Shown here in pieces: positions 1 through 64,000 of a stretch of 64,000 bases of DNA. Within the stretch, counting starts at the first letter, position 1. Each line of letters starts with the position of its first letter. Under the pieces are notes generated by a model that worked only from the letters and a program-made list of their open reading frames with translations, searched no databases and was not told the origin of the DNA. The position numbers and the translations under genes were made by a program. This DNA comes from Sphingomonas endolithica (GTDB lineage: Bacteria; Pseudomonadota; Alphaproteobacteria; Sphingomonadales; Sphingomonadaceae), in contig NZ_CP103057.1 of NCBI RefSeq assembly GCF_025231525.1, positions 3,792,501-3,856,500 of the forward strand, read 5' to 3'.

Positions 1-2589
1 CGCACGCTGACCCTGCTCGACGGCCAGCGTGTCGTCGGCGCGAACGTGACGGGGGTGCCCGATATCAGCATGTTCCCGCAATTGCTGGTCAAGCGGGTCG
101 ACGTGGTGACCGGTGGTGCATCTGCCTCCTACGGTTCGGATGCGGTCGGCGGCGTGGTCAACTTCATCACCGATACGCGGTTCGAAGGCTTCAAGGGCAA
201 TGTCCAGGGCGGCATCACCAATTATGGCGACGACGAACAAGCGCTCGTTCAGGCGGCGGTGGGCAAATCCTTCTTCGACGATCGTCTGCACGTCATCGTA
301 AGCGGCGAATACGATCATGAAGACGGCGTCGGCCCGGGCGACTTCGGCACCGATCTGGCCAAGGGCCGCGACTGGTATCGCGCCAGTACGCTGATCAACA
401 CCGGGCAGCTTTCCAGCGGCTCGCCGCAATATCTCTACCGCGATTTTGCGCAGCCCTACCAATATTCACGCTTCGGCCTGATCAACAACGGGCCGCTGCA
501 GGGCATCGCCTTCGACCAGAACGGGACGCCGTTCAATTTCAGTTATGGATCAGGCGGGCAGCCGACGGGCACCGGCACGGTGACCGGTTGCTACTCGTCG
601 GCCGCTTTCTGCATCGGTGGCGATCTGTCGGGCGCCCCGGGCTCCGGCGCGTCGCTCAAATCCTCGCTCGAACGGATCAACGGCTTCGGGCGGATCGGCT
701 TCGACTTCGCCGAGAATAACGAGCTCTATTTCACCGCCAACATCGCGCAGGTGAAGACCGCCAACAATCCCAGCCCGGGCTATAACCGACCAAGCCTGAC
801 CGTGCAGTGCGCCAACCCGTATCTGCCCCAGCTGGTGCGGGACCGCTGCACCACCGCTGGCATTACCTCGTTCAGTTTCGGCACGAGCAACGCGAACTTC
901 CCCGATCCCCGGGTGCAGACCGATCGCCGGCAATATCGCTTCGTCGTCGGCGCGGCGGGCAAGTTCGATGCCGCGGGGACCGACTGGACCTACGACACTT
1001 ATTATCAGCACGGCGTCACGCTGTCGGACATCGATGTCGACGATATCGTGTTGCAGAACCGTTATGTGGCCGCGACCAACGCGATCACGCTGAACGGCGC
1101 GATCGTCTGCGCGGACGCCGCGGCGCGCGCGGCGGGATGCCAGCCGATCAACATCTTCGGTGGCGCAGCACCCTCATCGGCGGCGCTGGCCTATGTCACG
1201 CCCGAGAACGGTCCGTTCCAGCGTACCAAGCTGAAGCAGGACGTGGTCAGCCTGAACTTCTCGGGCGAGCCGCTCAACCTGTGGGCAGGGCCGCTCTCCG
1301 TGGCGTTCGGCGGCGAGTACCGCCGGGAGTTCTACCGCGTGACCGGCGATCCCTATGGTGCCGGCGTGACCGCCGTCAGCCCTAACAGCGCCGACTATCC
1401 GGCCGATCCCCTGCTCAACGCCACGCAGGGCAGCAACTGGGCGGCGGGCAATTACAAGAACGGCAGCGGCAAGTATGACGTGTACGAAGGCTTTCTCGAG
1501 CTCAACCTGCCGTTGTTCAAGGGCGATGGGGTGGGTACCGCGAACCTGAACGGCGCGGCGCGCATGACGCATTACAGCACGTCGGGCACGGTGTGGGCGT
1601 GGAAGGTCGGCGGCACCTGGGAAACGCCGCTCGACGGCGTGCGACTGCGCGTCGTCACCTCGCGCGACGTGCGTGCGCCGAACCTGTCGGAGTTGTTCGC
1701 CGCGCCGACCGTCACCACGCTGCCGAACTTCAACAATCCGTTCGCCAATGGTGGCACTGGCGGCGCCGTGCAGGCGTTCCAAAACACGATCGGCAATGCC
1801 GATCTGAAGCCCGAAATCGCCCGCAACACCGAAGTGGGTATCGTCTGGGCCCGGCCGTCCTTCCTGCCGGGGCTGAGCCTGTCGCTGGACTATTACAACA
1901 TCAAGCTGAGCGGCGTGATCTCGACCTTGTCGGCGCAGCAGATCGTGCAATTCTGCAAGGACGGGCTGCAGGAGTTCTGCGGCGGCTTCGTGCTGGACAG
2001 CCCGACCCAGGGCGGCAATTTCATCAACGTGCAGCCGTTCAACCTCGCTTCGTGGAAGACCGATGGGTTCGACATCGAAGCGAGCTATCAATGGAACCAG
2101 CCGCTCGGCCTGCCGGGCAATTTCACCGTCCGGGCGCTTGGCACGCATGTGCGCAAATTCCTCGTCAATGCCGGGATCGCCGGTGTCGCCACGGTGGATC
2201 AGGCCGGCGCCAATACCGGCAACACGCCGGACTGGAAGTGGCTGGCGACGCAGAGCTACGACAATGACGCGTTCAGCTTCACGCTGCAGGAGCGCTGGTT
2301 CTCCAACGGCGTGTTCGGCAACCAATATGTCGTCTGCACATCATCCTGCCCGGTCTCGGACGGCCAGCACCCGACGATCGACTATAACAAGATGAAGGGT
2401 GCCTTCTATCTCGACGTCAGCGGATCGGTGAACATCACCAAGGGGGTCAGCCTGTACGGCAAGGTGGACAATGTGTTCGATCACGATCCGGCACCGGCAC
2501 CGCAGACCAATACCGGGCTCGACGTCAACCCGGCGCTCTACGATACGCTGGGGCGGATCTATCGTGTGGGCGTCCGCGCGCGGTTCTAG
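1..2589 (+). CDS. TonB-dependent receptor, 5'-truncated by window edge
   Basis: Outer-membrane beta-barrel receptor that would import a substrate using TonB energy. The frame is open from base 1, so the signal peptide and TonB box lie outside the window; about 862 residues are visible. Plug-domain hallmarks are seen near the start (LLDGQRV, then GGASASYGSDAVGGVVN), and late barrel motifs RAPNLSELF and NADLKPE follow. The protein ends GVRARF, with the terminal Phe typical of outer-membrane barrels. The next gene on the same strand is a carboxylesterase about 500 bp away across a repeat-rich gap. By context the substrate is probably a plant oligosaccharide or an acylated aromatic/sugar ester. 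This is an inference; the plug alone does not show it. Confidence 0.93.
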   Translation, partial: RTLTLLDGQRVVGANVTGVPDISMFPQLLVKRVDVVTGGASASYGSDAVGGVVNFITDTRFEGFKGNVQGGITNYGDDEQALVQAAVGKSFFDDRLHVIVSGEYDHEDGVGPGDFGTDLAKGRDWYRASTLINTGQLSSGSPQYLYRDFAQPYQYSRFGLINNGPLQGIAFDQNGTPFNFSYGSGGQPTGTGTVTGCYSSAAFCIGGDLSGAPGSGASLKSSLERINGFGRIGFDFAENNELYFTANIAQVKTANNPSPGYNRPSLTVQCANPYLPQLVRDRCTTAGITSFSFGTSNANFPDPRVQTDRRQYRFVVGAAGKFDAAGTDWTYDTYYQHGVTLSDIDVDDIVLQNRYVAATNAITLNGAIVCADAAARAAGCQPINIFGGAAPSSAALAYVTPENGPFQRTKLKQDVVSLNFSGEPLNLWAGPLSVAFGGEYRREFYRVTGDPYGAGVTAVSPNSADYPADPLLNATQGSNWAAGNYKNGSGKYDVYEGFLELNLPLFKGDGVGTANLNGAARMTHYSTSGTVWAWKVGGTWETPLDGVRLRVVTSRDVRAPNLSELFAAPTVTTLPNFNNPFANGGTGGAVQAFQNTIGNADLKPEIARNTEVGIVWARPSFLPGLSLSLDYYNIKLSGVISTLSAQQIVQFCKDGLQEFCGGFVLDSPTQGGNFINVQPFNLASWKTDGFDIEASYQWNQPLGLPGNFTVRALGTHVRKFLVNAGIAGVATVDQAGANTGNTPDWKWLATQSYDNDAFSFTLQERWFSNGVFGNQYVVCTSSCPVSDGQHPTIDYNKMKGAFYLDVSGSVNITKGVSLYGKVDNVFDHDPAPAPQTNTGLDVNPALYDTLGRIYRVGVRARF

Positions 2590-3097
2590 GGTTTTGGGGG
2601 CGGGGAGCGGTCGCTACCTTCATACCCGTCACCCCGAACTTGTTCGGCAACTATCTCTTTCAGACATGGTTCGTCATCCCCGCGAAGGCGGGGATCCATA
2701 GTGGCGGGCTTAGCGAATGAAATGCAGACGTTCGAGTATATGGGTCCCCGCCTACGCGGGGATGACGGCGAATTACTTGTTCGAAGGGTATAACCGCCAA
2801 CTTGTTCCGGGGTCCTGCCGCACGCTCTGCGTCCCAAGCGCATCGGCATGGCAAGCCGCCTGGTGGACCCCGGAACAAGTCCGGGGTGACGGCTTGGTTG
2901 ATGCATGCCTCATGTTTTCCCGCTTTCGCGGGGGAACTGGAGGAGGCAATGCAACGCGTCTTTCAGCGTCGGTGCAGCGCACCTGAATTCGAACCACCCT
3001 CTCACCCGTCGCCACAGCGGTGCTCGCCATGACGCGGCGGCACGCTATGGTGACGTATCGGCGCCTATCGCCGGCCAAGATCCGTCAGGGGAAAGAT
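2590..3097. repeat. repeat-rich intergenic gap with two palindromic element pairs
   Basis: No convincing gene is seen. Positions 2672-2767 hold an inverted pair built on a CCCCGC-x-GCGGGG stem bounded by cgtcatcccc / ggggatgacg. Positions 2801-2892 hold a second type, an inverted pair of cttgttccggggtcc and ggaccccggaacaag. Similar elements recur at 43461, 48163, 49933, 52662 and 52786. Short ORFs here only read through the repeats. The last 60 bases carry the ribosome-binding site of the next gene. Confidence 0.8.
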
Positions 3098-4513
3098 ATG
3101 CCGCCCATAGTCCACGCTCTACTTGCCGGAGCCTCGGCGCTGCTCCTCACCGCCGCGGCGGATGTGCCGGTCCCGGCCGCCGCTCCGGTCGTCAAGATAG
3201 CGTCCGGCAGCCTGCGCGGGCAAAGCAGGGACGGCGTCACTGCCTTCAAGGGCATTCCGTTCGCGGCGCCGCCAGTCGGGCCGTTGCGCTGGCGCGCGCC
3301 GCAGCCGGCCGCGCGCTGGGCAGGGGTGCGTGATGCGCGTGCTTACGGCCCGGATTGCATGCAATTGCCTTTCCCAAGCGACGCGGCGCCGCTCGGCACC
3401 GCGCCGGCCGAGGATTGCCTCTATGCCAATGTCTGGCGACCGGCGGGTGCGGCGCGGAAATTGCCGGTGATGGTGTGGATCTATGGCGGCGGCTTCGTCA
3501 ACGGCGGCGCCTCGCCGCCCACCTATGCTGGTGCGGCGTTGGCGAAGCAGGGCATCATGGTGGTCAGTTTCAATTACCGCATCGGCCGCTTCGGCGCCTT
3601 CGGGCACCCGCAATTGACGGCCGCCGATGCCGATCGCGGGCAGCTGGCAAACTATGGCTATATGGACCAAATCGCTGCCTTGCGCTGGGTGCAGGGCAAT
3701 ATTGCGGCGTTTGGCGGTGATCCGGCCAACGTGACGATCATCGGCGAGAGCGCTGGCGGCATGTCGGTGCACGCGCTCGTCACCTCGCCGCTGACCAAGG
3801 GGCTGTTCCAGCGCGCCGTTGTGCAGTCCGGTGGGAATGCCGCATCGGGTGGCAAGACGCTGGCGACGGCGGAGGCCGCGGGTGTCGCCTTCGCGCAGGC
3901 GCGCGGCATCCAGCCGGACGATCCGCAGGCGCTGGCGAAGCTTCGCGCACTGACCGGAGCGCAGGTGGTGGACGGGCTGAACCTCGCATCGATGGGGCAG
4001 GCGGGTGGCAGCTATAGCGGCCCGGTGGCCGACGGGCGGATCGCGGTCGATGCACGCGCGGCGTACGAGGCGGATCGCTTCGCGCACGTGCCGGTGATGA
4101 TCGGCGCGACCAGCGACGATATCGGCGGCGCGGACGGCTATATGATCACCGGCGCGCGCGACGTCGCCGACCTGCTGGTGCGCAAGAACGTGCCGGTCTT
4201 CTACTATCGCTTCGATTATGTCGCCGGATCGGTGCGCACGCCCGCAACCAAGGGTGCGTCGCATGCCAGCGACATACCGTTCTTCTTCGATACGGCAGCG
4301 ATCAAATATGGCGCACAGACGACGGCGGCGGACTTGGCCGCCGGGCGGACGGCGAGCGGCTATCTGGTCAATTTCGTGAAGACGGGCAATGCGAACGGCG
4401 CCGGCCTGCCGACGTGGGCGGACCATGCGAGCGCAGGCCATCCGATGCTGACGCTGACGGCTGCGGGCGGCGCCAGCCTGGCACCCGCGCCCGCGATCGC
4501 GACCACCAAGTAA
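3098..4513 (+). CDS. secreted type-B carboxylesterase
   Basis: Serine esterase of the carboxylesterase/lipase type-B family (alpha/beta hydrolase), 471 aa. It begins with a hydrophobic export signal (about residues 1-21), so it is probably periplasmic or secreted. The nucleophile elbow GESAGG places Ser at residue 218, an oxyanion-hole motif YGGGF precedes it, the probable acid is Asp340/341 (SDDIGG), and the probable base is His389 (GASHASD). The start at 3098 is preferred over an in-frame ATG at 3020 because it has a caggggaaag ribosome-binding site and starts directly with the signal peptide. Its stop abuts the next gene. In this setting it may release acyl or aromatic esters from xylan side chains; the exact substrate cannot be read from sequence. 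Confidence 0.88.
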   Translation: MPPIVHALLAGASALLLTAAADVPVPAAAPVVKIASGSLRGQSRDGVTAFKGIPFAAPPVGPLRWRAPQPAARWAGVRDARAYGPDCMQLPFPSDAAPLGTAPAEDCLYANVWRPAGAARKLPVMVWIYGGGFVNGGASPPTYAGAALAKQGIMVVSFNYRIGRFGAFGHPQLTAADADRGQLANYGYMDQIAALRWVQGNIAAFGGDPANVTIIGESAGGMSVHALVTSPLTKGLFQRAVVQSGGNAASGGKTLATAEAAGVAFAQARGIQPDDPQALAKLRALTGAQVVDGLNLASMGQAGGSYSGPVADGRIAVDARAAYEADRFAHVPVMIGATSDDIGGADGYMITGARDVADLLVRKNVPVFYYRFDYVAGSVRTPATKGASHASDIPFFFDTAAIKYGAQTTAADLAAGRTASGYLVNFVKTGNANGAGLPTWADHASAGHPMLTLTAAGGASLAPAPAIATTK

Positions 4514-5563
4514 ATGAGGATGGACCGAATGGACGATGCTGTGAGTGCGCGGTTCGCGCCGAGCCGGCGGACGGTGCTGGGGGCAGGGCTGGCGCTGGCC
4601 GGCAGCGGTGCCTGGGCAGCGTCGCCCGTCGTGCCGCGTATCCGCCGCATCGCGTCGGCGTTCGACCGCATGGTCGCGCCCGGCGCACGGATCGAGGTGA
4701 TCGCGACCGGCATACGCTGGGCCGAGGGGCCGGTATGGGTCGAGAACGGGCAGTATCTGTTGTTCTCGGATCCGCCCGCCAACATCGTGCGCCGGTGGCG
4801 CAAGGGCGCGGCGGCGGCGCCGTTCCTGTCGCCGTCGGGCGCGGGCGGCACCGATCCCAAGTTGATCCGCGAGCCTGGCGCTAATGGCCTGTCCCTGGAT
4901 GCCGGGGGCAAGCTGTTGATCGCCAATAGCGGTGGGCGGTCGCTCGACCGTCTCGATCTCCGCACTCGCCGACGCGAGGTGCTGGCAGATCGCTATCAGG
5001 GCAAGCGCTTCAACAGTCCCAACGACATGCATGTCGCGCGCAGCGGCGCGATCTACTTCACCGATCCGCCCTACGGCCTGGAAGGGGGCGATGCCTCGTC
5101 GCTCAAGGAACAGCCGGTCAACGGCGTCTATCGCCGGCTGCCGGATGGCACCGTCGAATTGCTCGAGGGGACCCTGACGCGCCCGAACGGCATCGCTTTG
5201 TCGCCCGACGAGCGGCGGCTGTACGTGTCGGTATCCGACGAAGTGTCGCCGCGCATCATGGTCTATGATCTCGACGCCGCGGGCCGGCCGCTTGGTGGCC
5301 GTGTATGGCTCGACGCCAAGCCGATGCAGGCCGGCGGCGCGCCGGGCCTGCCCGACGGCATGAAGGTCGCGCGCGACGGGACGCTCGTCTGTTCGGTGCC
5401 CGGCGGCATGATGTTCCTGTCGCCCGAGGCCGAACCGCTGGGGTTGATCTCGACCGGCGCGCCGATCGCCAATTGCGCGTTCGGGGAGGGCGGCCGCGCG
5501 CTGTTCATGACCGCCAACGACCGTATCCTGCGCCTGCCATTACGCCCCGGCTGGCAGGGCTGA
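4514..5563 (+). CDS. Tat-exported SMP-30/gluconolactonase family lactonase
   Basis: Six-bladed propeller of the SMP-30/gluconolactonase family, which hydrolyses aldonolactones to aldonates. The N-terminus has a twin-arginine signal (SRRTVLGAGLALAG), so the enzyme probably acts in the periplasm. Family motifs seen are EGPVW, NSPNDMH, YFTDPPYG and LTRPNGIALSPD, which supply the metal-binding Glu, Asn and Asp. The ATG follows the upstream TAA with no gap; an in-frame ATG at 4529 has a better-spaced gagga site and may be the true start. Given the xylonate enzymes downstream it could be the xylonolactonase step of the Weimberg route moved to the periplasm. Caulobacter XylC is of the same family, but no signal peptide is recalled for it. 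Confidence 0.85.
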   Translation: MRMDRMDDAVSARFAPSRRTVLGAGLALAGSGAWAASPVVPRIRRIASAFDRMVAPGARIEVIATGIRWAEGPVWVENGQYLLFSDPPANIVRRWRKGAAAAPFLSPSGAGGTDPKLIREPGANGLSLDAGGKLLIANSGGRSLDRLDLRTRRREVLADRYQGKRFNSPNDMHVARSGAIYFTDPPYGLEGGDASSLKEQPVNGVYRRLPDGTVELLEGTLTRPNGIALSPDERRLYVSVSDEVSPRIMVYDLDAAGRPLGGRVWLDAKPMQAGGAPGLPDGMKVARDGTLVCSVPGGMMFLSPEAEPLGLISTGAPIANCAFGEGGRALFMTANDRILRLPLRPGWQG

Positions 5564-5565
5564 GC

Positions 5566-6039
5566 TCAGCGTGCGGGCAGCTTGGTGCCGAGCAGCACCA
5601 GCCGCTCGCCGCTGATGCCGAACCAGTGCGGCACGCCCGCCGGGATCAGCATGACGTCGCCCGGCCCGAGCGCTCGCGTGGTGCCGCCGGTGATCCGCGC
5701 ACCCTCGGTCAGGTCCGGCTTGGTCACGGTCGGCTCGACCAACGTCCCGCCCGAGACCAGCGTGCCGCGCCCGGCAATGACGATGGCATATTCCGCCTGG
5801 TCCGGATGCACCGCCGGGCGCCCCCGCTTCTTCCAATATTCGAGCGCGGCGACCGTCTTGCCGTCGCGCACCAGCGGCTGCCACGCAAAGCCCTGGCCCG
5901 GCTTCATGCCCTTGGCCATGGCGGCAACCTGCGCCGTCACCTCGGCACTGCCGGCAAAGCTGGTGGGATCCGCGACGGTCTGCGCCTGTACCGGCGCCAC
6001 GACGGGCACCAGCAGCGCGAGTGCCAGCACCCGGCTCAT
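5566..6039 (-). CDS. secreted cupin-domain protein
   Basis: Small (157 aa) single-cupin protein with an N-terminal signal peptide (LALALLVPVVAPVQAQ), so it is likely periplasmic. The fold is suggested by HPDQAEYAIVIAGRG, then a glycine/proline turn and IPAGVPHWFGI, which supply candidate metal-binding His/Glu residues. Its ATG overlaps the stop of the Gfo/Idh/MocA gene (ATGA), so the two are translationally coupled and close the operon that begins at the TonB receptor near 13,767. No reaction can be assigned; cupins bind sugars, small acids or metals. It is tail-to-tail with the lactonase gene, 2 bp apart. Confidence 0.8.
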   Translation of the reverse strand: MSRVLALALLVPVVAPVQAQTVADPTSFAGSAEVTAQVAAMAKGMKPGQGFAWQPLVRDGKTVAALEYWKKRGRPAVHPDQAEYAIVIAGRGTLVSGGTLVEPTVTKPDLTEGARITGGTTRALGPGDVMLIPAGVPHWFGISGERLVLLGTKLPAR

Positions 6040-7142
6040 GTGCGCCGGTCCAGCCGGATCGTGCGCCCCTCCCGTGCGGAGCGGTAGATCGCCTCGACGA
6101 TGCGCATGTCGCGCAGGCCTTCCTTGCCCGACACGATCGGCTCGCGCCCGGTGCGCACCGATTGCGCCATGTGGTCGAGCTGCCCGGCGAACTGCGTCTT
6201 GGCGGGCCCGGGCGGCGGGGTCACTTCGCGCTCGCGCCCGTCCTTGCCCAGCCACATGTGATTGCCGTCATAGCGCGTCGCCGGCTCGAGCTCGATGCGG
6301 CCCTTGTCGCCCATCAGCAGGATATGGTTCTGGTTGGCGCTGTACATCGACTGGCAACTGGCGATCGCGCCCGACGGGAATTCCAGCGTCCAATCGATTA
6401 TGTCCTCGACCTCGGTGAAGCGCGGATCGCGGCGATCGGTGGATTCCCGCGCGGTGACCGCGATCGGCTCCTCATTGGTCATGTAGCGCGCCGCCTGCAG
6501 GCTGTAGACGCCCATGTCCATCAGCGATCCGCCACCCGACAGCGCGCGCTTCAGCCGCCACACCGACGGATCGCGCTGGACGAAGCCGTGTTCGGAGCGG
6601 ACATAGCGGATCTTGCCCGCTTCCCCGGCGCGCGCCAGCCGCATCGCCTCCAGGTTGAACGGCTCGAAATGGCAGCGATAGCCGATCATCAGCTTGCGGT
6701 TGGCTGCCCTGCACGCCGCGATCATCGTCTCGCATTCCGCCACCGACACGGCCATCGGCTTTTCGCACAGCACGTGTTTGCCGGCGCGAGCGGCACGTAC
6801 GGTATATTCGGCGTGCATCGAATTCGGCAGGCAGACATAGACGATGTCGACGTCCGGATTGTCGCGGATCGTGTCGAACGTATCGTACGAGTAGATCGAG
6901 CGTTCGGGCAGGCCATGCTCGGCGGCGACTCGCCTGGCCTTGGCGGGATCGCCGCTGACCACCGCCGCCAGCCGGCTGTGCGTGCAATTGGCGAATTGCG
7001 GGATGATCACCTTCAGCCCGTAGCCGCCCAGGCCGACGATGGCATAGCCGAGCGGGCGATCCGGCGTGGCGCGTGCGAGCGCGCTCGATCCCACCACCAT
7101 CGAGGCCGCGGAAATCAGGATATCGCGTCGTCCAAATTCCAT
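6036..7142 (-). CDS. Tat-exported Gfo/Idh/MocA family oxidoreductase
   Basis: NAD(P)-dependent sugar oxidoreductase family, 368 aa. It starts with a twin-arginine-like signal (FGRRDILISAASMVV), as in periplasmic glucose-fructose oxidoreductase, which carries tightly bound NADP. The Rossmann motif GLGGYG follows, then the family signature CEKPMAV containing the conserved Lys, and the second-domain motif MDMGVYSLQAARY. The start has a strong gggagg site. It follows the halogenase by 55 bp and overlaps the cupin gene by 4 bp. Oxidation of a periplasmic sugar to a lactone would fit the exported lactonase next door; that pairing is inference. Confidence 0.87.
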   Translation of the reverse strand: MEFGRRDILISAASMVVGSSALARATPDRPLGYAIVGLGGYGLKVIIPQFANCTHSRLAAVVSGDPAKARRVAAEHGLPERSIYSYDTFDTIRDNPDVDIVYVCLPNSMHAEYTVRAARAGKHVLCEKPMAVSVAECETMIAACRAANRKLMIGYRCHFEPFNLEAMRLARAGEAGKIRYVRSEHGFVQRDPSVWRLKRALSGGGSLMDMGVYSLQAARYMTNEEPIAVTARESTDRRDPRFTEVEDIIDWTLEFPSGAIASCQSMYSANQNHILLMGDKGRIELEPATRYDGNHMWLGKDGREREVTPPPGPAKTQFAGQLDHMAQSVRTGREPIVSGKEGLRDMRIVEAIYRSAREGRTIRLDRRT

Positions 7143-7197
7143 GACAATCCTCCCTTGTTTATCCTGTGACCGCTGCCGCGGTCGGTATGGCAAAGCG

Positions 7198-8676
7198 TCA
7201 GGTTGCCGAGACGTATCGATCGACGAAGGCCTGATGCGCGGGCAGGCGCCGAACCTGGCCGGCAATGCCCTTCGCCAGATCGCCCAGCGCACCCGCCAGC
7301 TGCGCCGGCGGCATCAGCCGCGCCACCGCATGGAAACGCGCCGGCGTCACACCCTGGCCGAGCATCACTTGCAGCCAGGAACTCACCCGGAACAGCTCGT
7401 CCGCGCCCTGATAGGCATGCGCATCCTCCTCGAACAAAGCGATGCGCGCCTTCAACGTGTCGGGGATCTGCATCTCGCGGCATGCGCGCCAGAACGGTTC
7501 GTCGCGCGCGTTGAGGTGGTAATGCATGACGATGAAGTCGCGCACATCCTCCAGCTCGTGGCGGGCCATGGCGTTGAACCGCGCGGAGATGGCGGGCGTG
7601 CTGCCGCCGAACGGAAAGAGCTGCACCAGGCGGGTCAGCGCGGTCATGACGAGATGGATGCTGGTCGATTCGAGCGGCTCGACAAAGCCCGAGGCGAGGC
7701 TGAGCGCGACGCAATTCTTCTCCCACGCGCGCATCCGGCGCCCGGTGGCGAAGCGGATCAGCCGCGGCTCGACCAACGTCTCGCCTTCGACCGAGCCGAG
7801 CAGCAATGCCTGCGCCGCATCGTCGGACAGGTAATCGGCGCTGTAGACGATGCCGTTGCCCATCCGGTGCTGCAACGGGATGCGCCATTGCCAGCCGGCC
7901 TGGTGCGCGATCGCACGGGTATAGGGCAAAGCGGGGCCGGTCGAGCGGGTCTGAACCGCGAGCGCGCGGTTGCTGGGCAGCCAGTGGCTCCAATCTTCGT
8001 AGCCGATGCCCAGCGTCTCGCCGATCAACAGCGCGCGAAAGCCGGTGCAATCGATGAACAGGTCACCTGCGACGCGCTCGGCCGATGCCAGTTCCAGGGC
8101 GACGATCTCGCCGCTCTCGCCATCCTGTTCGACCCGTGCGATCCGGCCTTCGATGCGCTTCAGGCCCGAGGCTTCGCAGCGCTCGCGCAGGTAGCGGGCA
8201 TAGCGTCCGGCATCGAAATGATAGGCGTAATTGACCTGCGCATCGCCCCCGATCGCGAAGCGCCCGGCCTCGGCGGCTTGCGCCTCGTAGCAATAGGCGT
8301 CGATTGGGGAGGCACTGCCGTCTTGCCGCGCGGCGAGCCAGAAATGCTGAAAGTCGCCCATCCAGGTCGATTTGCCGACATCGCCGAACGAGTGGATGTA
8401 ACGCGAGCCGGGTCGTGTCCAGTTCTCGAAGGCGATGCCGAGCTTGAACGTCGCGCCGGTCGCGCGCACGAAATCGCGCTCGTCGAGCCCGATCAGCGCG
8501 TGAAAGGCGCGGATCGTCGGGATCGTCGCCTCGCCCACGCCGACCGTGCCGATCTCCTCGGACTCGACCAGGGTGACATCGACCAGCTTGCCCAATTGCC
8601 GCGTCAGCAGCGCCGCGGCGAGCCACCCCGCCGTGCCGCCGCCGGCGATCACCACGCGAGTCTTGGGTGTGTCCAT
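7198..8676 (-). CDS. flavin-dependent tryptophan halogenase family protein
   Basis: FADH2-dependent halogenase family, 492 aa. The FAD site GGGTAGW is at residues 12-18. The hypochlorite/haloamine-channel lysine expected from PrnA/RebH is present as Lys78 (TFKLG), and the signature WxWxIP is present as GWQWRIP (261-267). FVEPLEST near 331-338 supplies the conserved glutamates. All catalytic hallmarks are kept, so it is probably active. No flavin reductase gene is nearby. Characterised relatives in Brevundimonas and Xanthomonas sit beside TonB receptors and, as I recall, halogenate free indoles in vitro with a bromide preference; the natural substrate is unknown. It lies 14 bp after the JmjC-like cupin gene in the SapC cassette, and the start has a ggaggga site. 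Confidence 0.93.
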   Translation of the reverse strand: MDTPKTRVVIAGGGTAGWLAAALLTRQLGKLVDVTLVESEEIGTVGVGEATIPTIRAFHALIGLDERDFVRATGATFKLGIAFENWTRPGSRYIHSFGDVGKSTWMGDFQHFWLAARQDGSASPIDAYCYEAQAAEAGRFAIGGDAQVNYAYHFDAGRYARYLRERCEASGLKRIEGRIARVEQDGESGEIVALELASAERVAGDLFIDCTGFRALLIGETLGIGYEDWSHWLPSNRALAVQTRSTGPALPYTRAIAHQAGWQWRIPLQHRMGNGIVYSADYLSDDAAQALLLGSVEGETLVEPRLIRFATGRRMRAWEKNCVALSLASGFVEPLESTSIHLVMTALTRLVQLFPFGGSTPAISARFNAMARHELEDVRDFIVMHYHLNARDEPFWRACREMQIPDTLKARIALFEEDAHAYQGADELFRVSSWLQVMLGQGVTPARFHAVARLMPPAQLAGALGDLAKGIAGQVRRLPAHQAFVDRYVSAT

Positions 8677-8690
8677 GGCTTGTTCCCTCC

Positions 8691-9722
8691 TCACCGATTG
8701 AGCCGCTGCAGCAGTTTGGCGCGCAACCGGCGCGCGGCGATTGTGTCGAGCGGTGCCAGCTCGCCGCGGGCCTGGGGTGGCAGGTGCTCGGCTGCGCGCG
8801 CGGCATCGCCAAACACGTAATAGTCGAACAGCGCCTGCCATCCTGCTTTCTCGTGCGCCGGGCGGTCGCGCAGGCTGAGCAAGGCGTGCAGCAAGGTGTT
8901 TTGCGGCGTGTCCATGAAGCTTGGCGACGTGTTCCACCAATAATTGATCATCGCATTGAACGGATCCAATGCTTCCACTTGATGCCACCACAAAGCGGGG
9001 TAGATCAGCGCGTCGCCGGGTTCCATCTCCGCCACCTCGGCCGCTGCCAGCGCCTCGGCGAAGCGGGGATGGCGTGCGAGATCGGGCGCGTTGAAATCGA
9101 CGGTGGAGACGACTTGGCCGGCCGGCGTCGGATCAAGCGGGCCGGGATACAGATTGGCGACCTGATCGGGCGGGAACAAGGTAAAGCGCCGACGCCCGAC
9201 CAGGGTGACGGCGATGTTGTTCGACATGTCGTAATGGGCCGCCGCGGTCGTGCGGTTGCCAATCCAGATGCTGACCAGCGGGGGATGATCCTGCAATTCG
9301 GCATCACCGAACGGCAACGCCGCTTGCTCCCTGAGACCGGGCAGATACTGGTCGATATCGGTCGAGCCGATATAGATGGAGGGGGACGCTGCATCGTCCA
9401 GGCTGGCCAGAAGGCGATCGAGATAGCCCGACAGCGATCCGCGTTCCCTGGTGAAGTTGAGCGCGGTGAAATCGTCGGCATAGCCGAACCGCCCGCCGAT
9501 CGCCGGATCACCGACATAGGCGGTGACCGGGCGGCCGCCATCGAACTGCTTGAGCCAGGTGATCGCCGACTGCGCGCTTTCCATTCCCGCCGCGACGAGC
9601 GGCACGTCGCGAGCGATCCCGCGCAGAATGGCGGGGCGGCCGTCGGCGATCAACTCGCCCACCGGCAGGGTGCTTGCGTCCGCCGCCTCGATCACGCGCG
9701 TCCGGCGATTGATGGCGGGCAT
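8691..9722 (-). CDS. cupin-like (JmjC-type) domain protein, putative Fe(II) oxygenase
   Basis: Protein of 343 aa with a cupin_8/JmjC-like fold. The iron facial triad is readable as His163 and Asp165 (AAHYDMSNN) and His248 (LWWHQVEAL), and an Asn-Tyr-Trp-Trp stretch follows. These are the ligands of 2-oxoglutarate/Fe(II) hydroxylases. No signal peptide is seen, so it acts in the cytoplasm. It starts 5 bp after the sapC-like gene and ends 14 bp before the halogenase, an order repeatedly found in Caulobacter, Sphingomonas and Xanthomonas TonB-receptor loci. Its target is unknown; related JmjC proteins hydroxylate protein side chains, but this cannot be inferred safely here. Confidence 0.88.
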   Translation of the reverse strand: MPAINRRTRVIEAADASTLPVGELIADGRPAILRGIARDVPLVAAGMESAQSAITWLKQFDGGRPVTAYVGDPAIGGRFGYADDFTALNFTRERGSLSGYLDRLLASLDDAASPSIYIGSTDIDQYLPGLREQAALPFGDAELQDHPPLVSIWIGNRTTAAAHYDMSNNIAVTLVGRRRFTLFPPDQVANLYPGPLDPTPAGQVVSTVDFNAPDLARHPRFAEALAAAEVAEMEPGDALIYPALWWHQVEALDPFNAMINYWWNTSPSFMDTPQNTLLHALLSLRDRPAHEKAGWQALFDYYVFGDAARAAEHLPPQARGELAPLDTIAARRLRAKLLQRLNR

Positions 9723-9727
9723 CGGGA

Positions 9728-10447
9728 TCAGCCGCTTGTGCTCAGCAGCTGTTGCTTGCGGGCAATCAGCTGCTGAATGTTGCCGAGCGAGGCCGCGACG
9801 AGGATCGCGAGGCGCAAGATGCCCGAACGGTGCAGCCGTTCGAGCGGCTCGCCCGCCAGCGCGGCGAGTTGCTCGACATCAACCACCAGCACGTCGGGCA
9901 CGGTATAGCGGCGCTCCTCGCTGACATCGATGGTGAGCGTGACCGTGGCAAGCAGCCCCGCGTCATCGAGCGCGGCATAGGCCGCCGGCGCACGCGCCAT
10001 TTCGTCGTACAGCAGCCGCAGCACGCCCGTGATATGCTCGAGGTAAGGCGTGTTGCCGCCATGCTCCAGGAACATCGGCAAGCCCGCGTCGTCCCCGACG
10101 CGCGGATCGTCCATATCGACATGGAGCATTGGCTCGCCGGGCTCGTTGTCCTCGCCCCGTGCGATGCCGATGGAGAAGGGGCCGCGGCGGTGGCTTGCGG
10201 GGACATAGCGGCTTGTCCAGCGATCGCCGGACAGAAACAAATTCTCGTCGCTGTCCAGGCCCAGCAGGGCATAAGCCTGCAGTCCGGTTTCACGGCGGCG
10301 GAAGACGATGGCGAACTCGCGCTGCAATTCCTCGAATTCGGCCGGGAAGACCAGCGCCTGGTTGGCGGCGTCGCCGAATGCAGCGCCGGCCCGCGGGCTG
10401 ACCCGCAGATCGGCATGGTCGATATTGTTGATCTGTACGGGGTTCAT
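9728..10447 (-). CDS. SapC family protein
   Basis: SapC-like protein of 239 aa, a family named from an S-layer-associated Campylobacter protein but with no proven activity in alphaproteobacteria. Visible features are the N-terminal VFPAEFEELQREFAIVF block, FLSGDRWTSRYVPA, the RRGPFSIG motif and a C-terminal YTVPDVLVVDVEQL block. There is no export signal. It is the first gene of the cassette after the TonB receptor, separated from it by 134 bp containing two hairpins, and it is followed tightly by the JmjC-like cupin and halogenase genes. Confidence 0.9.
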   Translation of the reverse strand: MNPVQINNIDHADLRVSPRAGAAFGDAANQALVFPAEFEELQREFAIVFRRRETGLQAYALLGLDSDENLFLSGDRWTSRYVPASHRRGPFSIGIARGEDNEPGEPMLHVDMDDPRVGDDAGLPMFLEHGGNTPYLEHITGVLRLLYDEMARAPAAYAALDDAGLLATVTLTIDVSEERRYTVPDVLVVDVEQLAALAGEPLERLHRSGILRLAILVAASLGNIQQLIARKQQLLSTSG

Positions 10448-10502
10448 CCGCTCCGGTCCTGTTTCTGCTCAGGTCTAGCAGCGCGATGGCGACGACAAAA
10501 GA

Positions 10503-10536
10503 AAAAGGCCGCTACACCAGCGCGTCGCGGCCTTTT
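10503..10536 (-). terminator. intrinsic terminator / attenuator between TonB receptor and sapC
   Basis: Stem aaaaggccgc / gcggcctttt (10-bp perfect arms, 14-base loop). Read on the minus strand it runs into ttttcttttg, a U-rich tail. It lies between the TonB receptor stop and the sapC start, so it should reduce expression of the enzyme genes relative to the receptor. Confidence 0.75.
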
Positions 10537-10549
10537 CTCAACCTTGGTC

Positions 10550-10573
10550 GGGAGTGGGGCAAGCCCCACTCCC
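10550..10573 (-). terminator. second hairpin just after the TonB receptor stop
   Basis: Perfect inverted repeat gggagtggggc-aa-gccccactccc starting 8 bp beyond the receptor stop codon. It has no U tract of its own, so it may protect the receptor mRNA 3' end or act together with the terminator at 10503-10536. Confidence 0.6.
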
Positions 10574-10581
10574 GGAGCCGA

Positions 10582-13500
10582 TCAGAACCGGAACCGCGCA
10601 CCCAGCCAGTAACGCGGCTTCAACTCCTGCACGAACACCAGGTTGGTCTTCGTGCGCGCATATTGACGGAACGACTCGCTCGTCAGATTTACGGCCTCGA
10701 GCGACAGCGAGATGTTATCGGTGATGTCGTAGCTGATGTTCGCATCCAGCGTCCCGAACGCCGCAGTGAACAGCGGGTTGCGGTTATCGCCCTGGTTTGT
10801 AGCCGCGAGATATTTGTCACGCCAATTGTACGAGACGCGCGCCGAAAGGCCGTTCTTTTCGTAGATGCCGGTCAAGTTGGCGCTATCACCCAGACCTGTC
10901 AGTGCGAAGATGTTGACGCTCGGATCAGCATAGGGATCCACATTCACATCGCCGTCGACCTTGGTGTACGAGACTGCGAATCCGAAGCCGGATCGACCGA
11001 AGAAGTTGGTCCAGGCGAGTTCGAAGCCGTGCAGGTTGGCCTCGCGATTGTTGATCGGCTCACTGATCGCGAAGTTGACGAGCGGGTCGTTGGCATCACC
11101 GACGAGGTTAACGGCCAGCGCGAGGTCGTTGTAGAAGGTTCCGCGGAACTGACCCGTGGCGGGGTCGAATGCATTCTGGAACGCTGCCGTCGCTGCCGCC
11201 TGGTTGCCGCCATTCTGCTGCAACAGCGCGGAATAGGCGAACAGATTCTCGTCGGTCGTGGCGATGTTGTTGGTTCGCAGATAGTCCAGCGCGATGCCGG
11301 ACCGCGACCCTGGGGCACCCGCTCCCGGATCTCGCAACCCGAACAGGTTGCCGTTGGTCACCTGGTTGCCGACGAAGTTGCGCACGTTCTTGTTGAAGAA
11401 CCCGACCGAGACGAAGCTCGTGGGCTTGTAGTACCACTCGAGCGACACGTCGAAATTGTCCGACACCAGTGGCAACAGCGCCGGATTGTGACGCGATGCG
11501 GGCGCAGTACCCGAGCCCAGCACGGTCGGGCGGTTCGGCTGGTTGGCCGTCACGGAGGCAAACAGGTCACTATATTCCGCGCGGGCCAGGGTCCGGCTGA
11601 ACGACGCGCGCGCCACGACGCTGTCCACTACTTCGATATTGAAGTCGAGCGAGGGTAGCAGATTGTCGTACTTCGACTTCACGTTCACCGCTCCACCGGC
11701 TGCGCCGCCGAGGACGGCGAAATCGTTATCCGACTGCCATTCCAACGCCGCCGGGATCGTCTGTAGAGCGAGCGAGTTGACTCTGGTCTGCTCGTAGCGA
11801 ACGCCGATCAGGGCGTTGGCGTTTCGCCCGCCGATGTCGCCGTGCCAGGCCATCTGCCCGTAGACCGCCCAAGTCTTCTCGTTCACCGTGTCATCCGACG
11901 AACCCTGCACGACTCTGCTACGCCCTGGCACGTTTGCATAATAAGGCGAGAAGATGTTGAGCAGGTTGACCGCGTCCCCCCGGAACGCGACCAGCGCGGA
12001 CCCGGTCGAGTTCGGGTTGTATTTGTCGAACTTGCACGTCAGGCAAAACGTGCTGACAAGATCGCCGGCCTGGGTCGCGACCAGACCGGTGTCGGTGATG
12101 CCCCAGTCACCCAACAATTGCTGCGTGTTGGAAGTGGCCGAACGGGTCTTCGAATCCACGTAATTGCCGCCGAACACGAAACGGCTCTCGTTACCCAGGT
12201 CCCAGCCCAATTCCGCGTTGAACTGATTGACCCTCGCTTCCTGGCGGGAGAAAATCTCGCGTGCGATCTGCGTACCAAGATCGCCGAGGTCGAGCTGGTT
12301 GTTGCAATTGCCACCCCGGCCGCCGTTCGTCGCATTGCAATCGTTCAACGTTTCAGACTGCTGCGGGAAGCCGTTCGAGAAGTCGACGCGGTGGGTCGCA
12401 CGGACGGGCGCGCCGATCGAGATCGTCGTTGCAGAGGTGCCGTTCGAATTGTCGGGATCGGTGGTCGACTTCGAATGGTTCGCGTCGAGCTTCAGCGATA
12501 GTGCGTCGGTGAAGTTCCACTTCACATTGCCGCCGACCGAGTACAATTCCGTCTTCGTGGCGAACCGCTGCTGCTCGTACCCCTTGTCCGCTTGCTTGGC
12601 CTCGGCGAGGATGATGGCGGTTTGCATCTGCTTGTTGTCGTCGAACGTGACGTCGGTGAACGGCCGCTGGAACCAGTTGGTCTGCTCGCTGCGCTCGTCG
12701 CTCAGCTTGTTGCGCGCATACAAACCATCGATCGTGATCTCCAGCTGGTCGGTCGGCTTGAACTGAATGTTGGCCTGACCATTGATGCGCTCGCGGCGGT
12801 TCTCGGAGAATTGATATCGGCTGTCGTTCGGAATCTGCACATAAGGCGTGGTCGGACGATTGGTGATGTTCGTGGTGGGCGTAATGTACGTGGTCGAGTT
12901 CAGGAAAGTCGCCAGCGGTACGATGTTCCAATAGTTCGGGTTGGACTGGACCGAGGCGGACTCACGTAGCTGATAGCTGCCGAAGACATTGACGCCGAAG
13001 GTCTGGTCGGCATTCTTCCAGTTGACCAGGCCCGAGAATTCCGGGGTGATCTTCTTCAGATCAGACTCCGCATCCTCCACCGAGCTGTCGTAGAGCGCCT
13101 TGCCGCCGATCGATCCGGACAGGCCGTCTTCGCGCGCGTCGAGCGGGCGGCGCGTGACCACGTTGATCGAGGCACCGATGCCGCCCGATGGGATGTTCGC
13201 ACGGCCGGTCTTGTACACCTCCAGCGTGGAAACGCCCTCCGACGCCAGATTCTGGAAGTCGAACGAGCGGCCGGTGCCGACCGCGAATGCGTTGCCGGTG
13301 CTGAGGTCGATGTTGGTCGAGGCCAGTTGGCGACCGTTCAGCGTCACCAGATTGTAGTTGCCGCTGAAGCCGCGAACGGCAACCGTCGAGCCTTCGCCGT
13401 TGGAGCGGCTGATCGACACGCCGGTGATGCGCTGCAAGGACTCGGCCAGGTTGGTGTCGGGGAACTTGCCGATATCTTCGGCGGAGATCGCATCAACGAC

Positions 13501-13767
13501 GCCGGCAGAATTACGCTTGATGTCGATCGCGCGATTGAGGCTGGCACGAATGCCGGTGACGACGATGTCGTTCTCAACACCGGCATCCTGCTCTTGACTG
13601 GAAGGCTCCAGGGTCGAGACGTTGCCGGCTTGGCTGGAGCCCGGCTGCGCGTTGCTGGGCGACTCAGCTGGCGCGACTTGTGCGGCGGCGGGCAGCGCCA
13701 GTCCAGCGACCAGTGCCAGACCGGAAGTCGAACGCGCGAGCGCAGCGATGAGCGTGGTAGCCTTCAT
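10582..13767 (-). CDS. TonB-dependent receptor, Xanthomonas/Caulobacter carbohydrate type
   Basis: Large outer-membrane receptor, 1061 aa. A signal peptide covers about residues 1-30 (ends LPAAAQ), followed by a Ser/Gln-rich linker and the TonB box region NDIVVTG near residue 67. The plug contains IGKFPDTNLAESLQRITGVSI-type sequence, VAVRGF and VTLNGRQLAS, typical of the large receptors (about 900-1100 aa) of carbohydrate-scavenging Xanthomonas and Caulobacter. The barrel ends LGARFRF with terminal Phe. No STN signalling domain is seen, so control is presumably through LacI rather than a sigma/anti-sigma pair. The operator-like site at 13835-13848 lies 68 bp upstream. Likely substrate: xylo- or glucuronoxylo-oligosaccharides, from context. 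Confidence 0.95.
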   Translation of the reverse strand: MKATTLIAALARSTSGLALVAGLALPAAAQVAPAESPSNAQPGSSQAGNVSTLEPSSQEQDAGVENDIVVTGIRASLNRAIDIKRNSAGVVDAISAEDIGKFPDTNLAESLQRITGVSISRSNGEGSTVAVRGFSGNYNLVTLNGRQLASTNIDLSTGNAFAVGTGRSFDFQNLASEGVSTLEVYKTGRANIPSGGIGASINVVTRRPLDAREDGLSGSIGGKALYDSSVEDAESDLKKITPEFSGLVNWKNADQTFGVNVFGSYQLRESASVQSNPNYWNIVPLATFLNSTTYITPTTNITNRPTTPYVQIPNDSRYQFSENRRERINGQANIQFKPTDQLEITIDGLYARNKLSDERSEQTNWFQRPFTDVTFDDNKQMQTAIILAEAKQADKGYEQQRFATKTELYSVGGNVKWNFTDALSLKLDANHSKSTTDPDNSNGTSATTISIGAPVRATHRVDFSNGFPQQSETLNDCNATNGGRGGNCNNQLDLGDLGTQIAREIFSRQEARVNQFNAELGWDLGNESRFVFGGNYVDSKTRSATSNTQQLLGDWGITDTGLVATQAGDLVSTFCLTCKFDKYNPNSTGSALVAFRGDAVNLLNIFSPYYANVPGRSRVVQGSSDDTVNEKTWAVYGQMAWHGDIGGRNANALIGVRYEQTRVNSLALQTIPAALEWQSDNDFAVLGGAAGGAVNVKSKYDNLLPSLDFNIEVVDSVVARASFSRTLARAEYSDLFASVTANQPNRPTVLGSGTAPASRHNPALLPLVSDNFDVSLEWYYKPTSFVSVGFFNKNVRNFVGNQVTNGNLFGLRDPGAGAPGSRSGIALDYLRTNNIATTDENLFAYSALLQQNGGNQAAATAAFQNAFDPATGQFRGTFYNDLALAVNLVGDANDPLVNFAISEPINNREANLHGFELAWTNFFGRSGFGFAVSYTKVDGDVNVDPYADPSVNIFALTGLGDSANLTGIYEKNGLSARVSYNWRDKYLAATNQGDNRNPLFTAAFGTLDANISYDITDNISLSLEAVNLTSESFRQYARTKTNLVFVQELKPRYWLGARFRF

Positions 13768-13834
13768 GATATCCCCTCCTGATGTCGACGATCGTTGTCG
13801 TCGCTCGGGCCGTTACGGTCCGAATCTGCTTAGG

Positions 13835-13848
13835 TGATAACGCTACCA
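13835..13848. promoter_or_regulatory. LacI-type operator A (xylan regulon)
   Basis: TGATAACGCTACCA, reverse complement TGGTAGCGTTATCA. It lies 68 bp before the TonB receptor start and 113 bp before lacI-1. It matches the other four sites of the set (23800, 25048, 32702, 36699), and the core has the central CG of LacI-family operators. Confidence 0.72.
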
Positions 13849-13960
13849 AATTGTCTTTCGATGTCAACGGGACCACCAATACTTAATTCATAGTTTCTCC
13901 CAACTAGGTCGATCCGTTGCCAAAATAGCACGCAGCTAGACCACCAGGAATAAGGTGCGT

Positions 13961-15022
13961 ATGTCAACGTGGTCAGTCGACGAGAAAGTTGCATGTGCCT
14001 TGACCATCCATAAGCGACGCACGACGATCATCGACGTGGCGCGGTTGGCTGCCGTGTCGAGCAAGACCGTGTCGCGGGTGATGAACGGCGAGCCGCATGT
14101 CACCGATGATGTGAAGCGTCGGGTCAGAGCGGCGGCCGATTCACTCAATTACTATCCCAACATCATGGCTCAGGCGTTGGTCAATCGGCGCTCGCATCTC
14201 ATTGGATTGGTGTACGAAAATCCGTCGCCGAGTTATGTCGTCGAATTGCAGATGGGCGTGTTGCAGCGCTTGCGCGACGAACGATACCGCATGGTGGTGG
14301 TGCCGGTGATGTCGATCTCGGAGCGCGCGCGCGACGTGGTGCAGCTGTTGCGCTCGGCGGCGCTCGACGGCGTGGTGCTGGCCCCGCCGGCCTCCGACCA
14401 TCCCGAACTGCTCGCCGATCTGGCCGCCGCCGGCATCCGCTGCGCGCGGATCGCGCCGACCCGCGCGCTGGATGCCGCGCCCAGCAACGTCGTCGACGAT
14501 GTCACCGCAGCGCGCGAGATCGCGCAATATGTGATCGGGCTCGGCCACCGCGACATCGCGATCATCAAGGGCGACCCGACGCATGCCGCGACCGAGGCAC
14601 GCCTGCTCGGCTACACACAGGCGCTGCATGCCGCCGGTGTGCCGATCCGTCTGGACTGGATCGAGGGCGGCATGTTCACGCGCGCGAGCGGGGAGGCGGC
14701 TGGACGTCGGCTGTTGTCGCAGCAGGACCGGCCGACCGCGATCCTGGCGCAGAATGACGACATGGCCGTCGGCGCGCTGATGGCCGCGCGCGTGCTGGGC
14801 TTGCGCGTGCCCGAAGACGTGTCGATCGTCGGCTTCGACGATTCCGAAGTCGCGCAGATCAGCTGGCCACGCATCACCACGGTGCGTCAGCCGGTGTTCG
14901 AGATGGCCGTCGCCGCGACCGACATGGTGCTGGCGCAGCTGAACGGTGGCACCGTGACCATGCGGCGTAACCATGCGCACGAACTGATCATCCGCGAATC
15001 AGCCGCGGAACCGCTGCGCTGA
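13961..15022 (+). CDS. LacI family transcriptional regulator (lacI-1)
   Basis: LacI/GalR repressor, 353 aa. The N-terminal helix-turn-helix is IDVARLAAVSSKTVSRVMNGE, followed by the hinge helix NIMAQALVNRR and a periplasmic-binding-protein-like effector domain with LGHRDIAII, ILAQNDDMAVGAL and VSIVGFDDSEVA. It is divergent from the TonB receptor and followed 80 bp later by a GH3 gene on the same strand. ATG at 13961 is preferred over a GTG two codons earlier. A candidate operator of a second type overlaps the start codon (13962-13975), which suggests autoregulation. The effector is probably a sugar released by the GH3 enzyme; this is inference. Confidence 0.93.
   Translation: MSTWSVDEKVACALTIHKRRTTIIDVARLAAVSSKTVSRVMNGEPHVTDDVKRRVRAAADSLNYYPNIMAQALVNRRSHLIGLVYENPSPSYVVELQMGVLQRLRDERYRMVVVPVMSISERARDVVQLLRSAALDGVVLAPPASDHPELLADLAAAGIRCARIAPTRALDAAPSNVVDDVTAAREIAQYVIGLGHRDIAIIKGDPTHAATEARLLGYTQALHAAGVPIRLDWIEGGMFTRASGEAAGRRLLSQQDRPTAILAQNDDMAVGALMAARVLGLRVPEDVSIVGFDDSEVAQISWPRITTVRQPVFEMAVAATDMVLAQLNGGTVTMRRNHAHELIIRESAAEPLR
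13962..13975. promoter_or_regulatory. candidate second-type LacI operator over lacI-1 start
   Basis: TGTCAACGTGGTCA, one mismatch from the reverse complement of the site at 15037-15050 (TGTCAACGTTGTCA). Binding here would block initiation of lacI-1. A weaker relative, TGTCAACGGGACCA, is at 13862-13875. The match could partly be chance because the site is also coding. Confidence 0.4.
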
Positions 15023-15036
15023 GCTGGCTTGTTCGT

Positions 15037-15050
15037 TGACAACGTTGACA
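15037..15050. promoter_or_regulatory. candidate second-type LacI operator before GH3
   Basis: TGACAACGTTGACA, with central AACGTT and TG...CA ends, a common LacI-family pattern. It lies between lacI-1 and the GH3 gene, 53 bp before the GH3 start. It is distinct from the TGGTAGCGCTATCA class. Confidence 0.6.
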
Positions 15051-15102
15051 TAAACGAAGCATGGATTGGCTGAGAAAAGACGTCACCGGAGAGGACCCAA
15101 AG

Positions 15103-17646
15103 ATGCGCCAGAAACACGACAGGCTTCGTACGCTCCTGCTGAGCGCCGCCACGGTGTCGGCAGCGCTTGCCGCCCCTGCACTGACATGGGCGCAGGTCGC
15201 GCCCGCGCCGCAGAGCGCGACGCCGGCAGTGGTGCCGCCAAGGCCGTCGTCATCGGTGGTGCATCCCGCGATCTGGCCGAAGGTATCCTGGCCGATCAAG
15301 CGCGACGCCAAGATCGAGGCGCGCATCGCCGATCTGCTGCGCCGCATGACGATCGAGGAGAAGGTCGGCCAGGTGATCCAGGCCGACATCGCCAGCGTCA
15401 CGCCCGAGGACGTCAAGCGCTACCATCTGGGGTCGGTGCTGAACGGCGGCAGCTCGGGGCCAGGCAATGACGATCTGGCACCGGCGCAGAAATGGCTGGA
15501 ACTGGCCGATGCCTTCTATGCCGCCTCGACCGATCGCAGCGCGGGCGGCGTGGGCGTGCCTGTCATCTGGGGCACCGATGCGGTGCACGGCCACAGCAAC
15601 ATCGTCGGCGCGACGCTGTTTCCGCACAATGTCGGGCTGGGCGCGGCGAACGATCCCGACATGATCGAGCGCATCGGCGCTGCGACGGCGGCCGAGATCC
15701 GCGTGACCGGGCAGGAATGGACCTTCGCGCCGACCATCACCGTGCCGCAGGATGCGCGCTGGGGGCGGACCTATGAGGGGTATTCGTCCGATCCCGCGCT
15801 GGTCGCCAGCTATGCCGGGCGGATGATCCTTGGTTTGCAGGGCGCGCCGGGCAATCGCATCCTGGCGGGTCCCCACGTGCTCGCCAGCACCAAGCATTTC
15901 ATCGCCGATGGCGGCACATTCGAAGGTCGCGACCAGGGCGATGCGCGGATCAGCGAGGAGACGCTGCGCGACGTGCATGGCGCGCCTTATGTGCCGGCGA
16001 TCGGCGCGGGCGTGGGCACGGTGATGACCAGTTTCTCGAGCTGGAACGGCACCAAGATCGCCGGGCATCATGGCCTCGTTACCGACGTGCTGAAGGGACG
16101 GATGGATTTCGGCGGCTTCGTGGTGACCGATTGGAACGCGCATGGCCAGGTTGCCGGCTGCACCAATGCCAGCTGCCCGCAGGCGATCAATGCCGGGATC
16201 GACATGTACATGGCGCCGGACAGCTGGCGCGCGCTGTACGGATCGCTGCTGGCGCAGGCCAAGGACGGCACGGTGCCGGCGGCGCGGTTGAACGATGCAG
16301 TGGCGCGGATCCTACGCGTGAAGCTGCAGATCGGGCTGTTCGAGGCGGGCAAGCCATCGTCGCGGCCGCTGTCGGGGCAGTGGCAGTTGCTGGGATCGGC
16401 CGAGCATCGCGCCTTGGCGCGCGACGCAGTGGCGAAGTCGCTGGTGCTGTTGAAGAATACCGGCGTGCTGCCGCTCAAGCGCGGGGCGAACATCCTGGTC
16501 GCGGGCGATGCGGCGGACGATATCGCGCGCCAATCGGGCGGCTGGACCTTGAGCTGGCAGGGCACGGGGCTGACCAACGCCAACTTCCCTGGTGCGACAT
16601 CAATCTGGAGCGGCATCCGCCAGGCAGCCGCGCAGAGTGGCGGCTCGGCCGAGCTGTCGCCCGGCGGTACGTTCGCCAAGAAGCCGGATGCGGCGATCGT
16701 GGTGTTCGGCGAAACGCCGTATGCCGAGTTCCAGGGCGACATCAAGGCGCTGCAACTGCGCCCCGAATTGCGCGCGCCGCTGGCGACGATGCGGCGGTTG
16801 AAGGCGCAGGGCATTCCAGTGGTGGCGGTCATGCTGACCGGACGACCGCTGTTCGTGGGACCCGAACTCAACACGGCGGATGCGTTCGTCGTCGGCTGGT
16901 TGCCGGGCAGCGAAGGGGCAGGGATTGCCGACCGGCTGTTCGCGCGCGCCGATGGCAGCGCGCCGGGCTTCACCGGGCGGCTGTCGATGGCGTGGCCGGC
17001 TACCGCGCGGCCGGGCGGGCCGACCTTGTTCCCGTTGCGCTATGGCCTGAGCGGCACCGAGGCGCCGATGCCGTGGAAGCCGGTCGGCGAGGATGCCGGC
17101 GTTGCTGACGATGATACCGGCGGCATCTATTTCGCCGATGGCGTGCCTGCCGCGGGCTGGTCGCTGTCGGTCGGCAATGGCGAGAGCGACACGACGCGGA
17201 TCACCACCGTGCCGGCGCAGGCGCTCGCCGGCCGCGTGCGGGTGACGGCGATCGACGCGCGCGTGCAGGAAGGCGGTCGCGCGTTCGACCTGCGCGGCGG
17301 CGGCCCGCAGGTGGTGTCGCTGAGCCCGGCGGCGTCGCTGGATTTGTCACGCGAGGCCAATGGCGACGTGATGGTGGTGGCGACGATGCGCTTCGACAGC
17401 GCGCCGGCGAGCGATGCGCGCATCGTGGCGCGATGCGGCGCGACCTGCGGTGGCGCAGCGATCCCGCGCGATGTGGCGCAGGGCAAGTGGCTGACGGTGG
17501 GCGTGCCGCTGCGTTGTTATGGTGCGGCGGGCGCGATCGCGCAGGTGGCCACCCCGTTTGCGATCAGCACGCGCGGCGCAATGAAGGTCGCGGTGGCGCG
17601 CGTGGCGCTGGGGACGGCGGCTGACCGGGTGCTGAAATGCGACTGA
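15103..17646 (+). CDS. GH3 exo-beta-glucanase / beta-glucosidase-like enzyme
   Basis: Glycoside hydrolase family 3 enzyme of 847 aa with a signal peptide (to about ALTWAQ). The N-terminal barrel shows GTDAVHGH, QDARWGRTYEGYS and the catalytic nucleophile Asp in FVVTDWNAHG. The C-terminal GH3 domain contains KNTGVLPLKRG and LPGSEGAGIADRLF. A further C-terminal domain of about 180 residues, starting around IYFADGVPAAGW, resembles the beta-sandwich of marine ExoP-type glucanases. The start at 15103 has a ggagagg site; an in-frame ATG at 15061 lacks one. It follows lacI-1 and carries its own LacI-type operator, so it may answer to a different sugar (beta-glucan) than the xylan genes. Confidence 0.92.
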   Translation: MRQKHDRLRTLLLSAATVSAALAAPALTWAQVAPAPQSATPAVVPPRPSSSVVHPAIWPKVSWPIKRDAKIEARIADLLRRMTIEEKVGQVIQADIASVTPEDVKRYHLGSVLNGGSSGPGNDDLAPAQKWLELADAFYAASTDRSAGGVGVPVIWGTDAVHGHSNIVGATLFPHNVGLGAANDPDMIERIGAATAAEIRVTGQEWTFAPTITVPQDARWGRTYEGYSSDPALVASYAGRMILGLQGAPGNRILAGPHVLASTKHFIADGGTFEGRDQGDARISEETLRDVHGAPYVPAIGAGVGTVMTSFSSWNGTKIAGHHGLVTDVLKGRMDFGGFVVTDWNAHGQVAGCTNASCPQAINAGIDMYMAPDSWRALYGSLLAQAKDGTVPAARLNDAVARILRVKLQIGLFEAGKPSSRPLSGQWQLLGSAEHRALARDAVAKSLVLLKNTGVLPLKRGANILVAGDAADDIARQSGGWTLSWQGTGLTNANFPGATSIWSGIRQAAAQSGGSAELSPGGTFAKKPDAAIVVFGETPYAEFQGDIKALQLRPELRAPLATMRRLKAQGIPVVAVMLTGRPLFVGPELNTADAFVVGWLPGSEGAGIADRLFARADGSAPGFTGRLSMAWPATARPGGPTLFPLRYGLSGTEAPMPWKPVGEDAGVADDDTGGIYFADGVPAAGWSLSVGNGESDTTRITTVPAQALAGRVRVTAIDARVQEGGRAFDLRGGGPQVVSLSPAASLDLSREANGDVMVVATMRFDSAPASDARIVARCGATCGGAAIPRDVAQGKWLTVGVPLRCYGAAGAIAQVATPFAISTRGAMKVAVARVALGTAADRVLKCD

Positions 17647-17954
17647 GGGTGGGTTGCTACTGGTTTGCTGGTAGCGGCTGAGCCGACAGCAATGCTGTTC
17701 CCCGGCGGACGCCGGGGTCCAGGCGGACAGGTGGTGGTAACGAAGCGCGGCGCGCTTCATTGACGTTTCGCTCCTGGGCCCCGGCCTTCGCCGGGGAACA
17801 GCGATGCTTGCTGAGCTCAGCCTTTCCCTTCGTGTCGGGCGAAGTCGAGACACTGCGCTCCGAGCGGTGTCTCGACTTCGCTCGACACAAACGGCGGGGG
17901 TTGGTCGCGCGGGTCGTGCTCATCACGTGGGCCGGCGATCCACCGTGTAATCAA
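17647..17954. repeat. intergenic gap with two repeat types
   Basis: Positions 17692-17802 hold an inverted pair of the ttccccggcgg-x-ccggggtccag type, also seen at 59551 and 61541. Positions 17832-17888 hold a long hairpin gtgtcgggcgaagtcgagacac / gtgtctcgacttcgctcgacac. The pairs lie downstream of the GH3 gene and could end its transcript. No gene is seen. Confidence 0.75.
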
Positions 17955-18164
17955 TCAGCTTTTTGCTGCCAAGGTATGTGCGACCAAGGCGTTGGCGTGT
18001 CCGTGACCCATGCCGTGGTCGTTCTTCAGCATCGCGACCAGATTCATGTGCTTTGCCGGCAAGTGCCTGCGGATGAGATCCTGCCATTCCGCGATCGGCC
18101 TGCCGTATTTCTTTTCGATAGAGGGAAAGTAGGATGTAGGTCCTTTGGTCGGTTCATCGGCCAT
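17955..18164 (-). CDS. small DUF4287-type protein
   Basis: A 69-residue soluble protein: a conserved YFPSIEKKYGRPIAEWQDLI start, then KHMNLVAMLKNDHGMGHGHANALVAH. This pattern matches the DUF4287 family of short bacterial proteins without known function, sometimes fused to other domains. There is no signal peptide or membrane segment. It is transcribed towards the repeat gap, 80 bp after a YdeI-like gene on the same strand. Such small genes are often stress-associated, but nothing in the sequence shows that. Confidence 0.8.
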   Translation of the reverse strand: MADEPTKGPTSYFPSIEKKYGRPIAEWQDLIRRHLPAKHMNLVAMLKNDHGMGHGHANALVAHTLAAKS

Positions 18165-18244
18165 GGTCGCTCATTCCCCATCTTGTGCACCGCCAAAGCA
18201 TCTTTGCTTTCCACCGGCAGGATCGCAAGAGCAACGCCGCGGGA

Positions 18245-18559
18245 TCACAATCCGGTCTTCGGCTGGCGATCGATCAGGACCGCCTGTTGCCATCGGCCGG
18301 GCGCCTTGTCGGTGCGGTGGATGCATCCGGGCCAGCAACAAGGGCGCTTCTTGCCCTCCCGCAATTCTTCGCAGGTGCGGTGGATGCGGCGTTGGCGAGT
18401 TGCCGGCTGTTTCGCATCATCGACCCAGCAAATGAACTCGTTGCGCCCGAGTGGCGTCAAGCTTTCCCAGAGCGTGAAGACTTGTGGGTCGGCGCGCACG
18501 GCCGCCTGTAGATCGTCGCTTGCTTCGTGGACGGTGCCTTGGGGGAATGCGCTTGCCAC
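18245..18559 (-). CDS. YdeI/OmpD-associated family protein
   Basis: A 104-residue protein that fits the C-terminal part of the YdeI/OmpD-associated family: LWESLTPLGRNEFICWVDDAKQPATRQRRI, followed by EELREGKKRPCCWPGC. Members are implicated in resistance to antimicrobial peptides in Salmonella, but the short alphaproteobacterial versions are uncharacterised. The start is GTG with a ggagg site 4 bases before it. The Cys-rich CCWPGC motif is intact. Confidence 0.8.
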   Translation of the reverse strand: MASAFPQGTVHEASDDLQAAVRADPQVFTLWESLTPLGRNEFICWVDDAKQPATRQRRIHRTCEELREGKKRPCCWPGCIHRTDKAPGRWQQAVLIDRQPKTGL

Positions 18560-18943
18560 GAGACCTCCGGGTGCTGGTGGTTGAGCTTGCTATCCTAGGC
18601 TGTGATTGTTCTACATCAACCCGTTCGGGTCGACGGGCATCCGGGTACTACAGGAGGACTTTACCTAATATCCGTTCGTGCTGATTAGAGACCGAGTAGG
18701 CCGTAGGCCGTATCGAGGGCTCCTATCGAAGCACTTTGGAGCGCGGTATCGCGTGTCCTTCGATACGCCCTCTCGATACGCGCTTCGCGCTACTCGATGG
18801 CTACTCAGGACGAACGGGGAGGGGAGAGGTTAGGTAACGCTCGTCACCGCGCAGGTATCTCGACTTCGCTCTATACGAATGGGAGGGTGATCACGTCCGG
18901 GTCGTCATGCTGTAATGCGCTGTAGCAGGATTGCTGCCAGCCG
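18560..18943. repeat. intergenic gap with dispersed gttcgt/ctcgatacg repeats
   Basis: Positions 18672-18734 are an inverted copy of the element at 28526-28587 (ccgttcgtgctga..., ending tcgaagcac). Positions 18754-18819 hold another related element beginning gtccttcgatac and ending aggacgaacggg. The remainder shows no RNA gene and no plausible ORF. Confidence 0.7.
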
Positions 18944-19888
18944 CTATCTGTTCGTCGAGCCCGGTGCCCGCCCTCGTTCCACATGCTTGCGCGCCTCCAG
19001 CCAGCCGCCATCGGCCAGCCAGTCGGCTAGGCGATCGGGCCAGTGCAGGATCGAGATCCGGTTGCTCTCGTCGAGATTGAAGGCGTGGTCGGCCTCGGCA
19101 TACATGTGGAGTTCGGCCGAGACGCCGGCTTTGCGCAACTGCTCGTAGAGCGTCACCGCGGGGGCGGCGCAGCAGGCGTCCAGCGAGCCGGCGGTGATGA
19201 AGGCGGGGGGTGCGCTCGCCGCGGCCTTGGCGGGGATGCCGAGCGGTCCGGGGAAGACGAGCACCTGGAAGTCGGGACGTGCACTCAGGGCGTCGATCGC
19301 ATCGGGTTTGTAGGCGGCGCGAGTACGCGGCGGCGGGGCGGGATTGTCGGCGACCAGCGAGACGAGTTCGCCGCCGGCGGAGAAGCCCATGATGCCGACG
19401 CGTGCCGGATCGATGCCGTAGCGTGTGGCATTGGCGCGCACCCAGCGGATCGCGCGGCGTGCATCGTCAACCGCGTCGCCCTCGATCGAGTAAGGCGTGC
19501 CGGGTTCGCGCGCGAGGCGGTATTTGAGCACGAAGGCGCTGACGCCGTAGCGGTTGAGCGCGGTGGCGACGCGGGTGCCTTCGTTGGTCCAAACCAGCAG
19601 GCGGTGCCCGCCGCCGGGCACGATGACGATCGCCGCGCCATTGTTGTGCTCGGGGGCCGCGGGGAAGGCGAGTAGCGAGGGGGCGTGCACGTTGCGCACC
19701 CAGTAATCGCGGCCGATCTCCGCCTCCTTGGCGCGGGCGGCGCTGCCGGGGGCGCCGCCCGGCCACAACGCGATCGCGTCATAGCGGGGCGGCGGCACGG
19801 GGGCGGGGTCGTCCGCCGCGCCGATCAGGACAAAGGGCAGCGCCAGCACCAGGCGTGTCCACCACGCGCGCGGGCGCGCCCAGGTCAT
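18944..19888 (-). CDS. secreted alpha/beta-hydrolase, probable (acetyl)xylan esterase
   Basis: Alpha/beta hydrolase of 314 aa with a signal peptide (TRLVLALPFVLIGAADD). The BD-FAE/acetylesterase-like signature is present: an oxyanion loop PGGGHRLL, nucleophile elbow GFSAGGE, and a C-terminal His in EADHAFNLD. It starts 1 bp after the xylA stop and is thus the last gene of the GH43-xylB-xylA-esterase operon. The most likely role is removing acetyl groups from xylo-oligosaccharides in the periplasm. The long in-frame N-terminal extension available upstream overlaps xylA and is not used. Confidence 0.87.
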   Translation of the reverse strand: MTWARPRAWWTRLVLALPFVLIGAADDPAPVPPPRYDAIALWPGGAPGSAARAKEAEIGRDYWVRNVHAPSLLAFPAAPEHNNGAAIVIVPGGGHRLLVWTNEGTRVATALNRYGVSAFVLKYRLAREPGTPYSIEGDAVDDARRAIRWVRANATRYGIDPARVGIMGFSAGGELVSLVADNPAPPPRTRAAYKPDAIDALSARPDFQVLVFPGPLGIPAKAAASAPPAFITAGSLDACCAAPAVTLYEQLRKAGVSAELHMYAEADHAFNLDESNRISILHWPDRLADWLADGGWLEARKHVERGRAPGSTNR

Positions 19889-19889
19889 A

Positions 19890-21197
19890 TCAGAGGAACC
19901 GGTTGATGAGGTTCTCGATGCGCTCCTGCTGGCCGGAACGGGGCTTTGGATCGATGTTCCGCTCGACCGCGAGATCGGCGATTTCCGCCAGGCTGCGGCT
20001 GCCGATATCGGTGCCGAAGCCGCTGTCCCAGCCGGCGTAGCGATCGGCGCGGATGCTATCGAGGCGACCGTCCTCGATGATCGCGGCGGCGTTGAGCAGG
20101 CCCTTGGCGACGACATCGATGCCGCCGACATGCCCGTAGAACAGATCGGCCGGATCCATGCTCTGGCGCCGTACCTTGGCATCGAAATTGAAGCCGCCGG
20201 TGGTGAAGCCGCCAGCGCGGATGATCTCGATCATCGCCAGCGTCAGTTCCTCGACCGAATTGGGGAATTGATCGGTGTCCCAGCCATTCTGCGGATCGCC
20301 GCGATTGGCGTCGATCGAGCCGAAGATGCCGAGCGCGCGGGCGGTGGCGATTTCGTGTTCGAACGTGTGGCCGGACAACGTGGCGTGGTTGGCCTCGATG
20401 TTGACCTTGACCTCGTTCTCCAGGCCGTAGCGTTTGAGGAAGCCGTACACGGTCGCGGTGTCGAAATCGTATTGGTGCTTGGTCGGTTCGTGCGGCTTGG
20501 GTTCGATCAGGATCGTGCCGGTGAAGCCGATCTTGTGCTTGTGCTCGACCACGAGGCTCAGGAAGCGGCCGAAATTATCGAGCTCGCGCTTCATGTCGGT
20601 GTTGAGCAGCGTCTCGTACCCCTCGCGACCGCCCCACAGCACGTAATTCTCGCCGCCCAGGCGGTGCGTGGCTTCGAGCGCGTCGCGGACCTGCAATGCG
20701 CCGAACGCGAACACTTCCGGATCGGGGTTGGTGGCGCCGCCGGCGGCAAAGCGCGGGTGGCTGAACAGGTTGGCGGTGCCCCACAGGAGCTTGCGGCCGG
20801 AGGAGGCCTGGAGCTGTTCGAGATGGTCGACCGCCTCGGCGAAGAAGCGGCGATGCTCGGTGATGTTGGCGGCGTCGGCCATGACGTCAACGTCGTGGAA
20901 GCAGTAGAAGGGCACGTCGAGCTTCTGGAAGAAGTCGAACGCGACCTCGCGCTTCTCGGCGGCCGCCGCGCTGTCGTTCGCGCCGCGATGCCATGGGCGA
21001 TCGAAGGTGCCGCCGCCGAACACGTCGCTGCCGGGCCAGCAGAAGGTGTGCCAGAAGCAGGCGGCGAAGCGCAGATGCTCCTCCATCGTCTTGCCGAGCA
21101 CGACGCGCTTCTTGTCGTAGAAGCGATACGCCAGCTCGTTGCGGCTGTCGGGGCCTTCATAGGCGATCGGGGCGATATCGGCGAAGAAATCGGACAT
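19890..21197 (-). CDS. xylA: xylose isomerase
   Basis: Converts D-xylose to D-xylulose in the cytoplasm; 435 aa, a normal length for the class II enzyme. His101 and Asp104 (FHDVD) match the catalytic pair of the E. coli enzyme. The metal-site motifs [31 protein letters not shown] and [20 protein letters not shown] are all intact. The ATG follows directly on the xylulokinase TAA (TAAATG), and the gene precedes the esterase by 1 bp. It belongs to the operon under operator B at 23800. Confidence 0.98.
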
Positions 21198-22658
21198 TTA
21201 CGCGTTCCTTGGGGAGATTTTGGGGGTGATGCGGGAATAGGCCTGGCGAAAGGCGGCTTTCTTGGCGGCGAGCGCCGAGATCAGCGCCGGATCGGGCGAT
21301 ACGGTGTGCGAGACGGGCGGGGCGACGCAAACGGTGGTGGGGTCGCCGCGGTCGACCGCCAGCTGTGCAAGGCGGGCGGCGCCGAGCGCGGGGCCGACTT
21401 CGCCGCCCTGCAGATAGACGAGTTCGACCTCCATCGCGGCGGCAATGACGCGGCCCCAATAGCTGGAGCGCGCACCGCCGCCGATCACCGACAGGCGATC
21501 GACCACGGTGCCGGCCTCGCGCAGCACGTCGAGCCCGTCGGCGAGCGCGAAGGCGACGCCTTCGAGCACCGCCTCGGCCAGGCGGCCGGCATCGGTATCA
21601 TTGTCGAGATTGAGGAAGGCGCCGCGCACGTCGGCATCGTTGTGCGGCGTGCGCTCGCCCGAGAGATAGGGGAGGAACAGTTCCGGGCCGCTTGCGGGGC
21701 CAGCGGCTTCGGCGCGGGCGAACAGGTCGGCGGCACCTGTCGCACCGGTGATCCGCGCGACCCAGTCGATGCACGAAGCCGCCGAAAGGTGGACCGACAT
21801 CTGGTGCCACATGCCCGGCAGCGCGTGGCAGAAAGCGTGCACCGCGCGCGCCGGATTGGGGCGGAAGTCGTCGGTGGCGACGAAGATGACGCCCGACGTG
21901 CCGAGCGACAGCAGGGCATCGCCATCGCGCACCACGCCGACGCCGATCGCGCCTGCGGCATTGTCGCCGCCACCCGCCGCGACGGGTACCTGGGGCATAC
22001 CCCACAGTTCCGCGATGTCGGCGCTCAAGGTGCCGGTGATCTCGGAGCCCTCGAAAAGCTTCGGCATCTGCGCTTGCGTGAGCCCGCAGGCGCCAAGCAG
22101 CACGTCGCTCCAGCGGCGCGCGCCAACGTCGAGCCACAGCGTGCCGGCGCTGTCCGACAGATCGGAGGCCTTGTCGCCGGTCATGCGCAGGCGGACATAA
22201 TCCTTGGGCAGCAGCACGGTCGCTACCTGCGCGAAGATCTCCGGTTCATGCGCGCGCACCCAGAGCAATTTGGGCGCCGTGAAACCGGGCATGGCGATGT
22301 TGCCGGCGATCGCGCGCAGATCGGGCACGGCCTGTTCCAGCGCGGCGCATTCGGCAAAGCTGCGGCCGTCGTTCCACAGGATTGCGGGCCTGAGCGGCCG
22401 GTCATCGGCGTCGAGCAGGGTCGCGCCGTGCATCTGCCCGGCAAGGCCGATGCCGCGCACTGCCCGGCGCACGCCCGGATCGATCGCCTGCACCGCGGCG
22501 ATCGTCGCGCGCCACCACGCCTCCGGATCCTGTTCAGACCAGGAAGGATGCGGCCGTTGCACGGTGAGTGCGGCAACGCCTTGCCCAGCAACGCCGCCCG
22601 CTTCGTCGAGCACGACGGCCTTCACGCCGGACGTGCCGATATCGATCCCCAGGAACAT
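21198..22658 (-). CDS. xylB: xylulokinase
   Basis: FGGY-family sugar kinase (486 aa) that phosphorylates D-xylulose to xylulose 5-phosphate for the pentose phosphate pathway. The phosphate-binding start GIDIGTSGVKAVVLD, the GLAGQMHGA motif and the ATP-domain motifs GDNAAGAIGVGV and VIGGGARSSYW are intact. It lies 5 bp after the GH43 gene and directly abuts xylA, so the three are co-transcribed. The name xylB follows E. coli usage and should not be confused with the Caulobacter xylB dehydrogenase, represented here by the SDR at 28607. Confidence 0.97.
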   Translation of the reverse strand: MFLGIDIGTSGVKAVVLDEAGGVAGQGVAALTVQRPHPSWSEQDPEAWWRATIAAVQAIDPGVRRAVRGIGLAGQMHGATLLDADDRPLRPAILWNDGRSFAECAALEQAVPDLRAIAGNIAMPGFTAPKLLWVRAHEPEIFAQVATVLLPKDYVRLRMTGDKASDLSDSAGTLWLDVGARRWSDVLLGACGLTQAQMPKLFEGSEITGTLSADIAELWGMPQVPVAAGGGDNAAGAIGVGVVRDGDALLSLGTSGVIFVATDDFRPNPARAVHAFCHALPGMWHQMSVHLSAASCIDWVARITGATGAADLFARAEAAGPASGPELFLPYLSGERTPHNDADVRGAFLNLDNDTDAGRLAEAVLEGVAFALADGLDVLREAGTVVDRLSVIGGGARSSYWGRVIAAAMEVELVYLQGGEVGPALGAARLAQLAVDRGDPTTVCVAPPVSHTVSPDPALISALAAKKAAFRQAYSRITPKISPRNA

Positions 22659-22663
22659 GCCGA

Positions 22664-23746
22664 TCAGTCTTTGAAGGGGTTGATCGGCCGGATCGTACCG
22701 TCGGCATTGAAGAACATCTCGGTCATCTTGGCCGAGCGCAGGTGGTTCTTATTCGACAACTGCGTGTCGTGGTAGAACAGCCACCAGCGGTTCTGGAACT
22801 CGATGATCGAATGGTGCGTGGTCCAGCCCTGCACCGGCGCCATGATGTGGCCGGTGTAGCGGAACGGGCCGTACGGATTGTCGCCGATCGCGTAGTTGAC
22901 GAAGTGCGTGTCGCCGGTCGAGTAGGTGTAATAATATTTGCCGCCGCGCTTGAACATGAACGAGGCTTCGAAGAAGCGCCGGTCATGGTCGCCGCCGAGC
23001 ACGGGCTTGCCGGCTTCGTCGAGGATCTGCACGTCGCGCGGTGCCTCGGCGAACTGCTTCATGTCGGCGGTCAGGCGCGCGACCTTGCCTGATAGCGCTG
23101 GCTTGTCGTCCTGGCGGAGGTCGGTGTCACCGGCGTCCGCATCGAACTTTCCGGTCGCCCAACGCTGCAACTGGCCACCCCAGATGCCGCCGAAAAACAT
23201 GTAGCTCTGGCCGTCGGTGTCGGTGAACACCGCGGGGTCGATCGAGAAGCTGCCGCGGATCGGTGCGGCCTCGGCCTTGAACGGGCCGGTCGGCGACTTG
23301 GAGGTGGCCACGCCGATGCGGAACACGCCCTGTTTGTCGCGCGCCGGCATGTAGAGATAATAGGTGCCGTTCTTGTAGGCGGCGTCCGGCGCCCAGGTCT
23401 GCTTGGAGGCCCAGGGAATGTCCTTCACGTCGATCGCCACCGGATGCACGGTGACCGGACCGCCCGGGCGCGCCATACTGAGTACGCGGTAATCGTGCAT
23501 GGCATATTGGTTGCCGAGATCGTCGTCGGGAATGCCGGCATCGACATCGTGGCTGGGATAGACGTAGATCCGGCCGTTGAAGACATGCGCGGATGGATCG
23601 GCGACGAAGATGTCCTTGACCAGAGGCTGCGCGAGATAGCGCTTGCCCTCCGGGCTGCGCTGTTCGGCGGTCTTGGTTTGCGCGAGCACGAGCGTGCCCG
23701 CCAACGCGAGCGGCAGAGCCAGGAGCTTGGCGATGGTGTAGCGCAT
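22664..23746 (-). CDS. GH43 glycoside hydrolase (arabinofuranosidase/xylosidase type), exported
   Basis: Five-bladed propeller GH43 enzyme, about 360 aa, with a signal peptide ending near VLAQ. The catalytic base Asp is in FVADPSAHVF, the pKa-modulating Asp in FSIDPAVFTD, and the acid Glu in FFEASFMFKRG. There is no accessory C-terminal domain, so it belongs to a short GH43 subfamily acting on xylo- or arabinoxylo-oligosaccharides; the exact bond is undetermined. An ATG 15 bases upstream exists (23761), but the taggatgg site is well spaced only for the start at 23746. First gene of the xylB-xylA operon, 54 bp downstream of operator B. Confidence 0.9.
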   Translation of the reverse strand: MRYTIAKLLALPLALAGTLVLAQTKTAEQRSPEGKRYLAQPLVKDIFVADPSAHVFNGRIYVYPSHDVDAGIPDDDLGNQYAMHDYRVLSMARPGGPVTVHPVAIDVKDIPWASKQTWAPDAAYKNGTYYLYMPARDKQGVFRIGVATSKSPTGPFKAEAAPIRGSFSIDPAVFTDTDGQSYMFFGGIWGGQLQRWATGKFDADAGDTDLRQDDKPALSGKVARLTADMKQFAEAPRDVQILDEAGKPVLGGDHDRRFFEASFMFKRGGKYYYTYSTGDTHFVNYAIGDNPYGPFRYTGHIMAPVQGWTTHHSIIEFQNRWWLFYHDTQLSNKNHLRSAKMTEMFFNADGTIRPINPFKD

Positions 23747-23799
23747 AATCTTCGGGTCCATCCTAATGGCGATCTTCTGCGAGATCTGTCGTGGGCATC

Positions 23800-23813
23800 A
23801 GATAGCGCTACCA
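23800..23813. promoter_or_regulatory. LacI-type operator B (xylan regulon)
   Basis: AGATAGCGCTACCA, reverse complement TGGTAGCGCTATCT. It lies in the divergent region between the GH43-xylB-xylA operon (54 bp to the start) and lacI-2 (118 bp to the start), so one repressor could control both. Confidence 0.72.
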
Positions 23814-23931
23814 TATCGGCCGATCCCGACCGGAGCAAGGGGCGAGGGCAGGCGGCGCCATACCGGTTCAGGAATTACCGTCTGCGTACGCGAGCGGGCA
23901 TTTCACCTCCGACACTTGCGGGAGGCGATGG

Positions 23932-25032
23932 TTGCGCTACTCGTGCGGCATGGAACCCGGTCAAACCAACACCAGAACATCACGTCGCGCCGGTGGGGCA
24001 CCGACGATCGGCGATGTCGCCAAGCGCGCGGGCGTATCGCCGATGACCGTCTCCCGCGTGATCAACGGCGAAAGCAATGTCCGGCCGGCGACGCGCGACG
24101 CGGTGAATGCAGCGATCTCGGCGATGAATTACGCGCCCAATCCGGCGGCCCGCAGCCTGGCCGGCGCCGGGCAGACGCGCATCGGCCTGCTATACAGCAA
24201 TCCCAGTGCCGGCTTCCTGAGCGAATTCCTGCTCGGCAGCCTCGACCAGGCGGCGCGCAGCGACGTGCAGATCATCGTCGAGAAGTGCGAATTGGGCGAG
24301 CACGAAATCGAGGTGACCAAGCATCTGATCGATGGCGGGATCGACGGCATCGTCCTGCCGCCCCCCTTGTGCGAGGCAGAGGCAGTGCTCGAGCTGCTGG
24401 CCGCGGCGCGCGTGCCGACCGTCACCGTGGCGAGCGGTTGCCCGTCGAAGAACGTGCTGGCGATCCGCATCGACGACCGCACGGCGGCATTGACGATGAC
24501 GCGACACATCATCGCGCTTGGCCATCGCCGCATCGGCTTCATCACCGGCAACCCCAATCTGTCGGCGAGTGCGCAGCGGCTGGAAGGCTATGGCGCGGCG
24601 CTGGAGGAGGTCGGGGTGGAGATCGATCCCGATCTGATCACGCATGGCCTGTACACCTATCGATCTGGGTTGGATGCGGCCGAACAATTGCTCGACCTGG
24701 AAGAAGCGCCGACCGCGATCTTTGCCTCCAACGACGACATGGCGGCGGCGACGGTGGCGGTGGCGCATCGCCGCGGGCTGGACGTGCCCGGTGACCTCAC
24801 GGTGTGCGGGTTCGACGATACGACCCTGTCGACCGCGATCTGGCCGGAACTCACCACGATTCATCAGCCGATCGCCGACATGTCGCGTGCCGCGGTCGAA
24901 TTGCTCGTCTCGACGATCCGGCAGTCGAAGGGGGGCGGGCGAGCCGAACCGCACCGGCTGCTCGATTTCACGCTGATCCGCCGCCAATCCGATGCCGCGC
25001 CGCGGCGGCGGCCGGCGGTGCGGCGCACTTGA
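23932..25032 (+). CDS. LacI family transcriptional regulator (lacI-2), probable xylose/xylan repressor
   Basis: LacI/GalR regulator of about 366 aa: HTH TIGDVAKRAGVSPMTVSRVING, hinge NPAARSLAGAG, and an effector domain with LGHRRIGFITG, IFASNDDMAAATV and GDLTVCGFDD. It sits between two operators of the same class (23800 and 25048), as expected for a local repressor, and is the best candidate for the regulator of the whole set, analogous to Caulobacter XylR. The start chosen is TTG at 23932 because a gggagg site lies 6 bases before it; ATG at 23950 is the alternative but has no site nearby. It is followed 78 bp later by xylD on the same strand. Confidence 0.93.
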   Translation: MRYSCGMEPGQTNTRTSRRAGGAPTIGDVAKRAGVSPMTVSRVINGESNVRPATRDAVNAAISAMNYAPNPAARSLAGAGQTRIGLLYSNPSAGFLSEFLLGSLDQAARSDVQIIVEKCELGEHEIEVTKHLIDGGIDGIVLPPPLCEAEAVLELLAAARVPTVTVASGCPSKNVLAIRIDDRTAALTMTRHIIALGHRRIGFITGNPNLSASAQRLEGYGAALEEVGVEIDPDLITHGLYTYRSGLDAAEQLLDLEEAPTAIFASNDDMAAATVAVAHRRGLDVPGDLTVCGFDDTTLSTAIWPELTTIHQPIADMSRAAVELLVSTIRQSKGGGRAEPHRLLDFTLIRRQSDAAPRRRPAVRRT

Positions 25033-25047
25033 CCACATGATATTTCG

Positions 25048-25061
25048 TGGTAGCGATAACA
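25048..25061. promoter_or_regulatory. LacI-type operator C (xylan regulon)
   Basis: TGGTAGCGATAACA, 15 bp after the lacI-2 stop and 49 bp before the xylD start codon. It matches the other operators at the TGGTAGCG half and the closing CA. Confidence 0.7.
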
Positions 25062-25110
25062 GCGGTGCTGCGCCGAACTAAACGGTCACGTGCCTGAGGG
25101 AGAGTGAAAC

Positions 25111-26889
25111 GTGTCTCGCGTACCGGTCCGTCCCTTCCGCTCGCGCGACTGGTTTGCCGATCCGGCACGGTCGGACATGACGGCGCTCTACCTCGAACGG
25201 TTCATGAATTACGGGCTGACCGCCGACGAGCTGCGATCGGGCCGCCCGATCATCGGCATCGCCCAGACCGGCAGCGATCTGTCACCGTGCAACCGCATCC
25301 ATCTCGATCTGGCGCGCCGGGTGCGCGACGGCATCCGCGATGCAGGCGGGATTGCGATGGAATTTCCAGTGCACCCGATCTTCGAGAATTGCCGCCGCCC
25401 GACCGCCGCGCTCGACCGCAACCTGGCCTATCTCGGGTTAGTCGAGACGCTGTACGGCTATCCGATCGATGCGGTGGTGCTGACCACCGGGTGCGACAAG
25501 ACCACGCCATCGGGGATCATGGCGGCATCGACCGTCGATATCCCGGCGATCGTGCTGTCCGGCGGGCCGATGCTCGACGGCTGGCACGAGGGTGAGCTGG
25601 TCGGATCGGGCACGGTCATCTGGCGCTCGCGGCGCAAGCTGGCGGCAGGCGAGATCGACGAAGAGGAATTCCTGCGCCGCGCGACGGACAGTGCGCCATC
25701 GGCCGGGCATTGCAACACGATGGGCACGGCGTCGACGATGAACGCCGTGGCCGAGGCGCTCGGCCTGTCGCTGACGGGATGCGCGGCGATCCCCGCGCCG
25801 TACCGCGAGCGCGGTCAGTTCGCGTATGAGACCGGGCGCCGCATCGTCGAGATGGCGTATGAGGACCTGCGCCCATCGCATATCCTAACGCGCGACAGCT
25901 TCCTGAATGCGATCCGCGTGGTGACGGCGATCGGCGGATCGTCCAACGCGCAGCCACACATCCACGCCATGGCGCGGCATGCCGGGGTGGAGATCAGCGC
26001 AGCGGACTGGTCGGAACACGGCTACGACCTTCCGCTGCTGGTCGACGTGCAGCCGGCCGGGCGCTTCCTGGGTGAACGGTTCCACCGCGCCGGCGGCGTG
26101 CCGGCGGTGATGAACGAGCTGTTGGGCGCGGGGAAGCTGGATGGGGCATGCCTGACGGTGACCGGGCGGACGCTGGCGGAGAATCTCACCGGCCGCATGG
26201 CGAGCGACCGCGAGGTCATCCGCGCGTTCGACCAACCGCTGAAGGAGCAGGCCGGGTTCCTGGTGCTGTCGGGCAATCTGTTCGACGTGGCGATCATGAA
26301 GACGAGCGTGATCTCGCCGGCATTCCGCGAACGCTATCTGCAGCGCGAGGGCGGGCCCGACATGTTCGAGGCGCGTGCGATCGTGTTCGACGGTTCGGAC
26401 GATTATCACCACCGGATCAACGATCCAGCGCTGGATATCGACGAGCATTGCATCCTGGTGATCCGCGGGGCGGGGCCGATCGGCTGGCCGGGATCGGCCG
26501 AGGTCGTCAACATGCAGCCGCCCGATCACCTGATCCAGCGCGGCATCATGGCGCTGCCGACGCTGGGCGACGGGCGGCAATCGGGGACATCGGACAGCCC
26601 GTCGATCCTGAACGCCAGTCCGGAAAGTGCGGTCGGCGGTGGATTGTCGTGGCTGCGAACCGGTGACATGATCCGCATCGATCTGAGGGCCGGGCGCTGC
26701 GATGCGCTGGTCGACGAGGACGAGATCGCGCGGCGGCGGACGGGACCGGCGCCGCCGGTGCCGGAGAGCCATACGCCGTGGGAGGAATTGTACCGCGAGA
26801 AGACAGGGCAGCTCGGCGATGGCGCGGTGCTTGATTTCGCGGTCAAATATCGTGGTATTTCGGCCAGGACACCACGGCACAATCATTAG
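25111..26889 (+). CDS. xylD: D-xylonate dehydratase (IlvD/Edd family)
   Basis: Iron-sulfur dehydratase converting D-xylonate to 2-keto-3-deoxy-D-xylonate, the committed step of the oxidative Weimberg route. It has 592 aa, as in the family. Cluster ligands Cys60 (SPCN), Cys128 (TTGCDK) and Cys201 (GHCNTMG), and the carbamylatable Lys130, match the pattern of L-arabinonate/D-xylonate dehydratases. From memory it resembles Caulobacter XylD closely, including the C-terminal PRHNH; this was not computed. The start is GTG with a gagggagag site. The MFS porter follows after 36 bp. L-arabinonate as substrate cannot be excluded. Confidence 0.94.
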   Translation: MSRVPVRPFRSRDWFADPARSDMTALYLERFMNYGLTADELRSGRPIIGIAQTGSDLSPCNRIHLDLARRVRDGIRDAGGIAMEFPVHPIFENCRRPTAALDRNLAYLGLVETLYGYPIDAVVLTTGCDKTTPSGIMAASTVDIPAIVLSGGPMLDGWHEGELVGSGTVIWRSRRKLAAGEIDEEEFLRRATDSAPSAGHCNTMGTASTMNAVAEALGLSLTGCAAIPAPYRERGQFAYETGRRIVEMAYEDLRPSHILTRDSFLNAIRVVTAIGGSSNAQPHIHAMARHAGVEISAADWSEHGYDLPLLVDVQPAGRFLGERFHRAGGVPAVMNELLGAGKLDGACLTVTGRTLAENLTGRMASDREVIRAFDQPLKEQAGFLVLSGNLFDVAIMKTSVISPAFRERYLQREGGPDMFEARAIVFDGSDDYHHRINDPALDIDEHCILVIRGAGPIGWPGSAEVVNMQPPDHLIQRGIMALPTLGDGRQSGTSDSPSILNASPESAVGGGLSWLRTGDMIRIDLRAGRCDALVDEDEIARRRTGPAPPVPESHTPWEELYREKTGQLGDGAVLDFAVKYRGISARTPRHNH

Positions 26890-26925
26890 CATCAGACCGG
26901 CACGGCCGGCCAAGGGGAGAGGATT

Positions 26926-28353
26926 ATGACGGATACGGCAAGGGGCGATGCGGCAGCGGCGGCGGTAAACCACCGCTTCATCGCCGGGATCGTCGCGGCG
27001 GCGACGATCGGCGGGTTCATGTTCGGATATGATTCGGGCGTGATCAACGGCACGCAAAAGGGGCTGGAATCGGCATTCGACCTCGGCAAGTTTGGGATCG
27101 GGGTTAATGTCGGTGCTATCCTGGTCGGGTCGGCGATCGGCGCGTTCGGGGCGGGGCGGCTGGCCGATGCGATCGGGCGGCGCAACGTGATGATGATCGC
27201 GGCGGTGCTGTTCCTGTTCAGCGCGATCCTGGCCGGGGCGGCTAACGGTTCCGAAGTGTTCATCTTCGCGCGCATCGTGGGGGGCCTGGGCGTCGGCGCG
27301 GCGAGCGTGATCTCGCCGGTGTACATCTCGGAAGTCACACCGGCATCGATCCGCGGGCGCCTGTCGAGCGTGCAGCAGGTGATGATCATCACCGGGCTGA
27401 CCGGCGCGTTCGTCGCCAATTACGTCGTTGCGCGCTATGCCGGCGGCTCGACCGCGGAATTCTGGCTGGGCTATACCGCCTGGCGCTGGATGTTCTGGCT
27501 GCAGGCGATCCCGGCGGCGATCTATCTGCTCGCTTTACTGGGCATTCCGGAGAGCCCGCGCTTCCTGGTCGCCAAGGGCCGGGACGACCAGGCGCATGTC
27601 GTCCTAACGCGGCTGTTCGGGCGGGTCGAGGCCGATCATAAGGTGGTCGAGATCCGCAACTCGCTGGCGGCGGACCATCACAAGCCCAAGCTCAGCGACC
27701 TGATCGACAAGAGCACCGGCAAGGTCCGCCCGATCCTGTGGGCGGGCATTGGGCTGGCCGTGTTCCAGCAGTTCGTCGGCATCAACGTGGTGTTCTATTA
27801 CGGCGCAGTGCTGTGGGAAGCGGTCGGCTTTACCGAGAACGATGCGCTGCAGATCAACATCCTGTCGGGTGTGCTGTCGATCGCGGCGTGCATCTTCACG
27901 ATTGCGACGGTCGATCGGATCGGGCGCAAGCCGCTGCTGCTGGTGGGGTCCGCCGGCATGGCGGTGACGCTGGCGACGGTGGCCTATGCCTTCTCCACCG
28001 CGGTGACCGCAGCAGACGGCTCGGTATCGCTGCCGGGCAATAGCGGGCTGATCGCACTGGTGGCGGCGAACCTGTACGTGATCTTCTTCAACGCCAGCTG
28101 GGGCCCGGTGATGTGGGTGATGCTGGGCGAGATGTTCCCCAACCAGATCCGCGGATCGGGGCTGGCGGTATCGGGCTTTGCGCAGTGGATCGCCAATGCC
28201 GCGATCTCGGTCAGCTTCCCGTCGCTGGCCGTGTCGCCGGGGCTGGCGATCACCTATGCCGGCTATGCGACGTTTGCGGCGATCTCGTTCTTCTTCGTGA
28301 AGGCGATGGTCAACGAGACGCGCGGGCGCGAATTGGAGGACATGGCGGGCTGA
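26926..28353 (+). CDS. MFS sugar porter (xylose/pentose:H+ symporter type)
   Basis: Inner-membrane transporter of 475 aa with about 12 membrane segments, sugar-porter family. Signatures are GFMFGYDSGVINGT at the start, GRLADAIGRRNVM (first cytoplasmic loop), the central PESPRFLVAKGR motif and DRIGRKPLLL. The QQFVGINVVFYY segment in TM7 is the classic sugar-binding motif of XylE/GLUT-like porters. It is co-transcribed with xylD and ends at a strong terminator, so it most likely imports xylose or arabinose liberated in the periplasm. The ATG has a ggggagagg site. Confidence 0.94.
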   Translation: MTDTARGDAAAAAVNHRFIAGIVAAATIGGFMFGYDSGVINGTQKGLESAFDLGKFGIGVNVGAILVGSAIGAFGAGRLADAIGRRNVMMIAAVLFLFSAILAGAANGSEVFIFARIVGGLGVGAASVISPVYISEVTPASIRGRLSSVQQVMIITGLTGAFVANYVVARYAGGSTAEFWLGYTAWRWMFWLQAIPAAIYLLALLGIPESPRFLVAKGRDDQAHVVLTRLFGRVEADHKVVEIRNSLAADHHKPKLSDLIDKSTGKVRPILWAGIGLAVFQQFVGINVVFYYGAVLWEAVGFTENDALQINILSGVLSIAACIFTIATVDRIGRKPLLLVGSAGMAVTLATVAYAFSTAVTAADGSVSLPGNSGLIALVAANLYVIFFNASWGPVMWVMLGEMFPNQIRGSGLAVSGFAQWIANAAISVSFPSLAVSPGLAITYAGYATFAAISFFFVKAMVNETRGRELEDMAG

Positions 28354-28375
28354 TCGATCCCGGTCTGGTCGCACG

Positions 28376-28412
28376 AAAAGGGGCGCCGCAACATTGTTGC
28401 GGTGCCCCTTTT
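28376..28412 (+). terminator. intrinsic terminator after the MFS gene
   Basis: Near-perfect stem aaaaggggcgccgcaac / gttgcggtgcccctttt with a short loop, ending in tttt. It closes the lacI-2/xylD/MFS transcription unit. The symmetrical A and T runs would also allow function for the opposite strand SDR transcript. Confidence 0.88.
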
Positions 28413-28525
28413 CATTTCCACGAGTGATGACCGCTTAGATCAGGATGGCTTCACATCGGAGCGGATGGATCAATCCGCCGTCATCAAGCTCCAGGCGCTC
28501 AGGACAAGCGCCAGCGCGCTGGACG

Positions 28526-28587
28526 GTGCTTCGATACGAGCCCTCGGTACGGCCTTCGGCCTACTCGGTCTCTACTCAGCACGACGG
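28526..28587. repeat. dispersed gttcgt/ctactcggt repeat copy
   Basis: Begins gtgcttcgatacgagccctc and ends ctcagcacgacgg. It is an inverted copy of 18672-18734, and the ends resemble those of the hairpin at 46487-46542. It lies between the MFS terminator and the convergent SDR gene. Confidence 0.65.
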
Positions 28588-28606
28588 GCGGTAAGCTGAC
28601 CGGGCT

Positions 28607-29389
28607 CTAGCGCCAGCCGGCATCGACCCAGTAATTGTGGCCGGTGCACATGCGGGCATCGTCGGAGGCGAGGAACAGCGCCATCGCGGCGATGTCGGAG
28701 GGCTGGATGCGGCCGTCCAGGCATTGTGCGGCGACGATCTCGGCCTCGCCTTCGGGCGTGTACCATTTTTCCTGGCGCGGGGTCTGGACGTTGCCGGGGA
28801 TGATCGCGTTGACGCGAATGCCGTCGCGGCCGAGATCGCGTGCCAGGCTGCGCGTCATGCCCTCGATCGCGGCCTTGGCGGTCTGGTAGAGGATCAGGTC
28901 ATTCAGCGCGAGGTGCCAGCTGATCGACCCGAAATTGACGATCACGCCGCGGCCGGCCGCCTTCATCGCGGGCACCACGGCCTGCGCGGCGAAGAACAGG
29001 TGGCGCAGATTGACGTTCATGCGCTGGTCCCAATAGGCCGGCGTCACGTCCTCGATGCTGTGGCGATCATCGTTGGCCGCATTGTTGATCAGCACGTCGA
29101 TACCGTCCAGCTGGTCCATCAGCCGCGCGAAGGTGACGTCCAGCGCGGCCAGATCGGTCAGGTCGAGGTGGTGGAAGATCGGTGCGTGCGCGGCGTGCGG
29201 GGTGAGGCGGGCGACGAGCGCCTGGCTGTCCGCCTCCGCCACGTCGACGAAAGCGACCCGCGCGCCCTGTGCCACGAACGCCTCGACCAGCCCGGCGCCG
29301 ATGCCGGAGCCGCCGCCGGTGATGATGACGCGCTTGTCGCGGAGCGAAGGGTAATGTGCGCTGCGGTGGGTATCGGCATTGTGGGACAC
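28607..29389 (-). CDS. D-xylose 1-dehydrogenase (SDR), Caulobacter XylB type
   Basis: NAD-dependent short-chain dehydrogenase, 260 aa, expected to oxidise D-xylose to xylonolactone. The cofactor motif GGGSGIG is at 25-31, NNAAND near 102-107, and the catalytic residues are Ser155, Tyr168 and Lys172. Its sequence, notably NDDRH, NVNLRH, QEKWYTPEGEAEIVAAQCL and the end DAGWR, closely recalls Caulobacter XylB xylose dehydrogenase (not computed). The start is GTG with an aggaaa site. It is the last gene of the SGNH/CE4-xylX-SDR unit, 18 bp after xylX. L-arabinose is the main alternative substrate. Confidence 0.92.
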   Translation of the reverse strand: MSHNADTHRSAHYPSLRDKRVIITGGGSGIGAGLVEAFVAQGARVAFVDVAEADSQALVARLTPHAAHAPIFHHLDLTDLAALDVTFARLMDQLDGIDVLINNAANDDRHSIEDVTPAYWDQRMNVNLRHLFFAAQAVVPAMKAAGRGVIVNFGSISWHLALNDLILYQTAKAAIEGMTRSLARDLGRDGIRVNAIIPGNVQTPRQEKWYTPEGEAEIVAAQCLDGRIQPSDIAAMALFLASDDARMCTGHNYWVDAGWR

Positions 29390-29407
29390 GTGGATTTCCT
29401 AGCTAGA

Positions 29408-30550
29408 TCAGGCGGAGAGCAGGCCGCGGCCGGCGAGATTGCGCATCAGCGCGGTGGCGCCGAATGCCCATGGCGGAGCGGCCTTGGAGGTGGTGACGAC
29501 ATTGATCAGCCGTCCGAGCCCCGGCGTGGCGATCGAGACGGTGTCGCCGATCTTGTGCGTGAAGCCGCGGCCGGGTTCGTCGCGGTCCTTGGTCGGCGCG
29601 AACAGGGTGCCGAGGAACAGCACGAAGCCATCGGGATATTGATGCTCGCTCAGCGCCTGGCGGACGAGTTCGAGCGGATCGCGGCTGATCTGGTCCATCG
29701 AGCTGACCCCGTCCAGCACATAGCCGTCGGTGCCTTCGATGCGCAGCGTCACCTGCGCGCGGCGGACATCGTCGATCGTGAACGCATCGTCGAACAGGCG
29801 GACGAACGCGCCCAGCGCGCAGGACGCATTATTGTCCTTGGCCTTGCCCAGCAGCAGCGCGGAGCGGCCCTCGAAATCGCGCAGGTTGACGTCGTTGCCG
29901 ATCGTCGCGCCGACCACAGTGCCGTCCGCGGCGACGAGCAGCACGATTTCGGGCTCCGGGTTGTTCCAGGTGGAATCCGAACGCACGCCGATCTCGGCAC
30001 CCCAGCCGACCGTCGACAGCGGCGGCCCCTTGGTGAAGATCTCCGCATCGGGGCCGATCGCGACCTCCAGATATTGCGACCACAGGCCTTCCTCGATCAG
30101 CACGGTCTTGAGTTCGGCGGCTTCGGGCGTACCCGGCGCGACGCGGGCCAGCCCGCCGCCGATGCGATCCTCCAGCCGGCCACGCACCGCGGCAGCGGCG
30201 CTGGCATCGCCGCGCGCGCGTTCCTCGATCACGCGTTCCAGCGCCGAGGTGGCAAAGGTGACACCCGCTGCCTTCACGCATTGAAAGTCGATCGGGCTGA
30301 GCAGGCGCGGCGAGCCGCCCGGCGACAGGCCGAGCGTGGCGAGATCGCCGAGGGGTTCGCCGGCGCCCGGATCGAACGCGCGCAGGGCGACGAGTTCGGC
30401 CACGGTGGGCGCGACCATCGCCATGTCGTGCGCGATGCCGTCCGCGACGAGGATCGGGGTCGGCCCGTCACCACGGTCGATACGGCCAAGCCAGCGCCCG
30501 GTGCGCCAATCGGGACCGAGCGCGTCGGCAGGATCGAAAGCGAAGGTCAT
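29408..30550 (-). CDS. xylX: 2-keto-3-deoxy-D-xylonate dehydratase (FAH family)
   Basis: Fumarylacetoacetate-hydrolase-fold enzyme of 380 aa that would convert 2-keto-3-deoxyxylonate to alpha-ketoglutarate semialdehyde. Metal-binding Glu and Asp lie in WNNPEPEIVLL and NDVNLRDFEG, and AKDNNASCA, RDPLELV and YPDGFVLFLGTLFAP agree with the Caulobacter XylX pattern as I recall it. It starts 12 bp after the SGNH/CE4 gene with a ggagttt site and is followed by the xylose dehydrogenase. The last Weimberg enzyme, the semialdehyde dehydrogenase, is absent from the window. Confidence 0.92.
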   Translation of the reverse strand: MTFAFDPADALGPDWRTGRWLGRIDRGDGPTPILVADGIAHDMAMVAPTVAELVALRAFDPGAGEPLGDLATLGLSPGGSPRLLSPIDFQCVKAAGVTFATSALERVIEERARGDASAAAAVRGRLEDRIGGGLARVAPGTPEAAELKTVLIEEGLWSQYLEVAIGPDAEIFTKGPPLSTVGWGAEIGVRSDSTWNNPEPEIVLLVAADGTVVGATIGNDVNLRDFEGRSALLLGKAKDNNASCALGAFVRLFDDAFTIDDVRRAQVTLRIEGTDGYVLDGVSSMDQISRDPLELVRQALSEHQYPDGFVLFLGTLFAPTKDRDEPGRGFTHKIGDTVSIATPGLGRLINVVTTSKAAPPWAFGATALMRNLAGRGLLSA

Positions 30551-30562
30551 GGGAAACTCCGG

Positions 30563-32680
30563 TCAGCTGCACAGGCCGGCGGGCGGGCCGGCAAGCGCGG
30601 GGGTGGCAGGCGGCCCGGCCAACGACGGCGTCGTGCCGGGCAACGACAGATCGACTGCCGCGGCATAATAGGGATCGGCCTCGGCCTCCGCCAGCGTGAT
30701 GAAGCGAAAGCCCATCTCGCGGTAGAGGTCGAGCAGGCGCGGCAGCATGTGCGCATCGAACGCGCCGACATGCATCAACAGCACGTAGGGTATGTCTCGG
30801 CCGACCTGCGCCTTGGCGCGGGCGCGCGAGGCCAAGGCGGCGGCACGGGCATCGGCGAGGAAGCCTGCCTCCAGCCGCGCGATCGCCGCCGCGTCGCGCT
30901 TGGCGACGCAGGCGGTGTACGGCGCGTTCCAGGCGAAGTCGCCGAAGCTCATTGTCACGGCCGCCGCGCGGTAGCCGCGCGCCTTCAAGTCGGCGCGTGC
31001 GGCATCGCGGACGGCAGGCGTGCCGCCTTCTGACAGGAACGGACAGCGGAACCAGTGCCAGTCCGTGCCCTTGGCTGCGGCAGCAAGGGGGGCCTCGTTG
31101 CGCGCGACGTCCGCGGCGAAGGTGGCAGCGCCGATCTGGTCGAGATTGCCGTGCGTATAGCTGTGGTTGCCAAGCGGCAGCCCGGCGGCGCGCCACGCGG
31201 CAGTCGCCTGCGCCGCATCGGCCGGATCGTCCAGCCCGAAGCCGGCATTGAGGAAGCCGAACGCCGGTGCCTTTGCTGCGGCGAGCGCGGTAGCGATGCG
31301 GCCGATCACGTCCTTGCGCGTCTCGCCGGGAAGTAACGGGCCGTGTGCGGGTATGTCGTCGAAGGTGAAGGCAATGGCGGGCCGCTGATCGGTGGCCGGG
31401 CCGACCGGCTGGCGGGCGACGGCGCCCAGCATCGGTGCGGTGGTGCGTGACTTGAACAGGTCGAGCGGTACGGCGGCGCCCATCACGCGATAGCCCGCCT
31501 CCGAGGGGTGGAGGTGGTCGCCCGAATCCAGAGCGGGTGCGAGGCGATCGGGGCGGACGGGATCGCGCATCACCGCGTCGAAATCGATCACAGCATCGAA
31601 CGCGCCGGAGCTGCGGATGAAGCGGTTGATCGCCTGGCGATCGGCTTCCGAAGCGGGGCCGGCATGGTAATAATCGTTGCCGACGAACGGCATCACCGTG
31701 CCGCCGATCACCTTGATGCCGTGCGCATGCGCGCGGGCGACGATCTGGCGGTAGCCGGCGGTGACCTGCGCGACGATCGCCGCGTGCTGCGCGGGCGTGG
31801 CGGGTGCGTCGCGGGTGAGCACGCCGAGATCGTTGATGCCCTCCAGCACGATCGCCCAGCGCACGCCGCTGCGCGCGATCACGTCGCGATCGAACCGCGC
31901 GAGCAGGTTTGGCCCGACTCCGTCGAGCAGCACGCGGTTGCCGCCGATGCCGGTATTGACCAATCCGATGCCGCGCGTGGCGGCGTTGCTGCGCAAGCGG
32001 GCGGCGAGGATGTCGGGCCAGCGCGTATTGCGATCGGGCGTTACGCCGTAGCCGTCGGTGATCGAATCACCGATCGTCACGACCGTGCCGGTGCTGCCTG
32101 GACCGGAAACTTCGACATCAGCCAGCGCATACCAATGCGTGGTCGGCACGGCGCCAGTGAGCGCCGCATCGGCGACGTGATCGCCGGCGAGCGTGAAGCC
32201 GGTCGCTCGGGCGCCGGGATGACCGGTCTGCGGCACTGCCGCTTCGGGCAGGTACAGGCTGACCGCGAGATCTAATCCCGGCGCGATTGGCATGGCGACC
32301 GGATCGGCATAGAGTTCAGCGCCGGCCGGGATCACCGCGGTTGGACGGCCGGCAAAGGTCATGCGGGCGCCCGCGGCGATACGCGCCGTGCCCGGCGCCA
32401 CGGCGCGGGCGACATGCGCCCCGCCGATGACGAGCGGGCGGGTGCCGAAGGCGTTGGAGAGCCGGATGCGCACCGTGTCGCCACCGGCAGAAAGCCGCAC
32501 GATTTGTCGCAACGTCACGGCCCCGGCGCGATCGGGTGCAAGCGCATTATCGCCATCGGCGATCATCTGCGCCGATCCCCAGCTCGCGATCCAATGGGCC
32601 GGGCGCGCGTTCGTAGTGCGTGCATCGGCGCCGCCCGCTAGCAAGGCCAGGCCGATCAGCGCGGAGTGCCACAGCCGCAT
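30563..32680 (-). CDS. SGNH/GDSL esterase fused to CE4 polysaccharide deacetylase
   Basis: Exported two-domain protein of 705 aa; signal peptide residues 1-20. Residues about 25-410 form an SGNH hydrolase with nucleophile Ser206 (GDSITDG), GINDLG, and the Asp388/His391 pair in DHLHPS. Residues about 430-680 form a NodB/CE4 deacetylase with Asp441-Asp442 (TFDD), metal motif HSYTH (506-510), RCPF near 545 and LLMHVGAFD. Both active sites look intact, so the protein may deacetylate xylan by two chemistries. A Pro/Ala/Gly-rich tail ends in Cys. It heads the operon with xylX and the dehydrogenase, 22 bp downstream of operator D, with an aggag site. The deacetylase part could instead act on another N- or O-acetylated polymer. 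Confidence 0.92.
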   Translation of the reverse strand: MRLWHSALIGLALLAGGADARTTNARPAHWIASWGSAQMIADGDNALAPDRAGAVTLRQIVRLSAGGDTVRIRLSNAFGTRPLVIGGAHVARAVAPGTARIAAGARMTFAGRPTAVIPAGAELYADPVAMPIAPGLDLAVSLYLPEAAVPQTGHPGARATGFTLAGDHVADAALTGAVPTTHWYALADVEVSGPGSTGTVVTIGDSITDGYGVTPDRNTRWPDILAARLRSNAATRGIGLVNTGIGGNRVLLDGVGPNLLARFDRDVIARSGVRWAIVLEGINDLGVLTRDAPATPAQHAAIVAQVTAGYRQIVARAHAHGIKVIGGTVMPFVGNDYYHAGPASEADRQAINRFIRSSGAFDAVIDFDAVMRDPVRPDRLAPALDSGDHLHPSEAGYRVMGAAVPLDLFKSRTTAPMLGAVARQPVGPATDQRPAIAFTFDDIPAHGPLLPGETRKDVIGRIATALAAAKAPAFGFLNAGFGLDDPADAAQATAAWRAAGLPLGNHSYTHGNLDQIGAATFAADVARNEAPLAAAAKGTDWHWFRCPFLSEGGTPAVRDAARADLKARGYRAAAVTMSFGDFAWNAPYTACVAKRDAAAIARLEAGFLADARAAALASRARAKAQVGRDIPYVLLMHVGAFDAHMLPRLLDLYREMGFRFITLAEAEADPYYAAAVDLSLPGTTPSLAGPPATPALAGPPAGLCS

Positions 32681-32701
32681 CGTTCATCCACTCCTGGTTT
32701 T

Positions 32702-32715
32702 CGTTAGCGCTATCA
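32702..32715. promoter_or_regulatory. LacI-type operator D (xylan regulon)
   Basis: CGTTAGCGCTATCA, 21 bp upstream of the SGNH/CE4 start. Eight central bases TAGCGCTA are perfectly palindromic. The rest of the gap 32716-32870 shows nothing else recognisable. Confidence 0.68.
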
Positions 32716-32870
32716 CTACCGTCATTGCCGGACCGATCGCAAGCGCTCTTGGTGGCTGGCTGATCACGTGTGGGGGGCGGGTGCGCATCGGACCAGAGCC
32801 GCGTTGATGCGTGCGCTTAAATTGGTTCTCGCCGTGGAAATCACGTTGGTGTGTTCGGTGAATCCGCCTG

Positions 32871-34526
32871 TCATTGATTCCACGCATAGGGGCCGATGAT
32901 GGTGCCGACGAAACCGCCGGCGCGTTCGGTGCTGAGGAAGCTCGCGTCGAGGTCCGCCTTTAGCGTGCGGCGCTGCTGGCCGATGCGGTAGTCGAACGCC
33001 ATGGTGCCGCCATCGGCGCGGATGGTGAGTGTTACCGGGCCTCGAACCGGGAGCGGTGCCGAGGCGACCAGCGTGTCGGTCTTTGTCTTGTCGCGTGTGT
33101 AGAGGGCGATTCGCGGCGCTCCGGCGGTGCGGGTGACGCCGAAGAACAGGAACGAGTCGTCGCTTTGCATCGCGGCCAGGCCGGCACGGTCGCCGTCCTG
33201 GTCGGGCACGTAATCGAGCAATGTCGTGATGGTCGCGACATGGTGTTGCTGGCGGCGCCCGACAAACGCCGGCACGCCGGTGAGATCGCCGAGCGGTGCG
33301 CCACGCTCAAGGATGAGCGCGCCCTTTTCGAGCCGGTAGACGGGCGCATGCGGGGTGCGCACGCCGATCCACGCGAGCCCGAGCCGCGCGCCATCGAAGC
33401 TGTCGGTGTAGCGCAGGTCGCCACGCGCCGCTTCCGCGGAGCGTGGCTGGGGCGGCAGTTTGGGGCGCGGCGCGACGAACGGGATCGGCGTGCCGGCGGG
33501 CAGGATATGCGGCCAGCCATCGCGCCAGGTGACCGGCAGCAGGAAGGTTTCCCGCCCGATATTGTACTGGCCGCCGCGATAGGGGCGGGTGGCGAGGAAG
33601 GTCGCCCACCAATCGCCGGCCTGCGTCTGCACGAACTTGGCGTGGCCGGCCGAGGTAACGGGGTGGGGGCGAGTGGCGGCGAGGCTACGCTGGCTGAGGA
33701 TCGGATTGCCGGGGTAGGGCACGAACGGCCCGCGCGGGGAGGGGGCGCGGAACACGACTTCCGAATGGTTGTCGCCGGTGCCGCCTTCCGCCGCGATCAG
33801 GTAATAGAAGCCATCACGCTTGAGCAGGTGCGGTCCCTCGATCCAGGACGGCTTGGTGGAGATGTCGACGCCCCCATTGACGATCTGCGTACGCGGGCCG
33901 ACCAGCTTCTTCGCGCGCCAGTCGAATTGCTGCACCCAGATCGCACGGTGCCCATCATAGCGCGGCGGTTCGTTCGGCGGACCGTTATTCACGATCCAGG
34001 CCGTGTCGCCCTCCCAGAAGATCGAGGGATCGATGCCGTCGAAATCCAGCCACACCGGGTCCGACCAGGGGCCGGCCGGGTTGGTCGCGGTGATCAGGAA
34101 ATTGCCGCGGCAATCGACGCAGGTGTTGACGATGTAGAAGGTGCCGGCATGTGCGGAGATGTCGGGCGCGAACACGCCGCGCGACGTGCCGAGCCCGGAG
34201 AAGTCGAGCTGGCTCGGGCGGTTGATGGCGTTGCCGATCTGCGTCCAGCTGACCAGGTCCCTGGAGTGGAAGATCGGCAGACCGGGGAAGTGCGCGAAGG
34301 ATGAATTGACGAGGTAATAATCGTCGCCAACGCGCGTGATCGAGGGATCGGGGTGATAGCCCGCCAGGATGGGGTTGCGATAGTCACCCGGGCCCGCCAC
34401 CGCGCGTTCCTGCGCGCGGCCGTCATAATCGAAGCGCTCGAAGCGGGCGGGACCGCCTTGGGCCGCGCTTGCCACTGCGGCGGACAGGGCCGCGGCGAGC
34501 AGGCGCTGGCAGTACTTGGGATCCAT
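32871..34526 (-). CDS. GH43 beta-xylosidase with C-terminal beta-sandwich domain, exported
   Basis: GH43 enzyme of 551 aa with a signal peptide (LAAALSAAVASAAQG). The catalytic base Asp is in YHPDPSITR, the middle Asp in FDGIDPSIFWE and the acid Glu in WIEGPHLLK. Residues from about 370 on form the beta-sandwich module (DSFDGARLGLAWIG...) that completes the active site in XynB-type xylosidases, so removal of xylose from xylo-oligosaccharides is likely. An ATG at 34544 overlaps the aguA stop, but the start at 34526 has a good aaagga site. It is the second gene of the aguA operon. Confidence 0.93.
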   Translation of the reverse strand: MDPKYCQRLLAAALSAAVASAAQGGPARFERFDYDGRAQERAVAGPGDYRNPILAGYHPDPSITRVGDDYYLVNSSFAHFPGLPIFHSRDLVSWTQIGNAINRPSQLDFSGLGTSRGVFAPDISAHAGTFYIVNTCVDCRGNFLITATNPAGPWSDPVWLDFDGIDPSIFWEGDTAWIVNNGPPNEPPRYDGHRAIWVQQFDWRAKKLVGPRTQIVNGGVDISTKPSWIEGPHLLKRDGFYYLIAAEGGTGDNHSEVVFRAPSPRGPFVPYPGNPILSQRSLAATRPHPVTSAGHAKFVQTQAGDWWATFLATRPYRGGQYNIGRETFLLPVTWRDGWPHILPAGTPIPFVAPRPKLPPQPRSAEAARGDLRYTDSFDGARLGLAWIGVRTPHAPVYRLEKGALILERGAPLGDLTGVPAFVGRRQQHHVATITTLLDYVPDQDGDRAGLAAMQSDDSFLFFGVTRTAGAPRIALYTRDKTKTDTLVASAPLPVRGPVTLTIRADGGTMAFDYRIGQQRRTLKADLDASFLSTERAGGFVGTIIGPYAWNQ

Positions 34527-34540
34527 GTGCTGTCCTTTCG

Positions 34541-36646
34541 TCATTGCGGGTTGCCGGGGGCGTCCGGGAAGCTCAGCGCCTTGTACCAGGCGAGATCATG
34601 CTCGGGCGGCGCGCTGCCCGGCGGGAGCGGAAGCTGGTTGAGCGACATCCAATAGGCCAGGCTGGCATCGCGCCACCAACGTGCTTCGCGCGCCTGCACC
34701 GCCAGCAGCGTGGCGGTCTTTTGCCAGCGTTCGGCATCGATGCGCGGCTCGAGCGCGGCCCAGCGGCGCTGCATGTCGGCGACGGTGGCGACGCCGCGAT
34801 CGTAGCGCTGGACCAGTTCCTCCCACACCGTGCGCCCCGTCGACAGGCGGTAGTCCCAGCGCAGGTGGTGAAACCACAGCAATTCGGTAAGCGGCGTCTT
34901 TGCCGGATCGCTATAGGCGCGCGCCAGCCGCGGCGCGTACTGCGCGACGGCGTTGCTCCCGGTCTTCGTCCGGTCGAAGCCGATGCCCTCGTGGTCGCCG
35001 CGGTGATAATAGACGGGGTTCCATTCCGGACGTGCGAGGTCCGATACCCACGGGCCGGGCCCGTAATGATGCCCGGTGGCCATCAGGTGCGCGAGGCCCA
35101 GCGGGCCGGTGTAATCGACCACCGCCTCGCGCGATCCCGCCATAATCGGGATGATCGCATCGACGAGAGCGGGGTCGCTGCCGAAGGTCTGCTCCACCCA
35201 TTCGCGGGCGATGTCCCGGGATGACAGCGCAGGATCCCACGCCAGGCGACCGAACGCGTACCAGTTTGCCTGGTTGAAGCTCGATCCGCTCCAGTCGCGA
35301 TCGTCGCCGATATTGGCGACGCCGGCCATGCCGCTTATGCCGTGATGCTCGGCCGCCCCGCTGACGACGCTGCCGACCGTCTCGCCACGCCGCGCGCCGG
35401 TCTGGGCATCCAGCACTTCCTCGAACAGCGGGCCGAGATAGGCGAGGTGGCTGGCGAACCCGAGATATTCCTTGGTGATCTGGAATTCGATCATCAGCGG
35501 CGTCTTGGGAATCGCGCCGAACAGCGGGTGGAACGGCTCGCGCGGCTGGAAGTCGATCGCGCCGTTCTTTACCTGCACGATGACGTTGTCGGCGAACTTG
35601 CCGTCGAGCGGCTTGAACTCGGCATAAGCCTGCTTGGCGCGGTCTTGCGGATCGGTATCGGCATAGACGAAGGCGCGCCACATCACGATGCCGCCGTGCG
35701 GCTTCACAGCGGCGGCGAGCATGTTGGCGCCGTCCGCATGGCTGGCGCCGTAATCGCGCGGGCCCGGCTGGCCTTCGCTGTTCGCCTTGACCAGGAAGCC
35801 GCCAAAATCGGGGATAGCGCGGTAGATTTCGTCGGACTTGGCGCGCCACCAGGCGGCGACGGCGGGATCGCGCGGGTCGGCGGTCTTCAACCCACCAAGC
35901 TCGATCGGGGCGGAAAAGCGGGCCGAGAGGTAGACCTTGATGCCGTACGGTCGGAAGATATCGGCCAGTGCCGCGGCCTTGGCGATGTAGCGCGGGGTGA
36001 GGCTGATCGCCTTGGCGTTGACGTTGTTCAGCACCGTGCCGTTGATGCCGATCGACGCGTTGGCACGGGCATAATCGGTGTAGCGCGGGTCTTTCAGCTC
36101 GGGCAGCGACCACCAGTCCCATAGCGAGCGACCGGCATAGCCGCGCTCCACCACGCCATCCAGATTATCCCAATGATCGAGGATGCGCAGCTTCACGGCC
36201 GGGCTGGAGCTGAGCGAGACGCGCTCGATCGACGCGCCGGTGGCCAGATGGCGCAGCAAGGCGAACGTTCCGTACAGCAGGCCGCGATCGGTGTTGCCGG
36301 TAACCAAAGTAACAGAGCGGCCGGCTACGGTCGCACGACGCACCAGATAGCCTTCGTCCCCGAGCTGCGCGGTCGGCAGCCGCAATTCGGCGAGCCGGGG
36401 ATCGCCGGCCGGCGCGAGCATCACCGGCCCGGCGCCGGCGGGCAAGCCGCGCCGTAGCTCCGCTGCCGCTGCTGCCAGCACCGGTGTCGCCGGCGCGGCG
36501 TCGATCTCGCTCGTGGCGGTGACCGCGGGATAGCGCATCCACAGCCGGTAGCCGTCTTCGGCCGAACCCGGCGCGGCGCAGGCCGCGATCGCGGTGGCGA
36601 CAAGCATCGGCAACACATGCGCTCGCCACCGTCGTCCGCTCCTCAT
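34541..36646 (-). CDS. aguA: alpha-glucuronidase (GH67), probable lipoprotein
   Basis: GH67 enzyme of 701 aa that removes 4-O-methyl-glucuronic acid from the end of glucuronoxylo-oligosaccharides. Motifs include YRLWMRYP, DHWDNLDG.VERGYAG, the acid Glu in KANSEGQPGPRDYGASHADGANM, and the Asp/Glu pair in NGAIDFQPREPFHPLF and MIEFQITKEYLGF. The N-terminus has a lipobox-like AIAAC, so it is probably anchored in an envelope membrane. A ggaggagg site precedes the ATG. It is transcribed divergently from the GH3 gene across operator E. Confidence 0.96.
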   Translation of the reverse strand: MRSGRRWRAHVLPMLVATAIAACAAPGSAEDGYRLWMRYPAVTATSEIDAAPATPVLAAAAAELRRGLPAGAGPVMLAPAGDPRLAELRLPTAQLGDEGYLVRRATVAGRSVTLVTGNTDRGLLYGTFALLRHLATGASIERVSLSSSPAVKLRILDHWDNLDGVVERGYAGRSLWDWWSLPELKDPRYTDYARANASIGINGTVLNNVNAKAISLTPRYIAKAAALADIFRPYGIKVYLSARFSAPIELGGLKTADPRDPAVAAWWRAKSDEIYRAIPDFGGFLVKANSEGQPGPRDYGASHADGANMLAAAVKPHGGIVMWRAFVYADTDPQDRAKQAYAEFKPLDGKFADNVIVQVKNGAIDFQPREPFHPLFGAIPKTPLMIEFQITKEYLGFASHLAYLGPLFEEVLDAQTGARRGETVGSVVSGAAEHHGISGMAGVANIGDDRDWSGSSFNQANWYAFGRLAWDPALSSRDIAREWVEQTFGSDPALVDAIIPIMAGSREAVVDYTGPLGLAHLMATGHHYGPGPWVSDLARPEWNPVYYHRGDHEGIGFDRTKTGSNAVAQYAPRLARAYSDPAKTPLTELLWFHHLRWDYRLSTGRTVWEELVQRYDRGVATVADMQRRWAALEPRIDAERWQKTATLLAVQAREARWWRDASLAYWMSLNQLPLPPGSAPPEHDLAWYKALSFPDAPGNPQ

Positions 36647-36698
36647 CCTGCCTCCTCCTCCCCGGTCGGCATTGACAAGCCTTTACCGTGTTTGCGAA

Positions 36699-36712
36699 TG
36701 GTATCGCTATCA
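36699..36712. promoter_or_regulatory. LacI-type operator E in divergent promoter
   Basis: TGGTATCGCTATCA, placed 52 bp from the aguA start and 51 bp from the GH3 start, so one site can serve both directions. A TTGACA at 36672-36677 may be the -35 box for GH3, in which case the operator would overlap its -10 region. Confidence 0.74.
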
Positions 36713-36763
36713 CGGCGACGGCAACGGAAGCAATGTCGCGCCGCTCACGGCAGAGGAACGACG

Positions 36764-39181
36764 ATGAACGATCACTCGGTAACCGACGATATGGTCGCGT
36801 CCATTTCCGCCAATCCATCGCGGCGCAATCTACTGCGCTGGTCGGGTGCCGCCTCGCTGCTGGCGTTCACGCCCGCCGCCGTGCGCGCCGCGGCACCGTC
36901 GCTGTACAAGGATCCGCGCGCGCCGGTCGACCTGCGCGTCCGCGACCTGATGGCGCGCATGACGCTGGACGAGAAGGTGGCGCAGCTGATCACACTGTCA
37001 CAGCGCAAGCGCGACGTGATGAACGAGGCGCTCGCCTTCGATCCCGCGCGCGCCACCACGGCCTATCCCGATGGCATCGGCCAGATCGCGCGCCCGTCCG
37101 ACCGCGGCGGGGCGGCGACCTTGGCCAATACCGGCACCGACGTCACCGGCCGCTGGCGCAAGCCCGCCGACACGATCGCCTTCGTCAATGCCGGCCAGGC
37201 TTGGTCGCGCACCACCCGGCTCGGCATCCCGATCCTGTTCCACGAGGAAGCGCTGCACGGCTATATGGCGCCCGAGGCGACGAGCTTTCCGCAGGCGATC
37301 GCCATCGCCGGATCGTTCGACCGCGACCTGGCGGAGCGGATCAACACGGTGATCGGGCGCGAGGTGCGCGCGCATGGCACGGTGCTGGCGCTGTCGCCGG
37401 TCGTCGATATCGCACGTGACCCGCGATGGGGACGGATCGAGGAGACGTTCGGCGAGGATCCCTATCTGTGTGGCGAGATGGGCGTGGCCGCGGTGCGCGG
37501 GCTGCAGGGGGAGGGCAAGACGCTGGCGCCCGGCAAGGTCTTCGCGACACTCAAACACATGACCGGGCACGGCCAGCCAGAAAGCGGCGAGAATGTCGCG
37601 CCCGCGCCGATCGCCGAACGCGAGCTGCGCGAACGCTTCTTCCCGCCGTTCCGCAAGGTCGTGGCGCAGACCGGGATCGGCGCGGTGATGCCGTCGTATA
37701 ACGAGATCGACGGCGTGCCGAGCCATGCCAACCGCTGGCTGCTGGGCGATGTGCTGCGTGGCGAATGGGGCTTCGACGGCGCAATCGTCAGCGATTATGC
37801 CGCGATCGGCGAACTGGCGACGTTGCACCACATCGCCGCCGATCTGGATGGCGCAGCGCGGCTCGCTTTGCTCGCCGGCGTGGACAGCGACCTGCCCGAT
37901 GGACAGGCATTTCGGGGGCTGGCCGATCAGGTGCGGGCAGGCAAGGTGGCACAAGCGGCGGTCGATGAAGCGTGCCGCCGCATGCTGACGATGAAGTTCC
38001 GCGCCGGTTTGTTCGAGGAAAAGCCGATCGACACGCGTGCCGCGGCGCGGCTGACCGCCAATGCCGAGGCGCTGTCGCTTGCCCGCGAGGCCGCGCACAA
38101 GTCGATCGCGCTGCTGGTCAACGACGGCATCCTCCCGCTGACGCCAGGGGCGCACAAGCGCGTTGCAGTGATCGGTCCCAATGCGGCCGTCGCACGGCTG
38201 GGCGGCTATTCGTCGCTGCCGAAGAACCCGGTGTCGTTGCTGGAGGGCGTGCGCGCCCATCTCGGCAGCAAGGCGGAGGTGGGGCATGCGCAAGGCGTGT
38301 TCATCACCCAGAGCGAGGATCGCTCGGCCAACGAAGTGTTGCTGGCCGATGCCGAGAAGAACCGCGCGCTGATTGCCGAGGCCGTGGACGTGGCGAAGAC
38401 CGCCGACGTGATCCTGCTGGCGATCGGCGATACGGAACAGACCAGCCGCGAGGGCTATGCCAAGAACCATCTCGGCGACCGCACGGGGCTCGATCTGCTC
38501 GGCGAGCAGAACGATCTGTTCCGCGCGATGAAGGCGACGGGCAAGCCGGTCGTCGTGGTCGCGATCAACGGCCGGCCGCCGTCCTGGCCGACCGTCGCAG
38601 CCGGCGCCAATGCGCTGCTCGAATGCTGGTATGCGGGGCAGGAGGGCGGTCATGCCATCGCCGACGTCCTGTTCGGGGCGGTCAATCCGGGCGCCAAGCT
38701 GCCGGTGACCGTGGCACGCCATGTCGGGCAGCTGCCGGTCTTCTACGATGCCAAGCCCTCCGCACGGCGCGGCTATCTGTTCGATACTACCGACCCGTTG
38801 TTCCCGTTCGGCTTCGGGCTCAGCTATACCAGCTTCACGCTGTCCGCCCCGCGCCTGTCGGCGCCGCGGATCGGCGCGGGTGCGTCGGTCACGGTGGAGG
38901 TGGATGTCACCAATACCGGCCAGCGCAGCGGCGACGAGGTGGTGCAAGTGTACGTCCATGATCGCGTCGCATCGGTCACGCAGCCGATCAAGGCGTTAAA
39001 AGGCTTCGAGCGCGTGACCTTGAAGCCCGGCGAGCGGCGCACGGTAAGGCTGACACTCGGCCCGGATGCGTTCACGCTGTGGAACATCGACATGAAGGAA
39101 GTGGTCGAACCCGGCATGTTCGACATCACGACCGGGCCGAACAGCCGCGACCTGCAGACCGTTCAGCTGGAGATCGCCTGA
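36764..39181 (+). CDS. GH3 beta-xylosidase / beta-glucosidase, Tat-exported
   Basis: GH3 enzyme of 805 aa. The N-terminus carries a twin-arginine signal (SRRNLLRWSGAASLLAFTPA). The barrel domain has HEEALHGYM, DPRWGRIEETFGEDPYL, KHMTGHGQPESG and nucleophile Asp in AIVSDYAAIG. The second domain has VAVIGPNAAVARLGGYSS, and a C-terminal fibronectin-III-like domain starts near FPFGFGLSYTSF. HEEALHG with the GH3-FnIII layout is common in bacterial beta-xylosidases. The start at 36764 has a cagagga site; earlier in-frame ATGs lack one and would hide the Tat signal. Controlled through operator E together with aguA. Confidence 0.94.
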   Translation: MNDHSVTDDMVASISANPSRRNLLRWSGAASLLAFTPAAVRAAAPSLYKDPRAPVDLRVRDLMARMTLDEKVAQLITLSQRKRDVMNEALAFDPARATTAYPDGIGQIARPSDRGGAATLANTGTDVTGRWRKPADTIAFVNAGQAWSRTTRLGIPILFHEEALHGYMAPEATSFPQAIAIAGSFDRDLAERINTVIGREVRAHGTVLALSPVVDIARDPRWGRIEETFGEDPYLCGEMGVAAVRGLQGEGKTLAPGKVFATLKHMTGHGQPESGENVAPAPIAERELRERFFPPFRKVVAQTGIGAVMPSYNEIDGVPSHANRWLLGDVLRGEWGFDGAIVSDYAAIGELATLHHIAADLDGAARLALLAGVDSDLPDGQAFRGLADQVRAGKVAQAAVDEACRRMLTMKFRAGLFEEKPIDTRAAARLTANAEALSLAREAAHKSIALLVNDGILPLTPGAHKRVAVIGPNAAVARLGGYSSLPKNPVSLLEGVRAHLGSKAEVGHAQGVFITQSEDRSANEVLLADAEKNRALIAEAVDVAKTADVILLAIGDTEQTSREGYAKNHLGDRTGLDLLGEQNDLFRAMKATGKPVVVVAINGRPPSWPTVAAGANALLECWYAGQEGGHAIADVLFGAVNPGAKLPVTVARHVGQLPVFYDAKPSARRGYLFDTTDPLFPFGFGLSYTSFTLSAPRLSAPRIGAGASVTVEVDVTNTGQRSGDEVVQVYVHDRVASVTQPIKALKGFERVTLKPGERRTVRLTLGPDAFTLWNIDMKEVVEPGMFDITTGPNSRDLQTVQLEIA

Positions 39182-39266
39182 GCGGATGCCGCGTTGACAT
39201 GACGGGCGCGAGATGGGCAACCGGCCGCTACAGTGCGGCCGATGCCGCACGCCCCGGAGATCGACG

Positions 39267-40274
39267 ATGACCCTGCCCACCCGCCAGATCGGCCCGTTCA
39301 CCGTCTCCGCGATCGGGCTCGGCTGCATGAACCTCAGCCACGCTTATGGCGTGCCGCCGGGCGAGGCCGAGGGCATCGCCTTGCTCAACCGCGCGCTCGA
39401 TCTCGGCTGCACCTTCCTCGATACCGCGGCGTTGTACGGGCAGGGCAATAACGAACGGCTGCTGGGCAAGGCAGTCATGCATCGCCGCAGCGCGTTCACG
39501 CTCGCCAGCAAGTGCGTGCTCGACATGATCGACGGCAAGCGCGCGCTGGATGGCAGCCCGGCCGCAATCGCGCGGACGCTGGATGCCGCGCTGCAGCGTC
39601 TGGGCACCGATCATATCGATCTCTATTACCTCCACCGGCTCGACCGGGGCGTGCCGATCGAGGAGTCGATCGGGGCGCTGGTCCGCGCCAAGGAAGCGGG
39701 CAAGATCGGCGCGCTGGGCGTGAGCGAAATGTCCGCCGCCACGATCCGGCGCGCGCATGCGGTGCATCGGCTCGCCGCGGTGCAGACCGAATATTCGCCC
39801 TGGGTGCGCAATGCGGAAATCGCCGTGCTCGACGCCTGCCGCGATCTGGGCATCGGCTTCGTCGCCTTCTCGCCCGTCGCGCGGGGTTTCCTCGCCGGCG
39901 CAGTACGGTCGGCAGATTATGCCGCGGGCGACATCCGCGCGCTGATGCCGCGTTTCGTGGAGCCGGCCTTGTCGCGCAATCTGGCGCTGGCGGCGCGCTT
40001 CGATGCGGTCGCCGCCGAGCTCGGCTGCACGCCGGCGCAATTGTCGCTCGGCTGGGTGCTGTCGCGCGGCGACGATGTCGTGCCGATTCCCGGCACCGGC
40101 AATATCGCGCATCTCGAGGAGAACCTGGCCGCGGCGACGATGTCGTTCGATGCCGGCGCGCTGGTGACGGTGGATGCGATCTTTGCCGAGGGGGCGGTGG
40201 CGGGAAACCGCTATCCCCCTGCCATGCAGGCGCAGATCGATACCGAGACCTATGCGGATGAAATCGCCCCCTGA
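39267..40274 (+). CDS. aldo/keto reductase
   Basis: NADPH-dependent aldo/keto reductase, 335 aa, (beta/alpha)8 barrel. The catalytic tetrad is readable: Asp (FLDTAALYG), Tyr in the same motif, Lys (LASKCV) and His (LYYLHRLD). The cofactor motif VVPIPGTGNIAHLEEN is near the C-terminus. It begins 85 bp after the GH3 gene on the same strand and 50 bp before putA, so it may be transcribed with either. The substrate is unknown; xylose reduction is possible but not indicated. An earlier in-frame ATG at 39213 has no ribosome-binding site. Confidence 0.92.
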   Translation: MTLPTRQIGPFTVSAIGLGCMNLSHAYGVPPGEAEGIALLNRALDLGCTFLDTAALYGQGNNERLLGKAVMHRRSAFTLASKCVLDMIDGKRALDGSPAAIARTLDAALQRLGTDHIDLYYLHRLDRGVPIEESIGALVRAKEAGKIGALGVSEMSAATIRRAHAVHRLAAVQTEYSPWVRNAEIAVLDACRDLGIGFVAFSPVARGFLAGAVRSADYAAGDIRALMPRFVEPALSRNLALAARFDAVAAELGCTPAQLSLGWVLSRGDDVVPIPGTGNIAHLEENLAAATMSFDAGALVTVDAIFAEGAVAGNRYPPAMQAQIDTETYADEIAP

Positions 40275-40324
40275 TCCGGCCGCAGGGGTTTATTTCCGGG
40301 GCGGCGCACACGATAGAGACTGGC

Positions 40325-43300
40325 ATGTCCACTGTCCTTTCGCCGGCTCTCAGCCGCGCCGCCGTTCACGCCGCCTATCGCATGGACGAGGAACTGTGCG
40401 TCGCGGAGCGGCTCACCGAAGCCGCCGCATCACCGGCGGAACTCGTCGCCACCGAGATGCTGGCGCGTACCCTGGTCCAGGGCGTGCGGGCGCGGGGCGA
40501 GGGCAATGCCGTCGACAGCCTGCTGCAAAGCTATGCCCTGTCGACCGAGGAAGGCATCGCGCTGATGTGCCTGGCCGAGGCCTTGTTGCGCATTCCCGAT
40601 GCGGCGACGCGCGACCGGCTAATCGCGGACAAGATCGGCGGCAAGGAATGGAGCGCCAATCTCGGCCGCTCGCAATCCTTGTTCGTCAATGCCTCGACCT
40701 TCGGGTTGATGCTGACCGGCAGCGTGGTGACGCTGAACGATGTGGACGATTGGGCGTCGATCGCGCGCCGTGCCGTCACCCGGCTGGGCAAGCCGGTGAT
40801 TCGTCGTGCCCTGTTCGAGGGCATGCGCATCCTGGGTCATCACTTCGTGTTCGGGCGGACGATCGGCGAGGGCCTGAAGCGCGGCGCGAGCGGGCGCGAG
40901 ACGCATTCGTTCGACATGCTGGGCGAAGCGGCGCGCACGCAGGCCGATGCCGACTTCTATTTTGCGGCCTATAAGGGCGCGATCGCCGCTGTCGGCCAGG
41001 CACGGCGGCCGGGCGAGGTCGAGTCGGTCGATGGCGTGTCGGTCAAGCTTTCCGCGCTGCATCCGCGCTACGAATGGGCGCAGCGCGACCGCGTGATGGC
41101 GGAGATGCTGCCGCGGCTGCGCGAACTGACCGCGGCGGCGAGTGCCGCCGACATCTGCCTCGCGATCGATGCGGAGGAGGCCGACCGGCTCGATCTGTCG
41201 ATGGACCTGATCGAGGCGCTGGTGGCGGACGATGCGCTGTTCGGGAATGGCTGGCGTGGCTTCGGCATCGTCATTCAGGCGTATCAGAAGCGCGCCGTGC
41301 CGATGGTCGACTGGACCGTGGCGCTGGCGCGGGCGCACGGCCGGCGGATCATGGTGCGGCTGGTGAAGGGCGCCTATTGGGACAGCGAGATCAAGGCGAC
41401 GCAGGTCGGCGGCTATACCGACTATCCGGTGTTCACGCGTAAATCGTCGACCGACGTCTCCTATCTTGCGGCGGCACGGCGCCTGCTGGCGGCGAACGAT
41501 ACGATCTATTCGGGCTTCGCTACGCACAATGCCGCGAGCATCGCCGCGATCAAGGCGATGGCCGGCGACACGCCGTTCGAATTCCAGCGCCTGCACGGCA
41601 TGGGCGAGGAATTGTACGACGTCCTACGCGGCACGGAAGGCAATGCGCCGACTTCGGTGCGCATCTACGCGCCGGTCGGGGGGCACAAGGAATTGCTCGC
41701 TTATCTCGTACGCCGCCTGCTGGAAAACGGCGCCAATGCCTCGTTCGTCAACCGGCTGGCCGATGCCGATCTGCCGGTCAAGGCGTTGATCGATCATCCG
41801 GTCGAGACGACCGCGGCGCTGGCGCTGCGGCGTAACCCGCGCATCCCGTTGCCGCGCGATCTGTTCGCACCGTCGCGGGAGAATTCCGCCGGCATCGACC
41901 TGTCCGATCCGCTGGTGCGCGAGCCGCTGATGCAGCGGCTGTCGGCGCTCGATCAGCGTCATTCCAGTGCCGTGCCGATGATCGGGGAGCGGCGGATGGG
42001 GGGCAAGGTGGTGCCGGTGACGGCGCCGTTCCACCGCAGCATCACCGTCGGATCGGTGGCCGAGGCGACGCCCGAGGCAGTAGACGCGGCAGTCGAACTG
42101 GCGCGTGCCGCGCAACCCGAGTGGAACCAGAGCGGCGTCGAGCGGCGGGCGACGGCGCTCGACGCCGCGGCCGACCTGTACGAAGCGCACACCGACGAAC
42201 TGCTGTCGCTGTGCATTCGCGAGGCGGGCAAGACCTTGCCGGATGCGATCGCGGAAGTCCGCGAGGCGGTCGATTTCCTGCGTTACTATGCCGCCGAAGC
42301 GCGCCGGCAATTCGCCCCGGCCGAGCCGCTGCCGGGCCCCACGGGCGAGGCGAACACGCTGACGCTGCACGGGCGCGGCATCATCGCGGCGATCAGCCCG
42401 TGGAACTTCCCGCTCGCCATCTTCACCGGTCAGGTTGCCGCTGCGCTGGCCGCCGGCAATGCGGTGATCGCCAAGCCGGCGGGCCAGACGCCGCTGATCG
42501 CCGCGCGCGCGGTGGAACTGATGCGCGAGGGCGGGGTGCCCGCCGATATCCTGCATCTAATGCCCGGCGGGGGTGAGATCGGCGCGGCGCTGGTCGCGCA
42601 TACCGGCATCGCCGGCGTGGTGTTCACCGGATCGACGCGCACCGCACGCGCGATCAACCTGACGCTGGCGCAGCGCGACGGGCCGATCGTGCCGCTGATC
42701 GCCGAAACCGGCGGCCAGAATGCGATGATCGTCGATAGCTCGGCCTTGCCGGAGCAGGTCACCCGCGACGTGGTGCAATCGGCGTTCCAGAGCGCCGGGC
42801 AGCGCTGCTCGGCGCTCCGCGTGCTGTTCGTGCAGGAGGATGTCGCGGACTCGACGCTGGAGATGATCGCCGGCGCGATGCGCGCGCTGACCGTCGGCGA
42901 TCCGCGGCTGCTGTCGACCGATATCGGGCCGGTGATCGATGCAGCCGCGCGCCAGTCGCTCGAGGAACATGCGACCGCGCTGGCGGATGCCAGGCTGTAC
43001 ACGCTGCCGATCCCCGAAATCGGCGATTTCGTCGCGCCAGCGGCGTTCGCCATCCCGGCCATCTCGGTGCTCGACAAGGAGAATTTCGGGCCGCAGCTGC
43101 ACGTGGTGCGCTTCCCGGCTGATGGGCTGGACGATGTGATCGATGCGATCAACGCCACCGGCTTCGGGCTGACGCTGGGCATCCACAGCCGCATCGACAC
43201 GACCATCGATCGCGTCGTGGCGCGTGCGCGGGTCGGCAACATCTATGTCAACCGGAACCAGATCGGTGCCGTGGTGGGCAGCCAGCCGTTCGGCGGCGAA

Positions 43301-43423
43301 GGGCTGTCGGGCACCGGACCGAAGGCGGGCGGGCCGCATTATCTCGCGCGGTTTGCGACGGAGCGGACGTTGTGCGTGGATACGACTGCCGCTGGCGGGA
43401 ATGCGACCTTGCTGGCGAGTTAA
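40325..43423 (+). CDS. putA: bifunctional proline dehydrogenase / P5C dehydrogenase
   Basis: Oxidises proline to glutamate in two steps with channelled P5C; 1032 aa. The FAD-dependent ProDH barrel covers about residues 100-460 (SVKLSALHPRYE, RLVKGAYWDSE, FATHNA). The NAD-dependent aldehyde dehydrogenase covers about 540-1010 (ISPWNFPLAIF, catalytic Glu in IAETGGQNAMIVDSS, nucleophile Cys828 in GQRCSALR). The enterobacterial N-terminal ribbon-helix-helix DNA-binding domain is missing, so this is a catalytic-only, short-form PutA that cannot repress its own gene. No PutP transporter or Lrp regulator is adjacent. Confidence 0.96.
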   Translation: MSTVLSPALSRAAVHAAYRMDEELCVAERLTEAAASPAELVATEMLARTLVQGVRARGEGNAVDSLLQSYALSTEEGIALMCLAEALLRIPDAATRDRLIADKIGGKEWSANLGRSQSLFVNASTFGLMLTGSVVTLNDVDDWASIARRAVTRLGKPVIRRALFEGMRILGHHFVFGRTIGEGLKRGASGRETHSFDMLGEAARTQADADFYFAAYKGAIAAVGQARRPGEVESVDGVSVKLSALHPRYEWAQRDRVMAEMLPRLRELTAAASAADICLAIDAEEADRLDLSMDLIEALVADDALFGNGWRGFGIVIQAYQKRAVPMVDWTVALARAHGRRIMVRLVKGAYWDSEIKATQVGGYTDYPVFTRKSSTDVSYLAAARRLLAANDTIYSGFATHNAASIAAIKAMAGDTPFEFQRLHGMGEELYDVLRGTEGNAPTSVRIYAPVGGHKELLAYLVRRLLENGANASFVNRLADADLPVKALIDHPVETTAALALRRNPRIPLPRDLFAPSRENSAGIDLSDPLVREPLMQRLSALDQRHSSAVPMIGERRMGGKVVPVTAPFHRSITVGSVAEATPEAVDAAVELARAAQPEWNQSGVERRATALDAAADLYEAHTDELLSLCIREAGKTLPDAIAEVREAVDFLRYYAAEARRQFAPAEPLPGPTGEANTLTLHGRGIIAAISPWNFPLAIFTGQVAAALAAGNAVIAKPAGQTPLIAARAVELMREGGVPADILHLMPGGGEIGAALVAHTGIAGVVFTGSTRTARAINLTLAQRDGPIVPLIAETGGQNAMIVDSSALPEQVTRDVVQSAFQSAGQRCSALRVLFVQEDVADSTLEMIAGAMRALTVGDPRLLSTDIGPVIDAAARQSLEEHATALADARLYTLPIPEIGDFVAPAAFAIPAISVLDKENFGPQLHVVRFPADGLDDVIDAINATGFGLTLGIHSRIDTTIDRVVARARVGNIYVNRNQIGAVVGSQPFGGEGLSGTGPKAGGPHYLARFATERTLCVDTTAAGGNATLLAS

Positions 43424-43460
43424 GACGGGGCTGCGGTAAAGGTATCGGCGCAAGCCAAGC

Positions 43461-43568
43461 CGTCACCCGGACTTGTTCCGGGGTCCACCAAGCGGCTTGC
43501 TGTGCGGATCGTGCCTTGAGCGCAGAGCGTGCGGCACGGTGGACCCCGGAACAAGTCCGGGGTGACGG
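43461..43568. repeat. palindromic repeat pair (gtcacccggacttgttccgg type)
   Basis: Two inverted arms cgtcacccggacttgttccgg and ccggaacaagtccggggtgacgg, about 60 bases apart, between the convergent putA and kynU genes. Same family as 2801, 48163 and 49933. It may serve as a bidirectional transcript end. Confidence 0.75.
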
Positions 43569-43611
43569 TCAGGGGCTGCAGGCGTACGCCAAGGGGCGGG
43601 ATGCGCCCGCC

Positions 43612-44865
43612 TTATGTCACCGCCGCGCGTTTGCGGAACTCCGGGGCGTCCCAGGCGCCGCTCGCCAGCACGTCGGCCAGGATGTCGACGGCGCGCCATA
43701 CGTCTTCATAGCCGACATAGAGCGGCGTGAAGCCAAAGCGCAGGATATCGGGGGCGCGGAAATCGCCGATTAGGCCGCGGGCGATCAGCGCCTGCATTAC
43801 CGGATAGCCGTCCGCATGCTCGAACGACACGTGGCTGCCGCGGGCCTCCGCATCGCGTGGTGTCGCGAGCGTCAAGCCGTGGCCGGCGCAGCGCGTCTCA
43901 ACCAGGTCGATGAACAGCGTGGCGAGCGCGCGCGACTTGGCGAACAGCGCCGGGCGGTCGGCTTCGAGAAACAGGTCGATGCCGGTCTCCAGCGCCGCCA
44001 TGCCGATCACCGGGGGCGTGCCGCACAGGAAGCGGTTCATGCCCTGTCCGGCGGCATAATCGTCGCCGAAGTCGAACGGGGCGGCATGGCCCATCCAGCC
44101 GGTCAGCGGCGAGTGCAAGGCCGCCTGGTGGCGATCGGCGACGAACAGGAAGGCGGGCGCGCCGGGGCCGCCGTTCAGATATTTGTAGCCGCACCCGATC
44201 GCGAGGTCGGCGCCGCAACCGTTCAGGTCGAGCTCGACCGCGCCCACGCTGTGGCTGAGATCCCAGAGCATTAGCGCGCCCGCGGCCTGCGCCGCCGCGG
44301 TCATCGCCGCCATGTCGAACCGCGCACCGCTCTTGTAGTGCACGTGCGTCAGCACCACGACCGCGACATCCGCATCGATCGCCGCGGCGATGTCGTCACG
44401 GGGTACGGTGCGCAGTTCCACGTCGGGCAGCAGGGCGGCGACGCCTTGCGCGACGTACAGGTCGGTCGGGAAATTGCCCGGCTCGGACAGGATCACGCGC
44501 CGGCCGGGCCGCGCCTGGCATGCCGCCACCAGCAGCTTGAACAGGTTGACCGACGTCGAATCCGCCACCACGACTTCGTGCGGTGCGGCGCCGACGATCT
44601 GCGCGATCTTGCCGCCAACGCGCTGTGGCGCGCCGATCCAGTCGGCATCGTTCCAGCTGCGGATCAGCCCGCGGCCCCATTCGCCTGTGATCGTCTCGGC
44701 GATGCGGGCGGCGGTTGCTTTCGGCAGCGCGCCGAGCGAGTTGCCGTCGAGATAGATCGTGCCGTCCGGCAGCACGAAGCGGTCGCGGAAGTCACGCAAC
44801 GGATCTGCCGCGTCGAGGCGCTGTGCCTCGGCCAGGGTAAGCGCCTGCGATTGGCTATGCGGCAA
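43612..44865 (-). CDS. kynU: kynureninase
   Basis: PLP-dependent enzyme (417 aa) splitting kynurenine to anthranilate and alanine in tryptophan catabolism. Motifs are YLDGNSLGALP, ADSTSVNLFKLL, LWDLSHSVGAVELDL and the PLP-lysine in GCGYKYLNGGPGAPAF; the conserved HVSFEHADG and RFGFTPLYVGYEDVW blocks follow. No ATG occurs at the proper place. A TTG at 44865, 11 bases inside the end of the oxidoreductase gene and preceded by ggtgg, gives a normal length and implies translational coupling. No kynA or kynB is nearby. Confidence 0.92.
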   Translation of the reverse strand: MPHSQSQALTLAEAQRLDAADPLRDFRDRFVLPDGTIYLDGNSLGALPKATAARIAETITGEWGRGLIRSWNDADWIGAPQRVGGKIAQIVGAAPHEVVVADSTSVNLFKLLVAACQARPGRRVILSEPGNFPTDLYVAQGVAALLPDVELRTVPRDDIAAAIDADVAVVVLTHVHYKSGARFDMAAMTAAAQAAGALMLWDLSHSVGAVELDLNGCGADLAIGCGYKYLNGGPGAPAFLFVADRHQAALHSPLTGWMGHAAPFDFGDDYAAGQGMNRFLCGTPPVIGMAALETGIDLFLEADRPALFAKSRALATLFIDLVETRCAGHGLTLATPRDAEARGSHVSFEHADGYPVMQALIARGLIGDFRAPDILRFGFTPLYVGYEDVWRAVDILADVLASGAWDAPEFRKRAAVT

Positions 44866-45856
44866 CGTTGACCACCAGCTTCCCGATCGCCGCGCGGGCG
44901 GCCATCTTAGCGATCGCGTGGCCGCCGTCTTCGAACGCAAAGGTTTCGGTCACGCGGGGGGCTATCTTGCCCTCGGCCCATAGCCGGAAGAGATGATCGA
45001 TGTGCGCGGCGTTGGCGCGGGGATCGCGCGCGGCGAAGGCGCCCCAGAACACGCCGCACACGTCGCACGACTTGAGCAAGGTGAGGTTGAGCGGCAGCTT
45101 GGGGATGCCGGCAGGGAAGCCGACGACGAGGTAGCGGCCTTCCCAGCCGATCGACCGGACCGCCGGTTCGGCATAGTCGCCGCCGACCGGATCGTAGATC
45201 ACGTCGTACCCGGCCTTGCCGCCAGCTGACTTGAACTGTTCGGCCAGCGCCTTGCTCTGGTCGCGGTCGAACGGCGCGCGGGCGTAGAGGATCGTGTCGT
45301 CGGCGCCTGCTTGCTTGGCCGCGGCGGCTTTCTCGTCGGAGGAGACTGCCGCAACGACGCGTGCGCCGAAGGCCTTGCCGAGTTCGATCGCGGCCAGGCC
45401 GACGCCGCCGGCGGCACCGAGCACGAGCATGGTGTGGCCCTGTTTCAGGTGGCCGCGGTCGAGCAATGCGTGGATCGTGGTGGCGTAGGTCAGCAGCAAT
45501 GCCGCGCCTTCGGCGAAGCTGCGGCCGTCGGGCAGCTTGTAGAGCTTGGCTGCCTCGACGACGACTTTCTCAACCAGCCCGCCATGCCCGACCATGCCGA
45601 TCACCCGGTCGCCGACCTGCCATTCAGTCACGCCGTCGCCGACGCTGTCGACCACACCGGCGATCTCGCCGCCCGGCGCAAACGGGCGCTGCGGCTTGAA
45701 CTGGTATTTGTCCTCGATGATCAGCACATCGGGATAGTTGATCGCGCAGGCCTTTACCGCCACCACCACCTGGCCCGCGCCAGCCATCGGATCGGGCAGT
45801 TCGTCAAGGACTAGAGTTTCAGGTCCGCCCGGCGCCGTCGACAAAAGTGCTCGCAT
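44855..45856 (-). CDS. NADPH:quinone oxidoreductase family protein
   Basis: Zinc-free medium-chain dehydrogenase/quinone reductase, 333 aa. The N-terminal catalytic domain has [16 protein letters not shown] and [12 protein letters not shown], followed by a Rossmann fold [27 protein letters not shown]. No catalytic-zinc Cys pattern is seen. The ATG lies 38 bp inside the end of leuD with a ggagaa site, and the 3' end overlaps kynU, giving a tightly packed leuC-leuD-QOR-kynU unit. The substrate is likely a quinone or enone; its place in a leucine/kynurenine unit is not explained by its family. Confidence 0.92.
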
Positions 45857-46448
45857 GTGCCCGTTCTCCGCTCATCCACGGCCGGTGCTCGTTCACGCCG
45901 GCTTCGTAATTCGAAATCTGGGTATCTCTTGCCAGCGTCAGGCCGATCTCGTCCAGCCCTTCCATCAGGCATTGGCGGCGGAACGCGTCGAGCTCGAAGG
46001 GAAAGCGGTCCTGGAACGGGGTGGTGACCGTCAACATCTCGAGATCGACGGTGACCGTCTCGGTGCTGGCCACTTCGAGCAGCCGGTCGATCGCCGCCTG
46101 CGGCAGCACGACGGGGATGATGCCGTTCTTGAATGCGTTGCCCGAGAAGATGTCGGAGAAGCTGGGCGCGAGCACGGCGGCGATGCCCATGTCGCCAAGC
46201 GCCCAGGCGGCATGTTCGCGGCTGGAACCGCAGCCGAAATTGTCGCCGGCAATCAGGATCGGCGCGCCAGCATAACGGGGATCGTCGAAGATGTTGCCGG
46301 GATCGGCGCGCACCGTCTCGAACGCGCCCTTGCCCAGGCCATTGCGGGTGATCGTCTTCAGCCAGTGCGCCGGGATGATCACGTCGGTATCGATGTTCTT
46401 TGCGCCCCATGGATAGGCGCGGCCGGACACCTGCTTGACGGGGTTCAT
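45819..46448 (-). CDS. leuD: 3-isopropylmalate dehydratase small subunit
   Basis: Small (swivel-domain) subunit of isopropylmalate isomerase in leucine biosynthesis, 209 aa. Signatures are [31 protein letters not shown] and [18 protein letters not shown]. It pairs with LeuC, whose gene is upstream on the same strand but separated by a 35-codon ORF and a hairpin repeat. Length and active-site loop are normal. Confidence 0.97.
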
Positions 46449-46486
46449 AACCGGGACCTTTTCGCGCTTGAAGTCTTCACCAATAT

Positions 46487-46542
46487 CCGTTCGTCCTGAG
46501 TAGCGGCTGAGCCTGTCGAAGACCGCTACTCAGCAAGAACGG
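46487..46542. repeat. hairpin repeat between leuC-linked ORF and leuD
   Basis: Inverted repeat ccgttcgtcctgagtagcgg / ccgctactcagcaagaacgg around a 16-base loop. It resembles the outer ends of the elements at 18672 and 28526. Lying inside a leu transcript, it may adjust the amount of leuD mRNA. Confidence 0.7.
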
Positions 46543-46560
46543 TTGAGTACATTACCGGGA

Positions 46561-46668
46561 TCAGCGTCGCGCCGGGTGGCCCACCGCCGGAACACGTGCG
46601 GTCGCAGCGTAAGCGGCGATGCCGCTGATGATGGTGCTGGCGATCAACAGAGCCAAGACGCGTTTCAT
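46561..46668 (-). CDS. 35-residue hydrophobic peptide coupled to leuC
   Basis: The ATG overlaps the leuC stop as ATGA, and the ORF runs 35 codons to [23 protein letters not shown], then an Ala/Arg/Pro-rich tail ending HPARR. The N-terminus looks like a short membrane anchor or a signal peptide with almost no mature part. It was found by reading the minus strand; it is shorter than usual gene-finder limits. No function is known to me. Coupling to leuC argues that it is translated; conservation between leuC and leuD in relatives would settle it. Confidence 0.55.
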
Positions 46669-48104
46669 GCAACATTCCCCATCAAGTCACGGACATCGCT
46701 CAACCGACCGGTCACCGCAGCGGCGGCGGCCATGGCAGGCGAGACCAGGTGCGTGCGTGCACCTGGCCCCTGGCGCCCTACGAAGTTCCGGTTGGATGTG
46801 GAAGCGCAACGAAGGCCGGGCGGTACTTTATCGGGGTTCATCGCCAGGCACATCGAGCAACCGGGCTCACGCCATTCGAAGCCGGCGGCGGTGAAGATGC
46901 GGTCGAGCCCCTCGGCCTCGGCCTGGCGCTTGACCAGGCCCGAGCCGGGAACGACCAAGGCGCGGACCCCGTCTGCCACCGAGCGCCCGTGGGCGACCGC
47001 GGCGGCGGCGCGCATGTCCTCGATCCGGCTGTTGGTGCAGCTGCCGATGAACACATAGTCGACGCCGATATCCCGCATCGCGGTGCCCGGCGTCAGGCCC
47101 ATATAATCGAGCGACTTCTGTGCGGCGATGCGCTTGGCGGGATCGGCGAAACTCTCAGGGTCGGGCACGTGCCCGGTGATCTGCACCACATCCTCGGGGC
47201 TGGTGCCCCAGGTGAGCGCCGGGGCGATGTCGCCGGCATCGAGCATGACGACCCTGTCGTAGATCGCGCCGGGATCGCTCGGCAGCGTCTTCCAATAGGC
47301 GACCGCCGCGTCCCAATCGGCGCCTTTGGGCGCCATCGGGCGGCCTTTCAGATAGGCGAAGGTCTTCTCGTCCGGCGCGATCAGGCCGGCGCGGGCGCCC
47401 GCCTCAATCGACATGTTGGCGATCGTCAGCCGGCCCTCGACCGACAGGCCACGGATCACCGATCCGGTGAATTCGATGACATGGCCGGTGCCGCCCGCCG
47501 CACCGATCTTGCCGATGATGCTGAGGATCACGTCCTTGGCGGAGACGCCGAAGCCGAGTTCGCCATCGACGCGTATTTCCATCGTCTTGGCCGGGGTGAG
47601 GAGCAGCGTCTGCGTAGCGAGGACATGCTCGACCTCGCTGGTGCCGATGCCGAACGCCAGCGCGCCGAGCGCGCCATGCGCCGAGGTGTGGCTGTCGCCG
47701 CAGACCAATGTCGTGCCGGGCAGGGTGAAGCCTTGTTCGGGCCCAACGACATGGACGATGCCCTGCGCGGCGGCGGTGGCGTCGATATAGTCGATGCCGA
47801 ACTCGCTCGTGTTGCGGCGGAGCGCGTCGAGCTGCGCGGCGCTTTCCTTGTCGGCGATCGGCAATTCGCGACCGGCGGCATCCACCCGCGCGCTGGTCGG
47901 CAGATTGTGATCGGGCACGGCAAGCGTGAGATCGGGGCGGCGCACCTGGCGATTGGCGACGCGGAGGCCTTCGAACGCCTGCGGGCTGGTGACTTCGTGG
48001 ACGAGGTGGCGATCGATATAAATCAGGCAGGTGCCATCGTCGCGACGTTCGACGACGTGCGACGCCCAGATCTTTTCGTACAGGGTGAGGGGTCTAGCGG
48101 CCAT
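46665..48104 (-). CDS. leuC: 3-isopropylmalate dehydratase large subunit
   Basis: Aconitase-family [4Fe-4S] enzyme, 479 aa, of leucine biosynthesis. Motifs are [39 protein letters not shown], the cluster Cys in FIGSCTNSR and the pair in [11 protein letters not shown]. The ATG at 48104 gives the family N-terminus [11 protein letters not shown]. An in-frame extension to 48170 is not homologous-looking. Its stop overlaps the 35-codon ORF; leuD follows after a repeat. Confidence 0.97.
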
Positions 48105-48162
48105 GATAGTTGCGCGCTTTACGCCTATTGCGGGGGCGTGCAAGGCTGGATGGTCCGCCTCC

Positions 48163-48262
48163 ACCGTCACCCCGGACTTGGTCCGGGGTCCACTGTGCCG
48201 CTGCGCTCACGAAGCGTTGCGTTTGCGGGTCGGTGGACCCCGGAACAAGTGGGGGGTGACGG
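48163..48262. repeat. palindromic repeat pair (gtcaccccggacttggtccgg type)
   Basis: Two inverted arms ending cgtcaccccgg and ggggtgacgg, upstream of leuC and downstream of the epimerase gene. Same family as 2801 and 43461. The second arm carries one degenerate g run. Confidence 0.75.
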
Positions 48263-48283
48263 CTGGGAAGCGGGTCCCGTGCC

Positions 48284-49231
48284 TCATTCCTTGGGCGAGA
48301 TGTAGGACGGGTCGTGCTCGGCGGGCAGCGGACGGCCGTCGCGCAAGGCGGCCAGCACGTCGCCGAAGCTCGTTTTGCAGCGGAAGCCCAGCACCCGATC
48401 GGCCAGGGCTGAGTCGTAGACGCGGTCGATGCTGGCCGGCAGCGTCCAACCCGCCTTCGCATACAAGGCTGCGGCGTCGGGGAAGTGGCGGGCGATCACC
48501 GCGGGCGCGTCGCGCTTCAGCGCTGTCGTCTCGTCGCGCGCGAACGGCGTGGTGGCGGAGACGATGAAGGTGCCGAACCCGATGGCCGGTGCGCGCTCCA
48601 GCGCCGCGAGATGCGCGGCGGCGGCATCGTGCACAGTCAGGCGGCGGTGGAGCAACTCATTGGCCTTCATGTTCTCGCCGGACGGCTCGGCATGCGTATC
48701 GTCATCCTCCGGGAAGAAGCGCGCGGTGCGCAGGATCACGATCGGCAGGCCGTGCTCGGCGTGGATCAGGCCGCACAATTGCTCGGCCGCCAGCTTGGTC
48801 ACGCCATAGATGTTGCGGGGTTCGAGCGGGGCCATGGTCTCGTCGATCCACATCGCCGCGTCGCCCCGGCCCTCGCGAATGGCAGTGGAGATCATCAGCG
48901 AGGTGGTCGACGTGAACACGAAGCGGCTCGCCTTTGCCGCCACCGCGGCTTCGAGCAGGTTGAGCGTGCCGCTGGTGTTGACGTCGACGAACGCCTGATT
49001 GGGATAGCGCACGATGTCCGGCTTGTGCAGCGCGCCCGCATGGATCACCGCCTCGATGCCCCGCTCGCCGAACAGGCGGTCGACCAGCGGTCGATCGGCG
49101 ACGCTGCCGATCACGTCGGTGTCCGCGCCGGCCGCCACGTCCAGCCCGGTCACCATATGCCCGGCCGCACGCAAGCGGGGTGCGAGGAAGCGGCCCAGCC
49201 AGCCGCTCGAGCCGGTGAGCAGGACGCGCAT
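48284..49231 (-). CDS. NAD-dependent epimerase/dehydratase family protein
   Basis: Extended short-chain dehydrogenase, 315 aa. The Rossmann motif is TGSSGWLGRFL at residues 5-15. The active site is Thr/Ser in FTSTTSLM with a YGVTK (Tyr-x-x-x-Lys) motif in NIYGVTKLAAE, and HAGALHKPDIVR and ILRTARFFPE follow. It would act on a nucleotide sugar or similar. The start shares one base with the GST stop (TGATG), so the two are coupled. The specific substrate cannot be assigned. Confidence 0.9.
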   Translation of the reverse strand: MRVLLTGSSGWLGRFLAPRLRAAGHMVTGLDVAAGADTDVIGSVADRPLVDRLFGERGIEAVIHAGALHKPDIVRYPNQAFVDVNTSGTLNLLEAAVAAKASRFVFTSTTSLMISTAIREGRGDAAMWIDETMAPLEPRNIYGVTKLAAEQLCGLIHAEHGLPIVILRTARFFPEDDDTHAEPSGENMKANELLHRRLTVHDAAAAHLAALERAPAIGFGTFIVSATTPFARDETTALKRDAPAVIARHFPDAAALYAKAGWTLPASIDRVYDSALADRVLGFRCKTSFGDVLAALRDGRPLPAEHDPSYISPKE

Positions 49232-49917
49232 CAGTCGGCGCGGTGATCGGCGATGATCGTGCCGGCGGCGGCGAGTTCGGCCTCGTGGCTTTCCTCGCGC
49301 CACGCTTCGGTCAGCGCCGCCGCTTCCCAGTCGCGCATCGCCGGGTGGTGGAGCATGCGCTCGACCCACAAGCTGCCGACCGCGCCGACGTGCAGGTCAT
49401 AGGTCCGCACGCGGTACACGACCGGGGCGAAGAAGGCGTCGACCGCGCTGAAGTCGGGGCCGGCCAGCCACGGCCCGCCGAAGCGTTCGATGCCCTCGGC
49501 CCACAATTCGGCCAGCCGCGCGACGTTGCGGTGGAGCGCGGTGGACGGCGGGCCGGTGCGCACGCGGACGCCGACGTTCATGGTGCATTCGTTCCTGAGC
49601 GCCGCAAAGCCGCCATGCATCTCGCACACCGCGCATATCGCCCAGGCGCGCGCCGCCTCGTCCTGCGGCCAGACGCCCGGAAAGCGCTCGGCGAGGTACA
49701 AGGTGATACCGAGCGAATCCCACACGACGCGGTCACCATCCAGCAGGATCGGCACCTGGCCGGTCGGCGAGAATTCCCGGAACGCGTCGTAATTGTCCGC
49801 CGCGGCGAACGGCTCGACCTTGTCCGCGAACGGGATGTCGAGCGCCTTCATCAGCACCCAGGGGCGCAGCGACCAGCTCGAATAGTTGCGGTTGGCGGTG
49901 ATCAGGGTGAGGGTCAT
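49231..49917 (-). CDS. glutathione S-transferase family protein
   Basis: Cytosolic GST-like protein, 228 aa. The thioredoxin-like N-terminus includes NRNYSSWSLRPWVLMKAL (candidate catalytic Ser/Tyr), the cis-Pro motif GQVPILLDGD and the DSLGITLYLAER glutathione-binding segment. The all-helical C-terminal half follows. It is coupled to the epimerase gene and sits behind a palindromic repeat. The substrate is unknown. Confidence 0.92.
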   Translation of the reverse strand: MTLTLITANRNYSSWSLRPWVLMKALDIPFADKVEPFAAADNYDAFREFSPTGQVPILLDGDRVVWDSLGITLYLAERFPGVWPQDEAARAWAICAVCEMHGGFAALRNECTMNVGVRVRTGPPSTALHRNVARLAELWAEGIERFGGPWLAGPDFSAVDAFFAPVVYRVRTYDLHVGAVGSLWVERMLHHPAMRDWEAAALTEAWREESHEAELAAAGTIIADHRAD

Positions 49918-49932
49918 GCACTTGGTTCCTCG

Positions 49933-50041
49933 TCGTCACCCCGGACTTGTTCCGGGGTCCACTGCGCCGCACCGGCAGCGCTCAATAACCCGGCACGTCC
50001 GCAACCGCTTGGTGGACCCCGGAACAAGTCCGGGATGACGG
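49933..50041. repeat. palindromic repeat pair (gtcaccccggacttgttccgg type)
   Basis: Inverted arms gtcaccccggacttgttccgg and ccggaacaagtccgggatgacgg between the GST and CoA-transferase operons. Same family as 2801, 43461 and 48163. Confidence 0.75.
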
Positions 50042-50058
50042 TGGCTGTGGGGTGGGCG

Positions 50059-50697
50059 TCAGCTCACATAATGCCCGGTGGTCTTCGCCGCGACATCCTC
50101 GGGCGTGACGCCCGGCGCGCATTCGATCAGCTTGAACGGGCTGTCGTGATCCGGGCGCTGGAACACGGCGAGCTCGGTGATCACCATGTCGACGACATTC
50201 TTGCCGGTCAGCGGCAGCGTGCATTCGGGCACGAACTTCGGATCGCCACCCTTGGACGCATGCTCCATCACGACGATGATCTTCTTGACCCCGGCGACGA
50301 GATCCATCGCGCCACCCATGCCCTTGATCATCTTGCCGGGGATCATCCAATTGGCGATGTCTCCCTTCTCGCTGACTTCCATCGCGCCCAGCACCGTCAG
50401 GTCGATATGGCCGCCGCGGATCATCGCGAAGCTCTGGTCGGAGCCGAAATAGGCCGATTGCGGCAGCTCGCTGATCGTCTGCTTGCCGGCGTTGATCAGG
50501 TCGGCGTCTTCCTCCCCTTCATAGGGGAACGGGCCGATGCCGAGCATGCCGTTCTCCGACTGCAACGTCACCGTCACGCCCTCGGGAATGTGGTTGGCGA
50601 CGAGCGTCGGGATGCCGATGCCGAGATTGACGTAGAAGCCGTCCTGCAATTCCTGCGCCGCGCGGGCGGCCATCTGGTCACGGGTCCAGGGCATCAC
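50059..50697 (-). CDS. scoB: 3-oxoacid CoA-transferase subunit B
   Basis: Beta subunit, 212 aa, of succinyl-CoA:3-ketoacid CoA-transferase, which activates acetoacetate. The family signature [10 protein letters not shown] contains the catalytic Glu; [12 protein letters not shown] and [18 protein letters not shown] agree with the beta subunit. Its ATG overlaps the stop of the preceding acid phosphatase gene (ATGA). The alpha subunit is on the other side of that phosphatase, an unusual split. Confidence 0.95.
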
Positions 50698-51779
50698 TTA
50701 TTCTCCTGCGGCGTATCGGGGGTCCAGCGTGTGGCCGGCGGGAAGACCTCGTCCACGCCGCCGCGCACGCCGGTGCCGTAGACGGGGTTGGGCAGGATGA
50801 ACCAGCCATGCCCCCACATCGTCTGCACTTCGCGCGAGGTGATAAGGCGGCGGCGCTCGGCCAGGCTGGTGCCGTCGTTGAACAGGTCGCTGAAATCGCC
50901 GAGCTGATCGCCGACCATCGCGACGACGCAATATTTGGCGGCGATCGCCGCGCGGCGGGCATCCTTGCCAGAGCCCGTGCCGGCATCGCCCTGCAGCCAC
51001 AACGTGTCGCCGTGCACCACTTTGCCAAAGCCGGCCGCGGCCAGCAACGCACTGGTCTGCGCGGCATAGGCGGCAGTGCGGTTGGAGTTGAACACCACGG
51101 CAATCCCTGCGCCACGCGCCACGTTCACCGCGCTGATCGCCCCCGGCACGGCCTCGACCTGGGCGGCGGTGGCGGAGCGTTCCCACGCTTCCCAGCGCTG
51201 CTGGTCGTAGGCGCCGCCCTGCGTCACCTGATCGCCCTCGAAACCGGTATTGAGGATCGCCGTCTCGTCGACGTCGAGCACCATGGCGAGCGGCTTCTTG
51301 CCGCACGGCATGAACTTGCCCTGGGCGAGCGTCGTGCCCGGTGCCAGCACGACCGACTGCACCGGATGGCCGACCGACCCGTCCGACGACGCGGCAAGCA
51401 GATAGTTCATCAGCTGCAGATACGCCTGCATGCTGACCGCGGCGGCCTCCCCCGAGGCGTAGAGATATTGCATCCCGCCGGGCACGGCCGATGCCGTGGG
51501 CTGTGCCGGCGTGGCCGACGGCACCACGTACGGCGCGCTGGCCGTGCCCTGCGCGCGCTTGCGCTCATCCTTGTCGCGCCGCCGCTGATCCTTCAGCTGC
51601 CGGCGTTCCGCCTTGCGGGCGCTCTTGTCGCTTGGGGCCTGCGCGGCGGCCTGGTTCCGGCCGAGCGCTTGCTTGCCCCCGATCGCGCCGGCCGCGGCGA
51701 CCGGAACGATGGCGGCGATGCACCCGGGCAGCATCAGGCTGGCGCTGGCCAGCGCAATCGCGGCGATCCGCACGTTCAT
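50694..51779 (-). CDS. e(P4)-type acid phosphatase / 5'-nucleotidase lipoprotein
   Basis: HAD-superfamily class-B/C-like acid phosphatase of 361 aa, with a lipoprotein signal (lipobox LPGC near residue 19) followed by a Lys/Arg/Asp-rich linker. The phosphatase nucleophile motif [11 protein letters not shown] and the distal [11 protein letters not shown] are intact, with FNSNRTAAY between them. It would dephosphorylate nucleotides or other phosphomonoesters in the periplasm. It overlaps the CoA-transferase subunit genes by ATGA at both ends, so it is translated within the scoA-phosphatase-scoB unit although its site of action differs. Confidence 0.92.
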
Positions 51780-52483
51780 GCCGCCACTCGCTCGCGCGTG
51801 GTGCGGAATTCGATCTTCTTGTCGTAGGGGCTGCCGAGGATCAGCCGGTTCACATAGACGCCGGGCAAATGGATGCAGTCCGGATCGAGGCTGCCGACGG
51901 GGACGATCTCCTCGACCTCGGCGACGCAGATCTTGCCCGCCGTGGCCATCGGCGCGTTGAAATTGCGCGCGGTCTTGCGGAAGATCAGATTGCCGCTCTC
52001 GTCCGCCTTCCAGCCCTTGATGATCGCGAGATCGGCGCGGATGCCGCGTTCGAGGATATAGTCCTCGCCGTCGAAATTCTTCACTTCCTTGCCCTCCTCC
52101 ACCAGCGTGCCGACGCCGGTCTTGGTGTAGAAGCCCGGAATACCCGCGCCGCCCGCGCGGCAGCGCTCGGCCAGCGTGCCCTGCGGGCAGAATTCCACCT
52201 CCAGCTCGCCGCTCAGATATTGCCGTTCGAATTCCTTGTTCTCGCCGACATAGGAGCTGATCATCTTCTTGACCTGGCGCGTGCGCAGCAGCTTGCCGAG
52301 ACCCTCGCCGTCGATCCCGGCATTGTTCGAGGCGATCGTCAGGCCGGTGGTGCCGGCGGCCTGAATGGCGTCGATCAGCCGTTCGGGAATGCCCGACAGG
52401 CCGAACCCGCCGGCGCAGATCGTCATCCCGTCGAACAGCACGCCTTCCAGCGCGGCGGCGGCATCGGGAAAGATCTTCTTCAT
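51776..52483 (-). CDS. scoA: 3-oxoacid CoA-transferase subunit A
   Basis: Alpha subunit, 235 aa, starting [15 protein letters not shown]. The CoA-binding glycine loop [13 protein letters not shown] and the motifs [27 protein letters not shown] and [13 protein letters not shown] are typical. The start at 52483 is preceded by gaggatg; an upstream in-frame ATG at 52510 adds only a Pro-rich stretch. Its stop overlaps the start of the acid phosphatase gene (ATGA). Confidence 0.95.
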
Positions 52484-52933
52484 CGGCGCATCCTCGGGCG
52501 GTGGTGGCAAAGCGGATAGGCGGGGGGCGGGGTTTTGGTCAACGCCTGTCGCGGTGCGCGCTGTTGCTTGGGGCGTCGTTTGGAGCAGCCGTCACCTGTA
52601 CGTCACAGCACCACCGCCGTCACCCCGGACTGTTCAGCGGCTAGCCCGTTCGAGCATGATTCGTCATCCCCGCGCAGGCGGGGATCCATAGACTCGGAGT
52701 CGGCACTTCAGGCGCGAAGACAGCCGGTATGGATCCCCGCCTGCGCGGGGATGACGAGGTGGACCATGTCCGGCGGTACGATGACCGACTTGTGGCGGGG
52801 TCTACCGCGCCACATCCTCAAAGCCATCGATTTTTCGGAGTGGTGGACTCCGGAACAAGTCCGGGGTGACGATCAGGGAGGGCTCCACCCATTCTGCAGC
52901 GTTTGCCCGCGTTAATGGGTCGGAAGAACGCTA
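52484..52933. repeat. repeat-rich intergenic gap
   Basis: No gene is seen. Positions 52617-52640 hold a degenerate half element, 52662-52756 an inverted pair of the cgtcatccccgcgcaggcgg type (twin of 2672-2767), and 52786-52871 a degraded pair ending ccggaacaagtccggggtgacg. The elements separate the scoA promoter region from the BlaI-controlled promoter. Confidence 0.75.
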
Positions 52934-52936
52934 TTG

Positions 52937-52950
52937 ACTACAAGCGTAGT
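52937..52950. promoter_or_regulatory. BlaI/MecI-type operator dyad 1
   Basis: ACTAC-AAGC-GTAGT, a perfect 5-bp dyad, overlapping TTGACT at 52934-52939, a likely -35 box. It is 42 bp before the blaI-like start. Confidence 0.7.
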
Positions 52951-52958
52951 TCTAGACG

Positions 52959-52972
52959 ATTACACCCGTAGT
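52959..52972. promoter_or_regulatory. BlaI/MecI-type operator dyad 2
   Basis: ATTAC-ACCC-GTAGT, the second copy, 22 bp centre to centre from the first (about two helical turns) and covering the likely -10 region. Paired dyads are usual for BlaI dimers. Confidence 0.7.
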
Positions 52973-52991
52973 CAGTACGGAGCGAGTCGAT

Positions 52992-53360
52992 ATGGCCGAG
53001 CGGATCAGCGACGCGGAACATGCCGTGATGGAGGTGCTGTGGGACGAAAGTCCCCTCACCGCCCAGGATGTCGCCGAACGCATCCCGGCGGGGCGCGATT
53101 GGTCGGCCAATACGGTGAAGACGTTGCTTGGGCGGCTGCTCGCCAAGAACGTCATCGCCCACCAGGAGGAGGGCAGGCGCTATCTGTACCGTCCGCTGGT
53201 CGAACGCGGCGATTACGTGACGGGCGAATCGCGCAAGCTGATGGACCGGCTGTTCGGCGGCAAGCTGACGCCGCTCGTCGCCCATCTGGCGGAACGCGAC
53301 GAACTGACCGCCAGCGACATCGCCGAGATCGAGGCGTTGCTGAAGGGGTTAAAGGCATGA
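52992..53360 (+). CDS. BlaI/MecI family transcriptional repressor
   Basis: Winged-helix repressor of 122 aa. The N-terminal DNA-binding domain contains ISDAEHAVMEVLWDESPLTAQDVAERI and WSANTVKTLLGRLLAKNVIAHQEEGRRYLYRPLV; the helical dimerisation tail follows. In the classic systems it is cleaved when the BlaR1 partner is activated. Two operator dyads lie just upstream, consistent with autoregulation. Its stop overlaps the start of the M56 gene (ATGA). No beta-lactamase gene is seen close by. Confidence 0.93.
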   Translation: MAERISDAEHAVMEVLWDESPLTAQDVAERIPAGRDWSANTVKTLLGRLLAKNVIAHQEEGRRYLYRPLVERGDYVTGESRKLMDRLFGGKLTPLVAHLAERDELTASDIAEIEALLKGLKA

Positions 53361-54961
53361 TCGGCTGGCTGATCGAGGCGCTGGTCGCCTCTGCCGTGCT
53401 GATGGTGCTGGTCCTGCTGCTGCGCGCGCCGGTACGACGCGCCTTCGGGCCGGACGTCGCCTATGCATTGTGGGCGCTGCCGCTGCTGCGCCTGTTGCTG
53501 CCGCCGCTGCCCGCTTCGTGGCGCGAGGTCGCCACGGCGCCGATCGCCGCTGCCGGCCAGACGATCACGATCTATGTCGCCGAACCCCTGGGTCTCGCGT
53601 CCGCGACCACCGAAAGCGACAGTATCGCGCTGCTCGTGCCGATCCTGGTCGCCTTGTGGGTCGCCGGCGCGCTGGCCTTTCTCGCCTGGCACACCACGCA
53701 GCATCTGCGCTTCTGCCGGCGCATGCTGACCCATCAGATCCGCGGTAGCGAGATCGACGGCGGCATCCACCTGATCGAGACCGGGGCGGCCAACGGCCCG
53801 CTCGCCTTTGGCATCCTGCGCAAATATGTCGCCTTCCCGCGCGACTTCATCGAACGCTACGACCAGGAGGAGCGCGACCTGGCGCTGGCGCACGAGCTTG
53901 GCCACCATGCCCGCGGCGACCTGTTCGCCAACTGGCTGGCCCTCGGCGTGCTGGCGCTGCACTGGTTCAATCCGATCGCCTGGCGCGCGTTCCGCGCGTT
54001 CCGCGCCGACCAGGAGATCGCCAACGACGCCCGCGTGCTCGCCGGCCTCTCGGCCATCGCCCGCCACAGCTATGCCTGCGCGATCGTCAAATCGGCGCAT
54101 GGCGGCGCCGTGTCCGCTGCCTGTCATCTGCACACGATCGACGACCTGAAAGGGAGATTGAAGATGTTGACCACCAACAAGACCAGCCGTGGCCGCATGA
54201 TCGGCGGTGCGGCGGCAGTCGCTACACTGACGCTGACCGCGCTCGGCCTCACTGCGTCGGGCACGCAGGCCGCGGCATCGGTGCGTGATGGCGTCGAGCG
54301 GGCGACCGGCGTGAATTGGGCCAAGGACGTCGATTGGGCGGCACTCGACACTGCCCCGCCAACGCCGGCGGTAGGTGCGGCGGCACCCACGGCCGCGGAA
54401 CTGCCGGTGCCGCCCCAGGCAGCCGAGCTGCCGGAACCGCCCATGCCGCCAGCGCTGCCGCAGCAGGTCGGCAAGGATCGTCAGGTGATGACGACCACGA
54501 CGACCCACAGCGACGGCAAGCGGATCGACCGCCGCGAGGTGACGACCATCCGGACGACCGGCGGCGACGGCAAGACCGTCAGCAACGTCAAGATCGTGAC
54601 GCGCGACAAGGACGGGAAGGAGCATGTGCAGAACTGGACCATGCCCGAAATCTCGTCGCGCGATTGCGCAGGGCAGGCTGGGGACAAGGAGGTGGTCATC
54701 AACGAGGTCACCGACGGCAAGCGCCGCATCGTCATCTGCAACAACCGCATCCAGGCCGCCGCCGCACGCGGCGCGGCACTCGCCGGGAACAGTGCCGAGA
54801 TACGCCGCACGGCATTGGAAGGCGCGCTGTCCGGCCTGCGCGCGGCGCGCTCCACGATCCAGAACAATGCCGGAATGACGAACGATCAGCGTCGCGAGGC
54901 GCTGAAGGGCATCGAGCAGGGGCTTGCCGAGGTGCGCAGCCAGATGGACCGGGGTGATTGA
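53357..54961 (+). CDS. M56 family (BlaR1-like) membrane metallopeptidase
   Basis: Integral membrane protease of 534 aa. N-terminal membrane segments lie at about residues 5-25, 35-52 and 90-112. The zinc motif HELGHH is at 179-184 (ALAHELGHHARGD), with further helices near 190-215. Another hydrophobic segment near 285-310 leads to a periplasmic tail with a Pro/Ala/Glu-rich linker (residues about 330-370) and a polar domain. The penicillin-binding sensor of BlaR1/MecR1 is absent, so the inducer is probably not a beta-lactam bound covalently. An in-frame reading upstream of 53357 overlaps blaI and is not used. Confidence 0.92.
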   Translation: MIGWLIEALVASAVLMVLVLLLRAPVRRAFGPDVAYALWALPLLRLLLPPLPASWREVATAPIAAAGQTITIYVAEPLGLASATTESDSIALLVPILVALWVAGALAFLAWHTTQHLRFCRRMLTHQIRGSEIDGGIHLIETGAANGPLAFGILRKYVAFPRDFIERYDQEERDLALAHELGHHARGDLFANWLALGVLALHWFNPIAWRAFRAFRADQEIANDARVLAGLSAIARHSYACAIVKSAHGGAVSAACHLHTIDDLKGRLKMLTTNKTSRGRMIGGAAAVATLTLTALGLTASGTQAAASVRDGVERATGVNWAKDVDWAALDTAPPTPAVGAAAPTAAELPVPPQAAELPEPPMPPALPQQVGKDRQVMTTTTTHSDGKRIDRREVTTIRTTGGDGKTVSNVKIVTRDKDGKEHVQNWTMPEISSRDCAGQAGDKEVVINEVTDGKRRIVICNNRIQAAAARGAALAGNSAEIRRTALEGALSGLRAARSTIQNNAGMTNDQRREALKGIEQGLAEVRSQMDRGD

Positions 54962-55103
54962 TCGATACGCCGCCGCCGGGGCAGGCCGGTAGCGGTTGGT
55001 CGGTCGTCAGCATCGGTAACGCCGGAAATGCGCCAGTGGCGGGCTGGGTGCCGTATCCGCACAAGGCTTGCGCCAGACTGGCGAAAACGCCATCTCGAAT
55101 GGC

Positions 55104-55973
55104 ATGAGCGATCAACAGCCCGGCGTGCCGCAGACGCTCGAACCCCTGGTCGCCCGGCTGCTGGCCCCAAATGCGTCGCCCTACACCTATACCGGCACGC
55201 AGACCTATCTCGTCGGGACTGCCGATCTGGCGGTGATCGATCCCGGCCCCGAGGACGCGAGCCACACCCAGGCGATCCTCGACGCGCTCGCCGGGCGCCC
55301 GCTGACCGCGATCGTCATCACGCACACGCACCGCGACCATAGCCCCGGCGCGCGCGCGCTGCAGGCGGCCACCGGTGCGCCAATCGTCGGGTGCGCCCCG
55401 CTTGCGATGGACGATGACGGCATCCGCGCCGACGCGGCGTTCGATCGTGATTATGCGCCCGACCGCGTGCTCGCCGATGGCGACAGCGTCGCCGGGCAGG
55501 GCTGGACGCTCACCGCGATTGCCACGCCGGGTCATACTTCCAATCACCTGTGCTTCGCGCTGCCGGAAACGGGTGCCTCGTTCAGCGGCGATCATGTGAT
55601 GGGCTGGTCGACCAGCATCGTCTCGCCGCCCGACGGCAATATGGGCGATTACCTGCGCAGCCTGGAAAAGCTGCAGACGCGCGACGACCGCATCTATTAT
55701 CCCGGGCATGGCGATCCGGTCGACAATCCCAAGCGCCTGGTGCGCGGCATGATCGGCCACCGCAAGCAGCGCGAGGGCCAGATCTTGTGCCTGTTGGCGC
55801 AAGAACCGCGCACGATCCCGCAGATGGTGGCGGCGATGTATGTCGGCATCGACCGGCGGCTCTTCCCGGCCGCCGAGCGATCCGTGCTGGCGCACCTGAT
55901 CGACCTCGCCGATCGCGGGCTGACGGTGCATGGCGGCGATCTCTGGTCGCTGCCGGTGGGGGCGAGCGTCTGA
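55104..55973 (+). CDS. MBL-fold metallo-hydrolase (LACTB2/beta-lactamase-like)
   Basis: Metallo-beta-lactamase-fold hydrolase of 289 aa. The metal motif is THTHRDH; further ligands are in TPGHTSNHLC, FSGDHVMGW and YYPGHGDPV. A C-terminal helical domain (EGQILCLLAQEPRTIPQMV...) matches the LACTB2 winged-helix module. Family members hydrolyse thioesters, lactones or RNA. The start at 55104 is a good-looking ATG; the TTG at 55068 is the alternative. Its stop shares one base with the next gene. It is not close enough to the M56 gene to be called a BlaI target. Confidence 0.9.
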   Translation: MSDQQPGVPQTLEPLVARLLAPNASPYTYTGTQTYLVGTADLAVIDPGPEDASHTQAILDALAGRPLTAIVITHTHRDHSPGARALQAATGAPIVGCAPLAMDDDGIRADAAFDRDYAPDRVLADGDSVAGQGWTLTAIATPGHTSNHLCFALPETGASFSGDHVMGWSTSIVSPPDGNMGDYLRSLEKLQTRDDRIYYPGHGDPVDNPKRLVRGMIGHRKQREGQILCLLAQEPRTIPQMVAAMYVGIDRRLFPAAERSVLAHLIDLADRGLTVHGGDLWSLPVGASV

Positions 55974-56686
55974 TGGCCGAGCCGCAGCCCAATCGCCCGA
56001 TCGCGACGTTGGTGGCGGCGATCATCGCGATCGTCTTCGCGGTGGTGATCGCCAAGGTCGGCTATGACAAATACAGCGAGAAATATGTCGTCGAGCGCCG
56101 CGACGATGGCGTGGCGATCGACCGCATCGTCCGCGCGACCTTCACCGGCGCCAGCGCGCTGAAGGTCGGGTCGCTCTCCGGCACCGTGCAGAGCACGGCC
56201 AGCGACGTGCGGGGCTTTGGCATGCTGGCATCGGACAAGGTGGTGAAGGCGCCGTTCAGCGTCGACTATTTCGTCGATCTGGCGCGCATGGACGCCAGCA
56301 AGTACCGCTGGAACCAAGCCGATCGCGTGCTGACGATCATGGCGCCGGACGTCACCGTCGGCGCACCCAACGTCGATGAGAGCGTGACGAGCATCAGCGA
56401 AACGCGCGGCCTGTTCGTCACCCGCGCCGCCGCCGAAGCATTGGCGCGCCAGGTGTCGGTCGGTGCGCGGCGCACCGCCACGAGCGAGGCGCGCAAGCCC
56501 GAGCGCATCGCGGCGGCGCGCGAGAATGCCCAGCGTGCGCTTGCCAAATTGCTTGGCGCTCCGTTGGAAGCGGCGGGCATCGGCAACGTGCGCGTGGCGA
56601 TCGTCTTTCCCTTCGAACGTGCGGGACCGGACGACCGCTGGGACATCAGCACCGCCCCTGAAGACGTGATCGCCAACCGCTTCTGA
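55973..56686 (+). CDS. DUF4230 family membrane-anchored protein
   Basis: Protein of 237 aa with one N-terminal membrane helix (residues about 10-30, ATLVAAIIAIVFAVVIAKV) and a soluble domain outside the cytoplasm. The order LKVGSLSGTVQS, FSVDYFVDL and RWNQADRVLTIMAPDVTV corresponds to the DUF4230 family, whose function is unknown. It is coupled to the MBL-hydrolase gene by a one-base stop/start overlap, suggesting a shared role. The helical region AARENAQRALAKLL near residue 190 may mediate assembly. Confidence 0.82.
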   Translation: MAEPQPNRPIATLVAAIIAIVFAVVIAKVGYDKYSEKYVVERRDDGVAIDRIVRATFTGASALKVGSLSGTVQSTASDVRGFGMLASDKVVKAPFSVDYFVDLARMDASKYRWNQADRVLTIMAPDVTVGAPNVDESVTSISETRGLFVTRAAAEALARQVSVGARRTATSEARKPERIAAARENAQRALAKLLGAPLEAAGIGNVRVAIVFPFERAGPDDRWDISTAPEDVIANRF

Positions 56687-56753
56687 CGTGGATTTGCCGC
56701 CGCTTCCGTGATACTGTCCGGCCTCGGGTATGAGTGTCATCGGGGGATGAACA

Positions 56754-57554
56754 TTGGCCACGATCGTCGCACCGGCGCGGGGTGCCGTGCAGCGGGACCG
56801 CTTCTTTCTCACCACCAGCTTTGCGATGGCATTCGTCGTCCTCGCCGGCTTCTCGCTTCAATTCGTCATGGGACGCTCGACCTTCGCCGCGCCCGTAGTG
56901 GTCCATGTCCATGCCGTGGTCTTCATGGGCTGGGTGGCGATCTACGTGCTGCAGAACGTGTTCGCGGCGAGCGGATCGCTGCGTCTGCATCAGCGGCTGG
57001 GCTGGATCGCTGCGGGCTGGACCATCGCGATGGTGGTGATGGGCATCTTCGTCACCGTGCGGCTGGTGCGGCTGGGGCATGCGCCGTTCTTCTTCACGCC
57101 GCTGCAGTTCGTCGTGCTCAACCCGGTCAACATTTTCGCCTTTGCCGGGCTGACCGCGGCGGCGATCGTCAAGCGCCGCCAGACGGAATGGCACCGGCGG
57201 CTGCACTTTTGCGGCATGGCGTTGTTGCTTGGGCCGGCCTTTGGTCGGCTGCTGCCGATGCCCCTCCTGATACCCTATGCCTTCGAGGTGACGTTCCTTG
57301 CGGTGATGATCTTTCCGCTGCTCGGCGTGGTGCACGATTGGCGCCGACGCGGCGCGGTGCATCCGGCGTTCGTCTGGGGCATCGGCGTGGTAGTCGGCTC
57401 GACCGCGCTGACCGACGCAATCACATATTCGCCGGTCGGCGCGGCGCTTTATCGCGTCGTCACGGCCGGCTCGCCCGGCGCCGACGTCGCGCCGCTGGCC
57501 TATCCGCCATTTCCCGACGCTCCCTTGATCGCGGGGCGGCCCGCGTCCATGTGA
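56754..57554 (+). CDS. integral membrane protein, unassigned family
   Basis: Hydrophobic protein of 266 aa with about seven membrane helices. Histidines occur in or next to helices ([30 protein letters not shown]), which could bind haem or copper, but this is only suggestive. The start is TTG at 56754 with a gggggatg site 6 bases before; no ATG is in frame. It sits between the DUF4230 gene and nadA on the same strand, 28 bp before nadA. I do not recognise a named family. Confidence 0.75.
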
Positions 57555-57582
57555 CCGGCAACGGTCGCACAAGGATGGCACG

Positions 57583-58593
57583 ATGGACGCACGGAACGGT
57601 ATCGGCGGCACGCTGACGGGGCTCGACCTGCGTGCCGAGATCGATCGGCTGCGCACGGAAAAGAACGCGGTCATTCTCGCGCATTATTACCAGAAGCCTG
57701 AAATCCAGGATTTGGCCGATTTCGTCGGCGACAGCCTCGATCTGTCGAAGAAGGCCGCGGCGACCGATGCCGACGTGATCGCCTTCTGCGGCGTACGCTT
57801 CATGGCCGAGACGGCGAAGATCCTGAGCCCCGACAAGATCGTCGTGCTGCCCGACATGAATGCCGGGTGCAGCCTGGAAGACAGCTGCCCGCCCGACCAG
57901 TTCAAGGCGTTCCGCGAGGCGCATCCCGACCACATCGCGCTGACCTATATCAACTGCTCGACCGAGGTGAAGGCGCTCTCCGACGTGATCGTCACCAGCT
58001 CGTCAGCGGAGAAGATCCTGAGTCAAATCCCGCTCGACCAGCCGATCATCTTCGGGCCGGACAAGAATCTCGGCGGCTACCTCGCGCGGAAGACCGGGCG
58101 CGACATGCTGTTGTGGCCGGGCGTGTGCATCGTGCACGAGGCGTTCAGCGAGACCGAATTGCTCAAGCTGCAGCTGCAGCATCCCGGCGCGCCGGTCGCG
58201 GCGCATCCCGAATGCCCGCCCTACATTCTCGACCATGCCGATTATGTCGGCTCGACCAGCGGCATCCTGGCCTATGCCGATACGATGCCGGGCGACACGC
58301 TGATCGTCGCGACCGAGCCGCACATCATCCACCAGATGGAGAAAGCCGCGCCGCTCAAGAACTTCATCGGCGCGCCCGGCGCTGATGGGAACTGCAACTG
58401 CAACATCTGCCCGTACATGGCGCTCAACACGCTGGAGAAACTGTACGTCGCGCTACGCGACCTGCAGCCGCGCATCGAGATCGAGGAAGGGCTGCGACTG
58501 CAGGCCAAGAAGAGCCTGGATGCGATGCTGGCGATGGCGAGCGGCACCGTCGGCATGGGCGACCTGGGGCCTCTTCGGGTGACGGGCGACTGA
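57583..58593 (+). CDS. nadA: quinolinate synthase
   Basis: [4Fe-4S] enzyme of 336 aa that condenses iminoaspartate with dihydroxyacetone phosphate to quinolinate in NAD biosynthesis. Motifs are [56 protein letters not shown] and the C-terminal CNCNICPYM supplying a cluster ligand. The ATG has an aagga site. nadC lies about 3 kb downstream on the same strand; nadB is not in the window. Confidence 0.97.
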
Positions 58594-58705
58594 ACCCGGC
58601 CACGGGCAGCGCGGCTTCCAACAATCGATCGGGCCGGGCCGCCACCGTCCTTGCCGGACACGCCTGACGTGCCGACCTTCTCCCTGGGCAGCAAGGGGAA
58701 GGTTC

Positions 58706-59545
58706 ATGGTCAGCGCGCACGACATCGTCACTCGTTTCGCACCGAAGGCAGCCGCTTCATATGTGCGCGCCTTCGCCGATCGCGAGGGCCTGCTCGCCGG
58801 GGCGGGCGTCACGACGCCGCTCCGGCTGACGCATTTCATGACGCAGGCGCTGCACGAGACGGCGGCGTTGACGCTGAAGGTGGAAAGCGGCGCGTACAGC
58901 GCGCGTGCGCTGGGGCGGATGTGGGATAGCGGCAATTGTCACCGCTATTTCGCCAGCCGCGCGGACTGCGTGGCGATGGCCGCGCAATGCCGGATCGATG
59001 GCGGAGTCGCGTTGTTCAGCCTCGTCTACGGCAATCGCATGGGTAACGGCGCGCCCGAGACGCTGGACGGCTGGACATACCGCGGCCGCGGCATCCTGCA
59101 GACCACCGGGCGCGCCGCCTATCGCCGGTTCGGAGAGCGTTGCGGCGTGGCGTTCGAGGACGATCCCGATCTCGTCACCAGCGCGGAACATGCGCTGAAA
59201 CCCGCACTGGCGGAATGGAGCGACAAGGCGTGTAACGCCGCCGCCGACCGCAACGATCTCGCGCTTGTCACGCGGCTGATCAATGGCGGGTCGGTCGGGC
59301 TGGAGGAGCGGCGGCAGTGGTTCGCCAGGCTGTGGCCATTCGTCGTCGGCAAGCCGCCGGTCGCGGGATCGCAGGCGTGGAAAGTGCAGGCCGCGCTCGT
59401 GCGGCGGGGGTACGACTGCGGCAATCCCGATGGCGTCGTCGGCAGCCGCACGCGGGCGGCGATCCTTGCGTTTCGCAAGGCGCAGGGGCTGCCAGTCACC
59501 GCGGCGATCACGCCCGATCTGCTGCTGGCGCTCGGGGTTCGGTAG
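58706..59545 (+). CDS. GH19-type lysozyme/endolysin with peptidoglycan-binding domain
   Basis: Protein of 279 aa. Residues about 1-200 have a GH19-like catalytic core: LTHFMTQALHETAALT with the likely catalytic Glu, VESGAYSARALGRMW, YRGRGILQTTGRAAY and LINGGSVGLEER. Residues about 215-279 are a PG_binding_1 domain (WKVQAALVRRGYDCGNPDGVVGSRTRAAILAF). No signal peptide is visible, as in phage endolysins that need a holin or SAR exit. No phage genes surround it, so it could be a domesticated prophage lysozyme or a secreted autolysin using another route. Confidence 0.85.
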   Translation: MVSAHDIVTRFAPKAAASYVRAFADREGLLAGAGVTTPLRLTHFMTQALHETAALTLKVESGAYSARALGRMWDSGNCHRYFASRADCVAMAAQCRIDGGVALFSLVYGNRMGNGAPETLDGWTYRGRGILQTTGRAAYRRFGERCGVAFEDDPDLVTSAEHALKPALAEWSDKACNAAADRNDLALVTRLINGGSVGLEERRQWFARLWPFVVGKPPVAGSQAWKVQAALVRRGYDCGNPDGVVGSRTRAAILAFRKAQGLPVTAAITPDLLLALGVR

Positions 59546-59550
59546 AACAA

Positions 59551-59658
59551 GCTGTTCCCCGGCGGAGGCCGGGGTCCAGTCGTGGAACGGCAGTGGCGTG
59601 CGCACCGCGCCTCACCACCACCTTCCCACCTGGGCCCCGGCCTTCGCCGGGGAGCAAG
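59551..59658. repeat. palindromic repeat pair (ttccccggcggaggccgggg type)
   Basis: Inverted arms gctgttccccggcggaggccggggtcca and tgggccccggccttcgccggggagca. Same family as 17692-17802 and 61541-61646. It lies between the convergent lysozyme and DUF885 genes. Confidence 0.75.
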
Positions 59659-59691
59659 TTATTCCGGGCTGCGTAACGCCGCCCCGAACGC

Positions 59692-61479
59692 TCAGCTGAT
59701 CGGCAGGCCGAACATCAGCTGCCGCGCATAGCGCGCAGGCGGCGAGCCATGCGCCAGCACAGCGTCGTTATACGTCTTCAGGTCGAACGCCGCTCCCTGC
59801 CGCTTCCTCGCTTCCGCGCGCATCGCGACATGCTCGCTATAGCCGGTGAAATAGCTCAGCAACTGCGTCGACCCCAGGCTCGCGCGGACCCATTTGCCGG
59901 CCGCCTCGCGCTCCTGCTGGAACGCGCCCTGCATCATCATCGTCATCGCCTGCTCCCGCGTCAGCCCTTCGGTCTGGATGCCGATGTCGAGCAGCGAGTT
60001 GGTGATCGAGCGCAGTCGCATCTTGAGCACGGTCAGCTTGAACAGCGGATCGCCGTTCATGTAACCTTCGTCCATCATCATGCCTTCGGCATAGACAGCC
60101 CAGCCTTCGACGAACGGCCCCGACGACAGCACCGCCCGCAGCACCGACTTGTACTGGTTGCCATGCGCGATCTGCAGATAATGGCCCGGCATCGCCTCGT
60201 GGATGCTGAGATCCTGAATCATGTAATCGTTATATTCGCTGAGGAACGAGGTCGCCTGGGCGTCGGTCCATTCGTCCGGAATCGGCGAGATCGCGTAGAA
60301 GGTGTCGAGGCTGGTCTCGAGCGGGCCCGGGCTGTCGCAATAGGCCACTGCCACGCCCTGCTGGAACTTGGGCATGGTGATGATCTTCACGGGCGCATCG
60401 GGCATCGTCACCAAGTTCCGGGCGCGCACGAAATCGGTTGCCTGCGCCAGCGTCTGCTTGGCTTTGGCCATCAGCCCGTCGCGTGCCGGGCGCTGCGCGT
60501 AGCTGAGCTGCAACGCGGCCTCGATCGCGGCTTGCTGCTGCGCCGCGCTGGGCCGTTCGGGGAGGGCAGGCGCGTTCGGCTTGCCTGCCAATACCTGGCG
60601 GGCGAGGCCGTACATCTGCGCGCGGGTCTCGGCGAGTGCATTGGTGGCGCGGGCCTTGATCTCGGGCCGCGTCAGGTTGGAGACCAGCGCGTATTTCATC
60701 TTCTGGTCGTACAGCTTGGCGCCCAGTCGGAACTCGCCCTTGGCCTGTGGTACCAGCACGGTATCCAGCCACTGCTGATGTTCCGCGACCGCGGTCTTCA
60801 GCGTGATAAGCGCGGCGTCGAAGCGCTTGCGCTCGGCGGCGTTCAGTTCGTCGCGGTGGGGGCTGAGCATCCCCTCGGCGATCTCGACCATGCCGCCATT
60901 CTGCTTGGCGACGGTGGTGGCGAAGATCTGCGGCACCAGCGCCGGAACGATCTCCGCGCGCGCCTGGGCCAGGAAAGCGGGCATGCGCTCCATGCGCGCG
61001 GTCGCTGCCTTCAGCCGCTGCGGCCAGGGGGCGAAATCGCGTGCCGCCAGACTGTACAACGCACCCCCTGCGGTGTCGTTGTAGATCTGGATATCCCAGC
61101 GCCAGTTCTTCAGCACCTCGATCTGCCATAGATCGTAGCGCAACGCATTGTCGAGCAACGCCGCATCGACCTGCGCTTCGCGCCCGAGCTTGCGCCGATC
61201 GATCTTGGCGAGATCGGCGAGCAGCGCGCGGTCATGCGCCACCACCTGCGCGCGGCCGGCGGCGGAAACGTCGCCGATCTGGTCGTCGAAGCGGTGGTCG
61301 CCGAGCGATGTGCCATAGGTCGGCGCGAACTTGGCGATGCCGTCGATATAGCGCTGGGACAGCGCGGCAAAGCGCTGTTCGACTGCGCTGCTGGAGGCCG
61401 TCGTGACGGTCTGCGCCCTGGCGGCAACGGGGAGAATGGGCAGTGCAGCGGTGGCAAGCAGCAGGGCAGGGAGGCGCAT
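59692..61479 (-). CDS. DUF885 family protein, exported (putative metallopeptidase)
   Basis: Secreted protein of 595 aa with a signal peptide (LPALLLATAALPILPVAARAQ). The conserved C-terminal core DLSIHEAMPGHYLQIAHGNQ carries a HExxxxH-like arrangement, and FVEGWAVYAEGMM and DIGIQTEGLT follow, which match the DUF885 family. The function is not settled; some members are peptidase-like. A start at 61479 gives the signal peptide immediately; longer in-frame readings enter a repeat. It is divergent from nadC. Confidence 0.87.
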   Translation of the reverse strand: MRLPALLLATAALPILPVAARAQTVTTASSSAVEQRFAALSQRYIDGIAKFAPTYGTSLGDHRFDDQIGDVSAAGRAQVVAHDRALLADLAKIDRRKLGREAQVDAALLDNALRYDLWQIEVLKNWRWDIQIYNDTAGGALYSLAARDFAPWPQRLKAATARMERMPAFLAQARAEIVPALVPQIFATTVAKQNGGMVEIAEGMLSPHRDELNAAERKRFDAALITLKTAVAEHQQWLDTVLVPQAKGEFRLGAKLYDQKMKYALVSNLTRPEIKARATNALAETRAQMYGLARQVLAGKPNAPALPERPSAAQQQAAIEAALQLSYAQRPARDGLMAKAKQTLAQATDFVRARNLVTMPDAPVKIITMPKFQQGVAVAYCDSPGPLETSLDTFYAISPIPDEWTDAQATSFLSEYNDYMIQDLSIHEAMPGHYLQIAHGNQYKSVLRAVLSSGPFVEGWAVYAEGMMMDEGYMNGDPLFKLTVLKMRLRSITNSLLDIGIQTEGLTREQAMTMMMQGAFQQEREAAGKWVRASLGSTQLLSYFTGYSEHVAMRAEARKRQGAAFDLKTYNDAVLAHGSPPARYARQLMFGLPIS

Positions 61480-61540
61480 CGGTGTCTCGCAATTGTTTCT
61501 CGGGCAGAGTCTTAGACAGGGTTTGCGCCAGATTAAACCA

Positions 61541-61646
61541 GTGATCCCCGGCGAAGCCGGGGCCCTGTCGCGGGCCAGGAGGTAACCGGCGCAGCGACTC
61601 AGTACCGCGACCTTCGCTACTGGCCCCCGGCCTCCGCCGGGGAGCA
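61541..61646. repeat. palindromic repeat pair (ccccggcgaagccgggg type)
   Basis: Inverted arms gtgatccccggcgaagccggggcc and tggcccccggcctccgccgggga in the divergent region between the DUF885 gene and nadC. Same family as 17692 and 59551. Confidence 0.75.
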
Positions 61647-61706
61647 GTTCTCGGGCGCGCAAAACCCACTGTCCTACCGCCCGCCACCTGTGCCACAGCG
61701 CGCACC

Positions 61707-62555
61707 ATGACATTCTCCCTCCCCGGCTTCGATCTCGACTCGTTCGTACAGGCGACGCTCGCCGAGGATCTCGGCGATGTCGGCGACATCACCTCGGCCG
61801 CCGTGATCCCGGCCGAGGCGCGCTTCACCGGCGTGATGGACAGCCGCGATGCGATCGTCGTGGCAGGGCTCGGCATTGCCGAGGCATTCTTCCGCGCACT
61901 CGATCCCGACGTGCGGATCGAGTTGCTGGTCGAGGACGGGCAGAAGGTCGCGGCCGGCACCGATCTGATGCGGCTGGAAGGCCGCGCGCGCGCGATGCTC
62001 ACCGCGGAACGCTCGGCGCTCAATACCGTGCAGCATCTGTCCGGCATCGCCACGATGACGCGGGGCTATGTCGACAAGATCCTGGGCACCGGCGCCACCT
62101 TGCTCGACACGCGCAAGACCATCCCCGGCCTGCGCCTGCTGGAGAAATACGCCACGCGGATGGGCGGCGCGACCAATCACCGCATGGGGCTGTGGGATGC
62201 CGCGATGATCAAGGACAATCACGTCGCCGTGGCCGGCAACGTCGCGGCGGCGGTCGGCCGCGCCAAGGCGGCCGGCATTCAGCGCATCATCGTCGAGGTC
62301 GATTCGATCGACCAGATCGAACCGGCGCTGGCGGCGGGTGCGACGCACCTGCTGCTCGACAATATGGACCCGCCCAGCCTGCGCGGCGCGGTCACCCTCG
62401 TCGGCGGCCGCGTGCCGACCGAGGCCTCGGGCGGCGTGCGCCTCGACACGATCCGCGCGATTGCCGACACCGGGGTTACCTATGTCAGCGTCGGGCGACT
62501 GACGCAGTCCGCGCCGGCCGCCGATATCGGGCTGGATTTCGTCGCCACCCGCTGA
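61707..62555 (+). CDS. nadC: nicotinate-nucleotide pyrophosphorylase (carboxylating)
   Basis: Quinolinate phosphoribosyltransferase, 282 aa, third step of de novo NAD synthesis, using the product of NadA. Motifs: EDLGDVGDITSAAVIP, LNTVQHLSGIATMTRGYVD, LLDTRKTIPGLRLLEKYA, GGATNHRMGLWDAAMIKDNH, IIVEVDSIDQI and LLLDNMDP. Length and substrate-binding residues are standard. Confidence 0.97.
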   Translation: MTFSLPGFDLDSFVQATLAEDLGDVGDITSAAVIPAEARFTGVMDSRDAIVVAGLGIAEAFFRALDPDVRIELLVEDGQKVAAGTDLMRLEGRARAMLTAERSALNTVQHLSGIATMTRGYVDKILGTGATLLDTRKTIPGLRLLEKYATRMGGATNHRMGLWDAAMIKDNHVAVAGNVAAAVGRAKAAGIQRIIVEVDSIDQIEPALAAGATHLLLDNMDPPSLRGAVTLVGGRVPTEASGGVRLDTIRAIADTGVTYVSVGRLTQSAPAADIGLDFVATR

Positions 62556-62620
62556 CGGCCGCCTCTTGCACCCTGCCGCCGACGCGGTAAGTTCCTGTCG
62601 TCACTAACGGGGGAAAGTTC

Positions 62621-63040
62621 ATGGACAACCGGCCGATTTCGATCGTCAATTTCGAACGCTGCTATCTCGGCGCGTTCGCCATCGGTTTGGTCAACACGGC
62701 CATGTCGTGGCAGGCGACCACCGCCAAGCTTGCGCCGCAGGCGGCAATGTTCGGCACTTGGTATCTGCCCGCCGTCACCCTGATCGGGTTCGCGATCACG
62801 CTGGCTCTGTGGTATTTCATCGCCCGGCGCGGCAGTGCGGTCGCCAAGTGGATCGCCACCGTGTTCCTCGTGCTCGGCCTGCTCGGTTTGCTGATCACGC
62901 TGCCGATGGGCACCTATCCCAAGGGCATTGGCGGCATCCTCGGCATCGTATCGACGGTGCTGCAGGTGATCGCGATCTGGCTGCTGTTCCGTCCGGATAC
63001 CAAGGTCTGGTTCGGCGAAACCAAGGCAGACGCTGCTTGA
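62621..63040 (+). CDS. small four-helix membrane protein, unknown
   Basis: Protein of 139 aa with about four membrane segments: near residues 14-30, 47-68, 75-96 and 103-122. It has the polar ends MDNRPISIVNFERCY and LFRPDTKVWFGETKADAA. A gggggaaag ribosome-binding site precedes the ATG. Its stop overlaps the putative TTG start of the RNase T2 gene, so the two are coupled. I do not recognise a characterised family. Confidence 0.85.
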   Translation: MDNRPISIVNFERCYLGAFAIGLVNTAMSWQATTAKLAPQAAMFGTWYLPAVTLIGFAITLALWYFIARRGSAVAKWIATVFLVLGLLGLLITLPMGTYPKGIGGILGIVSTVLQVIAIWLLFRPDTKVWFGETKADAA

Positions 63041-63741
63041 AGATCGCTTTTGCCGCCATGATCGTGGCGGCGGCACCGGGCGTGGCCCAGGCGCAGGCTT
63101 ATAGCTGCGCCGTGCCACGCACGATCGCGACACCGCGCGCCGATCTGCCATCGGCCAGCCAGCCCAGGCGCATCCTGCCGATCGGCAGCTATACGCTCGC
63201 CATCACCTGGGCGCCGCAATATTGCCGCGACCATGTTGGCGATGCATCGTCCCGCTTCCAATGCGACACGGGGCGCTTCGGCTTCACGCTGCACGGGCTG
63301 TGGCCGGATGGCACCGGGGCCGAGTGGCCGCAATATTGCACCGCGACGGGCATCGTCCCGCGTCAGGTGATCCGCGCCACGATCTGCGCCACGCCGTCGC
63401 CGCAGTTGATCCAGCATGAATGGGCAAAGCACGGCACCTGCATGAAGACGACTCCGGCCACCTATTTCCGCTCTTCGACGCGCTTGTTCTCCAAGCTGCG
63501 CTATCCCGACATGGATGCGCTGTCACGCGGGCCGCTGACGGCAGGGGTATTCGCGCGCGCGCTGTCGCGGAGCAATCCGGGCCTGCCGGCCAGCGCGATC
63601 CGCGTCACGGCGACGCATCAGGGCTGGCTCGACGAGGTGTGGCTGTGCCTCGACAAGGCGTACCGTTATGAGCGTTGCCGGCCGAATTCGGGCGGCCTGT
63701 CGGCGGAAACGCCGCTGCAGATCTGGCGCGGTCGGCGATAA
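63037..63741 (+). CDS. RNase T2 family secreted ribonuclease
   Basis: Endoribonuclease of 234 aa with a signal peptide MKIAFAAMIVAAAPGVAQAQ when read from the TTG at 63037, which overlaps the upstream stop (TTGA); ATG at 63058 would shorten the signal. The catalytic blocks are intact: FTLHGLWPDG (CAS I) and HEWAKHGTC (CAS II), each with the catalytic His. Several Cys residues fit the family disulfides. It would act in the periplasm or outside the cell, supplying nucleotides. Confidence 0.92.
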   Translation: MKIAFAAMIVAAAPGVAQAQAYSCAVPRTIATPRADLPSASQPRRILPIGSYTLAITWAPQYCRDHVGDASSRFQCDTGRFGFTLHGLWPDGTGAEWPQYCTATGIVPRQVIRATICATPSPQLIQHEWAKHGTCMKTTPATYFRSSTRLFSKLRYPDMDALSRGPLTAGVFARALSRSNPGLPASAIRVTATHQGWLDEVWLCLDKAYRYERCRPNSGGLSAETPLQIWRGRR

Positions 63742-63770
63742 GGGGGCTACGCCTGCCTTGCACATGACGC

Positions 63771-63797
63771 GTCACCCCGGACCTGTTCCGGGGTGAC
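63771..63797. repeat. single-hairpin palindromic repeat (gtcaccccggacctgttccggg)
   Basis: gtcaccccgg-acctgtt-ccggggtgac, a stem with the ends in the same order as the two-arm elements elsewhere. It lies between the convergent RNase T2 and DUF4112 genes and may form a terminator for both. Confidence 0.7.
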
Positions 63798-63813
63798 GGC
63801 ACCGGGGCGGGCG

Positions 63814-64000
63814 TCAGCCCTGATCGATCACCGCAGTCGCGGGATAATGCCGATCGAGATGCTTCTTGATGATCCGCAGGTTGCGCGTGTTCGATCGGAA
63901 AAAGAAGTCCGGCACGGCGCCGACGAACGGCACCAGCCCGAGCAGGAAGTCCACCCCGACATTGCCGAACATGCGGGTGATCTGTGTCTTGGATATGCCC
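63814..64000 (-). CDS. DUF4112 family protein, 3' end only
   Basis: Minus-strand frame open to the window edge; the last 61 codons read ...GNVGVDFLLGLVPFVGAVPDFFFRSN, then RNLRIIKKHLDRHY and a short tail ending IDQG. The GxVPFVGxxPD block and the Arg/Lys-rich helix match DUF4112 membrane-associated proteins of unknown function. The 5' part lies beyond the window, so the full length and start are unknown. Confidence 0.8.
   Translation of the reverse strand, partial: GISKTQITRMFGNVGVDFLLGLVPFVGAVPDFFFRSNTRNLRIIKKHLDRHYPATAVIDQG

Follow-up and report, generated by a model that had tools for sequence, protein, structure and literature searches.

Our sequence comparisons make it very probable that LacI-2 is an XylR-type repressor of five promoters of the xylan island, which would act through the 14-bp palindrome TGNTANCGNTANCA and be released by a signal from xylan breakdown. 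We infer that LacI-2 binds these sites, that its effect is repression, that it has an inducer, which by analogy with Caulobacter and Xanthomonas would be xylose, and that the five units are co-induced. A switch of this type is already known, from XylR of Caulobacter and the xyl-box of Xanthomonas, and is not of a new kind.

A scan with TGGTAGCGCTATCA of the window (the whole 64-kb stretch of DNA analysed) finds all five operator sites where the first-pass annotation had placed them. Their fit to this motif had been put at 0–3 differences and is actually 1, 1, 2, 2 and 1 in the better orientation; the range is to be read as 1–2, because none of the five sites is an exact copy. The spacing to the start codon, announced as 15–70 bp, was computed as 21–67 bp. 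The sites are listed below with their rank among 45 candidate sites of the genome, according to a weight matrix built from other species only.

13835..13848, minus strand: operator 1, TGGTAGCGTTATCA, in the gap between the TonB receptor gene (minus) and lacI-1 (plus); receptor start codon 67 bp away; rank 1
23800..23813, minus strand: operator 2, TGGTAGCGCTATCT, 38 bp from the GH43 start; rank 5
25048..25061, plus strand: operator 3, TGGTAGCGATAACA, exact palindrome in the gap between lacI-2 and xylD, 49 bp from the xylD start; rank 4
32702..32715, minus strand: operator 4, TGATAGCGCTAACG, 21 bp from the SGNH/CE4 start; rank 6
36699..36712, plus strand: operator 5, TGGTATCGCTATCA, exact palindrome in the divergent GH67/GH3 gap, 52 bp from the GH67 start codon and 51 bp from that of GH3; rank 2

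The proposed repressor and the genes that surround these sites are the following.

23932..25032, plus strand: lacI-2, proposed xylR repressor, recognition helix VSPMTVSR
10582..13767, minus strand: TonB-dependent receptor (TonB-Xanth-Caul subfamily), first gene of the operator 1 unit
6036..10447, minus strand: SapC, cupin-8, tryptophan-halogenase-family and MocA-type oxidoreductase genes, after the receptor
22664..23761, minus strand: GH43, first gene of the operator 2 unit
21198..22658, minus strand: xylB, xylulokinase, operator 2 unit
19890..21197, minus strand: xylA, xylose isomerase, operator 2 unit
18944..19888, minus strand: alpha/beta-hydrolase esterase, last gene of the operator 2 unit (scanned with a longer start, 18944-20182)
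25111..26889, plus strand: IlvD/Edd-family dehydratase, putative xylonate dehydratase ("xylD"), named from context
26926..28353, plus strand: sugar-porter MFS transporter, after xylD
30563..32680, minus strand: SGNH esterase and polysaccharide deacetylase (CE4) fusion, first gene of the operator 4 unit
29408..30550, minus strand: FAA-hydrolase-family protein, putative "xylX", named from context, no NCBIfam match
28607..29389, minus strand: D-xylose 1-dehydrogenase (NF053674, above cut-off)
34541..36646, minus strand: GH67 alpha-glucuronidase (aguA), behind operator 5
32871..34544, minus strand: GH43 with a GH43_C2 (beta-xylosidase-type) domain, downstream of GH67
36764..39181, plus strand: GH3 with an Fn3-like domain, divergent from GH67

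The xylD-type dehydratase matches no xylonate model at cut-off. None of the seven aldehyde-dehydrogenase matches scanned, out of nine, reaches the cut-off for the alpha-ketoglutarate-semialdehyde dehydrogenase that completes the Weimberg branch, so that the oxidative branch may be of either the Weimberg or the Dahms type. One of these nine matches is the PutA of the window.

At up to three mismatches to TGGTAGCGCTATCA, and with both orientations counted, the window holds 14 matches at nine distinct places, compared with 3.51 +/- 1.88 matches in 100 shuffles of the window, none of which reached 14; the four remaining places (10875, 23090, 36528 and 63512) are all within called genes. In the 4.09-Mb genome, TGNTANCGNTANCA is present in four exact copies, three of them in the island, and at 45 sites when one mismatch is allowed, five in the island and 40 outside the window. 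The 22.9-kb interval thus contains five sites, compared with 0.23 predicted from the outside-window rate (Poisson p = 4e-6, an optimistic value because TGNTANCGNTANCA was composed after the five sites were known). A backwards-pattern control outnumbers TGNTANCGNTANCA in the genome, with 183 sites against 45 at up to one mismatch and nine against four at none; the evidence from other species is independent of these raw counts. With the other-species matrix, the five sites take ranks 1, 2, 4, 5 and 6 of the 45 candidates, and no site scoring above 17.95 was missed, since this is the highest score attainable with two core mismatches. That the five sites are chance matches or a common promoter element rather than operators might be argued from the abundance of loose matches in the genome (128 forward and 118 reverse at up to three mismatches), but we give this explanation next to no probability in view of the enrichment at the five promoters of the window, of the gap between the scores of the five sites (20.1–23.0) and that of the next-best position in the window (13.3), and of the presence of sites before the same genes across genera despite differing flanks.

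The comparison between species supports the earlier proposal that one LacI-type operator is common to the five xylan/xylose units. Without any motif being chosen beforehand, the intergenic DNA surrounding 80 LacI-2 relatives (167 kb) was searched for the 1,024 palindromes of one layout: TG.TA.CG.TA.CA came first, seen 54 times compared with 0.09 expected from base composition, and no other palindrome exceeded six. Gene context was analysed in 100 loci (the 80 plus 12 further LacI-2 loci, and eight LacI-1 loci). By the gene calls made here, all 66 exact sites in these loci are intergenic, 64 of them are distinct (less than 80% identity over 114 bp), and 62 have the start of a window-gene homologue no more than 400 bp away, most often that of GH67 (20), xylX (19) or the divergent GH3 (15). 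Six exact sites precede SGNH/CE4 homologues; for three of the 62, lacI-2 itself is the sole labelled neighbour. At one mismatch, 116 sites are intergenic and nine are within genes. The exact palindrome is absent from the locus DNA of 43 of the 80 LacI-2 relatives, and the closest of the 80 loci (LacI-2 relative 83% identical) has one-mismatch sites only. Of the 80 loci, 30 have a site with at most one mismatch in the 350 bp 5' of lacI-2 and 35 have one in the 450 bp 3' of it, and 26 have no such site adjoining lacI-2, gene ends being approximate for most. Operator 2 lies also inside the upstream region of lacI-2, and autoregulation of lacI-2 through it is possible.

The presence of the sites follows that of LacI-2 within the genus. 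Among 60 same-genus genomes, the median number of exact sites per Mb is 1.39 in the 43 that have a LacI-2 relative and 0.0 in the 17 that do not (p = 2.6e-7, compared with p = 0.65 for the backwards-pattern control); removal of six genomes less than 90% complete leaves 1.39 (41 genomes) versus 0.22 (13 genomes), with p = 6e-6 and a control at p = 0.10. Since related genomes are not independent, these p-values overstate the significance to an unknown degree, and the cut-off that defines a relative (E <= 1e-90) also lets in paralogues of about 48-55% identity. G030, one of the 17 in which there is no relative, contains six sites.

LacI-2 carries a LacI-family helix–turn–helix (PF00356, 69.2 bits) and a periplasmic-binding-protein-like effector domain (PF13377, 118.8 bits); neither it nor LacI-1 matches an NCBIfam model at cut-off, and the PDB matches are general LacI relatives. 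The genome encodes nine LacI helix–turn–helix domains, among which only that of LacI-2 has a methionine at the main (second) specificity residue, a residue conserved in all 80 relatives (75 by pattern and five by eye). Motif enrichment, co-occurrence and this specificity residue all bear out the choice of LacI-2 as the candidate binder. Twelve Massilia-type loci (10 AM and two PM) have the variant operator TGGTTGCGNTAACA, so that residue and operator are not rigidly linked. One could still suppose that the TGNTA palindrome serves LacI-family regulators in general, several of the nine included, and that it defines no one-regulator set: in other families of the order, several genomes without a LacI-2 relative at E <= 1e-90 carry exact sites, up to 20 in G076 (compared with two of the control pattern), and another LacI gene, with VS as its recognition pair, lies 1.6 kb from the exact off-island site at 1789088. 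We consider this very unlikely, as the site count within the genus follows LacI-2 relatives, as methionine is found in LacI-2 alone, as the gap between the LacI gene near 1789088 and the divergent MFS gene contains no site with at most one mismatch (the two in L041 are elsewhere), and as the receptor downstream of 1789088 keeps its site in another genome (see below).

LacI-2 thus remains our preferred regulator of the five promoters, and the site at 1789088 indicates that its regulon extends beyond the island to which it had been assigned: this strong LacI-2-type site is 2 Mb away and precedes another TonB receptor. A search for orthologues of this receptor in 61 genomes (cut-off 1e-200, at most 15 candidates scored per genome) gave a single one besides itself, and the one-mismatch site CGGTAGCGCTACCA is kept upstream of it (L294:4238). 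The 40 sites outside the window are distributed between called genes (22) and other positions (18), that is, 10 within genes and 13 not in one batch, 12 and five in the other; the 17 sites of this second batch all score at most 15.1, and their neighbours are known as called genes only. Three positions may be further sites. The first, 1645752 (score 17.8), lies some 300 bp ahead of a ROS/MUCR gene, and the second, 2495538 (18.35), coincides with the 5' end of a GH9 gene. The third, 787905 (TGGTAGGGCTATCA, 15.8), has a TonB receptor on one side and a SASA esterase-GH3-melibiase unit on the other; these genes fit, but the central CG is lost. Other positions were rejected as members of the regulon because their genes or their score did not fit, namely 932667/932699 (scores about 13), between trpC- and moaC-like genes, 457409 (19.0) and 743275 (16.2), both within genes, and 2334840 (18.0), which sits after an H+-pyrophosphatase gene.

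The first-pass annotation had also taken the whole island for a single regulon, which is not borne out for lacI-1 and the adjacent GH3 gene, where an operator of another class is found.

13955..15022, plus strand: lacI-1, second LacI-family regulator, helix VSSKTVSR, with operator 1 in its upstream region
15037..15050, plus strand: operator of the other class, TGACAACGTTGACA, between lacI-1 and GH3, proposed LacI-1 operator
15061..17646, plus strand: GH3 with an Exop_C domain, downstream of the LacI-1-type operator

The sequence TGWCAACGTTGWCA, a site of which is present here at 15037 ahead of GH3, is found in six of the seven same-genus genomes that have a LacI-1 orthologue and in none of the 31 that do not (Fisher p = 2.5e-6, the orthologue line of at least 57% identity having been drawn post hoc, after the identities were known). 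We propose from this distribution that LacI-1 is a regulator in its own right, acting through a TGACA-type operator in front of its GH3 gene. Its position in the island, adjoining operator 1, could designate LacI-1 as the protein that binds the five sites instead of LacI-2, or equally with it, and an exact counterpart of operator 1 is indeed present in the same divergent gap upstream of LacI-1 in L240 (4153) and L244 (8812). However, the main specificity residue of LacI-1 is a lysine and not a methionine, and its presence is tracked by TGWCAACGTTGWCA and not by the TGNTA site, exact in two of eight orthologue loci (in one of the eight, L243, the upstream side is incomplete), which makes a role of LacI-1 at the five sites highly improbable.

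The position of the operators relative to promoter elements also bears on the action of LacI-2. Over 176 operator-promoter stretches, the 42 bp that precede the operator contain 94 -35-like hexamers (TTGACA in at least 5/6), whereas 200 first-order Markov controls average 26.3 and never exceed 41; another 52 such hexamers are found in the 42 bp that follow it. Hexamer positions peak at -19 and at -24 to -26 relative to the operator, with a lesser peak at -34, and the main peaks place the -10 in the operator. In the island, TTGACA starts 19 bp upstream of operator 1 on the minus strand, and TTGACC 19 bp upstream of operator 3. This geometry suggests repression, less cleanly than the other evidence supports the rest of the model. 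A LacI-2 dimer would bind TGNTANCGNTANCA at each of the five promoters of the island and at least at one promoter elsewhere, overlapping the -10 region and thereby blocking RNA polymerase, until an internal signal arising from xylan breakdown, most likely D-xylose itself, frees it from DNA. Release would switch on, all together, the receptor unit, the sugar porter, the enzymes of debranching and hydrolysis, the isomerase branch (xylA, xylB) and the oxidative branch (xylose dehydrogenase, xylD-type and xylX-type genes). LacI-1 would act separately at the TGACA-type operator of its own GH3, and its upstream region carries a LacI-2 site. A two-layer network, in which LacI-2 controls the divergent LacI-1/TonB-receptor promoter region and LacI-1 gates GH3 through the other operator, can be put forward tentatively, as the less likely arrangement; GH3-type oligosaccharide breakdown would then open only once xylan signals have lifted the first lock. 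If true, the split of xylose between branches would not be set here, because one XylR box ties the isomerase and oxidative branches.

These results provide a predicted and testable map of xylan control for Sphingomonas-type bacteria, with its repressor, 14-bp address and genes, and a natural data set for the PM class of the LacI recognition code. They also suggest that neighbouring LacI regulators can be separated from sequence by one specificity residue and the half site (TGNTA versus TGACA), a distinction that would aid the reading of other polysaccharide islands. A literature search, with most subscription journals outside its scope, yielded no article dealing with the present regulon in Sphingomonas; the word XylR is absent from the accessible part of PMC4052901, and the accessible part of PMC10463938, which describes S. 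sanxanigenens as having the isomerase, the Dahms and the Weimberg routes side by side, does not contain the terms LacI, operon or repressor.

According to the parts of the articles available, XylR of Xanthomonas (X. campestris, X. oryzae, X. citri) is a LacI-family repressor that recognizes the 14-bp xyl-box TGGTAGCGCTAACA (PMC10380989, PMC7748154), represses the xylan-degradation and xylose-use genes that have this box, and is inactivated by xylose (same articles, crediting Dejean and Ikawa). The suspected likeness of the island sites to known XylR operators is confirmed to this extent that the xyl-box is one base off the island consensus, and one to two bases apart from the five sites (better orientation, by eye). 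In the same sources, xylA2 is the sole XylR-repressed gene at the X. campestris xylR locus (PMC7748154) and X. citri uses the isomerase route with no predicted alternative (PMC10380989), whereas the island box is common to isomerase and oxidative-branch genes, and the island adds an adjoining TonB receptor unit and a second LacI. XylR of Caulobacter crescentus is described, in the accessible text, as a repressor of the LacI family whose 14-bp operator lies in the xylX promoter and which is released with xylose (PMC7198004, PMC10380989). As in that description, an island site precedes a unit with a xylX-type gene; the island differs in having xylA/xylB and many xylan hydrolases as well. Two loci, L112 and L120, labelled Caulobacter and Caulobacterales, have LacI-2 relatives 62 and 64% identical, with exact sites before xylX homologues. 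Finally, in the LacI recognition code, as given in the sections of Camas et al. (2010; PMC2978694) at hand, residues AA-15 and AA-16 of the recognition helix set half-site bases NT-5 and NT-4, AA-16 having the strongest effect; the PM class is tabulated, and the palindromes predicted for it are, per the paper, without experimental test. Compared with this code, the relatives analysed here link a T at NT-4 (TGNTA) with methionine at AA-16, and the lysine-bearing LacI-1 is linked with TGACA.

All five operators proposed by the first-pass annotation were recovered in a scan of the window, and profile matches agree with the gene families it had named for the five units of the xylan/xylose island. 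In the better orientation the sites read TGGTAGCGTTATCA, TGGTAGCGCTATCT, TGGTAGCGATAACA, CGTTAGCGCTATCA and TGGTATCGCTATCA; they match the proposed consensus with 1–2 differences, none exactly (0–3 had been given), and they do lie upstream of start codons, at a measured 21–67 bp instead of 15–70 bp. The sites and the two LacI-family regulators are as follows.

13835-13848, operator 1: unit of TonB receptor, then SapC, cupin, tryptophan-halogenase-family and oxidoreductase genes
13955..15022, + strand: lacI-1, second LacI-family regulator
23800-23813, operator 2: GH43-xylB-xylA-esterase
23932..25032, + strand: lacI-2, proposed XylR-type repressor
25048-25061, operator 3: IlvD/Edd dehydratase (xylD by context)-sugar porter
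32702-32715, operator 4: SGNH/CE4-FAA-hydrolase family (xylX by context)-xylose dehydrogenase
36699-36712, operator 5: GH67-GH43, divergent from GH3

Both in the window (6036-10447) and in loci L240-L242, SapC, cupin-8 and tryptophan-halogenase-family genes stand close to the TonB receptor.

The palindrome common to the five sites, TGNTANCGNTANCA (the TGNTA site), occurs exactly four times in the home genome, a single contig of 4.09 Mb, and three of these copies are in the island. At up to one mismatch there are 45 sites, five of them in the island interval, where the site rate outside the window predicts 0.23. The control, the pattern read backwards, occurs more often than the pattern (183 versus 45) and the palindrome was written down after the five sites had been seen, so evidence was sought in other species. 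In 167 kb of intergenic DNA around 80 LacI-2 relatives (the best 80 of 537 found), TG.TA.CG.TA.CA ranks first among 1,024 palindromes that share its layout, with 54 occurrences versus 0.09 expected from base composition, all others reaching at most 6. Over the entire 80 loci (1.55 Mb) it occurs 55 times, in 37 loci; the counts for nine further palindromes are 0, 1, 0, 0, 9, 0, 0, 0 and 0, that of 9 belonging to the more G+C-rich TG.CA.CG.TG.CA.

Gene context was followed in 100 loci (these 80, 12 further LacI-2 loci and 8 LacI-1 loci). With a simple gene caller, and counting a site at most 60 bp from a gene end as intergenic, all 66 exact sites are intergenic; 64 are distinct (less than 80% identity over 114 bp), and 62 lie at most 400 bp upstream of a homologue of a window gene, the other four having unlabelled neighbours or none close. 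The homologues, with a site in a divergent gap counted twice, are GH67 (20), xylX (19), divergent GH3 (15), sugar porter (6), SGNH/CE4 (6), xylD, TonB receptor and lacI-2 (5 each), and others in smaller numbers. At one mismatch, 116 sites in the same loci are intergenic versus 9 within genes. A weight matrix trained on 134 distinct sites taken from other species places the five island sites at ranks 1, 2, 4, 5 and 6 of the 45 home-genome candidates, a ranking that tests fine detail and not the palindrome itself, because the training sites were gathered with it; as a site with two core mismatches can score no higher than 17.95, the candidate list is complete above that value.

Positions 15 and 16 of the recognition helix (AA-15 and AA-16) are described as setting the LacI half site, AA-16 most strongly (PMC2978694). 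LacI-2 carries PM at these positions, the sole methionine among the nine LacI-family HTHs of the home genome, and Met is found at AA-16 in 80/80 of its relatives (best 80 of 537; 75 by pattern, 5 by eye). Among 60 same-genus genomes, the median of exact sites per Mb is 1.39 in the 43 with a LacI-2 relative versus 0.0 in the 17 without (p = 2.6e-7; backwards-read control p = 0.65), and 1.39 (41) versus 0.22 (13) when six genomes less than 90% complete are removed (p = 6e-6; control p = 0.10), these p-values being too small since the genomes are related. The unique methionine, and sites that follow LacI-2 relatives within the genus, argue for LacI-2 as the best candidate repressor, as had been proposed. 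Outside the genus, several genomes in which no LacI-2 relative reaches the cut-off nevertheless contain exact sites (20 in G076, the highest count), so the TGNTA box may be used by other regulators there.

Most named LacI-2 relatives among the closest matches are from Sphingomonas. The highest identity among the best 80 of 537 loci (83%) is in L070, a record titled Microvirga sp. SRT01; the next-closest loci are labelled Sphingomonas, and the Microvirga label may be wrong. In 12 loci of Massilia and related Oxalobacteraceae (10 AM, 2 PM; L121, L123-L125, L127, L129, L130, L132-L134, L136, L145) a variant, TGGTTGCGNTAACA, with one half site shifted, lies 3' of the regulator gene.

The island had been described as a single regulon. 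The TGNTA box before the five units agrees with this, but lacI-1 and its GH3 gene do not, and appear to have an operator class of their own.

15037-15050, TGACAACGTTGACA: candidate LacI-1 operator, between lacI-1 and the GH3 gene (15061)

Of the same-genus genomes, 6/7 that encode a LacI-1 orthologue (at least 57% identity) contain the family of this site, TGWCAACGTTGWCA, versus 0/31 of the others (Fisher p = 2.5e-6). The orthologue without it is in G027; in G017 site and gene are on separate contigs, and G070, from another family, also has one site. A site of this type lies 5' of a GH3 homologue in loci L242, L245 and L246. LacI-1 has SK at AA-15/AA-16; TGACATCGATGTCA, about 80 bp upstream of the operon belonging to a second LacI with Lys (PK; L286/L062, genome position 2411079), fits the same code, the TGACA class. 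That a distinct palindrome tracks LacI-1 suggests two operator classes in one island. The TonB receptor and lacI-1 are separated by the gap that holds operator 1, and in L240 and L244 this gap contains an exact TGNTA site too, a hint but no proof that XylR acts on lacI-1 as well; in L241 and L242 the gap has no TGNTA site at up to one mismatch.

Promoter geometry was read from 176 operator-promoter stretches of relatives (near-duplicates removed, divergent sites counted twice). The 42 bp upstream of the operator contain 94 TTGACA-like hexamers (at least 5/6), whereas 200 Markov controls average 26.3 and never exceed 41. They peak 19 and 24–26 bp before the operator, with a lesser peak at 34; with the usual spacing, the main peaks would put the -10 within the operator. 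By eye, TTGACA begins 19 bp before operator 1 and TTGACC 19 bp before operator 3 in the window. A repressor at the operator would then cover the -10 region, and on balance the geometry would fit a repressor excluding polymerase. The 42 bp downstream also hold 52 such hexamers, a number for which this geometry does not fully account; possibly some promoters are sited 3' of their own operator.

Two high-ranking candidates lie outside the island.

genome 1789088-1789101 (L041:6089-6102), TGGTAGCGATATCA: exact TGNTANCGNTANCA, in the gap separating an MFS gene from a TonB receptor gene, rank 3/45
genome 3792071 (L004:1501-1514), CGGTAGCGCTATCA: 430 bp left of the window, rank 7/45

The first is 2 Mb from the island, with a third LacI nearby; one orthologue of its receptor was found (G004), with the one-mismatch CGGTAGCGCTACCA upstream (L294:4238). 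The second, by manual reading (the gene caller set the start later), falls some 50 bp past the start codon, in the signal-peptide part of the TonB receptor that continues into the window's left edge, and it may or may not act as an operator. All other genome candidates score at most 19.03, and the 40 sites outside the window at up to one mismatch divide into 22 inside called genes and 18 not. A weak site, TGATAGCGCTGCCT (L307:2619, near genome position 2394081; score 12.4), is found some 160 bp upstream of an unassigned aldehyde dehydrogenase, which may be the semialdehyde dehydrogenase that is missing. TGGTAGGGCTATCA (L260:11906, genome position 787905), flanked by a TonB receptor and a SASA esterase-GH3-melibiase unit, does not have the central CG and is possibly a degenerated operator.

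Xylose is described as the signal in Caulobacter and Xanthomonas (PMC10380989, PMC7198004), and the marked genes make or use xylose; D-xylose is for these reasons the probable inducer here, xylo-oligosaccharides and xylonate being less probable alternatives. This well-supported finding is expected, yet useful: new here are the proposed XylR assignment for this lineage, with LacI-1 set apart, a single box shared by genes of the isomerase and oxidative branches, and naturally occurring examples of the PM recognition class. The Xanthomonas xyl-box is given as TGGTAGCGCTAACA (PMC10380989, PMC7748154) and the Caulobacter XylR operator as a 14 bp site inside the xylX promoter (PMC7198004); judged by its sequences, the present system is of the same kind.
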